Source of the DNA: Aphanomyces cochlioides
Lineage: Eukaryota > Oomycota > Saprolegniomycetes > Saprolegniales > Verrucalvaceae
Length of the DNA: 64,000 nucleotides
Assembly: GCA_019828595.1 (NCBI GenBank)
Contig: JAHQRK010000020.1
Coordinates: forward strand, 1 to 64,000
Reading direction: 5' to 3'
Shown piece by piece: positions 1-64,000 of the stretch. The first letter of the stretch is position 1. The number at the start of each line of letters is the position of its first letter. Under the pieces are notes generated by a model that was not told where the DNA came from, made no database searches, and saw only the letters and a program-made list of their open reading frames with translations. The position numbers were made by a program, and so were the translations under genes.

Positions 1-244
1 CAGCTGAAATCCATACTGCTTGGTCTGACTTGGATTGCGTCTGGGCGATCAACCTTGTTGGAGTGACACTGTCGCATCGATTGAACATGTGGGATGGAAT
101 ATTGCAAGATTTTGTAATGTTGACGATGGTAGGTCAGACGGACCATTCGAGTGTATGCTATCTTTTGAAAGTAGGAAAAAGTTGGAAGGATATAAAAAGA
201 TAGGGTTTCTCTCTGTGTAGGAGAGGAAAAAAAAAAAAAGGAAA

Positions 245-312
245 CTCCCCGTCCAAATTGAACCGGTCACCCGCGTGACAGGCGGGTATACTGACCACTA
301 TACTAACGAGGA
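245..312 (-). tRNA. tRNA-Asp(GTC) copy 1, degenerate
   Basis: The anticodon arm is intact (GTC within CCTGTCACGC), but the T arm reads CCAAATTGAACCGG instead of CCGGGAATTGAACCCGGG (plus strand), so the T stem is broken and the gene is 68 nt instead of 72. The flanking 250 bp also carry several homopolymer-type indels, so poor sequence at the window edge is as likely as a real pseudogene. Unit to its right: medium AC, GATAC+, M1=A, M2=G, M3=C, with three single-base deletions; 1316 bp to the next copy. Confidence 0.55.
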
Positions 313-1557
313 TTTCATGCTGATTTCCCTTCCCACGCAGCTCAATACCCTTCACACTTTCACACACCTTCAAAAACCACTGTTTCAGCCAATATCACTC
401 TCGCCATACCACACACACACACGCACGAAATCTTCCACACACCTCAACACAACCTCATACCTTCCTTACTTTCCCATTCACAACAATTTACACAAACTCT
501 CTATCCTTCATCAAACGAACCAGATACATTCTCCAAATACCCCACACCACGTGCACATGTGTCCTCTTTGCAAACAAACAAAACACAACTTGCTCTTCTA
601 CCAACGTCCATCTCGGACGCAGGAAGTAGTCGAATGGTACCATTTCCACGAATCGTGTTTAAACATGTCCGTCGTCCCACATCGTGAACACACCTCCATC
701 AAGAGTTGTAGCATTTGCACCGACTATAGCTCAGCATGTGTATACATTTTTAGGGGTCACCAGCAATGTATACTCATCATGATTCACGTGTATCCAATGG
801 CTTGTCGAGAATCTGCTCAGCGTGGTCGCGCGCCATATCATACGCGCCACCGTGGACTCCGTGGTCAAGTCATTTGACAGAATCCAAACCTTGCTGTCTG
901 CTATTCAGGGCAATTCGACATCGATATTGTTATCAATACTGCAATAAACATGATGCAATATCCATCACACAAATATGGGTAACGACTCATTATTTGCTCT
1001 CAAACGGAGTGACAAGACATGCTCTTCACGATGAAATGAACAAACGAGAGTGCTGTGTGTATAATTTGTTTTGACGTCGTGACATTGTCGCCTGAACTGA
1101 TGGTGTTGATTGTCCATTTTGTTTTGTTGTAGTGAGTCTGTTTCAGGTAGTTTTGAATTGGTTGTCGATGTATGGTTGCGTTTGAGGTCTCTGATGAGAA
1201 ATCTATGTTGCAATATCAAGTTGTTATCAAGTGTTGTCAAGGCTAGACTCGTCGAAATGGAAGAGGCCATCGACAGAGTGGCCTCGAAAACATCCCAACA
1301 TTCGATGCAGCCAACCAGCTGAAATCCATACTGCTTGGTCTGACTTGGATTGCGTCTTGGGCGATCAACCTTGTTGGAGTGACACTGTCGCATCGATTGA
1401 ACATGTGGGATGGAATATTGCAAGATTTGTAATGTTGACGATGGTAGGTCAGACGGACCATTCGAGTGTATGCTATCTTTTGAAAGTAGGAAAAGTTGGA
1501 AGGATATAAAAAGATAGGGTTTCTCTCTGTGTAGGAGAGGAAAAAATGAAAAAGGAA

Positions 1558-1628
1558 CTCCCGTCCGGGAATTGAACCCGGGTCACCCGCGTGACAGGCG
1601 GGTATACTGACCACTATACTAACGAGGA
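1558..1628 (-). tRNA. tRNA-Asp(GTC) copy 2, one base deleted in acceptor stem
   Basis: It matches the consensus except that the plus strand reads CTCCCG instead of CTCCCCG, so the 3' strand of the acceptor stem has one G fewer (71 nt). This would weaken or abolish function unless it is a homopolymer sequencing error. Unit to its right: medium AC, GATAC+, M1=A, M2=G, M3=C; 1319 bp to the next copy. Confidence 0.8.
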
Positions 1629-2564
1629 TTTCATGCTGATTTCCCTTCCCACGCAGCTCAATACCCTTCACACTTTCACACACCTTCAAAAAACCACTGT
1701 TTCAGCCAATATCACTCTCGCCATACCACACACACACACGCACGAAATCTTCCACACACCTCAACACAACCTCATACCTTCCTTACTTTCCCATTCACAA
1801 CAATTTACACAAACTCTCTATCCTTCATCAAACGAACCAGATACATTCTCCAAATACCCCACACCACGTGCACATGTGTCCTCTTTGCAAACAAACAAAA
1901 CACAACTTGCTCTTTCTACCAACGTCCATCTCGGACGCAGGAAGTAGTCGAATGGTACCATTTCCACGAATCGTGTTTAAACATGTCCGTCGTCCCACAT
2001 CGTGAACACACCTCCATCAAGAGTTGTAGCATTTGCACCGACTATAGCTCAGCATGTGTATACATTTTTAGGGGTCACCAGCAATGTATACTCATCATGA
2101 TTCACGTGCATCCAATGGCTTGTCGAGAATCTGCTCAGCGTGGTCGCGCGCCATATCATACGCGCCACCGTGGACTCCGTGGTCAAGTCATTTGACAGAA
2201 TCCAAACCTTGCTGTCTGCTATTCAGGGCAATTCGACATCGATATTGTTATCAATACTGCAATAAACATGATGCAATATCCATCACACAAATATGGGTAA
2301 CGACTCATTATTTGCTCTCAAACGGAGTGACAAGACATGCTCTTCACGATGAAATGAACAAACGAGAGTGCTGTGTGTATAATTTGTTTTGACGTCGTGA
2401 CATTGTCGCCTGAACTGATGGTGTTGATTGTCCATTTTGTTTTGTTGTAGTGAGTCTGTTTCAGGTAGTTTTGAATTGGTTGTCGATGTATGGTTGCGTT
2501 TGAGGTCTCTGATGAGAAATCTATGTTGCAATATCAAGTTGTTATCAAGTGTTGTCAAGGCTAG

Positions 2565-2750
2565 ACTCGTCGAAATGGAAGAGGCCATCGACAGAGTGGC
2601 CTCGAAAACATCCCAACATTCGATGCAGCCAACCAGCTGAAATCCATACTGCTTGGTCTGACTTGGATTGCGTCTTGGGCGATCAACCTTGTTGGAGTGA
2701 CACTGTCGCATCGATTGAACATGTGGGATGGAATATTGCAAGATTTGTAA
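2565..2750 (+). other. Short hydrophobic reading frame inside the repeat unit (possible decayed exon)
   Basis: In a frame open from 2565 to a TAA at 2748-2750 the unit reads a hydrophobic peptide containing LKSILLGLTWIASWAINLVG, which looks like a membrane segment. An upstream frame (2116-2265) also reads smoothly through LLSVVARHIIRATVDSVVK and ends in TAA. Both are preserved in nearly all units, which follows simply from array homogenisation. The frames do not join, lack convincing starts and match no family I recognise. They may be remnants of a membrane-protein gene captured in the ancestral unit, or chance. Confidence 0.2.
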
Positions 2751-2875
2751 TGTTGACGATGGTAGGTCAGACGGACCATTCGAGTGTATGCTATCTTTTG
2801 AAAGTAGGAAAAGTTGGAAGGATATAAAAAGATAGGGTTTCTCTCTGTGTAGGAGAGGAAAAAATGAAAAAGGAA

Positions 2876-2947
2876 CTCCCCGTCCGGGAATTGAACCCGG
2901 GTCACCCGCGTGACAGGCGGGTATACTGACCACTATACTAACGAGGA
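2876..2947 (-). tRNA. tRNA-Asp(GTC) copy 3 (reference copy)
   Basis: This 72-nt cloverleaf has a 7-bp acceptor stem (TCCTCGT with ACGGGGA, one T-G pair), discriminator G, anticodon stem CCCGC/GCGGG around CTGTCAC with anticodon GTC, a 4-nt variable loop, and a T stem CCGGG/CCCGG around TTCAATT. Internal promoters are visible: the A box around TAGTATAGTGGTCAGTA and the B box GGTTCAATTCC. No intron and no encoded CCA. A T-run (CTTTTTC, then TTTTTT) starts within about 5 nt downstream and would terminate Pol III. It closely resembles the conserved eukaryotic cytosolic tRNA-Asp. Unit to its right: medium AC, GATAC-, M1=A, M2=G, M3=C; 1314 bp. Confidence 0.98.
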
Positions 2948-4189
2948 TTTCATGCTGATTTCCCTTCCCACGCAGCTCAATACCCTTCACACTTTCACAC
3001 ACCTTCAAAAAACCACTGTTTCAGCCAATATCACTCTCGCCATACCACACACACACACGCACGAAATCTTCCACACACCTCAACACAACCTCATACCTTC
3101 CTTACTTTCCCATTCACAACAATTTACACAAACTCTCTATCCTTCATCAAACGAACCCATTCTCCAAATACCCCACACCACGTGCACATGTGTCCTCTTT
3201 GCAAACAAACAAAACACAACTTGCTCTTTCTACCAACGTCCATCTCGGACGCAGGAAGTAGTCGAATGGTACCATTTCCACGAATCGTGTTTAAACATGT
3301 CCGTCGTCCCACATCGTGAACACACCTCCATCAAGAGTTGTAGCATTTGCACCGACTATAGCTCAGCATGTGTATACATTTTTAGGGGTCACCAGCAATG
3401 TATACTCATCATGATTCACGTGCATCCAATGGCTTGTCGAGAATCTGCTCAGCGTGGTCGCGCGCCATATCATACGCGCCACCGTGGACTCCGTGGTCAA
3501 GTCATTTGACAGAATCCAAACCTTGCTGTCTGCTATTCAGGGCAATTCGACATCGATATTGTTATCAATACTGCAATAAACATGATGCAATATCCATCAC
3601 ACAAATATGGGTAACGACTCATTATTTGCTCTCAAACGGAGTGACAAGACATGCTCTTCACGATGAAATGAACAAACGAGAGTGCTGTGTGTATAATTTG
3701 TTTTGACGTCGTGACATTGTCGCCTGAACTGATGGTGTTGATTGTCCATTTTGTTTTGTTGTAGTGAGTCTGTTTCAGGTAGTTTTGAATTGGTTGTCGA
3801 TGTATGGTTGCGTTTGAGGTCTCTGATGAGAAATCTATGTTGCAATATCAAGTTGTTATCAAGTGTTGTCAAGGCTAGACTCGTCGAAATGGAAGAGGCC
3901 ATCGACAGAGTGGCCTCGAAAACATCCCAACATTCGATGCAGCCAACCAGCTGAAATCCATACTGCTTGGTCTGACTTGGATTGCGTCTTGGGCGATCAA
4001 CCTTGTTGGAGTGACACTGTCGCATCGATTGAACATGTGGGATGGAATATTGCAAGATTTGTAATGTTGACGATGGTAGGTCAGACGGACCATTCGAGTG
4101 TATGCTATCTTTTGAAAGTAGGAAAAGTTGGAAGGATATAAAAAGATAGGGTTTCTCTCTGTGTAGGAGAGGAAAAAATGAAAAAGGAA
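2876..4189. repeat. Representative repeat unit (tRNA 3 up to tRNA 4)
   Basis: This 1314-bp unit shows the common organisation. The tRNA-Asp lies at 2876-2947 on the minus strand. A C/A-rich, T-poor strand segment follows, with an (AC)n tract near 3046-3060. Next come a CACGTG palindrome near 3180, a GC-rich short hairpin near 3456-3483 (GTGG-T-CGCG pairing with CGCG-CCAC around a loop of about 12 nt), a T/G-rich segment, and a purine-rich run (GGAAAAAATGAAAAAGG) that is the Pol III terminator region of the next tRNA when read on the minus strand. No rRNA, snRNA or second tRNA was recognised on either strand. Confidence 0.9.
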
Positions 4190-4261
4190 CTCCCCGTCCG
4201 GGAATTGAACCCGGGTCACCCGCGTGACAGGCGGGTATACTGACCACTATACTAACGAGGA
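4190..4261 (-). tRNA. tRNA-Asp(GTC) copy 4
   Basis: Intact 72-nt gene, identical to copy 3. Unit to its right: medium AC, GATAC+, M1=A, M2=G, M3=C; 1319 bp to the next copy. Confidence 0.97.
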
Positions 4262-5508
4262 TTTCATGCTGATTTCCCTTCCCACGCAGCTCAATACCCT
4301 TCACACTTTCACACACCTTCAAAAAACCACTGTTTCAGCCAATATCACTCTCGCCATACCACACACACACACGCACGAAATCTTCCACACACCTCAACAC
4401 AACCTCATACCTTCCTTACTTTCCCATTCACAACAATTTACACAAACTCTCTATCCTTCATCAAACGAACCAGATACATTCTCCAAATACCCCACACCAC
4501 GTGCACATGTGTCCTCTTTGCAAACAAACAAAACACAACTTGCTCTTTCTACCAACGTCCATCTCGGACGCAGGAAGTAGTCGAATGGTACCATTTCCAC
4601 GAATCGTGTTTAAACATGTCCGTCGTCCCACATCGTGAACACACCTCCATCAAGAGTTGTAGCATTTGCACCGACTATAGCTCAGCATGTGTATACATTT
4701 TTAGGGGTCACCAGCAATGTATACTCATCATGATTCACGTGCATCCAATGGCTTGTCGAGAATCTGCTCAGCGTGGTCGCGCGCCATATCATACGCGCCA
4801 CCGTGGACTCCGTGGTCAAGTCATTTGACAGAATCCAAACCTTGCTGTCTGCTATTCAGGGCAATTCGACATCGATATTGTTATCAATACTGCAATAAAC
4901 ATGATGCAATATCCATCACACAAATATGGGTAACGACTCATTATTTGCTCTCAAACGGAGTGACAAGACATGCTCTTCACGATGAAATGAACAAACGAGA
5001 GTGCTGTGTGTATAATTTGTTTTGACGTCGTGACATTGTCGCCTGAACTGATGGTGTTGATTGTCCATTTTGTTTTGTTGTAGTGAGTCTGTTTCAGGTA
5101 GTTTTGAATTGGTTGTCGATGTATGGTTGCGTTTGAGGTCTCTGATGAGAAATCTATGTTGCAATATCAAGTTGTTATCAAGTGTTGTCAAGGCTAGACT
5201 CGTCGAAATGGAAGAGGCCATCGACAGAGTGGCCTCGAAAACATCCCAACATTCGATGCAGCCAACCAGCTGAAATCCATACTGCTTGGTCTGACTTGGA
5301 TTGCGTCTTGGGCGATCAACCTTGTTGGAGTGACACTGTCGCATCGATTGAACATGTGGGATGGAATATTGCAAGATTTGTAATGTTGACGATGGTAGGT
5401 CAGACGGACCATTCGAGTGTATGCTATCTTTTGAAAGTAGGAAAAGTTGGAAGGATATAAAAAGATAGGGTTTCTCTCTGTGTAGGAGAGGAAAAAATGA
5501 AAAAGGAA

Positions 5509-5580
5509 CTCCCCGTCCGGGAATTGAACCCGGGTCACCCGCGTGACAGGCGGGTATACTGACCACTATACTAACGAGGA
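5509..5580 (-). tRNA. tRNA-Asp(GTC) copy 5
   Basis: Intact 72-nt gene. Unit to its right: medium AC, GATAC-, M1=A, M2=G, M3=C; 1314 bp. Confidence 0.97.
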
Positions 5581-6822
5581 TTTCATGCTGATTTCCCTTC
5601 CCACGCAGCTCAATACCCTTCACACTTTCACACACCTTCAAAAAACCACTGTTTCAGCCAATATCACTCTCGCCATACCACACACACACACGCACGAAAT
5701 CTTCCACACACCTCAACACAACCTCATACCTTCCTTACTTTCCCATTCACAACAATTTACACAAACTCTCTATCCTTCATCAAACGAACCCATTCTCCAA
5801 ATACCCCACACCACGTGCACATGTGTCCTCTTTGCAAACAAACAAAACACAACTTGCTCTTTCTACCAACGTCCATCTCGGACGCAGGAAGTAGTCGAAT
5901 GGTACCATTTCCACGAATCGTGTTTAAACATGTCCGTCGTCCCACATCGTGAACACACCTCCATCAAGAGTTGTAGCATTTGCACCGACTATAGCTCAGC
6001 ATGTGTATACATTTTTAGGGGTCACCAGCAATGTATACTCATCATGATTCACGTGCATCCAATGGCTTGTCGAGAATCTGCTCAGCGTGGTCGCGCGCCA
6101 TATCATACGCGCCACCGTGGACTCCGTGGTCAAGTCATTTGACAGAATCCAAACCTTGCTGTCTGCTATTCAGGGCAATTCGACATCGATATTGTTATCA
6201 ATACTGCAATAAACATGATGCAATATCCATCACACAAATATGGGTAACGACTCATTATTTGCTCTCAAACGGAGTGACAAGACATGCTCTTCACGATGAA
6301 ATGAACAAACGAGAGTGCTGTGTGTATAATTTGTTTTGACGTCGTGACATTGTCGCCTGAACTGATGGTGTTGATTGTCCATTTTGTTTTGTTGTAGTGA
6401 GTCTGTTTCAGGTAGTTTTGAATTGGTTGTCGATGTATGGTTGCGTTTGAGGTCTCTGATGAGAAATCTATGTTGCAATATCAAGTTGTTATCAAGTGTT
6501 GTCAAGGCTAGACTCGTCGAAATGGAAGAGGCCATCGACAGAGTGGCCTCGAAAACATCCCAACATTCGATGCAGCCAACCAGCTGAAATCCATACTGCT
6601 TGGTCTGACTTGGATTGCGTCTTGGGCGATCAACCTTGTTGGAGTGACACTGTCGCATCGATTGAACATGTGGGATGGAATATTGCAAGATTTGTAATGT
6701 TGACGATGGTAGGTCAGACGGACCATTCGAGTGTATGCTATCTTTTGAAAGTAGGAAAAGTTGGAAGGATATAAAAAGATAGGGTTTCTCTCTGTGTAGG
6801 AGAGGAAAAAATGAAAAAGGAA

Positions 6823-6894
6823 CTCCCCGTCCGGGAATTGAACCCGGGTCACCCGCGTGACAGGCGGGTATACTGACCACTATACTAACGAGGA
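6823..6894 (-). tRNA. tRNA-Asp(GTC) copy 6
   Basis: Intact 72-nt gene. Unit to its right: medium AC, GATAC+, M1=A, M2=G, M3=C, with one G lost from GAGAGGAAAAAA just before the next tRNA; 1318 bp. Confidence 0.97.
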
Positions 6895-8140
6895 TTTCAT
6901 GCTGATTTCCCTTCCCACGCAGCTCAATACCCTTCACACTTTCACACACCTTCAAAAAACCACTGTTTCAGCCAATATCACTCTCGCCATACCACACACA
7001 CACACGCACGAAATCTTCCACACACCTCAACACAACCTCATACCTTCCTTACTTTCCCATTCACAACAATTTACACAAACTCTCTATCCTTCATCAAACG
7101 AACCAGATACATTCTCCAAATACCCCACACCACGTGCACATGTGTCCTCTTTGCAAACAAACAAAACACAACTTGCTCTTTCTACCAACGTCCATCTCGG
7201 ACGCAGGAAGTAGTCGAATGGTACCATTTCCACGAATCGTGTTTAAACATGTCCGTCGTCCCACATCGTGAACACACCTCCATCAAGAGTTGTAGCATTT
7301 GCACCGACTATAGCTCAGCATGTGTATACATTTTTAGGGGTCACCAGCAATGTATACTCATCATGATTCACGTGCATCCAATGGCTTGTCGAGAATCTGC
7401 TCAGCGTGGTCGCGCGCCATATCATACGCGCCACCGTGGACTCCGTGGTCAAGTCATTTGACAGAATCCAAACCTTGCTGTCTGCTATTCAGGGCAATTC
7501 GACATCGATATTGTTATCAATACTGCAATAAACATGATGCAATATCCATCACACAAATATGGGTAACGACTCATTATTTGCTCTCAAACGGAGTGACAAG
7601 ACATGCTCTTCACGATGAAATGAACAAACGAGAGTGCTGTGTGTATAATTTGTTTTGACGTCGTGACATTGTCGCCTGAACTGATGGTGTTGATTGTCCA
7701 TTTTGTTTTGTTGTAGTGAGTCTGTTTCAGGTAGTTTTGAATTGGTTGTCGATGTATGGTTGCGTTTGAGGTCTCTGATGAGAAATCTATGTTGCAATAT
7801 CAAGTTGTTATCAAGTGTTGTCAAGGCTAGACTCGTCGAAATGGAAGAGGCCATCGACAGAGTGGCCTCGAAAACATCCCAACATTCGATGCAGCCAACC
7901 AGCTGAAATCCATACTGCTTGGTCTGACTTGGATTGCGTCTTGGGCGATCAACCTTGTTGGAGTGACACTGTCGCATCGATTGAACATGTGGGATGGAAT
8001 ATTGCAAGATTTGTAATGTTGACGATGGTAGGTCAGACGGACCATTCGAGTGTATGCTATCTTTTGAAAGTAGGAAAAGTTGGAAGGATATAAAAAGATA
8101 GGGTTTCTCTCTGTGTAGGAGAGAAAAAATGAAAAAGGAA

Positions 8141-8212
8141 CTCCCCGTCCGGGAATTGAACCCGGGTCACCCGCGTGACAGGCGGGTATACTGACCACTA
8201 TACTAACGAGGA
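8141..8212 (-). tRNA. tRNA-Asp(GTC) copy 7
   Basis: Intact 72-nt gene; its downstream flank carries the single-G deletion noted for the preceding unit. Unit to its right: medium AC, GATAC+, M1=A, M2=G, M3=C; 1318 bp. Confidence 0.97.
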
Positions 8213-9459
8213 TTTCATGCTGATTTCCCTTCCCACGCAGCTCAATACCCTTCACACTTTCACACACCTTCAAAAAACCACTGTTTCAGCCAATATCACT
8301 CTCGCCATACCACACACACACACGCACGAAATCTTCCACACACCTCAACACAACCTCATACCTTCCTTACTTTCCCATTCACAACAATTTACACAAACTC
8401 TCTATCCTTCATCAAACGAACCAGATACATTCTCCAAATACCCCACACCACGTGCACATGTGTCCTCTTTGCAAACAAACAAAACACAACTTGCTCTTTC
8501 TACCAACGTCCATCTCGGACGCAGGAAGTAGTCGAATGGTACCATTTCCACGAATCGTGTTTAAACATGTCCGTCGTCCCACATCGTGAACACACCTCCA
8601 TCAAGAGTTGTAGCATTTGCACCGACTATAGCTCAGCATGTGTATACATTTTTAGGGGTCACCAGCAATGTATACTCATCATGATTCACGTGCATCCAAT
8701 GGCTTGTCGAGAATCTGCTCAGCGTGGTCGCGCGCCATATCATACGCGCCACCGTGGACTCCGTGGTCAAGTCATTTGACAGAATCCAAACCTTGCTGTC
8801 TGCTATTCAGGGCAATTCGACATCGATATTGTTATCAATACTGCAATAAACATGATGCAATATCCATCACACAAATATGGGTAACGACTCATTATTTGCT
8901 CTCAAACGGAGTGACAAGACATGCTCTTCACGATGAAATGAACAAACGAGAGTGCTGTGTGTATAATTTGTTTTGACGTCGTGACATTGTCGCCTGAACT
9001 GATGGTGTTGATTGTCCATTTTGTTTTGTTGTAGTGAGTCTGTTTCAGGTAGTTTTGAATTGGTTGTCGATGTATGGTTGCGTTTGAGGTCTCTGATGAG
9101 AAATCTATGTTGCAATATCAAGTTGTTATCAAGTGTTGTCAAGGCTAGACTCGTCGAAATGGAAGAGGCCATCGACAGAGTGGCCTCGAAAACATCCCAA
9201 CATTCGATGCAGCCAACCAGCTGAAATCCATACTGCTTGGTCTGACTTGGATTGCGTCTTGGGCGATCAACCTTGTTGGAGTGACACTGTCGCATCGATT
9301 GAACATGTGGGATGGAATATTGCAAGATTTGTAATGTTGACGATGGTAGGTCAGACGGACCATTCGAGTGTATGCTATCTTTTGAAAGTAGGAAAAGTTG
9401 GAAGGATATAAAAAGATAGGGTTTCTCTCTGTGTAGGAGAGGAAAAAATGAAAAAGGAA

Positions 9460-9530
9460 CTCCCGTCCGGGAATTGAACCCGGGTCACCCGCGTGACAGG
9501 CGGGTATACTGACCACTATACTAACGAGGA
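9460..9530 (-). tRNA. tRNA-Asp(GTC) copy 8, one base deleted in acceptor stem
   Basis: It carries the same C-run shortening as copy 2 (CTCCCG on the plus strand), giving 71 nt and a disrupted acceptor stem. Sharing this lesion with copy 2 could reflect sequence transfer within the array or a recurrent homopolymer error. Unit to its right: medium AC, GATAC+, M1=A, M2=G, M3=C; 1319 bp. Confidence 0.8.
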
Positions 9531-10777
9531 TTTCATGCTGATTTCCCTTCCCACGCAGCTCAATACCCTTCACACTTTCACACACCTTCAAAAAACCACT
9601 GTTTCAGCCAATATCACTCTCGCCATACCACACACACACACGCACGAAATCTTCCACACACCTCAACACAACCTCATACCTTCCTTACTTTCCCATTCAC
9701 AACAATTTACACAAACTCTCTATCCTTCATCAAACGAACCAGATACATTCTCCAAATACCCCACACCACGTGCACATGTGTCCTCTTTGCAAACAAACAA
9801 AACACAACTTGCTCTTTCTACCAACGTCCATCTCGGACGCAGGAAGTAGTCGAATGGTACCATTTCCACGAATCGTGTTTAAACATGTCCGTCGTCCCAC
9901 ATCGTGAACACACCTCCATCAAGAGTTGTAGCATTTGCACCGACTATAGCTCAGCATGTGTATACATTTTTAGGGGTCACCAGCAATGTATACTCATCAT
10001 GATTCACGTGCATCCAATGGCTTGTCGAGAATCTGCTCAGCGTGGTCGCGCGCCATATCATACGCGCCACCGTGGACTCCGTGGTCAAGTCATTTGACAG
10101 AATCCAAACCTTGCTGTCTGCTATTCAGGGCAATTCGACATCGATATTGTTATCAATACTGCAATAAACATGATGCAATATCCATCACACAAATATGGGT
10201 AACGACTCATTATTTGCTCTCAAACGGAGTGACAAGACATGCTCTTCACGATGAAATGAACAAACGAGAGTGCTGTGTGTATAATTTGTTTTGACGTCGT
10301 GACATTGTCGCCTGAACTGATGGTGTTGATTGTCCATTTTGTTTTGTTGTAGTGAGTCTGTTTCAGGTAGTTTTGAATTGGTTGTCGATGTATGGTTGCG
10401 TTTGAGGTCTCTGATGAGAAATCTATGTTGCAATATCAAGTTGTTATCAAGTGTTGTCAAGGCTAGACTCGTCGAAATGGAAGAGGCCATCGACAGAGTG
10501 GCCTCGAAAACATCCCAACATTCGATGCAGCCAACCAGCTGAAATCCATACTGCTTGGTCTGACTTGGATTGCGTCTTGGGCGATCAACCTTGTTGGAGT
10601 GACACTGTCGCATCGATTGAACATGTGGGATGGAATATTGCAAGATTTGTAATGTTGACGATGGTAGGTCAGACGGACCATTCGAGTGTATGCTATCTTT
10701 TGAAAGTAGGAAAAGTTGGAAGGATATAAAAAGATAGGGTTTCTCTCTGTGTAGGAGAGGAAAAAATGAAAAAGGAA

Positions 10778-10849
10778 CTCCCCGTCCGGGAATTGAACCC
10801 GGGTCACCCGCGTGACAGGCGGGTATACTGACCACTATACTAACGAGGA
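10778..10849 (-). tRNA. tRNA-Asp(GTC) copy 9
   Basis: Intact 72-nt gene. Unit to its right: medium AC, GATAC+, M1=A, M2=C (the first C from the left), M3=C, plus a private CCCCTTCAC variant near 11011; 1319 bp. Confidence 0.97.
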
Positions 10850-12096
10850 TTTCATGCTGATTTCCCTTCCCACGCAGCTCAATACCCTTCACACTTTCAC
10901 ACACCTTCAAAAAACCACTGTTTCAGCCAATATCACTCTCGCCATACCACACACACACACGCACGAAATCTTCCACACACCTCAACACAACCTCATACCT
11001 TCCTTACTTTCCCCTTCACAACAATTTACACAAACTCTCTATCCTTCATCAAACGAACCAGATACATTCTCCAAATACCCCACACCACGTGCACATGTGT
11101 CCTCTTTGCAAACAAACAAAACACAACTTGCTCTTTCTACCAACGTCCATCTCGGACGCAGGAAGTAGTCGAATGGTACCATTTCCACGAATCGTGTTTA
11201 AACATGTCCGTCGTCCCACATCGTGAACACACCTCCATCAAGAGTTGTAGCATTTGCACCGACTATAGCTCAGCATGTGTATACATTTTTAGGGGTCACC
11301 AGCAATGTATACTCATCATGATTCACGTGCATCCAATGGCTTGTCGAGAATCTGCTCAGCGTGGTCGCGCGCCATATCATACGCGCCACCGTGGACTCCG
11401 TGGTCAAGTCATTTGACAGAATCCAAACCTTGCTGTCTGCTATTCAGGGCAATTCGACATCGATATTGTTATCAATACTGCAATAAACATGATGCAATAT
11501 CCATCACACAAATATGGGTAACGACTCATTATTTGCTCTCAAACGGAGTGACAAGACATGCTCTTCACGATGAAATGAACAAACGAGAGTGCTGTGTGTA
11601 TAATTTGTTTTGACGTCGTGACATTGTCGCCTGAACTGATGGTGTTGATTGTCCATTTTGTTTTGTTGTAGTGAGTCTGTTTCAGGTAGTTTTGAATTGG
11701 TTGTCGATGTATGGTTGCGTTTGAGGTCTCTGATGAGAAATCTATGTTGCAATATCAAGTTGTTATCAAGTCTTGTCAAGGCTAGACTCGTCGAAATGGA
11801 AGAGGCCATCGACAGAGTGGCCTCGAAAACATCCCAACATTCGATGCAGCCAACCAGCTGAAATCCATACTGCTTGGTCTGACTTGGATTGCGTCTTGGG
11901 CGATCAACCTTGTTGGAGTGACACTGTCGCATCGATTGAACATGTGGGATGGAATATTGCAAGATTTGTAATGTTGACGATGGTAGGTCAGACGGACCAT
12001 TCGAGTGTATGCTATCTTTTGAAAGTAGGAAAAGTTGGAAGGATATAAAAAGATAGGGTTTCTCTCTGTGTAGGAGAGGAAAAAATGAAAAAGGAA

Positions 12097-12168
12097 CTCC
12101 CCGTCCGGGAATTGAACCCGGGTCACCCGCGTGACAGGCGGGTATACTGACCACTATACTAACGAGGA
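12097..12168 (-). tRNA. tRNA-Asp(GTC) copy 10
   Basis: Intact 72-nt gene. Unit to its right: medium AC, GATAC+, M1=A, M2=G, M3=C; 1319 bp. Confidence 0.97.
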
Positions 12169-13415
12169 TTTCATGCTGATTTCCCTTCCCACGCAGCTCA
12201 ATACCCTTCACACTTTCACACACCTTCAAAAAACCACTGTTTCAGCCAATATCACTCTCGCCATACCACACACACACACGCACGAAATCTTCCACACACC
12301 TCAACACAACCTCATACCTTCCTTACTTTCCCATTCACAACAATTTACACAAACTCTCTATCCTTCATCAAACGAACCAGATACATTCTCCAAATACCCC
12401 ACACCACGTGCACATGTGTCCTCTTTGCAAACAAACAAAACACAACTTGCTCTTTCTACCAACGTCCATCTCGGACGCAGGAAGTAGTCGAATGGTACCA
12501 TTTCCACGAATCGTGTTTAAACATGTCCGTCGTCCCACATCGTGAACACACCTCCATCAAGAGTTGTAGCATTTGCACCGACTATAGCTCAGCATGTGTA
12601 TACATTTTTAGGGGTCACCAGCAATGTATACTCATCATGATTCACGTGCATCCAATGGCTTGTCGAGAATCTGCTCAGCGTGGTCGCGCGCCATATCATA
12701 CGCGCCACCGTGGACTCCGTGGTCAAGTCATTTGACAGAATCCAAACCTTGCTGTCTGCTATTCAGGGCAATTCGACATCGATATTGTTATCAATACTGC
12801 AATAAACATGATGCAATATCCATCACACAAATATGGGTAACGACTCATTATTTGCTCTCAAACGGAGTGACAAGACATGCTCTTCACGATGAAATGAACA
12901 AACGAGAGTGCTGTGTGTATAATTTGTTTTGACGTCGTGACATTGTCGCCTGAACTGATGGTGTTGATTGTCCATTTTGTTTTGTTGTAGTGAGTCTGTT
13001 TCAGGTAGTTTTGAATTGGTTGTCGATGTATGGTTGCGTTTGAGGTCTCTGATGAGAAATCTATGTTGCAATATCAAGTTGTTATCAAGTGTTGTCAAGG
13101 CTAGACTCGTCGAAATGGAAGAGGCCATCGACAGAGTGGCCTCGAAAACATCCCAACATTCGATGCAGCCAACCAGCTGAAATCCATACTGCTTGGTCTG
13201 ACTTGGATTGCGTCTTGGGCGATCAACCTTGTTGGAGTGACACTGTCGCATCGATTGAACATGTGGGATGGAATATTGCAAGATTTGTAATGTTGACGAT
13301 GGTAGGTCAGACGGACCATTCGAGTGTATGCTATCTTTTGAAAGTAGGAAAAGTTGGAAGGATATAAAAAGATAGGGTTTCTCTCTGTGTAGGAGAGGAA
13401 AAAATGAAAAAGGAA

Positions 13416-13487
13416 CTCCCCGTCCGGGAATTGAACCCGGGTCACCCGCGTGACAGGCGGGTATACTGACCACTATACTAACGAGGA
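13416..13487 (-). tRNA. tRNA-Asp(GTC) copy 11
   Basis: Intact 72-nt gene in a run of same-marker units (10 to 13). Unit to its right: medium AC, GATAC+, M1=A, M2=G, M3=C; 1319 bp. Confidence 0.97.
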
Positions 13488-14734
13488 TTTCATGCTGATT
13501 TCCCTTCCCACGCAGCTCAATACCCTTCACACTTTCACACACCTTCAAAAAACCACTGTTTCAGCCAATATCACTCTCGCCATACCACACACACACACGC
13601 ACGAAATCTTCCACACACCTCAACACAACCTCATACCTTCCTTACTTTCCCATTCACAACAATTTACACAAACTCTCTATCCTTCATCAAACGAACCAGA
13701 TACATTCTCCAAATACCCCACACCACGTGCACATGTGTCCTCTTTGCAAACAAACAAAACACAACTTGCTCTTTCTACCAACGTCCATCTCGGACGCAGG
13801 AAGTAGTCGAATGGTACCATTTCCACGAATCGTGTTTAAACATGTCCGTCGTCCCACATCGTGAACACACCTCCATCAAGAGTTGTAGCATTTGCACCGA
13901 CTATAGCTCAGCATGTGTATACATTTTTAGGGGTCACCAGCAATGTATACTCATCATGATTCACGTGCATCCAATGGCTTGTCGAGAATCTGCTCAGCGT
14001 GGTCGCGCGCCATATCATACGCGCCACCGTGGACTCCGTGGTCAAGTCATTTGACAGAATCCAAACCTTGCTGTCTGCTATTCAGGGCAATTCGACATCG
14101 ATATTGTTATCAATACTGCAATAAACATGATGCAATATCCATCACACAAATATGGGTAACGACTCATTATTTGCTCTCAAACGGAGTGACAAGACATGCT
14201 CTTCACGATGAAATGAACAAACGAGAGTGCTGTGTGTATAATTTGTTTTGACGTCGTGACATTGTCGCCTGAACTGATGGTGTTGATTGTCCATTTTGTT
14301 TTGTTGTAGTGAGTCTGTTTCAGGTAGTTTTGAATTGGTTGTCGATGTATGGTTGCGTTTGAGGTCTCTGATGAGAAATCTATGTTGCAATATCAAGTTG
14401 TTATCAAGTGTTGTCAAGGCTAGACTCGTCGAAATGGAAGAGGCCATCGACAGAGTGGCCTCGAAAACATCCCAACATTCGATGCAGCCAACCAGCTGAA
14501 ATCCATACTGCTTGGTCTGACTTGGATTGCGTCTTGGGCGATCAACCTTGTTGGAGTGACACTGTCGCATCGATTGAACATGTGGGATGGAATATTGCAA
14601 GATTTGTAATGTTGACGATGGTAGGTCAGACGGACCATTCGAGTGTATGCTATCTTTTGAAAGTAGGAAAAGTTGGAAGGATATAAAAAGATAGGGTTTC
14701 TCTCTGTGTAGGAGAGGAAAAAATGAAAAAGGAA

Positions 14735-14806
14735 CTCCCCGTCCGGGAATTGAACCCGGGTCACCCGCGTGACAGGCGGGTATACTGACCACTATACTAA
14801 CGAGGA
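14735..14806 (-). tRNA. tRNA-Asp(GTC) copy 12
   Basis: Intact 72-nt gene. Unit to its right: medium AC, GATAC+, M1=A, M2=G, M3=C; 1319 bp. Confidence 0.97.
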
Positions 14807-16053
14807 TTTCATGCTGATTTCCCTTCCCACGCAGCTCAATACCCTTCACACTTTCACACACCTTCAAAAAACCACTGTTTCAGCCAATATCACTCTCGCC
14901 ATACCACACACACACACGCACGAAATCTTCCACACACCTCAACACAACCTCATACCTTCCTTACTTTCCCATTCACAACAATTTACACAAACTCTCTATC
15001 CTTCATCAAACGAACCAGATACATTCTCCAAATACCCCACACCACGTGCACATGTGTCCTCTTTGCAAACAAACAAAACACAACTTGCTCTTTCTACCAA
15101 CGTCCATCTCGGACGCAGGAAGTAGTCGAATGGTACCATTTCCACGAATCGTGTTTAAACATGTCCGTCGTCCCACATCGTGAACACACCTCCATCAAGA
15201 GTTGTAGCATTTGCACCGACTATAGCTCAGCATGTGTATACATTTTTAGGGGTCACCAGCAATGTATACTCATCATGATTCACGTGCATCCAATGGCTTG
15301 TCGAGAATCTGCTCAGCGTGGTCGCGCGCCATATCATACGCGCCACCGTGGACTCCGTGGTCAAGTCATTTGACAGAATCCAAACCTTGCTGTCTGCTAT
15401 TCAGGGCAATTCGACATCGATATTGTTATCAATACTGCAATAAACATGATGCAATATCCATCACACAAATATGGGTAACGACTCATTATTTGCTCTCAAA
15501 CGGAGTGACAAGACATGCTCTTCACGATGAAATGAACAAACGAGAGTGCTGTGTGTATAATTTGTTTTGACGTCGTGACATTGTCGCCTGAACTGATGGT
15601 GTTGATTGTCCATTTTGTTTTGTTGTAGTGAGTCTGTTTCAGGTAGTTTTGAATTGGTTGTCGATGTATGGTTGCGTTTGAGGTCTCTGATGAGAAATCT
15701 ATGTTGCAATATCAAGTTGTTATCAAGTGTTGTCAAGGCTAGACTCGTCGAAATGGAAGAGGCCATCGACAGAGTGGCCTCGAAAACATCCCAACATTCG
15801 ATGCAGCCAACCAGCTGAAATCCATACTGCTTGGTCTGACTTGGATTGCGTCTTGGGCGATCAACCTTGTTGGAGTGACACTGTCGCATCGATTGAACAT
15901 GTGGGATGGAATATTGCAAGATTTGTAATGTTGACGATGGTAGGTCAGACGGACCATTCGAGTGTATGCTATCTTTTGAAAGTAGGAAAAGTTGGAAGGA
16001 TATAAAAAGATAGGGTTTCTCTCTGTGTAGGAGAGGAAAAAATGAAAAAGGAA

Positions 16054-16125
16054 CTCCCCGTCCGGGAATTGAACCCGGGTCACCCGCGTGACAGGCGGGT
16101 ATACTGACCACTATACTAACGAGGA
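16054..16125 (-). tRNA. tRNA-Asp(GTC) copy 13
   Basis: Intact 72-nt gene. Unit to its right: medium AC, GATAC+, M1=A, M2=G, M3=C; 1319 bp. Confidence 0.97.
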
Positions 16126-17372
16126 TTTCATGCTGATTTCCCTTCCCACGCAGCTCAATACCCTTCACACTTTCACACACCTTCAAAAAACCACTGTTTC
16201 AGCCAATATCACTCTCGCCATACCACACACACACACGCACGAAATCTTCCACACACCTCAACACAACCTCATACCTTCCTTACTTTCCCATTCACAACAA
16301 TTTACACAAACTCTCTATCCTTCATCAAACGAACCAGATACATTCTCCAAATACCCCACACCACGTGCACATGTGTCCTCTTTGCAAACAAACAAAACAC
16401 AACTTGCTCTTTCTACCAACGTCCATCTCGGACGCAGGAAGTAGTCGAATGGTACCATTTCCACGAATCGTGTTTAAACATGTCCGTCGTCCCACATCGT
16501 GAACACACCTCCATCAAGAGTTGTAGCATTTGCACCGACTATAGCTCAGCATGTGTATACATTTTTAGGGGTCACCAGCAATGTATACTCATCATGATTC
16601 ACGTGCATCCAATGGCTTGTCGAGAATCTGCTCAGCGTGGTCGCGCGCCATATCATACGCGCCACCGTGGACTCCGTGGTCAAGTCATTTGACAGAATCC
16701 AAACCTTGCTGTCTGCTATTCAGGGCAATTCGACATCGATATTGTTATCAATACTGCAATAAACATGATGCAATATCCATCACACAAATATGGGTAACGA
16801 CTCATTATTTGCTCTCAAACGGAGTGACAAGACATGCTCTTCACGATGAAATGAACAAACGAGAGTGCTGTGTGTATAATTTGTTTTGACGTCGTGACAT
16901 TGTCGCCTGAACTGATGGTGTTGATTGTCCATTTTGTTTTGTTGTAGTGAGTCTGTTTCAGGTAGTTTTGAATTGGTTGTCGATGTATGGTTGCGTTTGA
17001 GGTCTCTGATGAGAAATCTATGTTGCAATATCAAGTTGTTATCAAGTGTTGTCAAGGCTAGACTCGTCGAAATGGAAGAGGCCATCGACAGAGTGGCCTC
17101 GAAAACATCCCAACATTCGATGCAGCCAACCAGCTGAAATCCATACTGCTTGGTCTGACTTGGATTGCGTCTTGGGCGATCAACCTTGTTGGAGTGACAC
17201 TGTCGCATCGATTGAACATGTGGGATGGAATATTGCAAGATTTGTAATGTTGACGATGGTAGGTCAGACGGACCATTCGAGTGTATGCTATCTTTTGAAA
17301 GTAGGAAAAGTTGGAAGGATATAAAAAGATAGGGTTTCTCTCTGTGTAGGAGAGGAAAAAATGAAAAAGGAA

Positions 17373-17444
17373 CTCCCCGTCCGGGAATTGAACCCGGGTC
17401 ACCCGCGTGACAGGCGGGTATACTGACCACTATACTAACGAGGA
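17373..17444 (-). tRNA. tRNA-Asp(GTC) copy 14
   Basis: Intact 72-nt gene. Unit to its right is the first with a long AC tract: GATAC-, M1=A, M2=C, M3=C; 1316 bp. Confidence 0.97.
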
Positions 17445-18688
17445 TTTCATGCTGATTTCCCTTCCCACGCAGCTCAATACCCTTCACACTTTCACACACC
17501 TTCAAAAAACCACTGTTTCAGCCAATATCACTCTCGCCATACCACACACACACACACGCACGAAATCTTCCACACACCTCAACACAACCTCATACCTTCC
17601 TTACTTTCCCATTCACAACAATTTACACAAACTCTCTATCCTTCATCAAACGAACCCATTCTCCAAATACCCCACACCACGTGCACATGTGTCCTCTTTG
17701 CAAACAAACAAAACACAACTTGCTCTTTCTACCAACGTCCATCTCGGACGCAGGAAGTAGTCGAATGGTACCATTTCCACGAATCGTGTTTAAACATGTC
17801 CGTCGTCCCACATCGTGAACACACCTCCATCAAGAGTTGTAGCATTTGCACCGACTATAGCTCAGCATGTGTATACATTTTTAGGGGTCACCAGCAATGT
17901 ATACTCATCATGATTCACGTGCATCCAATGGCTTGTCGAGAATCTGCTCAGCGTGGTCGCGCGCCATATCATACGCGCCACCGTGGACTCCGTGGTCAAG
18001 TCATTTGACAGAATCCAAACCTTGCTGTCTGCTATTCAGGGCAATTCGACATCGATATTGTTATCAATACTGCAATAAACATGATGCAATATCCATCACA
18101 CAAATATGGGTAACGACTCATTATTTGCTCTCAAACGGAGTGACAAGACATGCTCTTCACGATGAAATGAACAAACGAGAGTGCTGTGTGTATAATTTGT
18201 TTTGACGTCGTGACATTGTCGCCTGAACTGATGGTGTTGATTGTCCATTTTGTTTTGTTGTAGTGAGTCTGTTTCAGGTAGTTTTGAATTGGTTGTCGAT
18301 GTATGGTTGCGTTTGAGGTCTCTGATGAGAAATCTATGTTGCAATATCAAGTTGTTATCAAGTCTTGTCAAGGCTAGACTCGTCGAAATGGAAGAGGCCA
18401 TCGACAGAGTGGCCTCGAAAACATCCCAACATTCGATGCAGCCAACCAGCTGAAATCCATACTGCTTGGTCTGACTTGGATTGCGTCTTGGGCGATCAAC
18501 CTTGTTGGAGTGACACTGTCGCATCGATTGAACATGTGGGATGGAATATTGCAAGATTTGTAATGTTGACGATGGTAGGTCAGACGGACCATTCGAGTGT
18601 ATGCTATCTTTTGAAAGTAGGAAAAGTTGGAAGGATATAAAAAGATAGGGTTTCTCTCTGTGTAGGAGAGGAAAAAATGAAAAAGGAA

Positions 18689-18760
18689 CTCCCCGTCCGG
18701 GAATTGAACCCGGGTCACCCGCGTGACAGGCGGGTATACTGACCACTATACTAACGAGGA
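18689..18760 (-). tRNA. tRNA-Asp(GTC) copy 15
   Basis: Intact 72-nt gene. Unit to its right: medium AC, GATAC-, M1=A, M2=G, M3=C; 1314 bp. Confidence 0.97.
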
Positions 18761-20002
18761 TTTCATGCTGATTTCCCTTCCCACGCAGCTCAATACCCTT
18801 CACACTTTCACACACCTTCAAAAAACCACTGTTTCAGCCAATATCACTCTCGCCATACCACACACACACACGCACGAAATCTTCCACACACCTCAACACA
18901 ACCTCATACCTTCCTTACTTTCCCATTCACAACAATTTACACAAACTCTCTATCCTTCATCAAACGAACCCATTCTCCAAATACCCCACACCACGTGCAC
19001 ATGTGTCCTCTTTGCAAACAAACAAAACACAACTTGCTCTTTCTACCAACGTCCATCTCGGACGCAGGAAGTAGTCGAATGGTACCATTTCCACGAATCG
19101 TGTTTAAACATGTCCGTCGTCCCACATCGTGAACACACCTCCATCAAGAGTTGTAGCATTTGCACCGACTATAGCTCAGCATGTGTATACATTTTTAGGG
19201 GTCACCAGCAATGTATACTCATCATGATTCACGTGCATCCAATGGCTTGTCGAGAATCTGCTCAGCGTGGTCGCGCGCCATATCATACGCGCCACCGTGG
19301 ACTCCGTGGTCAAGTCATTTGACAGAATCCAAACCTTGCTGTCTGCTATTCAGGGCAATTCGACATCGATATTGTTATCAATACTGCAATAAACATGATG
19401 CAATATCCATCACACAAATATGGGTAACGACTCATTATTTGCTCTCAAACGGAGTGACAAGACATGCTCTTCACGATGAAATGAACAAACGAGAGTGCTG
19501 TGTGTATAATTTGTTTTGACGTCGTGACATTGTCGCCTGAACTGATGGTGTTGATTGTCCATTTTGTTTTGTTGTAGTGAGTCTGTTTCAGGTAGTTTTG
19601 AATTGGTTGTCGATGTATGGTTGCGTTTGAGGTCTCTGATGAGAAATCTATGTTGCAATATCAAGTTGTTATCAAGTGTTGTCAAGGCTAGACTCGTCGA
19701 AATGGAAGAGGCCATCGACAGAGTGGCCTCGAAAACATCCCAACATTCGATGCAGCCAACCAGCTGAAATCCATACTGCTTGGTCTGACTTGGATTGCGT
19801 CTTGGGCGATCAACCTTGTTGGAGTGACACTGTCGCATCGATTGAACATGTGGGATGGAATATTGCAAGATTTGTAATGTTGACGATGGTAGGTCAGACG
19901 GACCATTCGAGTGTATGCTATCTTTTGAAAGTAGGAAAAGTTGGAAGGATATAAAAAGATAGGGTTTCTCTCTGTGTAGGAGAGGAAAAAATGAAAAAGG
20001 AA

Positions 20003-20074
20003 CTCCCCGTCCGGGAATTGAACCCGGGTCACCCGCGTGACAGGCGGGTATACTGACCACTATACTAACGAGGA
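20003..20074 (-). tRNA. tRNA-Asp(GTC) copy 16
   Basis: Intact 72-nt gene. Unit to its right: medium AC, GATAC+, M1=A, M2=G, M3=C; 1319 bp. Confidence 0.97.
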
Positions 20075-21321
20075 TTTCATGCTGATTTCCCTTCCCACGC
20101 AGCTCAATACCCTTCACACTTTCACACACCTTCAAAAAACCACTGTTTCAGCCAATATCACTCTCGCCATACCACACACACACACGCACGAAATCTTCCA
20201 CACACCTCAACACAACCTCATACCTTCCTTACTTTCCCATTCACAACAATTTACACAAACTCTCTATCCTTCATCAAACGAACCAGATACATTCTCCAAA
20301 TACCCCACACCACGTGCACATGTGTCCTCTTTGCAAACAAACAAAACACAACTTGCTCTTTCTACCAACGTCCATCTCGGACGCAGGAAGTAGTCGAATG
20401 GTACCATTTCCACGAATCGTGTTTAAACATGTCCGTCGTCCCACATCGTGAACACACCTCCATCAAGAGTTGTAGCATTTGCACCGACTATAGCTCAGCA
20501 TGTGTATACATTTTTAGGGGTCACCAGCAATGTATACTCATCATGATTCACGTGCATCCAATGGCTTGTCGAGAATCTGCTCAGCGTGGTCGCGCGCCAT
20601 ATCATACGCGCCACCGTGGACTCCGTGGTCAAGTCATTTGACAGAATCCAAACCTTGCTGTCTGCTATTCAGGGCAATTCGACATCGATATTGTTATCAA
20701 TACTGCAATAAACATGATGCAATATCCATCACACAAATATGGGTAACGACTCATTATTTGCTCTCAAACGGAGTGACAAGACATGCTCTTCACGATGAAA
20801 TGAACAAACGAGAGTGCTGTGTGTATAATTTGTTTTGACGTCGTGACATTGTCGCCTGAACTGATGGTGTTGATTGTCCATTTTGTTTTGTTGTAGTGAG
20901 TCTGTTTCAGGTAGTTTTGAATTGGTTGTCGATGTATGGTTGCGTTTGAGGTCTCTGATGAGAAATCTATGTTGCAATATCAAGTTGTTATCAAGTGTTG
21001 TCAAGGCTAGACTCGTCGAAATGGAAGAGGCCATCGACAGAGTGGCCTCGAAAACATCCCAACATTCGATGCAGCCAACCAGCTGAAATCCATACTGCTT
21101 GGTCTGACTTGGATTGCGTCTTGGGCGATCAACCTTGTTGGAGTGACACTGTCGCATCGATTGAACATGTGGGATGGAATATTGCAAGATTTGTAATGTT
21201 GACGATGGTAGGTCAGACGGACCATTCGAGTGTATGCTATCTTTTGAAAGTAGGAAAAGTTGGAAGGATATAAAAAGATAGGGTTTCTCTCTGTGTAGGA
21301 GAGGAAAAAATGAAAAAGGAA

Positions 21322-21393
21322 CTCCCCGTCCGGGAATTGAACCCGGGTCACCCGCGTGACAGGCGGGTATACTGACCACTATACTAACGAGGA
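21322..21393 (-). tRNA. tRNA-Asp(GTC) copy 17
   Basis: Intact 72-nt gene. Unit to its right is the first with M1=C: long AC, GATAC-, M2=G, M3=C; 1316 bp. Confidence 0.97.
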
Positions 21394-22637
21394 TTTCATG
21401 CTGATTTCCCTTCCCACGCAGCTCAATACCCTTCACACTTTCACACACCTTCAAAAAACCACTGTTTCAGCCAATATCACTCTCGCCATACCACACACAC
21501 ACACACGCACGAAATCTTCCACACACCTCAACACAACCTCATACCTTCCTTACTTTCCCATTCACAACAATTTACACAAACTCTCTATCCTTCATCAAAC
21601 GAACCCATTCTCCAAATACCCCACACCACGTGCACATGTGTCCTCTTTGCAAACAAACAAAACACAACTTGCTCTTTCTACCAACGTCCATCTCGGACGC
21701 AGGAAGTAGTCGAATGGTACCATTTCCACGAATCGTGTTTAAACATGTCCGTCGTCCCACATCGTGAACACACCTCCATCAAGAGTTGTAGCATTTGCAC
21801 CGACTATAGCTCAGCATGTGTATACATTTTTAGGGGTCACCAGCAATGTATACTCATCATGATTCACGTGCATCCAATGGCTTGTCGAGAATCTGCTCAG
21901 CGTGGTCGCGCGCCATATCATACGCGCCACCGTGGACTCCGTGGTCAAGTCATTTGACAGAATCCAAACCTTGCTGTCTGCTATTCAGGGCAATTCGACA
22001 TCGATATTGTTATCAATACTGCAATAAACATGATGCAATATCCATCACACCAATATGGGTAACGACTCATTATTTGCTCTCAAACGGAGTGACAAGACAT
22101 GCTCTTCACGATGAAATGAACAAACGAGAGTGCTGTGTGTATAATTTGTTTTGACGTCGTGACATTGTCGCCTGAACTGATGGTGTTGATTGTCCATTTT
22201 GTTTTGTTGTAGTGAGTCTGTTTCAGGTAGTTTTGAATTGGTTGTCGATGTATGGTTGCGTTTGAGGTCTCTGATGAGAAATCTATGTTGCAATATCAAG
22301 TTGTTATCAAGTGTTGTCAAGGCTAGACTCGTCGAAATGGAAGAGGCCATCGACAGAGTGGCCTCGAAAACATCCCAACATTCGATGCAGCCAACCAGCT
22401 GAAATCCATACTGCTTGGTCTGACTTGGATTGCGTCTTGGGCGATCAACCTTGTTGGAGTGACACTGTCGCATCGATTGAACATGTGGGATGGAATATTG
22501 CAAGATTTGTAATGTTGACGATGGTAGGTCAGACGGACCATTCGAGTGTATGCTATCTTTTGAAAGTAGGAAAAGTTGGAAGGATATAAAAAGATAGGGT
22601 TTCTCTCTGTGTAGGAGAGGAAAAAATGAAAAAGGAA

Positions 22638-22709
22638 CTCCCCGTCCGGGAATTGAACCCGGGTCACCCGCGTGACAGGCGGGTATACTGACCACTATAC
22701 TAACGAGGA
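22638..22709 (-). tRNA. tRNA-Asp(GTC) copy 18
   Basis: Intact 72-nt gene. Unit to its right: long AC, GATAC-, M1=C, M2=G, M3=C; 1316 bp. Confidence 0.97.
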
Positions 22710-23953
22710 TTTCATGCTGATTTCCCTTCCCACGCAGCTCAATACCCTTCACACTTTCACACACCTTCAAAAAACCACTGTTTCAGCCAATATCACTCTC
22801 GCCATACCACACACACACACACGCACGAAATCTTCCACACACCTCAACACAACCTCATACCTTCCTTACTTTCCCATTCACAACAATTTACACAAACTCT
22901 CTATCCTTCATCAAACGAACCCATTCTCCAAATACCCCACACCACGTGCACATGTGTCCTCTTTGCAAACAAACAAAACACAACTTGCTCTTTCTACCAA
23001 CGTCCATCTCGGACGCAGGAAGTAGTCGAATGGTACCATTTCCACGAATCGTGTTTAAACATGTCCGTCGTCCCACATCGTGAACACACCTCCATCAAGA
23101 GTTGTAGCATTTGCACCGACTATAGCTCAGCATGTGTATACATTTTTAGGGGTCACCAGCAATGTATACTCATCATGATTCACGTGCATCCAATGGCTTG
23201 TCGAGAATCTGCTCAGCGTGGTCGCGCGCCATATCATACGCGCCACCGTGGACTCCGTGGTCAAGTCATTTGACAGAATCCAAACCTTGCTGTCTGCTAT
23301 TCAGGGCAATTCGACATCGATATTGTTATCAATACTGCAATAAACATGATGCAATATCCATCACACCAATATGGGTAACGACTCATTATTTGCTCTCAAA
23401 CGGAGTGACAAGACATGCTCTTCACGATGAAATGAACAAACGAGAGTGCTGTGTGTATAATTTGTTTTGACGTCGTGACATTGTCGCCTGAACTGATGGT
23501 GTTGATTGTCCATTTTGTTTTGTTGTAGTGAGTCTGTTTCAGGTAGTTTTGAATTGGTTGTCGATGTATGGTTGCGTTTGAGGTCTCTGATGAGAAATCT
23601 ATGTTGCAATATCAAGTTGTTATCAAGTGTTGTCAAGGCTAGACTCGTCGAAATGGAAGAGGCCATCGACAGAGTGGCCTCGAAAACATCCCAACATTCG
23701 ATGCAGCCAACCAGCTGAAATCCATACTGCTTGGTCTGACTTGGATTGCGTCTTGGGCGATCAACCTTGTTGGAGTGACACTGTCGCATCGATTGAACAT
23801 GTGGGATGGAATATTGCAAGATTTGTAATGTTGACGATGGTAGGTCAGACGGACCATTCGAGTGTATGCTATCTTTTGAAAGTAGGAAAAGTTGGAAGGA
23901 TATAAAAAGATAGGGTTTCTCTCTGTGTAGGAGAGGAAAAAATGAAAAAGGAA

Positions 23954-24025
23954 CTCCCCGTCCGGGAATTGAACCCGGGTCACCCGCGTGACAGGCGGGT
24001 ATACTGACCACTATACTAACGAGGA
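23954..24025 (-). tRNA. tRNA-Asp(GTC) copy 19
   Basis: Intact 72-nt gene. Unit to its right: long AC, GATAC+, M1=C, M2=G, M3=C, with one extra A (CCAAATGGC near 24512); 1322 bp, the longest period. Confidence 0.97.
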
Positions 24026-25275
24026 TTTCATGCTGATTTCCCTTCCCACGCAGCTCAATACCCTTCACACTTTCACACACCTTCAAAAAACCACTGTTTC
24101 AGCCAATATCACTCTCGCCATACCACACACACACACACGCACGAAATCTTCCACACACCTCAACACAACCTCATACCTTCCTTACTTTCCCATTCACAAC
24201 AATTTACACAAACTCTCTATCCTTCATCAAACGAACCAGATACATTCTCCAAATACCCCACACCACGTGCACATGTGTCCTCTTTGCAAACAAACAAAAC
24301 ACAACTTGCTCTTTCTACCAACGTCCATCTCGGACGCAGGAAGTAGTCGAATGGTACCATTTCCACGAATCGTGTTTAAACATGTCCGTCGTCCCACATC
24401 GTGAACACACCTCCATCAAGAGTTGTAGCATTTGCACCGACTATAGCTCAGCATGTGTATACATTTTTAGGGGTCACCAGCAATGTATACTCATCATGAT
24501 TCACGTGCATCCAAATGGCTTGTCGAGAATCTGCTCAGCGTGGTCGCGCGCCATATCATACGCGCCACCGTGGACTCCGTGGTCAAGTCATTTGACAGAA
24601 TCCAAACCTTGCTGTCTGCTATTCAGGGCAATTCGACATCGATATTGTTATCAATACTGCAATAAACATGATGCAATATCCATCACACCAATATGGGTAA
24701 CGACTCATTATTTGCTCTCAAACGGAGTGACAAGACATGCTCTTCACGATGAAATGAACAAACGAGAGTGCTGTGTGTATAATTTGTTTTGACGTCGTGA
24801 CATTGTCGCCTGAACTGATGGTGTTGATTGTCCATTTTGTTTTGTTGTAGTGAGTCTGTTTCAGGTAGTTTTGAATTGGTTGTCGATGTATGGTTGCGTT
24901 TGAGGTCTCTGATGAGAAATCTATGTTGCAATATCAAGTTGTTATCAAGTGTTGTCAAGGCTAGACTCGTCGAAATGGAAGAGGCCATCGACAGAGTGGC
25001 CTCGAAAACATCCCAACATTCGATGCAGCCAACCAGCTGAAATCCATACTGCTTGGTCTGACTTGGATTGCGTCTTGGGCGATCAACCTTGTTGGAGTGA
25101 CACTGTCGCATCGATTGAACATGTGGGATGGAATATTGCAAGATTTGTAATGTTGACGATGGTAGGTCAGACGGACCATTCGAGTGTATGCTATCTTTTG
25201 AAAGTAGGAAAAGTTGGAAGGATATAAAAAGATAGGGTTTCTCTCTGTGTAGGAGAGGAAAAAATGAAAAAGGAA

Positions 25276-25347
25276 CTCCCCGTCCGGGAATTGAACCCGG
25301 GTCACCCGCGTGACAGGCGGGTATACTGACCACTATACTAACGAGGA
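25276..25347 (-). tRNA. tRNA-Asp(GTC) copy 20
   Basis: Intact 72-nt gene. Unit to its right: long AC, GATAC-, M1=C, M2=C, M3=A (near 26487); 1316 bp. Confidence 0.97.
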
Positions 25348-26591
25348 TTTCATGCTGATTTCCCTTCCCACGCAGCTCAATACCCTTCACACTTTCACAC
25401 ACCTTCAAAAAACCACTGTTTCAGCCAATATCACTCTCGCCATACCACACACACACACACGCACGAAATCTTCCACACACCTCAACACAACCTCATACCT
25501 TCCTTACTTTCCCATTCACAACAATTTACACAAACTCTCTATCCTTCATCAAACGAACCCATTCTCCAAATACCCCACACCACGTGCACATGTGTCCTCT
25601 TTGCAAACAAACAAAACACAACTTGCTCTTTCTACCAACGTCCATCTCGGACGCAGGAAGTAGTCGAATGGTACCATTTCCACGAATCGTGTTTAAACAT
25701 GTCCGTCGTCCCACATCGTGAACACACCTCCATCAAGAGTTGTAGCATTTGCACCGACTATAGCTCAGCATGTGTATACATTTTTAGGGGTCACCAGCAA
25801 TGTATACTCATCATGATTCACGTGCATCCAATGGCTTGTCGAGAATCTGCTCAGCGTGGTCGCGCGCCATATCATACGCGCCACCGTGGACTCCGTGGTC
25901 AAGTCATTTGACAGAATCCAAACCTTGCTGTCTGCTATTCAGGGCAATTCGACATCGATATTGTTATCAATACTGCAATAAACATGATGCAATATCCATC
26001 ACACCAATATGGGTAACGACTCATTATTTGCTCTCAAACGGAGTGACAAGACATGCTCTTCACGATGAAATGAACAAACGAGAGTGCTGTGTGTATAATT
26101 TGTTTTGACGTCGTGACATTGTCGCCTGAACTGATGGTGTTGATTGTCCATTTTGTTTTGTTGTAGTGAGTCTGTTTCAGGTAGTTTTGAATTGGTTGTC
26201 GATGTATGGTTGCGTTTGAGGTCTCTGATGAGAAATCTATGTTGCAATATCAAGTTGTTATCAAGTCTTGTCAAGGCTAGACTCGTCGAAATGGAAGAGG
26301 CCATCGACAGAGTGGCCTCGAAAACATCCCAACATTCGATGCAGCCAACCAGCTGAAATCCATACTGCTTGGTCTGACTTGGATTGCGTCTTGGGCGATC
26401 AACCTTGTTGGAGTGACACTGTCGCATCGATTGAACATGTGGGATGGAATATTGCAAGATTTGTAATGTTGACGATGGTAGGTCAGAAGGACCATTCGAG
26501 TGTATGCTATCTTTTGAAAGTAGGAAAAGTTGGAAGGATATAAAAAGATAGGGTTTCTCTCTGTGTAGGAGAGGAAAAAATGAAAAAGGAA

Positions 26592-26663
26592 CTCCCCGTC
26601 CGGGAATTGAACCCGGGTCACCCGCGTGACAGGCGGGTATACTGACCACTATACTAACGAGGA
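26592..26663 (-). tRNA. tRNA-Asp(GTC) copy 21
   Basis: Intact 72-nt gene. Unit to its right: long AC, GATAC+, M1=A, M2=C, M3=C, with a one-base deletion near 27490; 1320 bp. Confidence 0.97.
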
Positions 26664-27911
26664 TTTCATGCTGATTTCCCTTCCCACGCAGCTCAATACC
26701 CTTCACACTTTCACACACCTTCAAAAAACCACTGTTTCAGCCAATATCACTCTCGCCATACCACACACACACACACGCACGAAATCTTCCACACACCTCA
26801 ACACAACCTCATACCTTCCTTACTTTCCCATTCACAACAATTTACACAAACTCTCTATCCTTCATCAAACGAACCAGATACATTCTCCAAATACCCCACA
26901 CCACGTGCACATGTGTCCTCTTTGCAAACAAACAAAACACAACTTGCTCTTTCTACCAACGTCCATCTCGGACGCAGGAAGTAGTCGAATGGTACCATTT
27001 CCACGAATCGTGTTTAAACATGTCCGTCGTCCCACATCGTGAACACACCTCCATCAAGAGTTGTAGCATTTGCACCGACTATAGCTCAGCATGTGTATAC
27101 ATTTTTAGGGGTCACCAGCAATGTATACTCATCATGATTCACGTGCATCCAATGGCTTGTCGAGAATCTGCTCAGCGTGGTCGCGCGCCATATCATACGC
27201 GCCACCGTGGACTCCGTGGTCAAGTCATTTGACAGAATCCAAACCTTGCTGTCTGCTATTCAGGGCAATTCGACATCGATATTGTTATCAATACTGCAAT
27301 AAACATGATGCAATATCCATCACACAAATATGGGTAACGACTCATTATTTGCTCTCAAACGGAGTGACAAGACATGCTCTTCACGATGAAATGAACAAAC
27401 GAGAGTGCTGTGTGTATAATTTGTTTTGACGTCGTGACATTGTCGCCTGAACTGATGGTGTTGATTGTCCATTTTGTTTTGTTGTAGTGATCTGTTTCAG
27501 GTAGTTTTGAATTGGTTGTCGATGTATGGTTGCGTTTGAGGTCTCTGATGAGAAATCTATGTTGCAATATCAAGTTGTTATCAAGTCTTGTCAAGGCTAG
27601 ACTCGTCGAAATGGAAGAGGCCATCGACAGAGTGGCCTCGAAAACATCCCAACATTCGATGCAGCCAACCAGCTGAAATCCATACTGCTTGGTCTGACTT
27701 GGATTGCGTCTTGGGCGATCAACCTTGTTGGAGTGACACTGTCGCATCGATTGAACATGTGGGATGGAATATTGCAAGATTTGTAATGTTGACGATGGTA
27801 GGTCAGACGGACCATTCGAGTGTATGCTATCTTTTGAAAGTAGGAAAAGTTGGAAGGATATAAAAAGATAGGGTTTCTCTCTGTGTAGGAGAGGAAAAAA
27901 TGAAAAAGGAA

Positions 27912-27983
27912 CTCCCCGTCCGGGAATTGAACCCGGGTCACCCGCGTGACAGGCGGGTATACTGACCACTATACTAACGAGGA
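27912..27983 (-). tRNA. tRNA-Asp(GTC) copy 22
   Basis: Intact 72-nt gene. Unit to its right: long AC, GATAC-, M1=C, M2=G, M3=A, with a one-base deletion near 28657; 1315 bp. Confidence 0.97.
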
Positions 27984-29226
27984 TTTCATGCTGATTTCCC
28001 TTCCCACGCAGCTCAATACCCTTCACACTTTCACACACCTTCAAAAAACCACTGTTTCAGCCAATATCACTCTCGCCATACCACACACACACACACGCAC
28101 GAAATCTTCCACACACCTCAACACAACCTCATACCTTCCTTACTTTCCCATTCACAACAATTTACACAAACTCTCTATCCTTCATCAAACGAACCCATTC
28201 TCCAAATACCCCACACCACGTGCACATGTGTCCTCTTTGCAAACAAACAAAACACAACTTGCTCTTTCTACCAACGTCCATCTCGGACGCAGGAAGTAGT
28301 CGAATGGTACCATTTCCACGAATCGTGTTTAAACATGTCCGTCGTCCCACATCGTGAACACACCTCCATCAAGAGTTGTAGCATTTGCACCGACTATAGC
28401 TCAGCATGTGTATACATTTTTAGGGGTCACCAGCAATGTATACTCATCATGATTCACGTGCATCCAATGGCTTGTCGAGAATCTGCTCAGCGTGGTCGCG
28501 CGCCATATCATACGCGCCACCGTGGACTCCGTGGTCAAGTCATTTGACAGAATCCAAACCTTGCTGTCTGCTATTCAGGGCAATTCGACATCGATATTGT
28601 TATCAATACTGCAATAAACATGATGCAATATCCATCACACCAATATGGGTAACGACTATTATTTGCTCTCAAACGGAGTGACAAGACATGCTCTTCACGA
28701 TGAAATGAACAAACGAGAGTGCTGTGTGTATAATTTGTTTTGACGTCGTGACATTGTCGCCTGAACTGATGGTGTTGATTGTCCATTTTGTTTTGTTGTA
28801 GTGAGTCTGTTTCAGGTAGTTTTGAATTGGTTGTCGATGTATGGTTGCGTTTGAGGTCTCTGATGAGAAATCTATGTTGCAATATCAAGTTGTTATCAAG
28901 TGTTGTCAAGGCTAGACTCGTCGAAATGGAAGAGGCCATCGACAGAGTGGCCTCGAAAACATCCCAACATTCGATGCAGCCAACCAGCTGAAATCCATAC
29001 TGCTTGGTCTGACTTGGATTGCGTCTTGGGCGATCAACCTTGTTGGAGTGACACTGTCGCATCGATTGAACATGTGGGATGGAATATTGCAAGATTTGTA
29101 ATGTTGACGATGGTAGGTCAGAAGGACCATTCGAGTGTATGCTATCTTTTGAAAGTAGGAAAAGTTGGAAGGATATAAAAAGATAGGGTTTCTCTCTGTG
29201 TAGGAGAGGAAAAAATGAAAAAGGAA

Positions 29227-29298
29227 CTCCCCGTCCGGGAATTGAACCCGGGTCACCCGCGTGACAGGCGGGTATACTGACCACTATACTAACGAGGA
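29227..29298 (-). tRNA. tRNA-Asp(GTC) copy 23
   Basis: Intact 72-nt gene. Unit to its right: long AC, GATAC-, M1=C, M2=C, M3=C; 1316 bp. Confidence 0.97.
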
Positions 29299-30542
29299 TT
29301 TCATGCTGATTTCCCTTCCCACGCAGCTCAATACCCTTCACACTTTCACACACCTTCAAAAAACCACTGTTTCAGCCAATATCACTCTCGCCATACCACA
29401 CACACACACACGCACGAAATCTTCCACACACCTCAACACAACCTCATACCTTCCTTACTTTCCCATTCACAACAATTTACACAAACTCTCTATCCTTCAT
29501 CAAACGAACCCATTCTCCAAATACCCCACACCACGTGCACATGTGTCCTCTTTGCAAACAAACAAAACACAACTTGCTCTTTCTACCAACGTCCATCTCG
29601 GACGCAGGAAGTAGTCGAATGGTACCATTTCCACGAATCGTGTTTAAACATGTCCGTCGTCCCACATCGTGAACACACCTCCATCAAGAGTTGTAGCATT
29701 TGCACCGACTATAGCTCAGCATGTGTATACATTTTTAGGGGTCACCAGCAATGTATACTCATCATGATTCACGTGCATCCAATGGCTTGTCGAGAATCTG
29801 CTCAGCGTGGTCGCGCGCCATATCATACGCGCCACCGTGGACTCCGTGGTCAAGTCATTTGACAGAATCCAAACCTTGCTGTCTGCTATTCAGGGCAATT
29901 CGACATCGATATTGTTATCAATACTGCAATAAACATGATGCAATATCCATCACACCAATATGGGTAACGACTCATTATTTGCTCTCAAACGGAGTGACAA
30001 GACATGCTCTTCACGATGAAATGAACAAACGAGAGTGCTGTGTGTATAATTTGTTTTGACGTCGTGACATTGTCGCCTGAACTGATGGTGTTGATTGTCC
30101 ATTTTGTTTTGTTGTAGTGAGTCTGTTTCAGGTAGTTTTGAATTGGTTGTCGATGTATGGTTGCGTTTGAGGTCTCTGATGAGAAATCTATGTTGCAATA
30201 TCAAGTTGTTATCAAGTCTTGTCAAGGCTAGACTCGTCGAAATGGAAGAGGCCATCGACAGAGTGGCCTCGAAAACATCCCAACATTCGATGCAGCCAAC
30301 CAGCTGAAATCCATACTGCTTGGTCTGACTTGGATTGCGTCTTGGGCGATCAACCTTGTTGGAGTGACACTGTCGCATCGATTGAACATGTGGGATGGAA
30401 TATTGCAAGATTTGTAATGTTGACGATGGTAGGTCAGACGGACCATTCGAGTGTATGCTATCTTTTGAAAGTAGGAAAAGTTGGAAGGATATAAAAAGAT
30501 AGGGTTTCTCTCTGTGTAGGAGAGGAAAAAATGAAAAAGGAA

Positions 30543-30614
30543 CTCCCCGTCCGGGAATTGAACCCGGGTCACCCGCGTGACAGGCGGGTATACTGACCAC
30601 TATACTAACGAGGA
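30543..30614 (-). tRNA. tRNA-Asp(GTC) copy 24
   Basis: Intact 72-nt gene. Unit to its right: long AC, GATAC-, M1=C, M2=C, M3=C; 1316 bp. Confidence 0.97.
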
Positions 30615-31858
30615 TTTCATGCTGATTTCCCTTCCCACGCAGCTCAATACCCTTCACACTTTCACACACCTTCAAAAAACCACTGTTTCAGCCAATATCA
30701 CTCTCGCCATACCACACACACACACACGCACGAAATCTTCCACACACCTCAACACAACCTCATACCTTCCTTACTTTCCCATTCACAACAATTTACACAA
30801 ACTCTCTATCCTTCATCAAACGAACCCATTCTCCAAATACCCCACACCACGTGCACATGTGTCCTCTTTGCAAACAAACAAAACACAACTTGCTCTTTCT
30901 ACCAACGTCCATCTCGGACGCAGGAAGTAGTCGAATGGTACCATTTCCACGAATCGTGTTTAAACATGTCCGTCGTCCCACATCGTGAACACACCTCCAT
31001 CAAGAGTTGTAGCATTTGCACCGACTATAGCTCAGCATGTGTATACATTTTTAGGGGTCACCAGCAATGTATACTCATCATGATTCACGTGCATCCAATG
31101 GCTTGTCGAGAATCTGCTCAGCGTGGTCGCGCGCCATATCATACGCGCCACCGTGGACTCCGTGGTCAAGTCATTTGACAGAATCCAAACCTTGCTGTCT
31201 GCTATTCAGGGCAATTCGACATCGATATTGTTATCAATACTGCAATAAACATGATGCAATATCCATCACACCAATATGGGTAACGACTCATTATTTGCTC
31301 TCAAACGGAGTGACAAGACATGCTCTTCACGATGAAATGAACAAACGAGAGTGCTGTGTGTATAATTTGTTTTGACGTCGTGACATTGTCGCCTGAACTG
31401 ATGGTGTTGATTGTCCATTTTGTTTTGTTGTAGTGAGTCTGTTTCAGGTAGTTTTGAATTGGTTGTCGATGTATGGTTGCGTTTGAGGTCTCTGATGAGA
31501 AATCTATGTTGCAATATCAAGTTGTTATCAAGTCTTGTCAAGGCTAGACTCGTCGAAATGGAAGAGGCCATCGACAGAGTGGCCTCGAAAACATCCCAAC
31601 ATTCGATGCAGCCAACCAGCTGAAATCCATACTGCTTGGTCTGACTTGGATTGCGTCTTGGGCGATCAACCTTGTTGGAGTGACACTGTCGCATCGATTG
31701 AACATGTGGGATGGAATATTGCAAGATTTGTAATGTTGACGATGGTAGGTCAGACGGACCATTCGAGTGTATGCTATCTTTTGAAAGTAGGAAAAGTTGG
31801 AAGGATATAAAAAGATAGGGTTTCTCTCTGTGTAGGAGAGGAAAAAATGAAAAAGGAA

Positions 31859-31930
31859 CTCCCCGTCCGGGAATTGAACCCGGGTCACCCGCGTGACAGG
31901 CGGGTATACTGACCACTATACTAACGAGGA
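31859..31930 (-). tRNA. tRNA-Asp(GTC) copy 25
   Basis: Intact 72-nt gene. Unit to its right: long AC, GATAC-, M1=C, M2=C, M3=A; 1316 bp. Confidence 0.97.
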
Positions 31931-33174
31931 TTTCATGCTGATTTCCCTTCCCACGCAGCTCAATACCCTTCACACTTTCACACACCTTCAAAAAACCACT
32001 GTTTCAGCCAATATCACTCTCGCCATACCACACACACACACACGCACGAAATCTTCCACACACCTCAACACAACCTCATACCTTCCTTACTTTCCCATTC
32101 ACAACAATTTACACAAACTCTCTATCCTTCATCAAACGAACCCATTCTCCAAATACCCCACACCACGTGCACATGTGTCCTCTTTGCAAACAAACAAAAC
32201 ACAACTTGCTCTTTCTACCAACGTCCATCTCGGACGCAGGAAGTAGTCGAATGGTACCATTTCCACGAATCGTGTTTAAACATGTCCGTCGTCCCACATC
32301 GTGAACACACCTCCATCAAGAGTTGTAGCATTTGCACCGACTATAGCTCAGCATGTGTATACATTTTTAGGGGTCACCAGCAATGTATACTCATCATGAT
32401 TCACGTGCATCCAATGGCTTGTCGAGAATCTGCTCAGCGTGGTCGCGCGCCATATCATACGCGCCACCGTGGACTCCGTGGTCAAGTCATTTGACAGAAT
32501 CCAAACCTTGCTGTCTGCTATTCAGGGCAATTCGACATCGATATTGTTATCAATACTGCAATAAACATGATGCAATATCCATCACACCAATATGGGTAAC
32601 GACTCATTATTTGCTCTCAAACGGAGTGACAAGACATGCTCTTCACGATGAAATGAACAAACGAGAGTGCTGTGTGTATAATTTGTTTTGACGTCGTGAC
32701 ATTGTCGCCTGAACTGATGGTGTTGATTGTCCATTTTGTTTTGTTGTAGTGAGTCTGTTTCAGGTAGTTTTGAATTGGTTGTCGATGTATGGTTGCGTTT
32801 GAGGTCTCTGATGAGAAATCTATGTTGCAATATCAAGTTGTTATCAAGTCTTGTCAAGGCTAGACTCGTCGAAATGGAAGAGGCCATCGACAGAGTGGCC
32901 TCGAAAACATCCCAACATTCGATGCAGCCAACCAGCTGAAATCCATACTGCTTGGTCTGACTTGGATTGCGTCTTGGGCGATCAACCTTGTTGGAGTGAC
33001 ACTGTCGCATCGATTGAACATGTGGGATGGAATATTGCAAGATTTGTAATGTTGACGATGGTAGGTCAGAAGGACCATTCGAGTGTATGCTATCTTTTGA
33101 AAGTAGGAAAAGTTGGAAGGATATAAAAAGATAGGGTTTCTCTCTGTGTAGGAGAGGAAAAAATGAAAAAGGAA

Positions 33175-33246
33175 CTCCCCGTCCGGGAATTGAACCCGGG
33201 TCACCCGCGTGACAGGCGGGTATACTGACCACTATACTAACGAGGA
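33175..33246 (-). tRNA. tRNA-Asp(GTC) copy 26
   Basis: Intact 72-nt gene. Unit to its right: long AC, GATAC+, M1=C, M2=C, M3=C; 1321 bp. Confidence 0.97.
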
Positions 33247-34495
33247 TTTCATGCTGATTTCCCTTCCCACGCAGCTCAATACCCTTCACACTTTCACACA
33301 CCTTCAAAAAACCACTGTTTCAGCCAATATCACTCTCGCCATACCACACACACACACACGCACGAAATCTTCCACACACCTCAACACAACCTCATACCTT
33401 CCTTACTTTCCCATTCACAACAATTTACACAAACTCTCTATCCTTCATCAAACGAACCAGATACATTCTCCAAATACCCCACACCACGTGCACATGTGTC
33501 CTCTTTGCAAACAAACAAAACACAACTTGCTCTTTCTACCAACGTCCATCTCGGACGCAGGAAGTAGTCGAATGGTACCATTTCCACGAATCGTGTTTAA
33601 ACATGTCCGTCGTCCCACATCGTGAACACACCTCCATCAAGAGTTGTAGCATTTGCACCGACTATAGCTCAGCATGTGTATACATTTTTAGGGGTCACCA
33701 GCAATGTATACTCATCATGATTCACGTGCATCCAATGGCTTGTCGAGAATCTGCTCAGCGTGGTCGCGCGCCATATCATACGCGCCACCGTGGACTCCGT
33801 GGTCAAGTCATTTGACAGAATCCAAACCTTGCTGTCTGCTATTCAGGGCAATTCGACATCGATATTGTTATCAATACTGCAATAAACATGATGCAATATC
33901 CATCACACCAATATGGGTAACGACTCATTATTTGCTCTCAAACGGAGTGACAAGACATGCTCTTCACGATGAAATGAACAAACGAGAGTGCTGTGTGTAT
34001 AATTTGTTTTGACGTCGTGACATTGTCGCCTGAACTGATGGTGTTGATTGTCCATTTTGTTTTGTTGTAGTGAGTCTGTTTCAGGTAGTTTTGAATTGGT
34101 TGTCGATGTATGGTTGCGTTTGAGGTCTCTGATGAGAAATCTATGTTGCAATATCAAGTTGTTATCAAGTCTTGTCAAGGCTAGACTCGTCGAAATGGAA
34201 GAGGCCATCGACAGAGTGGCCTCGAAAACATCCCAACATTCGATGCAGCCAACCAGCTGAAATCCATACTGCTTGGTCTGACTTGGATTGCGTCTTGGGC
34301 GATCAACCTTGTTGGAGTGACACTGTCGCATCGATTGAACATGTGGGATGGAATATTGCAAGATTTGTAATGTTGACGATGGTAGGTCAGACGGACCATT
34401 CGAGTGTATGCTATCTTTTGAAAGTAGGAAAAGTTGGAAGGATATAAAAAGATAGGGTTTCTCTCTGTGTAGGAGAGGAAAAAATGAAAAAGGAA

Positions 34496-34567
34496 CTCCC
34501 CGTCCGGGAATTGAACCCGGGTCACCCGCGTGACAGGCGGGTATACTGACCACTATACTAACGAGGA
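34496..34567 (-). tRNA. tRNA-Asp(GTC) copy 27
   Basis: Intact 72-nt gene. Unit to its right: medium AC, GATAC-, M1=C, M2=C, M3=C, with a private T (CCTTATACC near 34711); 1314 bp. Confidence 0.97.
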
Positions 34568-35809
34568 TTTCATGCTGATTTCCCTTCCCACGCAGCTCAA
34601 TACCCTTCACACTTTCACACACCTTCAAAAAACCACTGTTTCAGCCAATATCACTCTCGCCATACCACACACACACACGCACGAAATCTTCCACACACCT
34701 CAACACAACCTTATACCTTCCTTACTTTCCCATTCACAACAATTTACACAAACTCTCTATCCTTCATCAAACGAACCCATTCTCCAAATACCCCACACCA
34801 CGTGCACATGTGTCCTCTTTGCAAACAAACAAAACACAACTTGCTCTTTCTACCAACGTCCATCTCGGACGCAGGAAGTAGTCGAATGGTACCATTTCCA
34901 CGAATCGTGTTTAAACATGTCCGTCGTCCCACATCGTGAACACACCTCCATCAAGAGTTGTAGCATTTGCACCGACTATAGCTCAGCATGTGTATACATT
35001 TTTAGGGGTCACCAGCAATGTATACTCATCATGATTCACGTGCATCCAATGGCTTGTCGAGAATCTGCTCAGCGTGGTCGCGCGCCATATCATACGCGCC
35101 ACCGTGGACTCCGTGGTCAAGTCATTTGACAGAATCCAAACCTTGCTGTCTGCTATTCAGGGCAATTCGACATCGATATTGTTATCAATACTGCAATAAA
35201 CATGATGCAATATCCATCACACCAATATGGGTAACGACTCATTATTTGCTCTCAAACGGAGTGACAAGACATGCTCTTCACGATGAAATGAACAAACGAG
35301 AGTGCTGTGTGTATAATTTGTTTTGACGTCGTGACATTGTCGCCTGAACTGATGGTGTTGATTGTCCATTTTGTTTTGTTGTAGTGAGTCTGTTTCAGGT
35401 AGTTTTGAATTGGTTGTCGATGTATGGTTGCGTTTGAGGTCTCTGATGAGAAATCTATGTTGCAATATCAAGTTGTTATCAAGTCTTGTCAAGGCTAGAC
35501 TCGTCGAAATGGAAGAGGCCATCGACAGAGTGGCCTCGAAAACATCCCAACATTCGATGCAGCCAACCAGCTGAAATCCATACTGCTTGGTCTGACTTGG
35601 ATTGCGTCTTGGGCGATCAACCTTGTTGGAGTGACACTGTCGCATCGATTGAACATGTGGGATGGAATATTGCAAGATTTGTAATGTTGACGATGGTAGG
35701 TCAGACGGACCATTCGAGTGTATGCTATCTTTTGAAAGTAGGAAAAGTTGGAAGGATATAAAAAGATAGGGTTTCTCTCTGTGTAGGAGAGGAAAAAATG
35801 AAAAAGGAA

Positions 35810-35881
35810 CTCCCCGTCCGGGAATTGAACCCGGGTCACCCGCGTGACAGGCGGGTATACTGACCACTATACTAACGAGGA
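35810..35881 (-). tRNA. tRNA-Asp(GTC) copy 28
   Basis: Intact 72-nt gene. Unit to its right: long AC, GATAC+, M1=C, M2=C, M3=C; 1321 bp. Confidence 0.97.
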
Positions 35882-37130
35882 TTTCATGCTGATTTCCCTT
35901 CCCACGCAGCTCAATACCCTTCACACTTTCACACACCTTCAAAAAACCACTGTTTCAGCCAATATCACTCTCGCCATACCACACACACACACACGCACGA
36001 AATCTTCCACACACCTCAACACAACCTCATACCTTCCTTACTTTCCCATTCACAACAATTTACACAAACTCTCTATCCTTCATCAAACGAACCAGATACA
36101 TTCTCCAAATACCCCACACCACGTGCACATGTGTCCTCTTTGCAAACAAACAAAACACAACTTGCTCTTTCTACCAACGTCCATCTCGGACGCAGGAAGT
36201 AGTCGAATGGTACCATTTCCACGAATCGTGTTTAAACATGTCCGTCGTCCCACATCGTGAACACACCTCCATCAAGAGTTGTAGCATTTGCACCGACTAT
36301 AGCTCAGCATGTGTATACATTTTTAGGGGTCACCAGCAATGTATACTCATCATGATTCACGTGCATCCAATGGCTTGTCGAGAATCTGCTCAGCGTGGTC
36401 GCGCGCCATATCATACGCGCCACCGTGGACTCCGTGGTCAAGTCATTTGACAGAATCCAAACCTTGCTGTCTGCTATTCAGGGCAATTCGACATCGATAT
36501 TGTTATCAATACTGCAATAAACATGATGCAATATCCATCACACCAATATGGGTAACGACTCATTATTTGCTCTCAAACGGAGTGACAAGACATGCTCTTC
36601 ACGATGAAATGAACAAACGAGAGTGCTGTGTGTATAATTTGTTTTGACGTCGTGACATTGTCGCCTGAACTGATGGTGTTGATTGTCCATTTTGTTTTGT
36701 TGTAGTGAGTCTGTTTCAGGTAGTTTTGAATTGGTTGTCGATGTATGGTTGCGTTTGAGGTCTCTGATGAGAAATCTATGTTGCAATATCAAGTTGTTAT
36801 CAAGTCTTGTCAAGGCTAGACTCGTCGAAATGGAAGAGGCCATCGACAGAGTGGCCTCGAAAACATCCCAACATTCGATGCAGCCAACCAGCTGAAATCC
36901 ATACTGCTTGGTCTGACTTGGATTGCGTCTTGGGCGATCAACCTTGTTGGAGTGACACTGTCGCATCGATTGAACATGTGGGATGGAATATTGCAAGATT
37001 TGTAATGTTGACGATGGTAGGTCAGACGGACCATTCGAGTGTATGCTATCTTTTGAAAGTAGGAAAAGTTGGAAGGATATAAAAAGATAGGGTTTCTCTC
37101 TGTGTAGGAGAGGAAAAAATGAAAAAGGAA

Positions 37131-37202
37131 CTCCCCGTCCGGGAATTGAACCCGGGTCACCCGCGTGACAGGCGGGTATACTGACCACTATACTAACGAG
37201 GA
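37131..37202 (-). tRNA. tRNA-Asp(GTC) copy 29
   Basis: Intact 72-nt gene. Unit to its right: long AC, GATAC+, M1=A, M2=C, M3=C; 1321 bp. This marker combination repeats in units 30 and 31. Confidence 0.97.
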
Positions 37203-38451
37203 TTTCATGCTGATTTCCCTTCCCACGCAGCTCAATACCCTTCACACTTTCACACACCTTCAAAAAACCACTGTTTCAGCCAATATCACTCTCGCCATAC
37301 CACACACACACACACGCACGAAATCTTCCACACACCTCAACACAACCTCATACCTTCCTTACTTTCCCATTCACAACAATTTACACAAACTCTCTATCCT
37401 TCATCAAACGAACCAGATACATTCTCCAAATACCCCACACCACGTGCACATGTGTCCTCTTTGCAAACAAACAAAACACAACTTGCTCTTTCTACCAACG
37501 TCCATCTCGGACGCAGGAAGTAGTCGAATGGTACCATTTCCACGAATCGTGTTTAAACATGTCCGTCGTCCCACATCGTGAACACACCTCCATCAAGAGT
37601 TGTAGCATTTGCACCGACTATAGCTCAGCATGTGTATACATTTTTAGGGGTCACCAGCAATGTATACTCATCATGATTCACGTGCATCCAATGGCTTGTC
37701 GAGAATCTGCTCAGCGTGGTCGCGCGCCATATCATACGCGCCACCGTGGACTCCGTGGTCAAGTCATTTGACAGAATCCAAACCTTGCTGTCTGCTATTC
37801 AGGGCAATTCGACATCGATATTGTTATCAATACTGCAATAAACATGATGCAATATCCATCACACAAATATGGGTAACGACTCATTATTTGCTCTCAAACG
37901 GAGTGACAAGACATGCTCTTCACGATGAAATGAACAAACGAGAGTGCTGTGTGTATAATTTGTTTTGACGTCGTGACATTGTCGCCTGAACTGATGGTGT
38001 TGATTGTCCATTTTGTTTTGTTGTAGTGAGTCTGTTTCAGGTAGTTTTGAATTGGTTGTCGATGTATGGTTGCGTTTGAGGTCTCTGATGAGAAATCTAT
38101 GTTGCAATATCAAGTTGTTATCAAGTCTTGTCAAGGCTAGACTCGTCGAAATGGAAGAGGCCATCGACAGAGTGGCCTCGAAAACATCCCAACATTCGAT
38201 GCAGCCAACCAGCTGAAATCCATACTGCTTGGTCTGACTTGGATTGCGTCTTGGGCGATCAACCTTGTTGGAGTGACACTGTCGCATCGATTGAACATGT
38301 GGGATGGAATATTGCAAGATTTGTAATGTTGACGATGGTAGGTCAGACGGACCATTCGAGTGTATGCTATCTTTTGAAAGTAGGAAAAGTTGGAAGGATA
38401 TAAAAAGATAGGGTTTCTCTCTGTGTAGGAGAGGAAAAAATGAAAAAGGAA

Positions 38452-38523
38452 CTCCCCGTCCGGGAATTGAACCCGGGTCACCCGCGTGACAGGCGGGTAT
38501 ACTGACCACTATACTAACGAGGA
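38452..38523 (-). tRNA. tRNA-Asp(GTC) copy 30
   Basis: Intact 72-nt gene. Unit to its right: long AC, GATAC+, M1=A, M2=C, M3=C; 1321 bp. Confidence 0.97.
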
Positions 38524-39772
38524 TTTCATGCTGATTTCCCTTCCCACGCAGCTCAATACCCTTCACACTTTCACACACCTTCAAAAAACCACTGTTTCAG
38601 CCAATATCACTCTCGCCATACCACACACACACACACGCACGAAATCTTCCACACACCTCAACACAACCTCATACCTTCCTTACTTTCCCATTCACAACAA
38701 TTTACACAAACTCTCTATCCTTCATCAAACGAACCAGATACATTCTCCAAATACCCCACACCACGTGCACATGTGTCCTCTTTGCAAACAAACAAAACAC
38801 AACTTGCTCTTTCTACCAACGTCCATCTCGGACGCAGGAAGTAGTCGAATGGTACCATTTCCACGAATCGTGTTTAAACATGTCCGTCGTCCCACATCGT
38901 GAACACACCTCCATCAAGAGTTGTAGCATTTGCACCGACTATAGCTCAGCATGTGTATACATTTTTAGGGGTCACCAGCAATGTATACTCATCATGATTC
39001 ACGTGCATCCAATGGCTTGTCGAGAATCTGCTCAGCGTGGTCGCGCGCCATATCATACGCGCCACCGTGGACTCCGTGGTCAAGTCATTTGACAGAATCC
39101 AAACCTTGCTGTCTGCTATTCAGGGCAATTCGACATCGATATTGTTATCAATACTGCAATAAACATGATGCAATATCCATCACACAAATATGGGTAACGA
39201 CTCATTATTTGCTCTCAAACGGAGTGACAAGACATGCTCTTCACGATGAAATGAACAAACGAGAGTGCTGTGTGTATAATTTGTTTTGACGTCGTGACAT
39301 TGTCGCCTGAACTGATGGTGTTGATTGTCCATTTTGTTTTGTTGTAGTGAGTCTGTTTCAGGTAGTTTTGAATTGGTTGTCGATGTATGGTTGCGTTTGA
39401 GGTCTCTGATGAGAAATCTATGTTGCAATATCAAGTTGTTATCAAGTCTTGTCAAGGCTAGACTCGTCGAAATGGAAGAGGCCATCGACAGAGTGGCCTC
39501 GAAAACATCCCAACATTCGATGCAGCCAACCAGCTGAAATCCATACTGCTTGGTCTGACTTGGATTGCGTCTTGGGCGATCAACCTTGTTGGAGTGACAC
39601 TGTCGCATCGATTGAACATGTGGGATGGAATATTGCAAGATTTGTAATGTTGACGATGGTAGGTCAGACGGACCATTCGAGTGTATGCTATCTTTTGAAA
39701 GTAGGAAAAGTTGGAAGGATATAAAAAGATAGGGTTTCTCTCTGTGTAGGAGAGGAAAAAATGAAAAAGGAA

Positions 39773-39844
39773 CTCCCCGTCCGGGAATTGAACCCGGGTC
39801 ACCCGCGTGACAGGCGGGTATACTGACCACTATACTAACGAGGA
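39773..39844 (-). tRNA. tRNA-Asp(GTC) copy 31
   Basis: Intact 72-nt gene. Unit to its right: long AC, GATAC+, M1=A, M2=C, M3=C, with a private ATAGGTAACG variant near 40513; 1321 bp. Confidence 0.97.
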
Positions 39845-41093
39845 TTTCATGCTGATTTCCCTTCCCACGCAGCTCAATACCCTTCACACTTTCACACACC
39901 TTCAAAAAACCACTGTTTCAGCCAATATCACTCTCGCCATACCACACACACACACACGCACGAAATCTTCCACACACCTCAACACAACCTCATACCTTCC
40001 TTACTTTCCCATTCACAACAATTTACACAAACTCTCTATCCTTCATCAAACGAACCAGATACATTCTCCAAATACCCCACACCACGTGCACATGTGTCCT
40101 CTTTGCAAACAAACAAAACACAACTTGCTCTTTCTACCAACGTCCATCTCGGACGCAGGAAGTAGTCGAATGGTACCATTTCCACGAATCGTGTTTAAAC
40201 ATGTCCGTCGTCCCACATCGTGAACACACCTCCATCAAGAGTTGTAGCATTTGCACCGACTATAGCTCAGCATGTGTATACATTTTTAGGGGTCACCAGC
40301 AATGTATACTCATCATGATTCACGTGCATCCAATGGCTTGTCGAGAATCTGCTCAGCGTGGTCGCGCGCCATATCATACGCGCCACCGTGGACTCCGTGG
40401 TCAAGTCATTTGACAGAATCCAAACCTTGCTGTCTGCTATTCAGGGCAATTCGACATCGATATTGTTATCAATACTGCAATAAACATGATGCAATATCCA
40501 TCACACAAATATAGGTAACGACTCATTATTTGCTCTCAAACGGAGTGACAAGACATGCTCTTCACGATGAAATGAACAAACGAGAGTGCTGTGTGTATAA
40601 TTTGTTTTGACGTCGTGACATTGTCGCCTGAACTGATGGTGTTGATTGTCCATTTTGTTTTGTTGTAGTGAGTCTGTTTCAGGTAGTTTTGAATTGGTTG
40701 TCGATGTATGGTTGCGTTTGAGGTCTCTGATGAGAAATCTATGTTGCAATATCAAGTTGTTATCAAGTCTTGTCAAGGCTAGACTCGTCGAAATGGAAGA
40801 GGCCATCGACAGAGTGGCCTCGAAAACATCCCAACATTCGATGCAGCCAACCAGCTGAAATCCATACTGCTTGGTCTGACTTGGATTGCGTCTTGGGCGA
40901 TCAACCTTGTTGGAGTGACACTGTCGCATCGATTGAACATGTGGGATGGAATATTGCAAGATTTGTAATGTTGACGATGGTAGGTCAGACGGACCATTCG
41001 AGTGTATGCTATCTTTTGAAAGTAGGAAAAGTTGGAAGGATATAAAAAGATAGGGTTTCTCTCTGTGTAGGAGAGGAAAAAATGAAAAAGGAA

Positions 41094-41165
41094 CTCCCCG
41101 TCCGGGAATTGAACCCGGGTCACCCGCGTGACAGGCGGGTATACTGACCACTATACTAACGAGGA
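41094..41165 (-). tRNA. tRNA-Asp(GTC) copy 32
   Basis: Intact 72-nt gene. Unit to its right is the first with a short AC tract: GATAC-, M1=C, M2=C, M3=C; 1312 bp. Confidence 0.97.
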
Positions 41166-42405
41166 TTTCATGCTGATTTCCCTTCCCACGCAGCTCAATA
41201 CCCTTCACACTTTCACACACCTTCAAAAAACCACTGTTTCAGCCAATATCACTCTCGCCATACCACACACACACGCACGAAATCTTCCACACACCTCAAC
41301 ACAACCTCATACCTTCCTTACTTTCCCATTCACAACAATTTACACAAACTCTCTATCCTTCATCAAACGAACCCATTCTCCAAATACCCCACACCACGTG
41401 CACATGTGTCCTCTTTGCAAACAAACAAAACACAACTTGCTCTTTCTACCAACGTCCATCTCGGACGCAGGAAGTAGTCGAATGGTACCATTTCCACGAA
41501 TCGTGTTTAAACATGTCCGTCGTCCCACATCGTGAACACACCTCCATCAAGAGTTGTAGCATTTGCACCGACTATAGCTCAGCATGTGTATACATTTTTA
41601 GGGGTCACCAGCAATGTATACTCATCATGATTCACGTGCATCCAATGGCTTGTCGAGAATCTGCTCAGCGTGGTCGCGCGCCATATCATACGCGCCACCG
41701 TGGACTCCGTGGTCAAGTCATTTGACAGAATCCAAACCTTGCTGTCTGCTATTCAGGGCAATTCGACATCGATATTGTTATCAATACTGCAATAAACATG
41801 ATGCAATATCCATCACACCAATATGGGTAACGACTCATTATTTGCTCTCAAACGGAGTGACAAGACATGCTCTTCACGATGAAATGAACAAACGAGAGTG
41901 CTGTGTGTATAATTTGTTTTGACGTCGTGACATTGTCGCCTGAACTGATGGTGTTGATTGTCCATTTTGTTTTGTTGTAGTGAGTCTGTTTCAGGTAGTT
42001 TTGAATTGGTTGTCGATGTATGGTTGCGTTTGAGGTCTCTGATGAGAAATCTATGTTGCAATATCAAGTTGTTATCAAGTCTTGTCAAGGCTAGACTCGT
42101 CGAAATGGAAGAGGCCATCGACAGAGTGGCCTCGAAAACATCCCAACATTCGATGCAGCCAACCAGCTGAAATCCATACTGCTTGGTCTGACTTGGATTG
42201 CGTCTTGGGCGATCAACCTTGTTGGAGTGACACTGTCGCATCGATTGAACATGTGGGATGGAATATTGCAAGATTTGTAATGTTGACGATGGTAGGTCAG
42301 ACGGACCATTCGAGTGTATGCTATCTTTTGAAAGTAGGAAAAGTTGGAAGGATATAAAAAGATAGGGTTTCTCTCTGTGTAGGAGAGGAAAAAATGAAAA
42401 AGGAA

Positions 42406-42477
42406 CTCCCCGTCCGGGAATTGAACCCGGGTCACCCGCGTGACAGGCGGGTATACTGACCACTATACTAACGAGGA
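42406..42477 (-). tRNA. tRNA-Asp(GTC) copy 33
   Basis: Intact 72-nt gene. Unit to its right: long AC, GATAC+, M1=C, M2=C, M3=C; 1321 bp. Confidence 0.97.
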
Positions 42478-43726
42478 TTTCATGCTGATTTCCCTTCCCA
42501 CGCAGCTCAATACCCTTCACACTTTCACACACCTTCAAAAAACCACTGTTTCAGCCAATATCACTCTCGCCATACCACACACACACACACGCACGAAATC
42601 TTCCACACACCTCAACACAACCTCATACCTTCCTTACTTTCCCATTCACAACAATTTACACAAACTCTCTATCCTTCATCAAACGAACCAGATACATTCT
42701 CCAAATACCCCACACCACGTGCACATGTGTCCTCTTTGCAAACAAACAAAACACAACTTGCTCTTTCTACCAACGTCCATCTCGGACGCAGGAAGTAGTC
42801 GAATGGTACCATTTCCACGAATCGTGTTTAAACATGTCCGTCGTCCCACATCGTGAACACACCTCCATCAAGAGTTGTAGCATTTGCACCGACTATAGCT
42901 CAGCATGTGTATACATTTTTAGGGGTCACCAGCAATGTATACTCATCATGATTCACGTGCATCCAATGGCTTGTCGAGAATCTGCTCAGCGTGGTCGCGC
43001 GCCATATCATACGCGCCACCGTGGACTCCGTGGTCAAGTCATTTGACAGAATCCAAACCTTGCTGTCTGCTATTCAGGGCAATTCGACATCGATATTGTT
43101 ATCAATACTGCAATAAACATGATGCAATATCCATCACACCAATATGGGTAACGACTCATTATTTGCTCTCAAACGGAGTGACAAGACATGCTCTTCACGA
43201 TGAAATGAACAAACGAGAGTGCTGTGTGTATAATTTGTTTTGACGTCGTGACATTGTCGCCTGAACTGATGGTGTTGATTGTCCATTTTGTTTTGTTGTA
43301 GTGAGTCTGTTTCAGGTAGTTTTGAATTGGTTGTCGATGTATGGTTGCGTTTGAGGTCTCTGATGAGAAATCTATGTTGCAATATCAAGTTGTTATCAAG
43401 TCTTGTCAAGGCTAGACTCGTCGAAATGGAAGAGGCCATCGACAGAGTGGCCTCGAAAACATCCCAACATTCGATGCAGCCAACCAGCTGAAATCCATAC
43501 TGCTTGGTCTGACTTGGATTGCGTCTTGGGCGATCAACCTTGTTGGAGTGACACTGTCGCATCGATTGAACATGTGGGATGGAATATTGCAAGATTTGTA
43601 ATGTTGACGATGGTAGGTCAGACGGACCATTCGAGTGTATGCTATCTTTTGAAAGTAGGAAAAGTTGGAAGGATATAAAAAGATAGGGTTTCTCTCTGTG
43701 TAGGAGAGGAAAAAATGAAAAAGGAA

Positions 43727-43798
43727 CTCCCCGTCCGGGAATTGAACCCGGGTCACCCGCGTGACAGGCGGGTATACTGACCACTATACTAACGAGGA
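43727..43798 (-). tRNA. tRNA-Asp(GTC) copy 34
   Basis: Intact 72-nt gene. Unit to its right: medium AC, GATAC+, M1=C, M2=C, M3=C, a 6-nt deletion near 44198 (GTTGTTGCACC) and one G lost near 44841; 1312 bp. Confidence 0.97.
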
Positions 43799-45038
43799 TT
43801 TCATGCTGATTTCCCTTCCCACGCAGCTCAATACCCTTCACACTTTCACACACCTTCAAAAAACCACTGTTTCAGCCAATATCACTCTCGCCATACCACA
43901 CACACACACGCACGAAATCTTCCACACACCTCAACACAACCTCATACCTTCCTTACTTTCCCATTCACAACAATTTACACAAACTCTCTATCCTTCATCA
44001 AACGAACCAGATACATTCTCCAAATACCCCACACCACGTGCACATGTGTCCTCTTTGCAAACAAACAAAACACAACTTGCTCTTTCTACCAACGTCCATC
44101 TCGGACGCAGGAAGTAGTCGAATGGTACCATTTCCACGAATCGTGTTTAAACATGTCCGTCGTCCCACATCGTGAACACACCTCCATCAAGAGTTGTTGC
44201 ACCGACTATAGCTCAGCATGTGTATACATTTTTAGGGGTCACCAGCAATGTATACTCATCATGATTCACGTGCATCCAATGGCTTGTCGAGAATCTGCTC
44301 AGCGTGGTCGCGCGCCATATCATACGCGCCACCGTGGACTCCGTGGTCAAGTCATTTGACAGAATCCAAACCTTGCTGTCTGCTATTCAGGGCAATTCGA
44401 CATCGATATTGTTATCAATACTGCAATAAACATGATGCAATATCCATCACACCAATATGGGTAACGACTCATTATTTGCTCTCAAACGGAGTGACAAGAC
44501 ATGCTCTTCACGATGAAATGAACAAACGAGAGTGCTGTGTGTATAATTTGTTTTGACGTCGTGACATTGTCGCCTGAACTGATGGTGTTGATTGTCCATT
44601 TTGTTTTGTTGTAGTGAGTCTGTTTCAGGTAGTTTTGAATTGGTTGTCGATGTATGGTTGCGTTTGAGGTCTCTGATGAGAAATCTATGTTGCAATATCA
44701 AGTTGTTATCAAGTCTTGTCAAGGCTAGACTCGTCGAAATGGAAGAGGCCATCGACAGAGTGGCCTCGAAAACATCCCAACATTCGATGCAGCCAACCAG
44801 CTGAAATCCATACTGCTTGGTCTGACTTGGATTGCGTCTTGGCGATCAACCTTGTTGGAGTGACACTGTCGCATCGATTGAACATGTGGGATGGAATATT
44901 GCAAGATTTGTAATGTTGACGATGGTAGGTCAGACGGACCATTCGAGTGTATGCTATCTTTTGAAAGTAGGAAAAGTTGGAAGGATATAAAAAGATAGGG
45001 TTTCTCTCTGTGTAGGAGAGGAAAAAATGAAAAAGGAA

Positions 45039-45110
45039 CTCCCCGTCCGGGAATTGAACCCGGGTCACCCGCGTGACAGGCGGGTATACTGACCACTATA
45101 CTAACGAGGA
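45039..45110 (-). tRNA. tRNA-Asp(GTC) copy 35, last in the array
   Basis: Intact 72-nt gene with the usual downstream T-run. The unit to its right is partial (ends at 45836): short AC, GATAC-, the same 6-nt deletion as the unit before it (near 45503), and M1=A. Confidence 0.97.
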
Positions 45111-45836
45111 TTTCATGCTGATTTCCCTTCCCACGCAGCTCAATACCCTTCACACTTTCACACACCTTCAAAAAACCACTGTTTCAGCCAATATCACTCT
45201 CGCCATACCACACACACACGCACGAAATCTTCCACACACCTCAACACAACCTCATACCTTCCTTACTTTCCCATTCACAACAATTTACACAAACTCTCTA
45301 TCCTTCATCAAACGAACCCATTCTCCAAATACCCCACACCACGTGCACATGTGTCCTCTTTGCAAACAAACAAAACACAACTTGCTCTTTCTACCAACGT
45401 CCATCTCGGACGCAGGAAGTAGTCGAATGGTACCATTTCCACGAATCGTGTTTAAACATGTCCGTCGTCCCACATCGTGAACACACCTCCATCAAGAGTT
45501 GTTGCACCGACTATAGCTCAGCATGTGTATACATTTTTAGGGGTCACCAGCAATGTATACTCATCATGATTCACGTGCATCCAATGGCTTGTCGAGAATC
45601 TGCTCAGCGTGGTCGCGCGCCATATCATACGCGCCACCGTGGACTCCGTGGTCAAGTCATTTGACAGAATCCAAACCTTGCTGTCTGCTATTCAGGGCAA
45701 TTCGACATCGATATTGTTATCAATACTGCAATAAACATGATGCAATATCCATCACACAAATATGGGTAACGACTCATTATTTGCTCTCAAACGGAGTGAC
45801 AAGACATGCTCTTCACGATGAAATGAACAAACGAGA

Positions 45837-47000
45837 ATCCCAGTAGTTTTCATACTAGTGCATGGTGAGGTACCAATCGCGATGATGGTGCTGTTGCGCA
45901 AGCAATTCATACGTGGATTGACAGAGAATACTCTACTCGTAAATATTAGATGTTTGGAGTCAAGATTTTCTCGTAGATATTGCTCGTGATGTATTGTCGA
46001 AGCGAGCAAGTAAGGTAGAATGGATTGTGCTGCACGAGGATACCATTCACAGTCCGAAACAAGATCTCGCCAAAATGAATTTGTCAACAAAGCGTAGTCA
46101 GAGGGATCAAAGTGGGTGGTAGAACTGCGAAACGTTCAGAATCAAATGTCAAACCACATATCATGCGTCACAAAGTTGGCACCGTCGCCAAAATGTATAT
46201 AGCGATCTTTCAGTCGTCCCAAGCACTGACCCATTCGTAAGTAGACTGAAACTGGAGTTGGACCATTGATATGGACCAGAGCGTAAGTACTGCTACCCTT
46301 TCGTAAGCTATGCTCCCAATATCTTGAGCGTCACAACCCAAAGCCCGAAGTTCATCATCGCTGAGAGACATCAAGATTCGTCTCAAAGCGCGTCCAAAGC
46401 GTCGTTTATTCACAGTCCCAACAAAGAGCTGGTGCTTCCCGTCAGGACAAGTAAAAATACACTCAAAGCAAGGAATGATTGGACATTCCCAAGGTTCGTA
46501 TGGATTTGCATATACGTGCTTCCCAAACTTGTCGGCACCAGATTGATCCTCCTTGTGGCCTTCCTCCTCGATACTCAGAGCATCTTCAACCCAATCTAGA
46601 TGATGGAGCATGATCTTCTCAACGGAGTCGGGTCGGCTCATCAAGTTCCACATTATGACAAAGAATGATCATGCAAACACCACATTTGACCACGTTTGTC
46701 CACTTGAATCCGGCGGAGCTCTCATTAGTTTAGTTGCCAGCAAATTGTAGCCTTTAGACTTAAGATGACGTTTACCTTCGTTTATATCCATGATGCCACG
46801 GTTTCAAACTATTGATTGTCTTATCGTATCCATCGAGGACTCGTCTTAATACGCCATCAACGTTGGGATCAATCTCAAGTTTACGATTTCTGTATAAATC
46901 GACCAAGGCGCTTCTATATTTCATACATTTTTCAAGCATACAATTATGAAGTTCATGTGAAAAAGTGATCAAATTGTTGGCACGATTTGCACAGTCTGAT
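45837..47000 (-). pseudogene. Crypton-type tyrosine recombinase, multiply frameshifted and truncated by the tRNA array
   Basis: Fragments in successive minus-strand frames line up as one recombinase. Near 46999-46772 is an N-terminal piece with KYRSALVDLYR and a DGYDK segment. At 46770-46655 EGKRHLKSKGYNLLATKL runs into an in-frame TGA where a Trp is expected. At 46653-46290 lie MWNLMSRPDS and KHVYANPYEPWECPI. At about 46290-46143, after a lost base, come SLRKGSSTYALVH (HxxR box, its His codon broken by the frameshift) and GRLKDRYIHFGDGANF with the candidate nucleophile Tyr. A FAVLPP motif follows, another frameshift, then YALLTNSFWRDLV to 45837. The order matches oomycete Crypton tyrosine recombinases (family knowledge). 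Coding sequence ends exactly at the array boundary, so the C-terminus is missing. It is certainly non-functional. Terminal sequences of the element were not identified. Confidence 0.85.
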
Positions 47001-47187
47001 CATGAAAATCATTCTCCGTTGACAGTGCTGTGAGCAAGTAAAGAAAGCCAAAAATGATATGTTTTTAAATGTATTTAAAAGTCCACCTTTGTAATTTTTC
47101 TATTTAAAATTTGTGCTTTGGGTTCAATTTAATACCGGAGAATGTATCTGAATGTGAACATTTTATATTTGACCTCCCACATTTAAC

Positions 47188-48481
47188 ATGGCAGGCAACG
47201 ACGTGGATTTGGATGCTCTCCTTGACGGTGCGGTGATGTCTGTCCAGAAAGGGGATTCAATGTAATTGTAGACGCGCTTGACGATTTTGAAGACGAAGAA
47301 GTCGACGCTGTCCACGAGGCAAAAGCAAAGGTTGACGAGGCGCAATCACGAGAGATGGAGAACTTGAAAGAAGTTGGAAAACTTCAATGTGCATCTATCT
47401 CATCATGAAATCCGTAGAGCATGGCTAAATTCTTGGAAGATGCACAAAACCCCGAATTTCAAAGTGTGTTGGAGCAAGCATTCCGCGAGATGAACACCGA
47501 ATCGTCGAATGCAAATTGCGAAAGCTTGGAGTCACTTCTAGGCAGCTTAAAAGCGAAATCCGACACACCTGCAGACGTGGATGTTGGTGTTGCTCGTACC
47601 CTTCAAGTATGTGGATCAGCTATTACTCATCTAACCATGGACAGAGCATGGCTAAAGCTGCTGAGGATATGGAAGGAATGGACACAAATAAAGCTGAAGA
47701 AATGGGAGAAGAAATGATGCAAGAAATGATGAAGCAATTCGAGCAAATGGGCGAAAAGGTGATGCGTTGCAATAGTGAAATTCTCAACTAGATGCATTTA
47801 GAACGATTTTCAAGGGTTGGTTGATGGAATGATGCAACAGTTGTTGTCAAAGGATGTCATGTATGATCCTATGAAGCAGATTTGCGAGAAGGTGAGGTTC
47901 ATGAATGAGAGCTTCCTGACCGGATTTGAAGTACCCTGAATGGCTCGCTGAAAAAGAGGCTCATCTGTCTAAAGAAGACTATGAAAGGTACTTCAAATGA
48001 CGACGTTGTTCTCTTATTACGAATACAGATACGGCAAGCAATACCAGTATTTCCAACAAATCCTCGCAGTTTACGACACAGAGCCAGAAAACTATGCGCG
48101 ACTGTCCGAATTGATGCAAGAAGTTCGTTAGTAAACGAATGAATCTAGGTATTTACGTGAGTCGTAGATGCAAGAATGCGGTCAACCACCCTCCGAAATC
48201 GTCAAGGAACTGGCGCCAGGTAGACCAATGACTGATCGAATTGTGCATTTGACATGCATGTTTCAGGTTTGCAGTTCGACGAAGAGGGTATGCCAATCAT
48301 GCCCAACATGGTTCGTGTCGCATTGCATTAGAACATTGACTTAAGATGGTATTGTGTAGGGACCCGGCGCTTTTCCAGGCCTTCCTGGTGCAACAAGTAC
48401 ACACTGATTGTGCTAACTTTGAACTCATCCAAATACATAGTGTCTGGTATGCCGGGTCAAGAACAATGCAGCGTCATGTAG
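47188..48481 (+). CDS. PEX19: Peroxisome biogenesis factor 19 (peroxin-19)
   Basis: This is the cytosolic chaperone and import receptor that binds peroxisomal membrane proteins and docks on PEX3. Exons 47188-47227, 47272-47372, 47418-47606, 47645-47758, 47802-47891, 47932-47987, 48029-48122, 48168-48219, 48267-48310, 48360-48396 and 48441-48481 join without a frame break to 285 aa, close to the usual length of about 300. Ten GT-AG introns are 38-49 nt. The N-terminus has the acidic LDDALDDFEDEE motif (PEX3/PEX14 contact region in known PEX19). The middle is Met/Glu-rich helical (EEMGEEMMQEMMKQF), followed by the conserved LLSKDVMYDPMKQI and PEWLAEKE segments, then QECGQPPSEIV. It ends in a CaaX box CSVM, predicting farnesylation. 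It lies 188 bp from the recombinase relic; no promoter motif was evident. Confidence 0.95.
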
Positions 48482-48808
48482 AGCTGTAATCTTGCGGACA
48501 ATGTAGCTTCCCTCCCTTCAGAAAAATATACCTTGTGCCGTGACCAATGAATGAGACTGGGCTTCACGTGGTCGTTTTTGAAGATAATCCATAAATTTCC
48601 ATCTTCGCAGATAATGACATGGGCTTCAGGTCGCTGTAAGTGTTTTTTTACTCTAATAAGCAAATGACAAGCAATCCATCATCTCTTCAATCTTGAGCAC
48701 GAATAAATTCAATGTGATTCTTGAATGCCATACAGTTCATGAGGTTGGACTGACCAATCAAGGTCTGATCAGACCTGAACGGGCACATCCAAAGATCGTC
48801 AAGGACTC
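48482..48808. other. Intergenic region between PEX19 and the TPGS2-like gene
   Basis: 327 bp. A CCAAT box lies at 48754-48758 on the plus strand. On the minus strand an open frame at 48663-48457 reads RPEAHVIICEDGNLWIIFKN just after a possible acceptor (CTTACAG), and another starts MCPFRSDQTLIGQSNLMNCM near 48787. They may be exons of a small minus-strand gene overlapping the PEX19 3' end, but no splice join restored a convincing protein and I recognise no family. Confidence 0.3.
48754..48758 (+). promoter_or_regulatory. CCAAT box upstream of the TPGS2-like gene
   Basis: CCAAT within TGACCAATCAAGG, about 51-55 bp upstream of the predicted ATG at 48809. Similar spacing is seen upstream of the BRCT-BAH and tyrosinase genes. 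NF-Y type binding is inferred. Confidence 0.4.
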
Positions 48809-49661
48809 ATGGACGAGCTGAATGCACTATCGCTGCGAGTATTTGAGTACTTGGGCTCACTCCCAACTGTCTCTAACGTTGATTATAAACCTTCTCCGGG
48901 TATCCAAGGACACAACATTGCCCTATGGGAACAGGTTAGATTCATCGATGCCTATGCAGATTCAAAGTTGTTCATAGAGACACAAGCCAAAAGTTCTTCC
49001 CCATGACTTGGTCGAGTTTCTAACTATGTCAAACGGGCTATCTGTCAAGTGGTACACAATGCTCAAAGGCAAGCAACATTTGGTCGGTCATTTCAGTTTG
49101 AACTCGCTTCAACAACTGAAGGACATGAATGCTGTATTTCCTGACGGCACACATCGTACAATCGCACTCTGGTGAATAGTCTCACTATTGCGACAGTGGC
49201 GCTAGCTCTACATTCCTCCACTACTGTCGGTGATGTCTGCCTTGTCTTCAGAGAAGATGGTAAGTCATTGTAATGCCTGACAGGCTTGACTCATTCATGT
49301 ATACAATAGAGCAACCCGAAATTTGGCTGCATGATACCATGTCCAATTGGGTATTCCTTGCGTCAACTTTCACAGATTACTATCGCTTGATGTACAGCGA
49401 ACTTGCGTCTGTCCTCTCACTTCACTTTGGCTATAGGATCGTTCATTTGGGGCTCATCGGGTGGCAAAACTTGTATACAAGCGTAGGATTGGATCCATTG
49501 ACGAAAGTATGTCAGCACTGACAGAGTGGTTTGATTTCACATTGGGGCTCACTATCTCGTAGCAATGGTTTTACTTGTTTGTACCCGGTCGTGTGCGGCA
49601 ACTCCCGTTAAACAGCAAAGCGGCTGAGACTCCCAAAATTGCAATACTCCCCTTACTTTAA
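48809..49661 (+). CDS. TPGS2-like tubulin polyglutamylase complex subunit 2
   Basis: Exons 48809-48934, 48987-49155, 49197-49259, 49310-49391, 49437-49506 and 49563-49661 give 202 aa in an unbroken frame, shorter than human TPGS2 (about 300 aa) mainly in the low-complexity tail. Landmarks in order are IALWEQ (residues about 37-42), PHDLVEFLTMSNGLSVKWY, GDVCLVFRED, PEIWLHD, TDYYRLMIVHLGLIGWQNLY and LTKQWFYLFVPG. These follow the SMI1/KNR4-like core of TPGS2, including the YYRL-HLG-WQ and KQWF blocks. In animals TPGS2 is an accessory, not catalytic, subunit of the TTLL1 complex that glutamylates axonemal and neuronal tubulin. The intron at 49156-49196 could instead end at 49205; all others are well defined. 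It is convergent with the BRCT-BAH gene and overlaps its stop codon. Confidence 0.8.
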
Positions 49662-52355
49662 TCTTGGACGTAAAAAACGCTACTGTCTTTGTAAGCAAGT
49701 CGTTCAAAGTCAGCTTGTGAGACGAGACACCCCTTTCGCTTGATCTGACTTGGTTTTATCTTGACAACTCGTCGTGTAGGAATTATTTCTTGGCTATTCA
49801 GTCCCACCTGTACATTTCTACATCTACAAATCGACACTTAGACTGATTGCATTATGAGTCGCATACTTTTTGTACACTTGTACTCTGATGGTTAGCTCTC
49901 CATCTTTTCCTTCGTCCAGACGGACTACTTGGCAAATATGATACAGTATATCGTGGGGTTTATCGTCCAAATCCACGAAAATGAGTTCCCCCAAGCATAA
50001 TCGCTGCTGACTACAATGCTATCATCAACAAGGACCAAGTGAGCTCCACATACGCTGTTGTTTCAGCCAGTGTAATTTCAACAACGCGAGTATGAAGTGT
50101 GCCATCTTCAGCAAAAACATCAGGGGCCAAGTTGGGATTTTTCATGTCGGCAAGGCTCTACAGCACCAAAGCTTAGATCCAGGCGTGCTATTAGCATAAC
50201 ATACTCCTTGGATGATACATTCGTTCACCCACAAAAATCGTACTACTGGGATTTCGTGCTCTTGAGCAACAGAGCACAGCTATAGCGTATTCATTCTCGT
50301 CACCACTTAATGGCCGTCATTGTTATACCTTGGTGAACTCATTGCTCAAGATAATATCAACATTTCCTTCAACAATCGCTGCGCGCTTAATGTCCTAACC
50401 ACTAGTTGACACATATTCAGTCCTGTGAATTCTTACCGTCTTCACAAACTGGGCACCACAATGCTCCAGAGGAATCTTCATCAACTTGGCGAAGGAAATC
50501 TGAATTTTTTTGCGCTTGTCGTTGCTAATGTCGTAGGGAACACCGAAGCGGAGGTTTTTGAACAGCAAATCCTGCAGGATTTTTCAGCTTTCGACAGTGT
50601 GCTCATCAAACCTGGTGCTTAGGAAGCAGCACAACGCTGCGTCGTAATATCCAGGAAAAACCTGCTGGAATCCAGTACCTACATGAGACAGATTATACAT
50701 TGAAGTCACATTCGGTTCCTACCCAGTGACATCGAGACATCTTCGGGCCGCAAAACAGGCAGCTAGCCAATCTGGGTGGACAATTGGCACACCGTAAGCC
50801 ATTGCATACAGGATTTTGGGTCGCCGGCTTGCTTCTGGTGTTGCAATGACGTAGCATTTTTCTATGAGGTCCAGTGATTTGAATCAACAAATGGCTAGAA
50901 AAGCCAACCTGCATGCTTTCTCATTTGTTCCACATTCTTCAAAATAGACCCCCCATACGACTCAATTTGACTCTTCAGTTGCTCACCCGCAGTTTCTTCA
51001 AATCCACTCAGGTAGAACGATACGCCCGCAAAGCACTTTACTCGCGTTGCATAAACAGTCCTGGGAGGAATTGGCGAGAACTCCACCTTTATGCGCTTTA
51101 CTCGACGAGTGGATGGCGTGGTAAAGTTCAACGATTTTGGTGGGATATCAAAGTCTTTCTTCATATCGCCATCTTCCTGCTTGAGGCGAGTATGTGGCGA
51201 AATGTAGCCGTGGACATGCATAGCTGCATGGAGAGTCGTCGCGGCTAAGCGACTTAAGTTTGGCGGGCTTTCTTGAGTCTCCTGCTGGGATTGCGAATTC
51301 TCATTCAAGAAAGCGTACGAGCGTTTTTTGGATGCTGTCGACTGTTGGGACAGCGATGGTTTTGAATTTTCGTCAAATTCAAAGCCATGAGCTCGATCTG
51401 GTGTCACAAGGGCTGCTTCTTTGACACGGCGGTTTAGATAAGACGTTAGAGGTGGCGACTGAGGTGGTTCTGTTTCGTCATCCATGGAATTGTAGTCTGG
51501 CACAGGCTCCGATCTGGCTTGAGCGGTCTCAATAACTATAGATTCTTCTTTCTTCTTGAAACCGGGTTTCGAGGTTATCCAAGGAATTGATGCACTGGAT
51601 GGTGCTTGTGAGCTTTCAGGATGGCCCGTAGAATTGTTCGATGGAAGTTGAAAGGTGGTGTCTCGGACCTCGCAATGTGGCTCTGAATCCATGTTGCCAT
51701 TTGAGCTCGATGACATAGTTGTGACTGCGGATGCTTTTTCGTCAACGGACGCGTCACTCTGAACATAATTCTTGGTGTGTTCCGATAAATTCATTGTCGC
51801 TGTGGCAAATTGCAACTCCTCTTGACTTTTGCCTTCCATGACGGCCGTGTCATAATGCTGAGTCCTCGATTCAACCTTATCTGATGTACTTGACGGCGAT
51901 TGCACGGCCGAGGAGTCGTCTATCGATTCACGATGGGATTGTATCCTCAGTGTTCCTCCTGTCGTACAATGCATTTCGACCTGTTGATGCGTTGGGATCG
52001 GTTCGTCTTCAGAGATCATTTGGGTTAATTGTTCGTCGTCGTCGCTGAAAAGTTGAGTCTCTGCGTCTGAGACCTCGCCGTTGTGTATTGGACTTGACGT
52101 TTCCAGTACTTGAGTCGCCTCGTTCGCCTCCTGCATGTGATAAAAATGGTTTATTTCTGCTTCGTCGTCGTATTCCGCTGATGATGGAGTTTGCGTTGTT
52201 ATGCCAGTCGACGCTTCCATTGACGAGACGACCAGCGGCGCCGCATCAAGAGATGGACGTTTTGGCGCATGATACGGCATTTCTCTATAGACGTCCGATG
52301 CGCTCATGCTGAGCTTTTCTTCATGATCGTCCTCAGACTCGATCCATCGTCTCAT
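49658..52355 (-). CDS. BRCT-BRCT-BAH protein, 53BP1-like DNA-damage mediator
   Basis: Nine exons on the minus strand (52355-50909, 50861-50723, 50678-50612, 50571-50437, 50394-50329, 50279-50205, 50157-50054, 50010-49867, 49823-49658) join to 780 aa; the eight introns are 40-49 nt. Residues 1-435 are disordered, acidic and Ser/Thr-rich, with many SQ/TQ sites (for example ATQVLE, ETQLFSDDDEQLTQ, KSQEEL, NSQSQQETQ), typical of ATM/ATR substrates. BRCT1 is about 438-530 (KCFAGVSFYLSGFEETAG, YGGSILKNV, YVIATPEASRRPKIL, VPIVHPDWLAACFAAR). BRCT2 is about 551-640 (LLFKNLRFGV, KIPLEHCGAQFV, IPVVRFLWVNECI). The linker and order resemble the tandem BRCT of 53BP1. Residues about 665-780 look like a BAH domain (LCLGELIFVDLDDKPHD, RVQVYKK, IIPTRRVVKIKPSQIKRKG). 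A nuclear chromatin adaptor in double-strand-break signalling is inferred. BRCT is secure; BAH less so. Confidence 0.82.
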
Positions 52356-52724
52356 GGCGCAACTTTTTCAGTTGATGAGGTTCCCGGGAAAAATCTAGCC
52401 AATCAATGGACATAATCAATGATAAATTATTTAATTGGCTAAAATTATTGTCTTTTTCACCCAAATTTGTATTTTTTACCAAAATCGAATTCGATTCCAA
52501 ATCGATTCGATCATACTGAAGTCAAGTATAAATGGAAACGTCCCAAATTAATTACACGTGTGTCTGGGTGTGTTTTGCGTGAATTAGGTAAATACTCGAT
52601 TCTGATTGGCTGAGCGATTTGTAGATCGATTTGAAAAATCGATACATTTCGGACCCCCCTCACAATTTCGAATGAAATTGACAATTCAGCATCCAACAAT
52701 ACAGTACCGAGCAGGTACACTTCG
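52356..52724. promoter_or_regulatory. Shared region between divergent BRCT-BAH and TPR genes
   Basis: 369 bp, AT-rich, separating two divergently transcribed genes. It contains three CCAAT-type boxes: 52399-52403 (plus strand), 52434-52438 (ATTGG) and 52605-52609 (ATTGG). It also holds short palindromic stretches around ATCGATT and AATCGAATTCGATT (near 52483-52510). No RNA gene or ORF of note was seen. A bidirectional promoter is inferred. Confidence 0.45.
52399..52403 (+). promoter_or_regulatory. CCAAT box upstream of the BRCT-BAH gene
   Basis: CCAAT within TAGCCAATCAATGG, 44-48 bp upstream of the minus-strand ATG at 52355-52353. It reads ATTGG in the direction of that gene. Confidence 0.4.
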
Positions 52725-53901
52725 ATGAAACCAGCAAGAGTCACGGTTGGCGCATGATGACTGGACTATCGTCATTCACACGTTAATTAGAAGCCTCAAA
52801 GCAATTCAACAAGCTCTCCAGGGCTTGAGAAGAGCAAAACGCCAACTGTGTCTGCATTAGAGGAGCTACCAACTCGGCCATCAATTACGAAATGTAGTTG
52901 CACCGAGTCGATCCAGGATGCGTCAACCTCACGAATCAAATGCCCATTGCAAGACGTTGAATACATGCTAAACTTGCCGACGGATAGACCCAAGTTAGCA
53001 TGCATTCCGTCAGACTCGGCGATCAAAAGCTTACCGCCTTTTCTCCTGGGTGAGAAGGTTGTACTTTATGGTGGAATGGCTGTTCGAGCAAACGATCAGA
53101 CAGCGGATAGATGCGTCGTGACTGTCTTCGATCACTCCAAATATGCCCAAGACGGAACCTTTTCAGTGCAAACTGACAATGGCTCAATCATCCATGGCAT
53201 TTCTGGTCTGCGATTGGAGCCGCTTGGTACCAAGTCATGCGAAACGCCGAGATACGTCGATGTCTTTGTGCACAAAATGGTATCTCCACTTCTTGTAACG
53301 TTACCCAAAATGAATACGATCTAGGGCCATGTGGGCAAAGGGTTGAATCTCAGAGAGCTTTCTGCTTGCCCCCCAAAACAGGTGTGCACCTTTTAAGTTT
53401 GACAATGCTTACATCCTCACAGTTTGAAGAGCAACAATTGATCAGGATGGTCGAAAAATATTCAAAGCTCATTCGCCTCAACTACGAGACCAATCGGAAC
53501 ATGGCCGTGGTTCTCTCCCGGCGAGCGACTTTATTTGCTGCCTTGGGTCATTTCAAAGAATCCCTTGATGATACTGAGCGTGCAATTCAACTCGAACCAC
53601 GCTACACTGTGGCATACTATCGAAAAGGCTATGCGTTATGCAGTCTCGGACGATTTGCTGAAGCTTGCGTCGAATTTCGAAAGGTACAATCGTCCTTTTC
53701 AGCTATACTGGTCCTACTTATTTCTGCTAGGGCCTGGAGTTCGATTCAAGCTGCCCTCGTCTTCGCCATGCATTGGACGTTACGATGAACTTCTTGCATG
53801 AAAAGCCATCCACCATTTTAGCCACCGCAGCTTTTTCAACCGCTCGAGACGTTGCAACACCAGGACCAAGCAGCTCATCGAACGATATACTCCACGTTTA
53901 G
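52725..53901 (+). CDS. TPR-repeat protein of unknown function
   Basis: Exons 52725-52739, 52791-53279, 53325-53381, 53423-53683 and 53731-53901 keep frame and give 330 aa. At least two TPR motifs lie at about residues 205-290 (RRATLFAALGHFKESLDDTE, AIQLEPRYTVAYYRKGYAL, SLGRFAEACVEFRKGLEFD), with the expected small residue at positions 8 and 20. The N-terminal half carries a compact beta-rich segment (LLGEKVVLYGGMAVRAN, GTFSVQTDNGSIIHGISGLR) that could be SH3-like; I do not recognise it. TPR proteins act as scaffolds or co-chaperones; the partner is unknown. The first exon of five codons is the weakest part of the model, chosen because the frame is closed by a TAG at 52788 and a GT-AG pair (52740-52790) reconnects it to an ATG. 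The start could lie elsewhere. Confidence 0.7.
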
Positions 53902-54683
53902 CAACACGATGACGTTACGCCTTGTTTGTTCATTAACCTCGACATTTATGATGGCATTCAAAAGTACGAACAACCCCACGATGTTTCAAAACTTTGTAAA
54001 ATCCAATCGTGGAACTTCCGGAGGACGCCAAAAATTGTCCAAAAAAGTGAAAATTGACCAAAATATCTGCAAATGTCTCAAATCTCGATCATATTCTTCG
54101 AATAAACAGGAGAACTTATCCATTTACAGTAGCAGTAAATCTAGGGGAGCGTGTGGTGTTGTGCTCTCGTGCTTCTTTCGACTCAATACTTGGATGCGAT
54201 CGCTCGATGCCTTGGGGCGATGAGCTTGTTCGTGCTGACGACATTCCCTGCGACACATTCGTTTGAATAAATTTTCCCCAATTCTCTTTAAATTGCAAAA
54301 CCCATTAAGTACAATGGGAGAAAGCCTGCGACAACATTTGAGCGTTTTCCGCATCGTCGGAAAGCTTACAATTTGCTTAACACAAACTGTATCTACTGCT
54401 AGTTCGCTTTGTGGAGCACTAAACGCACGCAGTGACGAGATTAAAACGCGTTTCGTGGATGATGAGATGACCATGATATCAATTTAGACAGGTTTTCCGT
54501 ACCTAACACTGTAAAGTGGCAAATTTCAGCAAGTTACACTCGATAGTGCATAAATCGAAGATATACAATTTAAGAGGTTATCGACCATTTGTCTCCTCTC
54601 CCTGCTTGCGCTTTTCCGCGTCCAGTCCATACACCCTGAAGAAAAACAATCTTGCGACGATACAGACGCCTCTCTTGGACACC
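53902..54683. other. Intergenic region between the TPR and ANK-TIR genes
   Basis: About 780 bp, mostly AT-rich and without conserved coding signal on the plus strand. Open plus-strand frames here are low-complexity and start at non-ATG codons or carry no family features. A tentative small minus-strand gene lies at 54183-54474 and is listed separately. No CCAAT box was found close to the start at 54684. Confidence 0.5.
54183..54474 (-). CDS. Tentative small gene with a mitochondrial-targeting-like N-terminus
   Basis: The minus-strand frame from ATG at 54474 begins MVISSSTKRVLISSLRAFSA, which is Ser/Arg-rich, lacks acidic residues and resembles a mitochondrial presequence. Removing two putative introns (54396-54365 and one of about 65 nt ending near 54235 with a GCAG acceptor) joins it to LSDDAENAQMLSQAF and a basic tail STNKLIAPRHRAIASKY with a stop at 54183, about 60 aa in all. 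The first intron would be only 32 nt, shorter than any other in the window. Unspliced, the frame runs on to 54124. I recognise no family; this may be chance. Confidence 0.25.
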
Positions 54684-57600
54684 ATGGCCAAGACAGACGC
54701 TGAGATCCAACTCGCTGTCAATGAGAGTAAGGATCTCGACGGCGGCGACGAACCGTACGGACACGGACCGCGTTATACTGAGTCGGCTACGCCGCCTGAG
54801 ATGGCGTCGATGAGACAGCTTCCTATTCACTCTGCTGTTGCTGTCATGCAGAAAATTCCCGCTCATGTCTTGGGCATGTCTTTCACGCGCAATTCTTTCT
54901 TTGCTCGACGACTATTCATGAGTGGCCTCTTTATACTCTTGATCGACGCAGGCGCACTCGCATACTTCTTCACGACCCAAGACATTGACGATTATACGTT
55001 ATGGACCGGCATTGATGATTGCGATACGTGGGTTATCTTCGCTGAGAAGTCATACTGGAGTGGGGCGATCGTCTTTTTTCTCATGCTACCTGCTACAGGG
55101 ATCCGATGCTTTGAACTATTTACGCGCAAGAAGCCATCTGACCTCTCCAACAAGAAGTTTAAGGTGAAGCGAACGCTATATCTTCAATTTTGCGAGGTAT
55201 TGCAGCCACTATGTACACCTATAAGACTATTATTTGTAGGTGCTTGCATCGTTCTTGGTGGTCTATATGGCCTTCCTCTTTGTTTCAGTTGTCATTGTCC
55301 TTATCCAGGCACCCTTCAAATGCTATCAGATACCGGCCATTGTCTTTGCCGTTGTCTCGGTGCTCACATATTTTTGTATGCTGCCTTTTATTGGGCATTT
55401 CACGCGCTTTCGAGAACATATCAAGCGGCAATTGGGGGCATTCCGTGAATCCGAACAGACTGGAGACGTTCGCGCTCAATGGGGCAAGCGTCGTGATGAT
55501 GCTTCGCGTTTCCGCAAGCAACTATTTAAAGCCGCTGAACACGGTAACAACGAAGAGCTTGAAGACCTGTTGCAAGAGGCACGTCAAAAGCTGGGCGACT
55601 CATTCGCGAAGCATATGTATCCATCTGCTCATTTGATCTTGGGCTATTTCACAGTTTCCCAGAAGAATCCTGTGCACGTGGCTGCTTCCACAGGCAATAT
55701 CGCCGCCTTGCGACTCCTCTTCGATGCTGGATTTGAAGTGAATGCACTGGACAAGGTGTCGCGTCTTCGCTTCAGTACATCTGACCTATTTTGGTTCTTT
55801 GTCCGCTTCATCGTTCCACAACCGGTCTCATCCTCAGATCAAAACCGGCATAAGCGTCTCACGCTCCTGACTCCATTGCATTGCGCCGTAGCAACATCCC
55901 AAGTTGACACGGTGCGGTACTTAGTCGAAGAGAAGAATGCAGTGGTTGATACCCTCGCTGTATCGCCGTACTCTTCAGACCGTACCCCACCCCTCTTCCA
56001 CGCCGAGCATCCAAAAATTGTTGATATTCTGCTTGCAGCTGGGGCCAATATGCTCATGGTGCCAGAGGCTGGGTACGTCTAATATTTTGCGATAATTGCT
56101 TAACGACCTTTTCCAATATTAGGTCTGTAAATTGCATTACGGCGCTTGAAGTGGCTTATTTACGTGAAAACTATGCTGTATGTGCTGCCCTAGAAGATTG
56201 GGGAGCTGATGTGGCTTTGACGCCGATGCATCGTTATGCAGCACTGGGAAATGTGAAAAAGTGAGTAATGTGTAAGGTCTCTTGGCGTTTATTTGTTATC
56301 GTAGAGTGCAAAAGTATTTAAAAATGAAAGTCGATCCAAACTGCTTAGGCGAACACGGCTACGTGGGTGTAAATATTCGCACGCCACTACATTGGGCGGC
56401 AATTAATGGACAAAGCGAGACCGCCGCTGCTCTTTTAGCTGGCAATGCCGATCCCAATTTCCAAGATGCGAAGGGGCGTAGTCCGTTGCACTGGGCAGTA
56501 CGGAACAACAAACCGGAAGTTGTCCGCGTTCTGCTGGAAAATGGGGCTGACCCAAATTTACAAGATATGAAAGGCATGACACCCATCATTTGTTCCGCAT
56601 TTGCTGAACACGCCAGCACTGAGATGTTGAGAGTAATTCCGAAAAATGCTGGTTTAGTGAATGACCTTTCTCTAGGCTATGGTGCAACACGGTGCCAATA
56701 TCAACTTTCAAATGAAGTCCAATGGCGATACGGCGCTTCACATTGCGATCAAACACGAAAAGCAAGACATTGCAACTGCTTTGGTACATAAGGCTCTCAT
56801 ATGTGTCGTCACATCTTGACAGGTTGGATGCGGTGCAAATATCATGGCGACCAACCATCTAGGATTCCGTGCAATTGATATTGCGACGTCGACCGCACTT
56901 CAGTTTGCAATCAAGAGCGCTGCTGGTCACCGTGATGTCATGATCAGCTATACGCACTCTCATGCTGAATTTGCACTTAAATTGCGTCGAAGCTTGGAAG
57001 CTGTGAACATCACAGCTTGGTTGGATACGATGGACCCATCAGGCATTGGGGGAGGCTCAGTGTGGCGTGAAGAAATTGCCAAAGGCATATCAAATGCATC
57101 TCTTCTTGTTGCGATTATCAGTGAAGATTACACAAAGTCAGAGTGGTGCTTAAAAGAATTGGCCACCGCTAAGCAAGTTGGCACGCCTGTGTTGCCAATC
57201 TCAACGGAGCATGTTCGCTTGAATGAAGAGCTCCAAGTGTATTTGTACACTCGCCAAATTGTTCCGTTTGAACCTGCTATCACGCACATCAACAATTCTA
57301 ATCCAAGGTATGATTCCTTGTAACGCTTATGATTTTGACGACCACGGTGGTAGAAACGTCACGTACGAATACAATGACGACAAATATCAAGTTCAATTCC
57401 GATTACTCCTTGATGGCATTCGTGATGAAATTGAGAAGCGCCGAAAGAAGGCTGCTATGCTGCGCTCTCAGGTTACAATGAGCCCAACGTCGTCCAACAA
57501 CACGAGCAACGTGACCTTTTTAAGCCCACGATCAAGCCCTGCAAACAATCTAATGGAACGGAAGTTCATCTTTTTGGCGCATGGTGATTGTCATCGTGGC

Positions 57601-58109
57601 TTTGTCAAACGTCTGTACAGCGAATTGACCAAGAACAACCAGGTAACATCTCACTCAAGATTGCGTTTTGCTCATATTTGTATAGATGAATTGCTATTTG
57701 GATCTCAAGACAAACAAAGACATGGCTGCCCGTGTCACTGCCGCCAAGGACGCAATTTTGCGCTGCAGTGCAGTCATTGTTATATTGTCGGCGAAGTCAG
57801 TCAAATCAGAAGTCCTCAACGATCAACTGGCATTTGCCGAAGACAAAGGCATGCAAATATTGCTGGAGTATTATTTAATGTTTTGGTCTAGGCAAGCCTA
57901 TATTCCCCGTGATTTTGCATGCAGACTTCAATCTCCCTCCCAACCAAATGTACTCGCTATCTCGAACGTCCATGTTCCATTTCGCCTTGGATATGGGCTT
58001 TACCTCATCCTTTGACTATCTCTACTCATCTCTAAAGCCGATTGTTGGTGTGGCTTCAGAAGACATCGATAACTCCACGACCAGCGCGCCAACCTCTGGG
58101 CTAGTGTAG
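54684..58109 (+). CDS. Four-TM ankyrin-repeat protein with two C-terminal TIR domains
   Basis: Exons 54684-55196, 55240-56072, 56123-56260, 56305-56632, 56676-56783, 56823-57307, 57354-57642, 57686-57848 and 57892-58109 give 1024 aa. The ATG at 54684 sits in a good context (ACACCATGG). TM segments: about 77-97, 124-142, 172-194 and 203-224. Ankyrin repeats span about 310-670 (NPVHVAASTGNIAALRLLF, TPLHWAAINGQSETAAALL, SPLHWAVRNNKPEVVRVLL, TALHIAIKHEKQDIATAL). TIR1, about 677-790, starts RDVMISYTHSHAEF and has SEWCLKEL with Glu752 at the NADase catalytic position of SARM1/plant TIRs. TIR2, about 872-1000, starts KFIFLAHGDCHRGF but has Gln945 there (VLNDQLAFA). A membrane-bound sensor signalling through TIR NADase activity is inferred. 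A 63-nt in-frame intron at 55775-55837 may also be spliced out (1003 aa). The last intron has a GC-AG donor. Confidence 0.85.
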
Positions 58110-58534
58110 ACACAGTAACTGTGAATGAACACAGACATCTTGAATCTCAAAATGGCCATTCTACTTGTGTGCATTGGTCCCAAGCCCCTTTATTTCTCAG
58201 TGGCGCACACAAACCAGAGCTTTAGTTTTCAAGCACAGAATGCATCACTTCTCACACGATTACTGTTTCATATCTTTTCAAATTTTCTTCCATTTCATTG
58301 TGATCTCCAGAATTCAAATCTGGCACAAAGATTTTCATGAGGATGACAACAATTTGTACAAGGAAGCCAATCAGACACCAAAAATATGTTTTAAAGTATG
58401 TTGATTGGTTAAAAATAATAAGTTCAAGCAGAAAAATATGCAACATCTTGAGTGCCGGATATCATTAAAAAAACTCATTGATTGGTCAAAATTGAACAGT
58501 CGCCGAGCAGATCTTTCACAGTTTCGAATTTGCC
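58110..58534. other. Intergenic region upstream of the tyrosinase gene
   Basis: 425 bp, AT-rich, no convincing ORF or RNA gene on either strand. Three CCAAT-type boxes are present: CCAAT at 58367-58371, ATTGG at 58404-58408 and ATTGG at 58481-58485. It also serves as the 3' region of the ANK-TIR gene. Confidence 0.5.
58481..58485 (-). promoter_or_regulatory. ATTGG (CCAAT) box upstream of the tyrosinase gene
   Basis: ATTGG within TTGATTGGTCAAAATTG, about 50-54 bp upstream of the ATG at 58535. A second copy, TTGATTGGTTAAAA, lies 77 bp further upstream. Confidence 0.4.
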
Positions 58535-61500
58535 ATGTGGGGAAGATACGGCGTCGGATCGGCGTTGGCGGTCATGTCGGCAATCGCTGACGCTGCAACG
58601 TACTCGACGACGAGTACTTGCCCTAACATCTTTTACGACGCTGCAAGTGTGATACTGCGTAGTCCATTCCTTCTCTCGACGGATCCGGCTATCAACTTTC
58701 AATGGTGCGTTTTTCAATGTGTACTTTCTGACATCGATCTTTTAGTCATTCGTGTATTGCCAATCTCGCAGCTAAGCAAGCTGTCTCTCCACTATGCTAC
58801 ATTATTGGAATGGATGGATACGATCCGCAGTATAAACTTGAACAGGACTGCAATTGTCTCTCTCTTGGCCTAACGGAAGCCTGTGCCCCGGTTTGTCTGC
58901 CCAACCCCCTGTGCACCAAAGCTTCTGCTAGTTCGGCATGCTCTGCATGTGTTGCCAAAAATGCACCTGCTGCCTGCAATCGAGATGAATGGAACCTATC
59001 TTGTTACGAGACCTGTCAGCAACCCGCGTGTATTACTGAGTGTAGTCCATCTGCGCAATGTCATCCTGCTGATGCAATCTGTGCCAAATGTGTTCAAGCC
59101 CAGTCGTCGACATGTGATACGAGCATTGTAACATTTGGGCGTCAATGGAGCGCCAGTTGCACGGCAGGCTGCTACTCCTCGAAGTGCAAATCCGATTGCA
59201 ATCGTACCTGTGGTGATGGCATCAAGACTGCCGACGAGCAGTGTGACGATGGCAATACCTCTAACGGTGATGGCTGCTCTGCATCTTGTCAAATTGAATC
59301 GTCGTACGTATGCACGACTGCTGACCACGCCTTGAGTCAGTGCCATTTGACATCATGTGGTGATGGACGTCTCGAAGGGACCGAAGCCTGCGATGATGGC
59401 AACACTGCCAATGGAGACGGTTGCAACAATAGCTGCCAAATTGAGCGCGGTGCAACCTGCACTACGCCCACTTCAACCAAACCTTCTGTATGCAAAGCAA
59501 CCTGCGGTGATGGCGTTATGGCTGTTGGGCTAGAAGCTTGCGATGATGGCAACTCTGCTAATGGCGATGGCTGTAGCTCTACATGCCGGATCGAAAATGG
59601 ATACACCTGCACCACAAATACAACCAAATCGACGTGCAACACCTCCTGTGGAGATGGAATTGTTGCTGGAAGTGAACAGTGTGATGATGGCAATGTTGCC
59701 TCATTTGATGGCTGCAGTGCAACGTGTACGACTGAACCGGGCTATACATGCTCGGCCAACGAGAACGGGCTTTCCCAGTGCAAAGCGACATGTGGCGATG
59801 GTATCATTACCTACCCTGTCGAGGCGTGTGATGATGGCAATCGCGTTGCGGGTGACGGTTGCTCATTTGCATGCCAGGTTGAAAAGGGCTTTACTTGCAG
59901 TGCTTCCAATACCAATGCAAAATCTACTTGCACTTCCATCTGTGGCGATGCCATTATTGCTGGCGCTGAGACTTGCGACGATGGCAACAAACTGGACAAT
60001 GATGGATGCTCTGCCTCCTGCGCAGTTGAAACTGGTTGGCAATGTGCTAAGAATGCTATGAAATCCATTTGCGAACCAATTTGCGGCGATGGCCTCGTGA
60101 AAGGTTGGGAACAATGCGACGATACTACTCGAAACTGTGTCAACTGCACTAAATATGCGGTGCCACCACCTCGGTAAGGCACTCTATACTTCGCACTTTC
60201 ATGACTTTGTGTAGATGCGGTGATGGATACACTGATACTGGGGAAACTTGTGACGATGGTAACGCTGTGAGTGGTGACGGATGCAGCAGCAGTTGCCAGG
60301 TCGAATCTGGCTATGTTTGCCAAGACCGCGTATGCCACAGTGTGTGTGGCAATGGTATCAAGACGTCAGACGAAGGATGCGACGATGGCAATACTGCAAA
60401 TGGTGATGGATGTAGTGCAACTTGCCGAGTAGAGCCGGCGTACTCGTGCAGTGTCGCTTCGAGTGGATTGAGTACTTGCGGTCCGATTTGCGGCGATGGA
60501 AAGATTCTCACGCCTGAAACTTGTGACGATGGTAATACTGCAAATGGAGATGGTTGTAGCTCCACTTGCCGAGTCGAGTCTGGTTTTTCGTGCAAAGCAC
60601 TCTCCACTGGAGTTTCTTCGTGTCAACCAATTTGTGGCGATGGGTGCTCGCAATTTGTCTATTTTCACCTGACCACAGTGTTCTAGGCTTGTTGCTGGAG
60701 CTGAAGCTTGCGATGACAGCAACACGAAATCTGGTGATGGATGCAGCTCCACTTGTCAAGTCGAGCCCGGTTATAAATGCCCTGGAAGTGGAGGCATCTG
60801 TACGACTGTTTGTGGCGACGGTGTTCGCACAGCTAATGAAGCATGTGACGATGGGAATACTGCTTCAAAAGATGGATGCAGTTCTTCATGCACGATCGAA
60901 ACGGGATGGAATTGCAATGCAGCGATCGGCAAAACAACCTCATGTATCCGTGTACCTACTTGCGGTGACGGCTATGTCTCTCCTGGAGAATTTTGCGACG
61001 ACGGCAATAACAACAGTGGAGACGGATGCAGCAGTCGCTGCATCACTGAAGCACTTTATACATGTGCGCAAGACAGCCCAACCTCTCCAAGCGTTTGCGT
61101 CAAGAGCAATTGTCAGAATGTACGAAAGGATTGGTACCAGATGACATCCTCTGAAAAGAGCACGTTCCAATCGTGCATGAGTCAGCTCTTCCAAACCAGT
61201 TTCTATCAGAAGATGACGGGCATCCATGTCTTCAATGACAATGACCAATATGCCCATCACACGAATGGCTTCGTGAGCTGGCATCGCAAGTGGCTCCTCA
61301 TGGTGCAAAACATGCTCCGTGCCATGGGTGGTGCCTGCTCCTGTATTAACTTGCCATACTGGGATTGGACAGAAGATGCTGTTGCGATGCAGTCTTCAGG
61401 CTGCTCCTCTCGTACTCAATGCAGCGGTAAGAAAATTCTTGTTTCCCAGGCGCGAGTTAAATCCATGTCGATAGGTGTCTTGCGTGACTGGGGCGGTGGT

Positions 61501-62888
61501 GGCACTACAAATTCGAAGTACGCCACGGTTCCTATCTACAAAAATCCCGTCTCTGGCGTGGCTTCTGGTTCAGCTTCTGGCTATTGTGTGCTCAACGACA
61601 TTACAAAGACCTGGCGAGCAGGCATGGAAATCCACAGATTCAAAACTGCTTACGACCCAACATGCCCCATTATTCGGCGCGGTTGGAACGACTTCGTAAG
61701 TCGTCGCTGTCATACAGAGATGCTCAAACTCCTATAGAACGATGCCAATGGCCAGTATGCGACACCTCTTGCTTCATCATCCTTCCTTAATCTCGCGTCA
61801 TCCCTTGCCAACGCTCAGACTTTTGCAGACTTCATTCAAGTCGCATTAGGTGACATTCACGTTCTTCCCCACGATCGATCTGGTGGTTTCATGACGACTT
61901 TCATCAGTCCTGCTGACCCTATCTTCCTCCTACACCATGTACGCATTTTCCCCACGCTATTCCAAAATTGATCTTGTCATAGACAAACATTGACCGCGTC
62001 TATGCTCTTTGGGAAGCTTGCCATGGATGCACGAACCCAAGTCGAGCTACACGAACGAGAGAAGGCAAGTGCTACTCGGGAACGGGCCAAAGCGATGGCA
62101 TTTCGGATACCATGGTCTTCCAGTGCTTCGATCCTGTTGGAAACGGACAGTATCAGCAGACTGCCATCGAGTCATCGTCAGATTTGGCTGAATTTGTACC
62201 AAGGTCCCTAAATACTCCTGGTGATGTTATGGATACAACGAGCCTCGGTGACTACGCGTACACTTACAGCACAGATGACTTCGACACCAAGTTGTTCAGC
62301 TTGAGTGGATGTGTCAAGTCAAGACCCGCAATGTTTATGGCGTACCATGTCCACGGATTGGCATTGTTGGACGACTCGGATGTCAACACCCTAGACGATG
62401 ACAACGTGACGTACTCGTTGAAGATTGCACAAGAGTACCTCGAATGGGTTGACACGCTCTTGAACAACGTGAACCAAGTTGTCTCTCAACTCCAGGTTTC
62501 AAACGTGTTCGCTATCCCCTACTTGTCCAAGCTACAAAGCGCTGAAGCCTATGCCAGTGATATTTTGGCCACGTGCGAATGCATGCACATGAACCAATTG
62601 CTCATTGCTCGCGACGGAGCAAACCACCTCACTCCATCGTTCTTGGATGTCTCACCTGCTTCCAAACGCGCGTGGAACAATTCTTTTCCTATTCGAAGCT
62701 GCTTCCATCGTCTTTTGGATGATACTGAGAAGGACAAACTCCTACGTCAATATTGCGAAGTCGTGCTTTCGCCAGACTTTGAAGCCGAGCTTGAAAACCT
62801 CCTCAATGATCTTGTCGGTCTCTTCTCTCAAAACTCCGCTGTATCGTCTACCATCTCTCAAATTTGGGAGTACTTCACCAAGTCGTAA
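58535..62888 (+). CDS. Secreted protein with 13 Myxococcus-type Cys-rich (DUF4215) repeats and a tyrosinase domain
   Basis: Exons 58535-58704, 58746-60173, 60215-60643, 60687-61426, 61475-61695, 61738-61938 and 61983-62888 give 1364 aa. Residues 1-21 form a signal peptide. Residues 22-210 are Cys-rich. From 212 to about 815 run 13 repeats of the type CGDG-x-E-CDDGN-x-GDGCS-x-C (DUF4215); the seventh (CGDGLVKGWEQCDD) is degenerate, lacking GDGC. The tyrosinase domain is about 828-1150. CuA ligands are likely His855, His866 or 867 and His875 (QYAHHTNGFVSWHRKW). CuB ligands are His1037 and His1041 (GDIHVLPHD) and His1062/1063 in FLLHHTNIDRVYALWE. All six copper positions seem filled, so oxidation of phenols or tyrosyl residues outside the cell or in the wall is likely. 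The C-terminal 300 aa are not recognised. The 48-nt intron at 61427-61474 is in frame; its GTAAG donor supports splicing. Confidence 0.9.
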
Positions 62889-62918
62889 ATGTTTCAATGA
62901 AATGTGTATTTCAATTTG

Positions 62919-63320
62919 CTACACTCGCAAGTCTATAAGCATTTGATTGTCCTCATGTGGTTCAGACGTGGGTTGGACTGACTTGGAATTGTTGGAGGCT
63001 TTTGTCGCGTCGCTGGGCGTATCCATCGAGCCGAGATAGTCGAGATAGCCATCAATGTAGGCGATCAAGTCATCCTTGACTTCAGTGTCTCCTTGATTGT
63101 TGTCAACCCTGGGCTGAACATGCGCTTCAACCATTGTGACAGGGTACTGCTTCTCAAGTTTGGATGCACTTGCGATGACGTTCAAGCTCACGGGAATAAC
63201 AGCAGCCTCGCAAAGCTCGTCGTTATGTGGTGCGTGCTTGATTGTGCGAGGGCTAGAGAGCGTGGACCATCCAAAGAGCCATCGCCAGAGCGATACGAGG
63301 ATGAACCATATCGACTCCAT
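62919..63320 (-). CDS. Hypothetical 133-aa protein with a hydrophobic N-terminus
   Basis: A single minus-strand frame starts MESIWFILVSLWRWLFGWST, a likely signal anchor, and continues into a polar, acidic tail (EVKDDLIAYIDGYLDYLGSM, SNNSKSVQPTSEPHEDNQ). It is convergent with the tyrosinase gene, 30 bp from its stop. Upstream exons on the minus strand are possible, because the region to about 63640 also reads coding-like. No family was recognised and no conserved domain is visible. Confidence 0.5.
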   Translation of the reverse strand: MESIWFILVSLWRWLFGWSTLSSPRTIKHAPHNDELCEAAVIPVSLNVIASASKLEKQYPVTMVEAHVQPRVDNNQGDTEVKDDLIAYIDGYLDYLGSMDTPSDATKASNNSKSVQPTSEPHEDNQMLIDLRV

Positions 63321-63906
63321 GCAGAATTTGCGTCGATGCTATATTTGGACGCGAACGTCTCATGCGGCATGGCTGCTTCAAAAATGGCGTGGGGTGAGGT
63401 CTGAATTGAGATTCATTTCCGGCTTAGCAAATGAATCTCCAAGGAACTGGGAGAATACCACATACTTGGTGATCTCGCCACGGTATGCGGCGAGTGCGGT
63501 ACGCAGTGGTCAGGACATTTGAGTCCACAGAAGAAGCCACAGGTCATCGACTTCATTTTCTTCAGGGGAAGTCTGTCATCGGGTTGTCAATAGAGATTCC
63601 CATCTTCTTCCAGTATCTTCTTCAACATCCTTGAAGCATATCAATGAAAAGCTCAAGCAATGCAATAGCAATACTATCACCATTTCAAATTGAACTTTTT
63701 TATATGGGAGAACACGTTTTGCACCCTTTTAATGTGATAGAGGCAATATACAATACTATTGCAAGTATCTTTCGCCACTTCTCAGTCACTGGGAAACCTC
63801 CTTCGTCAATGATCATTTCACTTGTTTAAAGTATACTGTACTTGTGTCTTAGACAAGTCAGCGCCAGATTCTTTCACACTTCAATTTGCCTTGTCTTGAC
63901 AACATC
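63321..63906. other. Region with possible broken minus-strand coding sequence, then intergenic
   Basis: Between about 63640 and 63400 the minus strand reads coding-like stretches (SPEENEVDDLWLLLWTQM, then after an in-frame TGA LRTALAAYRGEITKYVVFSQ) that stop before the 133-aa frame. They may be upstream exons of that gene or a decayed gene. From 63640 to 63906 I see nothing beyond AT-rich intergenic sequence; this would contain the promoter of the gene starting at 63907. Confidence 0.3.
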
Positions 63907-64000
63907 ATGGCCTCTGCTATCGCGACGATCCACCAAGTCCTCCTCGCCATTCTTGGCCTCCTTTCCACCATTGCGGCCATCTACGCCCTTGCCGCCGACA
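63907..64000 (+). CDS. 5' end of a membrane or secreted protein gene, cut by the window edge
   Basis: ATG at 63907 in a good context (ATCATGG) opens a frame of 31 codons to the window end. It begins MASAIATIHQVLLAILGLLS and continues with Ala-rich hydrophobic sequence, so a transmembrane segment or signal anchor is likely. The local sequence turns GC-rich, as in the coding exons here. The family cannot be told from so short a piece. Confidence 0.55.
   Translation, partial: MASAIATIHQVLLAILGLLSTIAAIYALAAD

What the first reader, a model, noticed from the sequence alone, without database searches (positions are those of the whole stretch)
1..45836. A mega-array of 35 tRNA-Asp(GTC) genes in 1.3-kb tandem units
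Over 45 kb consists of head-to-tail units each carrying one tRNA-Asp with intact A and B boxes and a Pol III T-run terminator, all in one orientation. Tandem tRNA arrays are documented for Entamoeba, but a single-isoacceptor array with long unique spacers of this size in an oomycete-like genome is unusual. It could meet tRNA dosage needs, act as a chromatin boundary or satellite, or be a by-product of amplification.
Basis: partly seen in the sequence, partly recalled or inferred. Interest (0 to 1): 0.85.

Follow-up and report, generated by a model that had tools for sequence, protein, structure and literature searches.

The report
tRNA-Asp array invaded by tRNA-targeting retrotransposon
A water mould keeps its aspartate tRNA genes as long rows of near-identical copies, as relatives are known to do, and the same rows turn out to be the landing site of a jumping element that inserts into the middle of tRNA genes.

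Summary
The array is real: window 1-45836 holds 35 tRNA-Asp(GTC) genes, all on the minus strand, in 1312-1322-bp units. 32 are identical; 3 have small defects. The window is the start of contig C13 of a 76.2-Mb genome, nearest Aphanomyces. The array also fills the end of C9 and contig C60: 124 tRNA-Asp matches in all, with an orientation switch. It is not exceptional there: Ala-AGC (209 gene halves), Val-GAC (216), Thr-AGT (65) and Asn (85) are also arrayed, and the same organisation is published for Phytophthora infestans. The array itself is a new member of a known kind.

The unexpected part is on the C9 side. Two independent insertions of a non-LTR retrotransposon lie inside tRNA-Asp genes, with 15-16-bp target-site duplications over the anticodon arm. 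Of its 40 best-scoring 3' ends (138 candidates), 37 join the 3' half of a tRNA (Asp, Val, Ala, Thr) or 5S rRNA gene. A full-length copy is 9231 bp with an L1-like ORF2. The non-LTR elements tabulated in a 2018 review insert beside, not inside, tRNA genes.

The parts
1..45836 (-). Tandem array of 35 tRNA-Asp(GTC) units of about 1.3 kb; cut off at the contig start, ends at 45836
245..312 (-). First tRNA-Asp copy, damaged (several bases missing), next to the contig start
   Evidence: not scored by Rfam
1554..1629 (-). tRNA-Asp copy lacking one G of the 3' acceptor run
9456..9531 (-). tRNA-Asp copy lacking one G of the 3' acceptor run
2876..45110 (-). Stretch that holds the 32 identical tRNA-Asp genes (the copy at 9456-9531 lies among them)
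45039..45110 (-). Last tRNA-Asp gene, as an example: A box about 45093-45103, anticodon GTC 45075-45077, B box about 45050-45060 (box motifs recalled, positions counted by hand)
45022..45034 (-). T runs just 3' of that gene (T5 and T6 on the minus strand), Pol III terminator-like
   Evidence: read from the unit sequence
45066..45083 (-). tRNA nt 28-45 of that gene: the empty equivalent of the stretch duplicated by the two C9 insertions; all 35 window genes are without insert
   Evidence: unit lengths; target-site duplications
45837..64000 (.). Unique flank without tRNA genes; open frames with ankyrin (55240-56788), TIR (56844-57320), DUF4215 (58810-60174) and tyrosinase (61141-61734) domains, plus strand

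Best explanation
The window is one end of a large tRNA-Asp(GTC) locus of an Aphanomyces-like oomycete, probably its main or only nuclear source of this tRNA. Shown: near-identical 1.3-kb units, each with a tRNA gene and terminator-like T runs; continuation on contigs C9 and C60; clustered unit variants; an internal inversion. Inferred: each unit is transcribed by Pol III from its own A and B boxes, and unequal exchange or gene conversion spreads and homogenises the units, so that copy number drifts above need. The array is one of several isoacceptor arrays in this genome, and such arrays are the home of one L1-like non-LTR retrotransposon, which inserts in the sense orientation into the anticodon arm of tRNA genes (and into 5S rRNA genes) and duplicates 14-18 bp. 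Spare copies let disrupted genes persist, and the exchange that homogenises an array also multiplies disrupted units. The insertion pattern is shown; target-primed reverse transcription is inferred from the constant 3' end, the differing 5' truncation and the duplications; the safe-haven reading is inferred.
For: 35 genes in 34 measured units, 19 distinct unit sequences. Six variant sites in 14 combinations; adjacent units differ less than in any of 10000 shuffles, 45 against a mean of 75.7, sd 6.8. 124 matches to the 72-nt gene at up to 3 mismatches, reversed control 0; the 100 listed are all on C9, C13 and C60. The orientation-switch junction is present on both C9 and C60. Other arrays in this genome: Asn, Val-GAC, Thr-AGT, Ala-AGC. 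Published parallel in P. infestans. Retrotransposon: two insertions with 16- and 15-bp duplications in tRNA-Asp; 37 of 40 junctions read in tRNA or 5S genes; identical 5' ends at a Thr and a Val gene with duplications of 18 and 14-15 bp; intact Thr, Val and Ala-AGC neighbours; L1-like ORF2. Element-bearing Asp units recur at 7639, 7643, 7639 and 7640 bp.
Against: No transcription, read-depth or chromatin data. No insertion lies in the window's own 35 units. 24 of the 124 Asp matches were not listed, and Asp genes with more than 3 mismatches were not searched. Only the 40 best-scoring of 138 candidate 3' ends were examined, which favours young copies. 3 of the 40 (L060, L072, L084) are not in a recognised Pol III gene. 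Copies within an array are not independent events. Pfam found no endonuclease domain at 1e-3 in the query ORF itself; it is inferred from alignment to LINE-1 ORF2p and from relatives that carry PF03372.
Confidence: 0.85

Rival explanations
1. Assembly artefact: a few real units were multiplied by the assembler.
For: The window starts at a contig end, where the first unit is error-laden; the last bases of C9 also look error-laden.
Against: 19 distinct units of 34, six multi-copy variant sites with local clustering, 0 of 10000 shuffles as low; insertions, composite units and an inversion junction found on two contigs.
Confidence: 0.04
2. Dosage: the array is kept this large because the cell needs that much tRNA-Asp.
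For: 32 of 35 window genes are identical, as expected if selection or homogenisation keeps them working.
Against: Identity extends to the spacer (0.44% mean difference), so it needs no selection on the gene. Other isoacceptors have similar or larger counts. In P. infestans copy number and codon use correlate only modestly, R = 0.41.
Confidence: 0.2
3. Structural role: the array works as chromatin boundary or organiser, or as satellite, and the tRNA product is secondary.
For: A human tRNA tandem repeat at 1q23.3 is proposed as a boundary element (PMC4041453, start of abstract only); the P. infestans authors raise nuclear organisation as a question.
Against: No chromatin data here; nothing but tRNA and weak tRNA-like overlaps found by Rfam in a unit.
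Confidence: 0.1
4. For the retrotransposon: insertion is not target-specific; a few chance insertions into tRNA arrays were multiplied by array exchange.
For: Many copies lie in arrays, and copies within one array are not independent.
Against: At least seven different genes are hit: Asp, Val-GAC, three Ala types, Thr-AGT, 5S. The tRNA hits are all in the anticodon arm and in sense; two independent Asp hits lie within 3 nt. Spacings in the Val and Thr arrays imply several insert lengths.
Confidence: 0.05

Closest known systems
Tandem tRNA gene arrays of Phytophthora infestans (PMC9584435, passages)
   Same: Oomycete; many same-gene arrays; near-identical units within monomeric arrays; variants in groups; unequal crossing-over proposed.
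   Different: Here a 1.3-kb unit for tRNA-Asp, an inversion, and retrotransposon insertions inside the genes; none of the latter is mentioned in the passages I read.
Entamoeba tRNA arrays (PMC2652664, start of abstract)
   Same: tRNA genes in tandem arrays in a protist.
   Different: There units hold up to 5 tRNA genes with complex short tandem repeats between them; here one gene and a long spacer with only trivial repeats.
Dada DNA transposons (PMC3706591, PMC8869645, passages)
   Same: Insert at the anticodon arm of tRNA genes, also in tRNA-Asp, and in 5S genes.
   Different: DDE transposase, 6-7-bp duplications, opposite orientation at the anticodon arm; ours is a reverse-transcriptase element with 14-18-bp duplications in sense.
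TRE5/TRE3 and NLTR-A/B of dictyostelids (PMC5911963, table rows and passages)
   Same: L1-type non-LTR elements that target tRNA genes.
   Different: They insert upstream or downstream of the gene, not inside it.
Target-specific non-LTR elements Mutsu (5S), Keno (U2), Dewa (tRNA-Leu spacer) and Utopia (U2, also in oomycetes) (PMC3706591 passages; PMC4640811 first part)
   Same: Sequence-specific insertion into or next to multicopy RNA genes.
   Different: Other target sites; none of those named in what I read hits the tRNA anticodon arm. Clade of our element not determined.

Membership tests
Oomycete same-gene tRNA tandem array | One tRNA gene per unit, head to tail, near-identical units | tested here: met
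Oomycete same-gene tRNA tandem array | Several tRNA families arrayed in the same genome | tested here: met
Oomycete same-gene tRNA tandem array | Sequence variants occur in groups | tested here: met
   0 of 10000 shuffles as low
Oomycete same-gene tRNA tandem array | Copy number borne out by read depth | not testable with these tools
   no reads at hand
Entamoeba-type tRNA array | Complex short tandem repeats between genes | tested here: not met
   over 42459-45836 only repeats of about 2 copies and a short CA run
Non-LTR retrotransposon, L1-like | Reverse transcriptase ORF closest to LINE-1 ORF2p | tested here: met
   RVT_1 7.3e-39; LINE-1 ORF2p 6.5e-66, R2 1.7e-26
Non-LTR retrotransposon, L1-like | Target-site duplications and 5' truncation with a constant 3' end | tested here: met
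Non-LTR retrotransposon, L1-like | Apurinic-type endonuclease domain | tested here: inconclusive
   no Pfam match at 1e-3 in the query; alignment to ORF2p from its residue 93; PF03372 in relatives
Tx1 clade | Placement in an RT tree | not tested
   no reference set at hand
Dada DNA transposon | 6-7-bp target-site duplication | tested here: not met
   duplications of 14-18 bp and a reverse transcriptase ORF

The most novel reading that the evidence does not exclude
The element and the arrays depend on each other. An L1-like retrotransposon whose endonuclease cuts the anticodon arm of several tRNA genes and 5S genes breaks the arrays, and repair by unequal exchange enlarges and homogenises them, as R2 is reported to maintain Drosophila rDNA. 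This would help explain why oomycete tRNA arrays are so large and so loosely related to codon use.
Probability: 0.15. Interest if true: 0.85.

Novelty: new variant of a known kind. Interest (0 to 1): 0.55.

Why it matters
The array adds a tRNA-Asp case with 1.3-kb units to the oomycete tRNA arrays already in print, and shows that the assembly breaks inside such arrays (C9, C13 and C60 end in this one), so tRNA copy numbers are lower bounds. The retrotransposon matters more: a LINE that lands in the middle of tRNA genes of several isoacceptors, and in 5S genes, has a target site that I found for no non-LTR element in the papers searched. It shows how spare copies in a homogenised array let a gene-breaking parasite persist, and it offers a second system, besides R2 in rDNA, in which to test whether site-specific retrotransposons help to maintain repeated gene arrays.

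Tried and rejected
Hidden second gene in the unit: Rfam at E<=1 over one unit gave only the two tRNAs and weak tRNA-like overlaps. Open frames of up to 245 codons exist in the unit; not tested further, as the units vary too little for a coding test. Short tandem repeats: none at score 200 over the window; only trivial ones at score 30 over two and a half units. tRNA genes on C46 were set aside: its Ala, Lys and Met genes are AT-rich and look mitochondrial, which is inference. The first-look number of 5429 tRNA candidates is not used as a count. Literature: on tRNA arrays in Aphanomyces, searches showed nothing beyond the P. infestans paper, whose survey includes A. cochlioides (listings; passages). 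On a LINE inside tRNA genes, searches showed none (listings, plus passages of four papers); the library holds open-licence papers only, and Repbase could not be searched, so a database-only family is possible. Val, Thr and Ala-AGC targets are backed by intact genes; the Ala CGC and TGC types are read by eye from gene halves; 5S rests on one Rfam match below its cut-off. Rfam did not score the tRNA halves as tRNA.
Full report
What is there. ARAGORN finds 35 tRNA-Asp(GTC) genes in the window, all on the minus strand, from 245 to 45110; Rfam scores 34 of them above its cut-off. Cut at a fixed anchor in the tRNA, the 34 consecutive units measure 1312-1322 bp and form 19 distinct sequences. The repeat ends at 45836. 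32 of 35 tRNA genes are identical; two lack one G in the acceptor run and the first is damaged. The damaged first unit sits at the contig start.

Is it an artefact? Six variant sites with at least two copies of the rarer form occur in 14 combinations among the 34 units. Neighbouring units are more alike than chance: 45 differences against a shuffle mean of 75.7 (sd 6.8), 0 of 10000 shuffles as low. An assembler repeating one unit would not give this; unequal exchange and gene conversion would. Read depth could not be tested.

Where it lies. The window is C13:1-64000 of a 76.2-Mb genome in 94 contigs. The 72-nt tRNA-Asp sequence at up to 3 mismatches occurs 124 times (36 forward, 88 reverse; reversed control 0). 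The 100 listed places are C9 49, C13 32, C60 19; 24 are not listed, and spacing suggests that about 22 of these fit the rest of C60 (arithmetic by hand). On C9 the array runs from about 1624800 to the contig end at 1719595, genes first forward, then reverse from 1697089. C60 (54,863 bp) has three forward genes, then reverse ones, and both its fetched ends are array. The two switch junctions are 99.97% identical over 3295 bp in opposite orientation, and the two arms of the inversion differ from each other (3 mismatches and 1 gap over 1581 bp), which speaks against a read-folding artefact. The reverse genes at the C9 end and the C13 start agree in orientation, so C9-C13 is the simplest join; C60 may be an allelic or alternative copy of the junction region. 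The joined locus would be about 140 kb. At one site all 13 C9 units read have T and 33 of 34 C13 units have C; the exception is the first full C13 unit. That fits one locus but does not prove it.

Organism. The best hit of a flanking protein is Aphanomyces astaci at 70% identity, and the retrotransposon has relatives in A. euteiches and A. astaci. The species is not established.

Not exceptional. In the same genome: Asn-GTT 85 matches; Thr-AGT 65 gene halves, with 55 of 64 intervals at 648-649 bp, beginning 1.1 kb from the start of C78; Val-GAC 216 gene halves, 99 of the 100 listed on C15; Ala-AGC 209 gene halves, 98 of the 100 listed on C24; Val-CAC/Thr-CGT pairs on C2 (L048). A B-box pattern occurs 2334 times against 580 for its reversed control. 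The P. infestans chromosome assembly reports the same organisation (PMC9584435, passages): 7,519 tRNA genes on chromosomes, about 64% part of same-gene arrays, agreement with read depth, correlation with codon use R = 0.41, unequal crossing-over proposed. Large tRNA clusters are known more widely (PMC2888827, passages). The array is therefore a new member of a known kind.

The unexpected part. Two intervals read in full on C9 are too long, 2978 and 6320 bp. Both are insertions inside tRNA-Asp genes. Insert 1 (about 1.64 kb) is flanked by a 16-bp duplication of tRNA nt 28-43, insert 2 (about 4.99 kb) by a 15-bp duplication of nt 31-45. They share 99.3% identity over insert 1 and the same 3' end, so they are independent, differently truncated insertions of one element; a further copy of insert 2 starts at the same tRNA position. 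A search with its last 700 bases gave 40 full-length matches, the 40 scored of 138 first-look candidates. All 40 junctions were read (38): Asp 5, Val-GAC 13, Ala-AGC 9, Ala-CGC type 5, Ala-TGC type 2, Thr-AGT 1, 5S rRNA 2, other 3 (L060, L072, L084). So 37 of 40 join Pol III genes. In the tRNA cases the join is in the anticodon arm and the element lies in the sense of the gene. In all 40 the element end ...CTCAGTTAA is followed by CC, which may belong to the target or to the element. The 5S call rests on an Rfam match of 34.3 bits, under the cut-off of 38, for L056, and on the same sequence in L059. These are not 40 events: array exchange multiplied many of them. The scored copies are the best matches, so older or diverged copies may behave otherwise.

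Full-length copies. At a Thr gene on C78 and a Val gene on C15 the element's 5' ends are identical over 262 bp and follow the tRNA 5' half directly; the duplications are 18 bp and 14-15 bp. Intact neighbouring genes read as Thr(agt) and Val(gac); two intact Ala genes from C24 read as agc. The C78 copy spans 9231 bp. Spacings that imply inserts of about 9.24 kb recur in the Thr and Val arrays, beside others that would fit truncated copies (the insert content of most intervals was not read). The C78 copy holds an open frame of 1371 codons, stop to stop, with a reverse transcriptase domain. Its closest solved relative is human LINE-1 ORF2p (6.5e-66), ahead of R2 (1.7e-26). Pfam shows no endonuclease in it at 1e-3; the alignment to ORF2p begins at its residue 93, inside the endonuclease, and relatives carry PF03372. 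69 homologues reach 1e-30: the nearest at 93% has no name; the next ten are 37-45% identical, the named ones from A. euteiches and A. astaci.

How it works. Shown: gene and element structure, insertion site, duplications, and recurrence of element-bearing Asp units at 7639, 7643, 7639 and 7640 bp, with tRNA-Asp halves at each 3' end read. Inferred: Pol III transcription of each unit; target-primed reverse transcription with a site-preferring endonuclease; redundancy as the reason why broken genes are tolerated; exchange as the motor of both homogeneity and the spread of broken units. Not shown: any benefit to the host, or any role of the element in array growth. For the latter R2 in Drosophila rDNA is a precedent (PMC10266012, listing and start of abstract). 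Against it: all 35 window genes are unoccupied and still arrayed, and none of the 40 examined copies lies in the Asn array.

Known relatives. A review of Pol III-targeting retrotransposons (PMC5911963, passages and the table rows shown) places its four non-LTR entries upstream or downstream of the tRNA gene. Dada DNA transposons hit the anticodon arm and 5S genes, with 6-7-bp duplications and opposite orientation (PMC3706591, PMC8869645, passages). Mutsu (5S), Keno (U2) and Dewa (tRNA-Leu spacer) are named; Utopia, also in oomycetes, hits U2 (PMC4640811, first of five parts). I found no non-LTR element inside tRNA genes in the searches, which cover open-licence papers only.

Verdict. Observation confirmed and extended. 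The array alone would rate about 0.3. The tRNA-gene-inserting retrotransposon in the same locus raises the whole to 0.55, as a new variant of a known kind (target-specific non-LTR element).

Noticed in passing
L045 (C9:1694301-1697700), L046 (C60:3201-6600): Inverted junction inside the tRNA-Asp array with a 131-bp asymmetric spacer, present on both contigs at 99.97% identity in opposite orientation.
   Followed up: partly
L011, L012, L089 (C9), L090 and L091 (C78), L094 (C15): L1-like non-LTR retrotransposon inserted in the anticodon arm of tRNA genes; one 9231-bp copy with an open 1371-codon frame.
   Followed up: yes
L060 (C28), L072 (C23), L084 (C13): Three copies of that element whose 3' flank is no recognised Pol III gene; L072 shows repeated element-tail sequence, as if nested.
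   Followed up: no
G000 C23 and C36: tRNA-Asn genes often in opposite-strand pairs about 1 kb apart, unlike the head-to-tail Asp array.
   Followed up: no
G000 C24: tRNA-Ala-AGC array that changes orientation and unit length (about 1204, 832 and 664 bp) along the contig; some units carry a tRNA-His-like gene right behind.
   Followed up: no
window 58810-61737 (+): DUF4215 repeats next to a tyrosinase domain; apart from a partial A. astaci protein, many of the named DUF4215 relatives listed are bacterial, so horizontal transfer is possible.
   Followed up: no
window 55240-57320 (+): Ankyrin repeats and a TIR domain in neighbouring open frames, perhaps exons of one gene.
   Followed up: no
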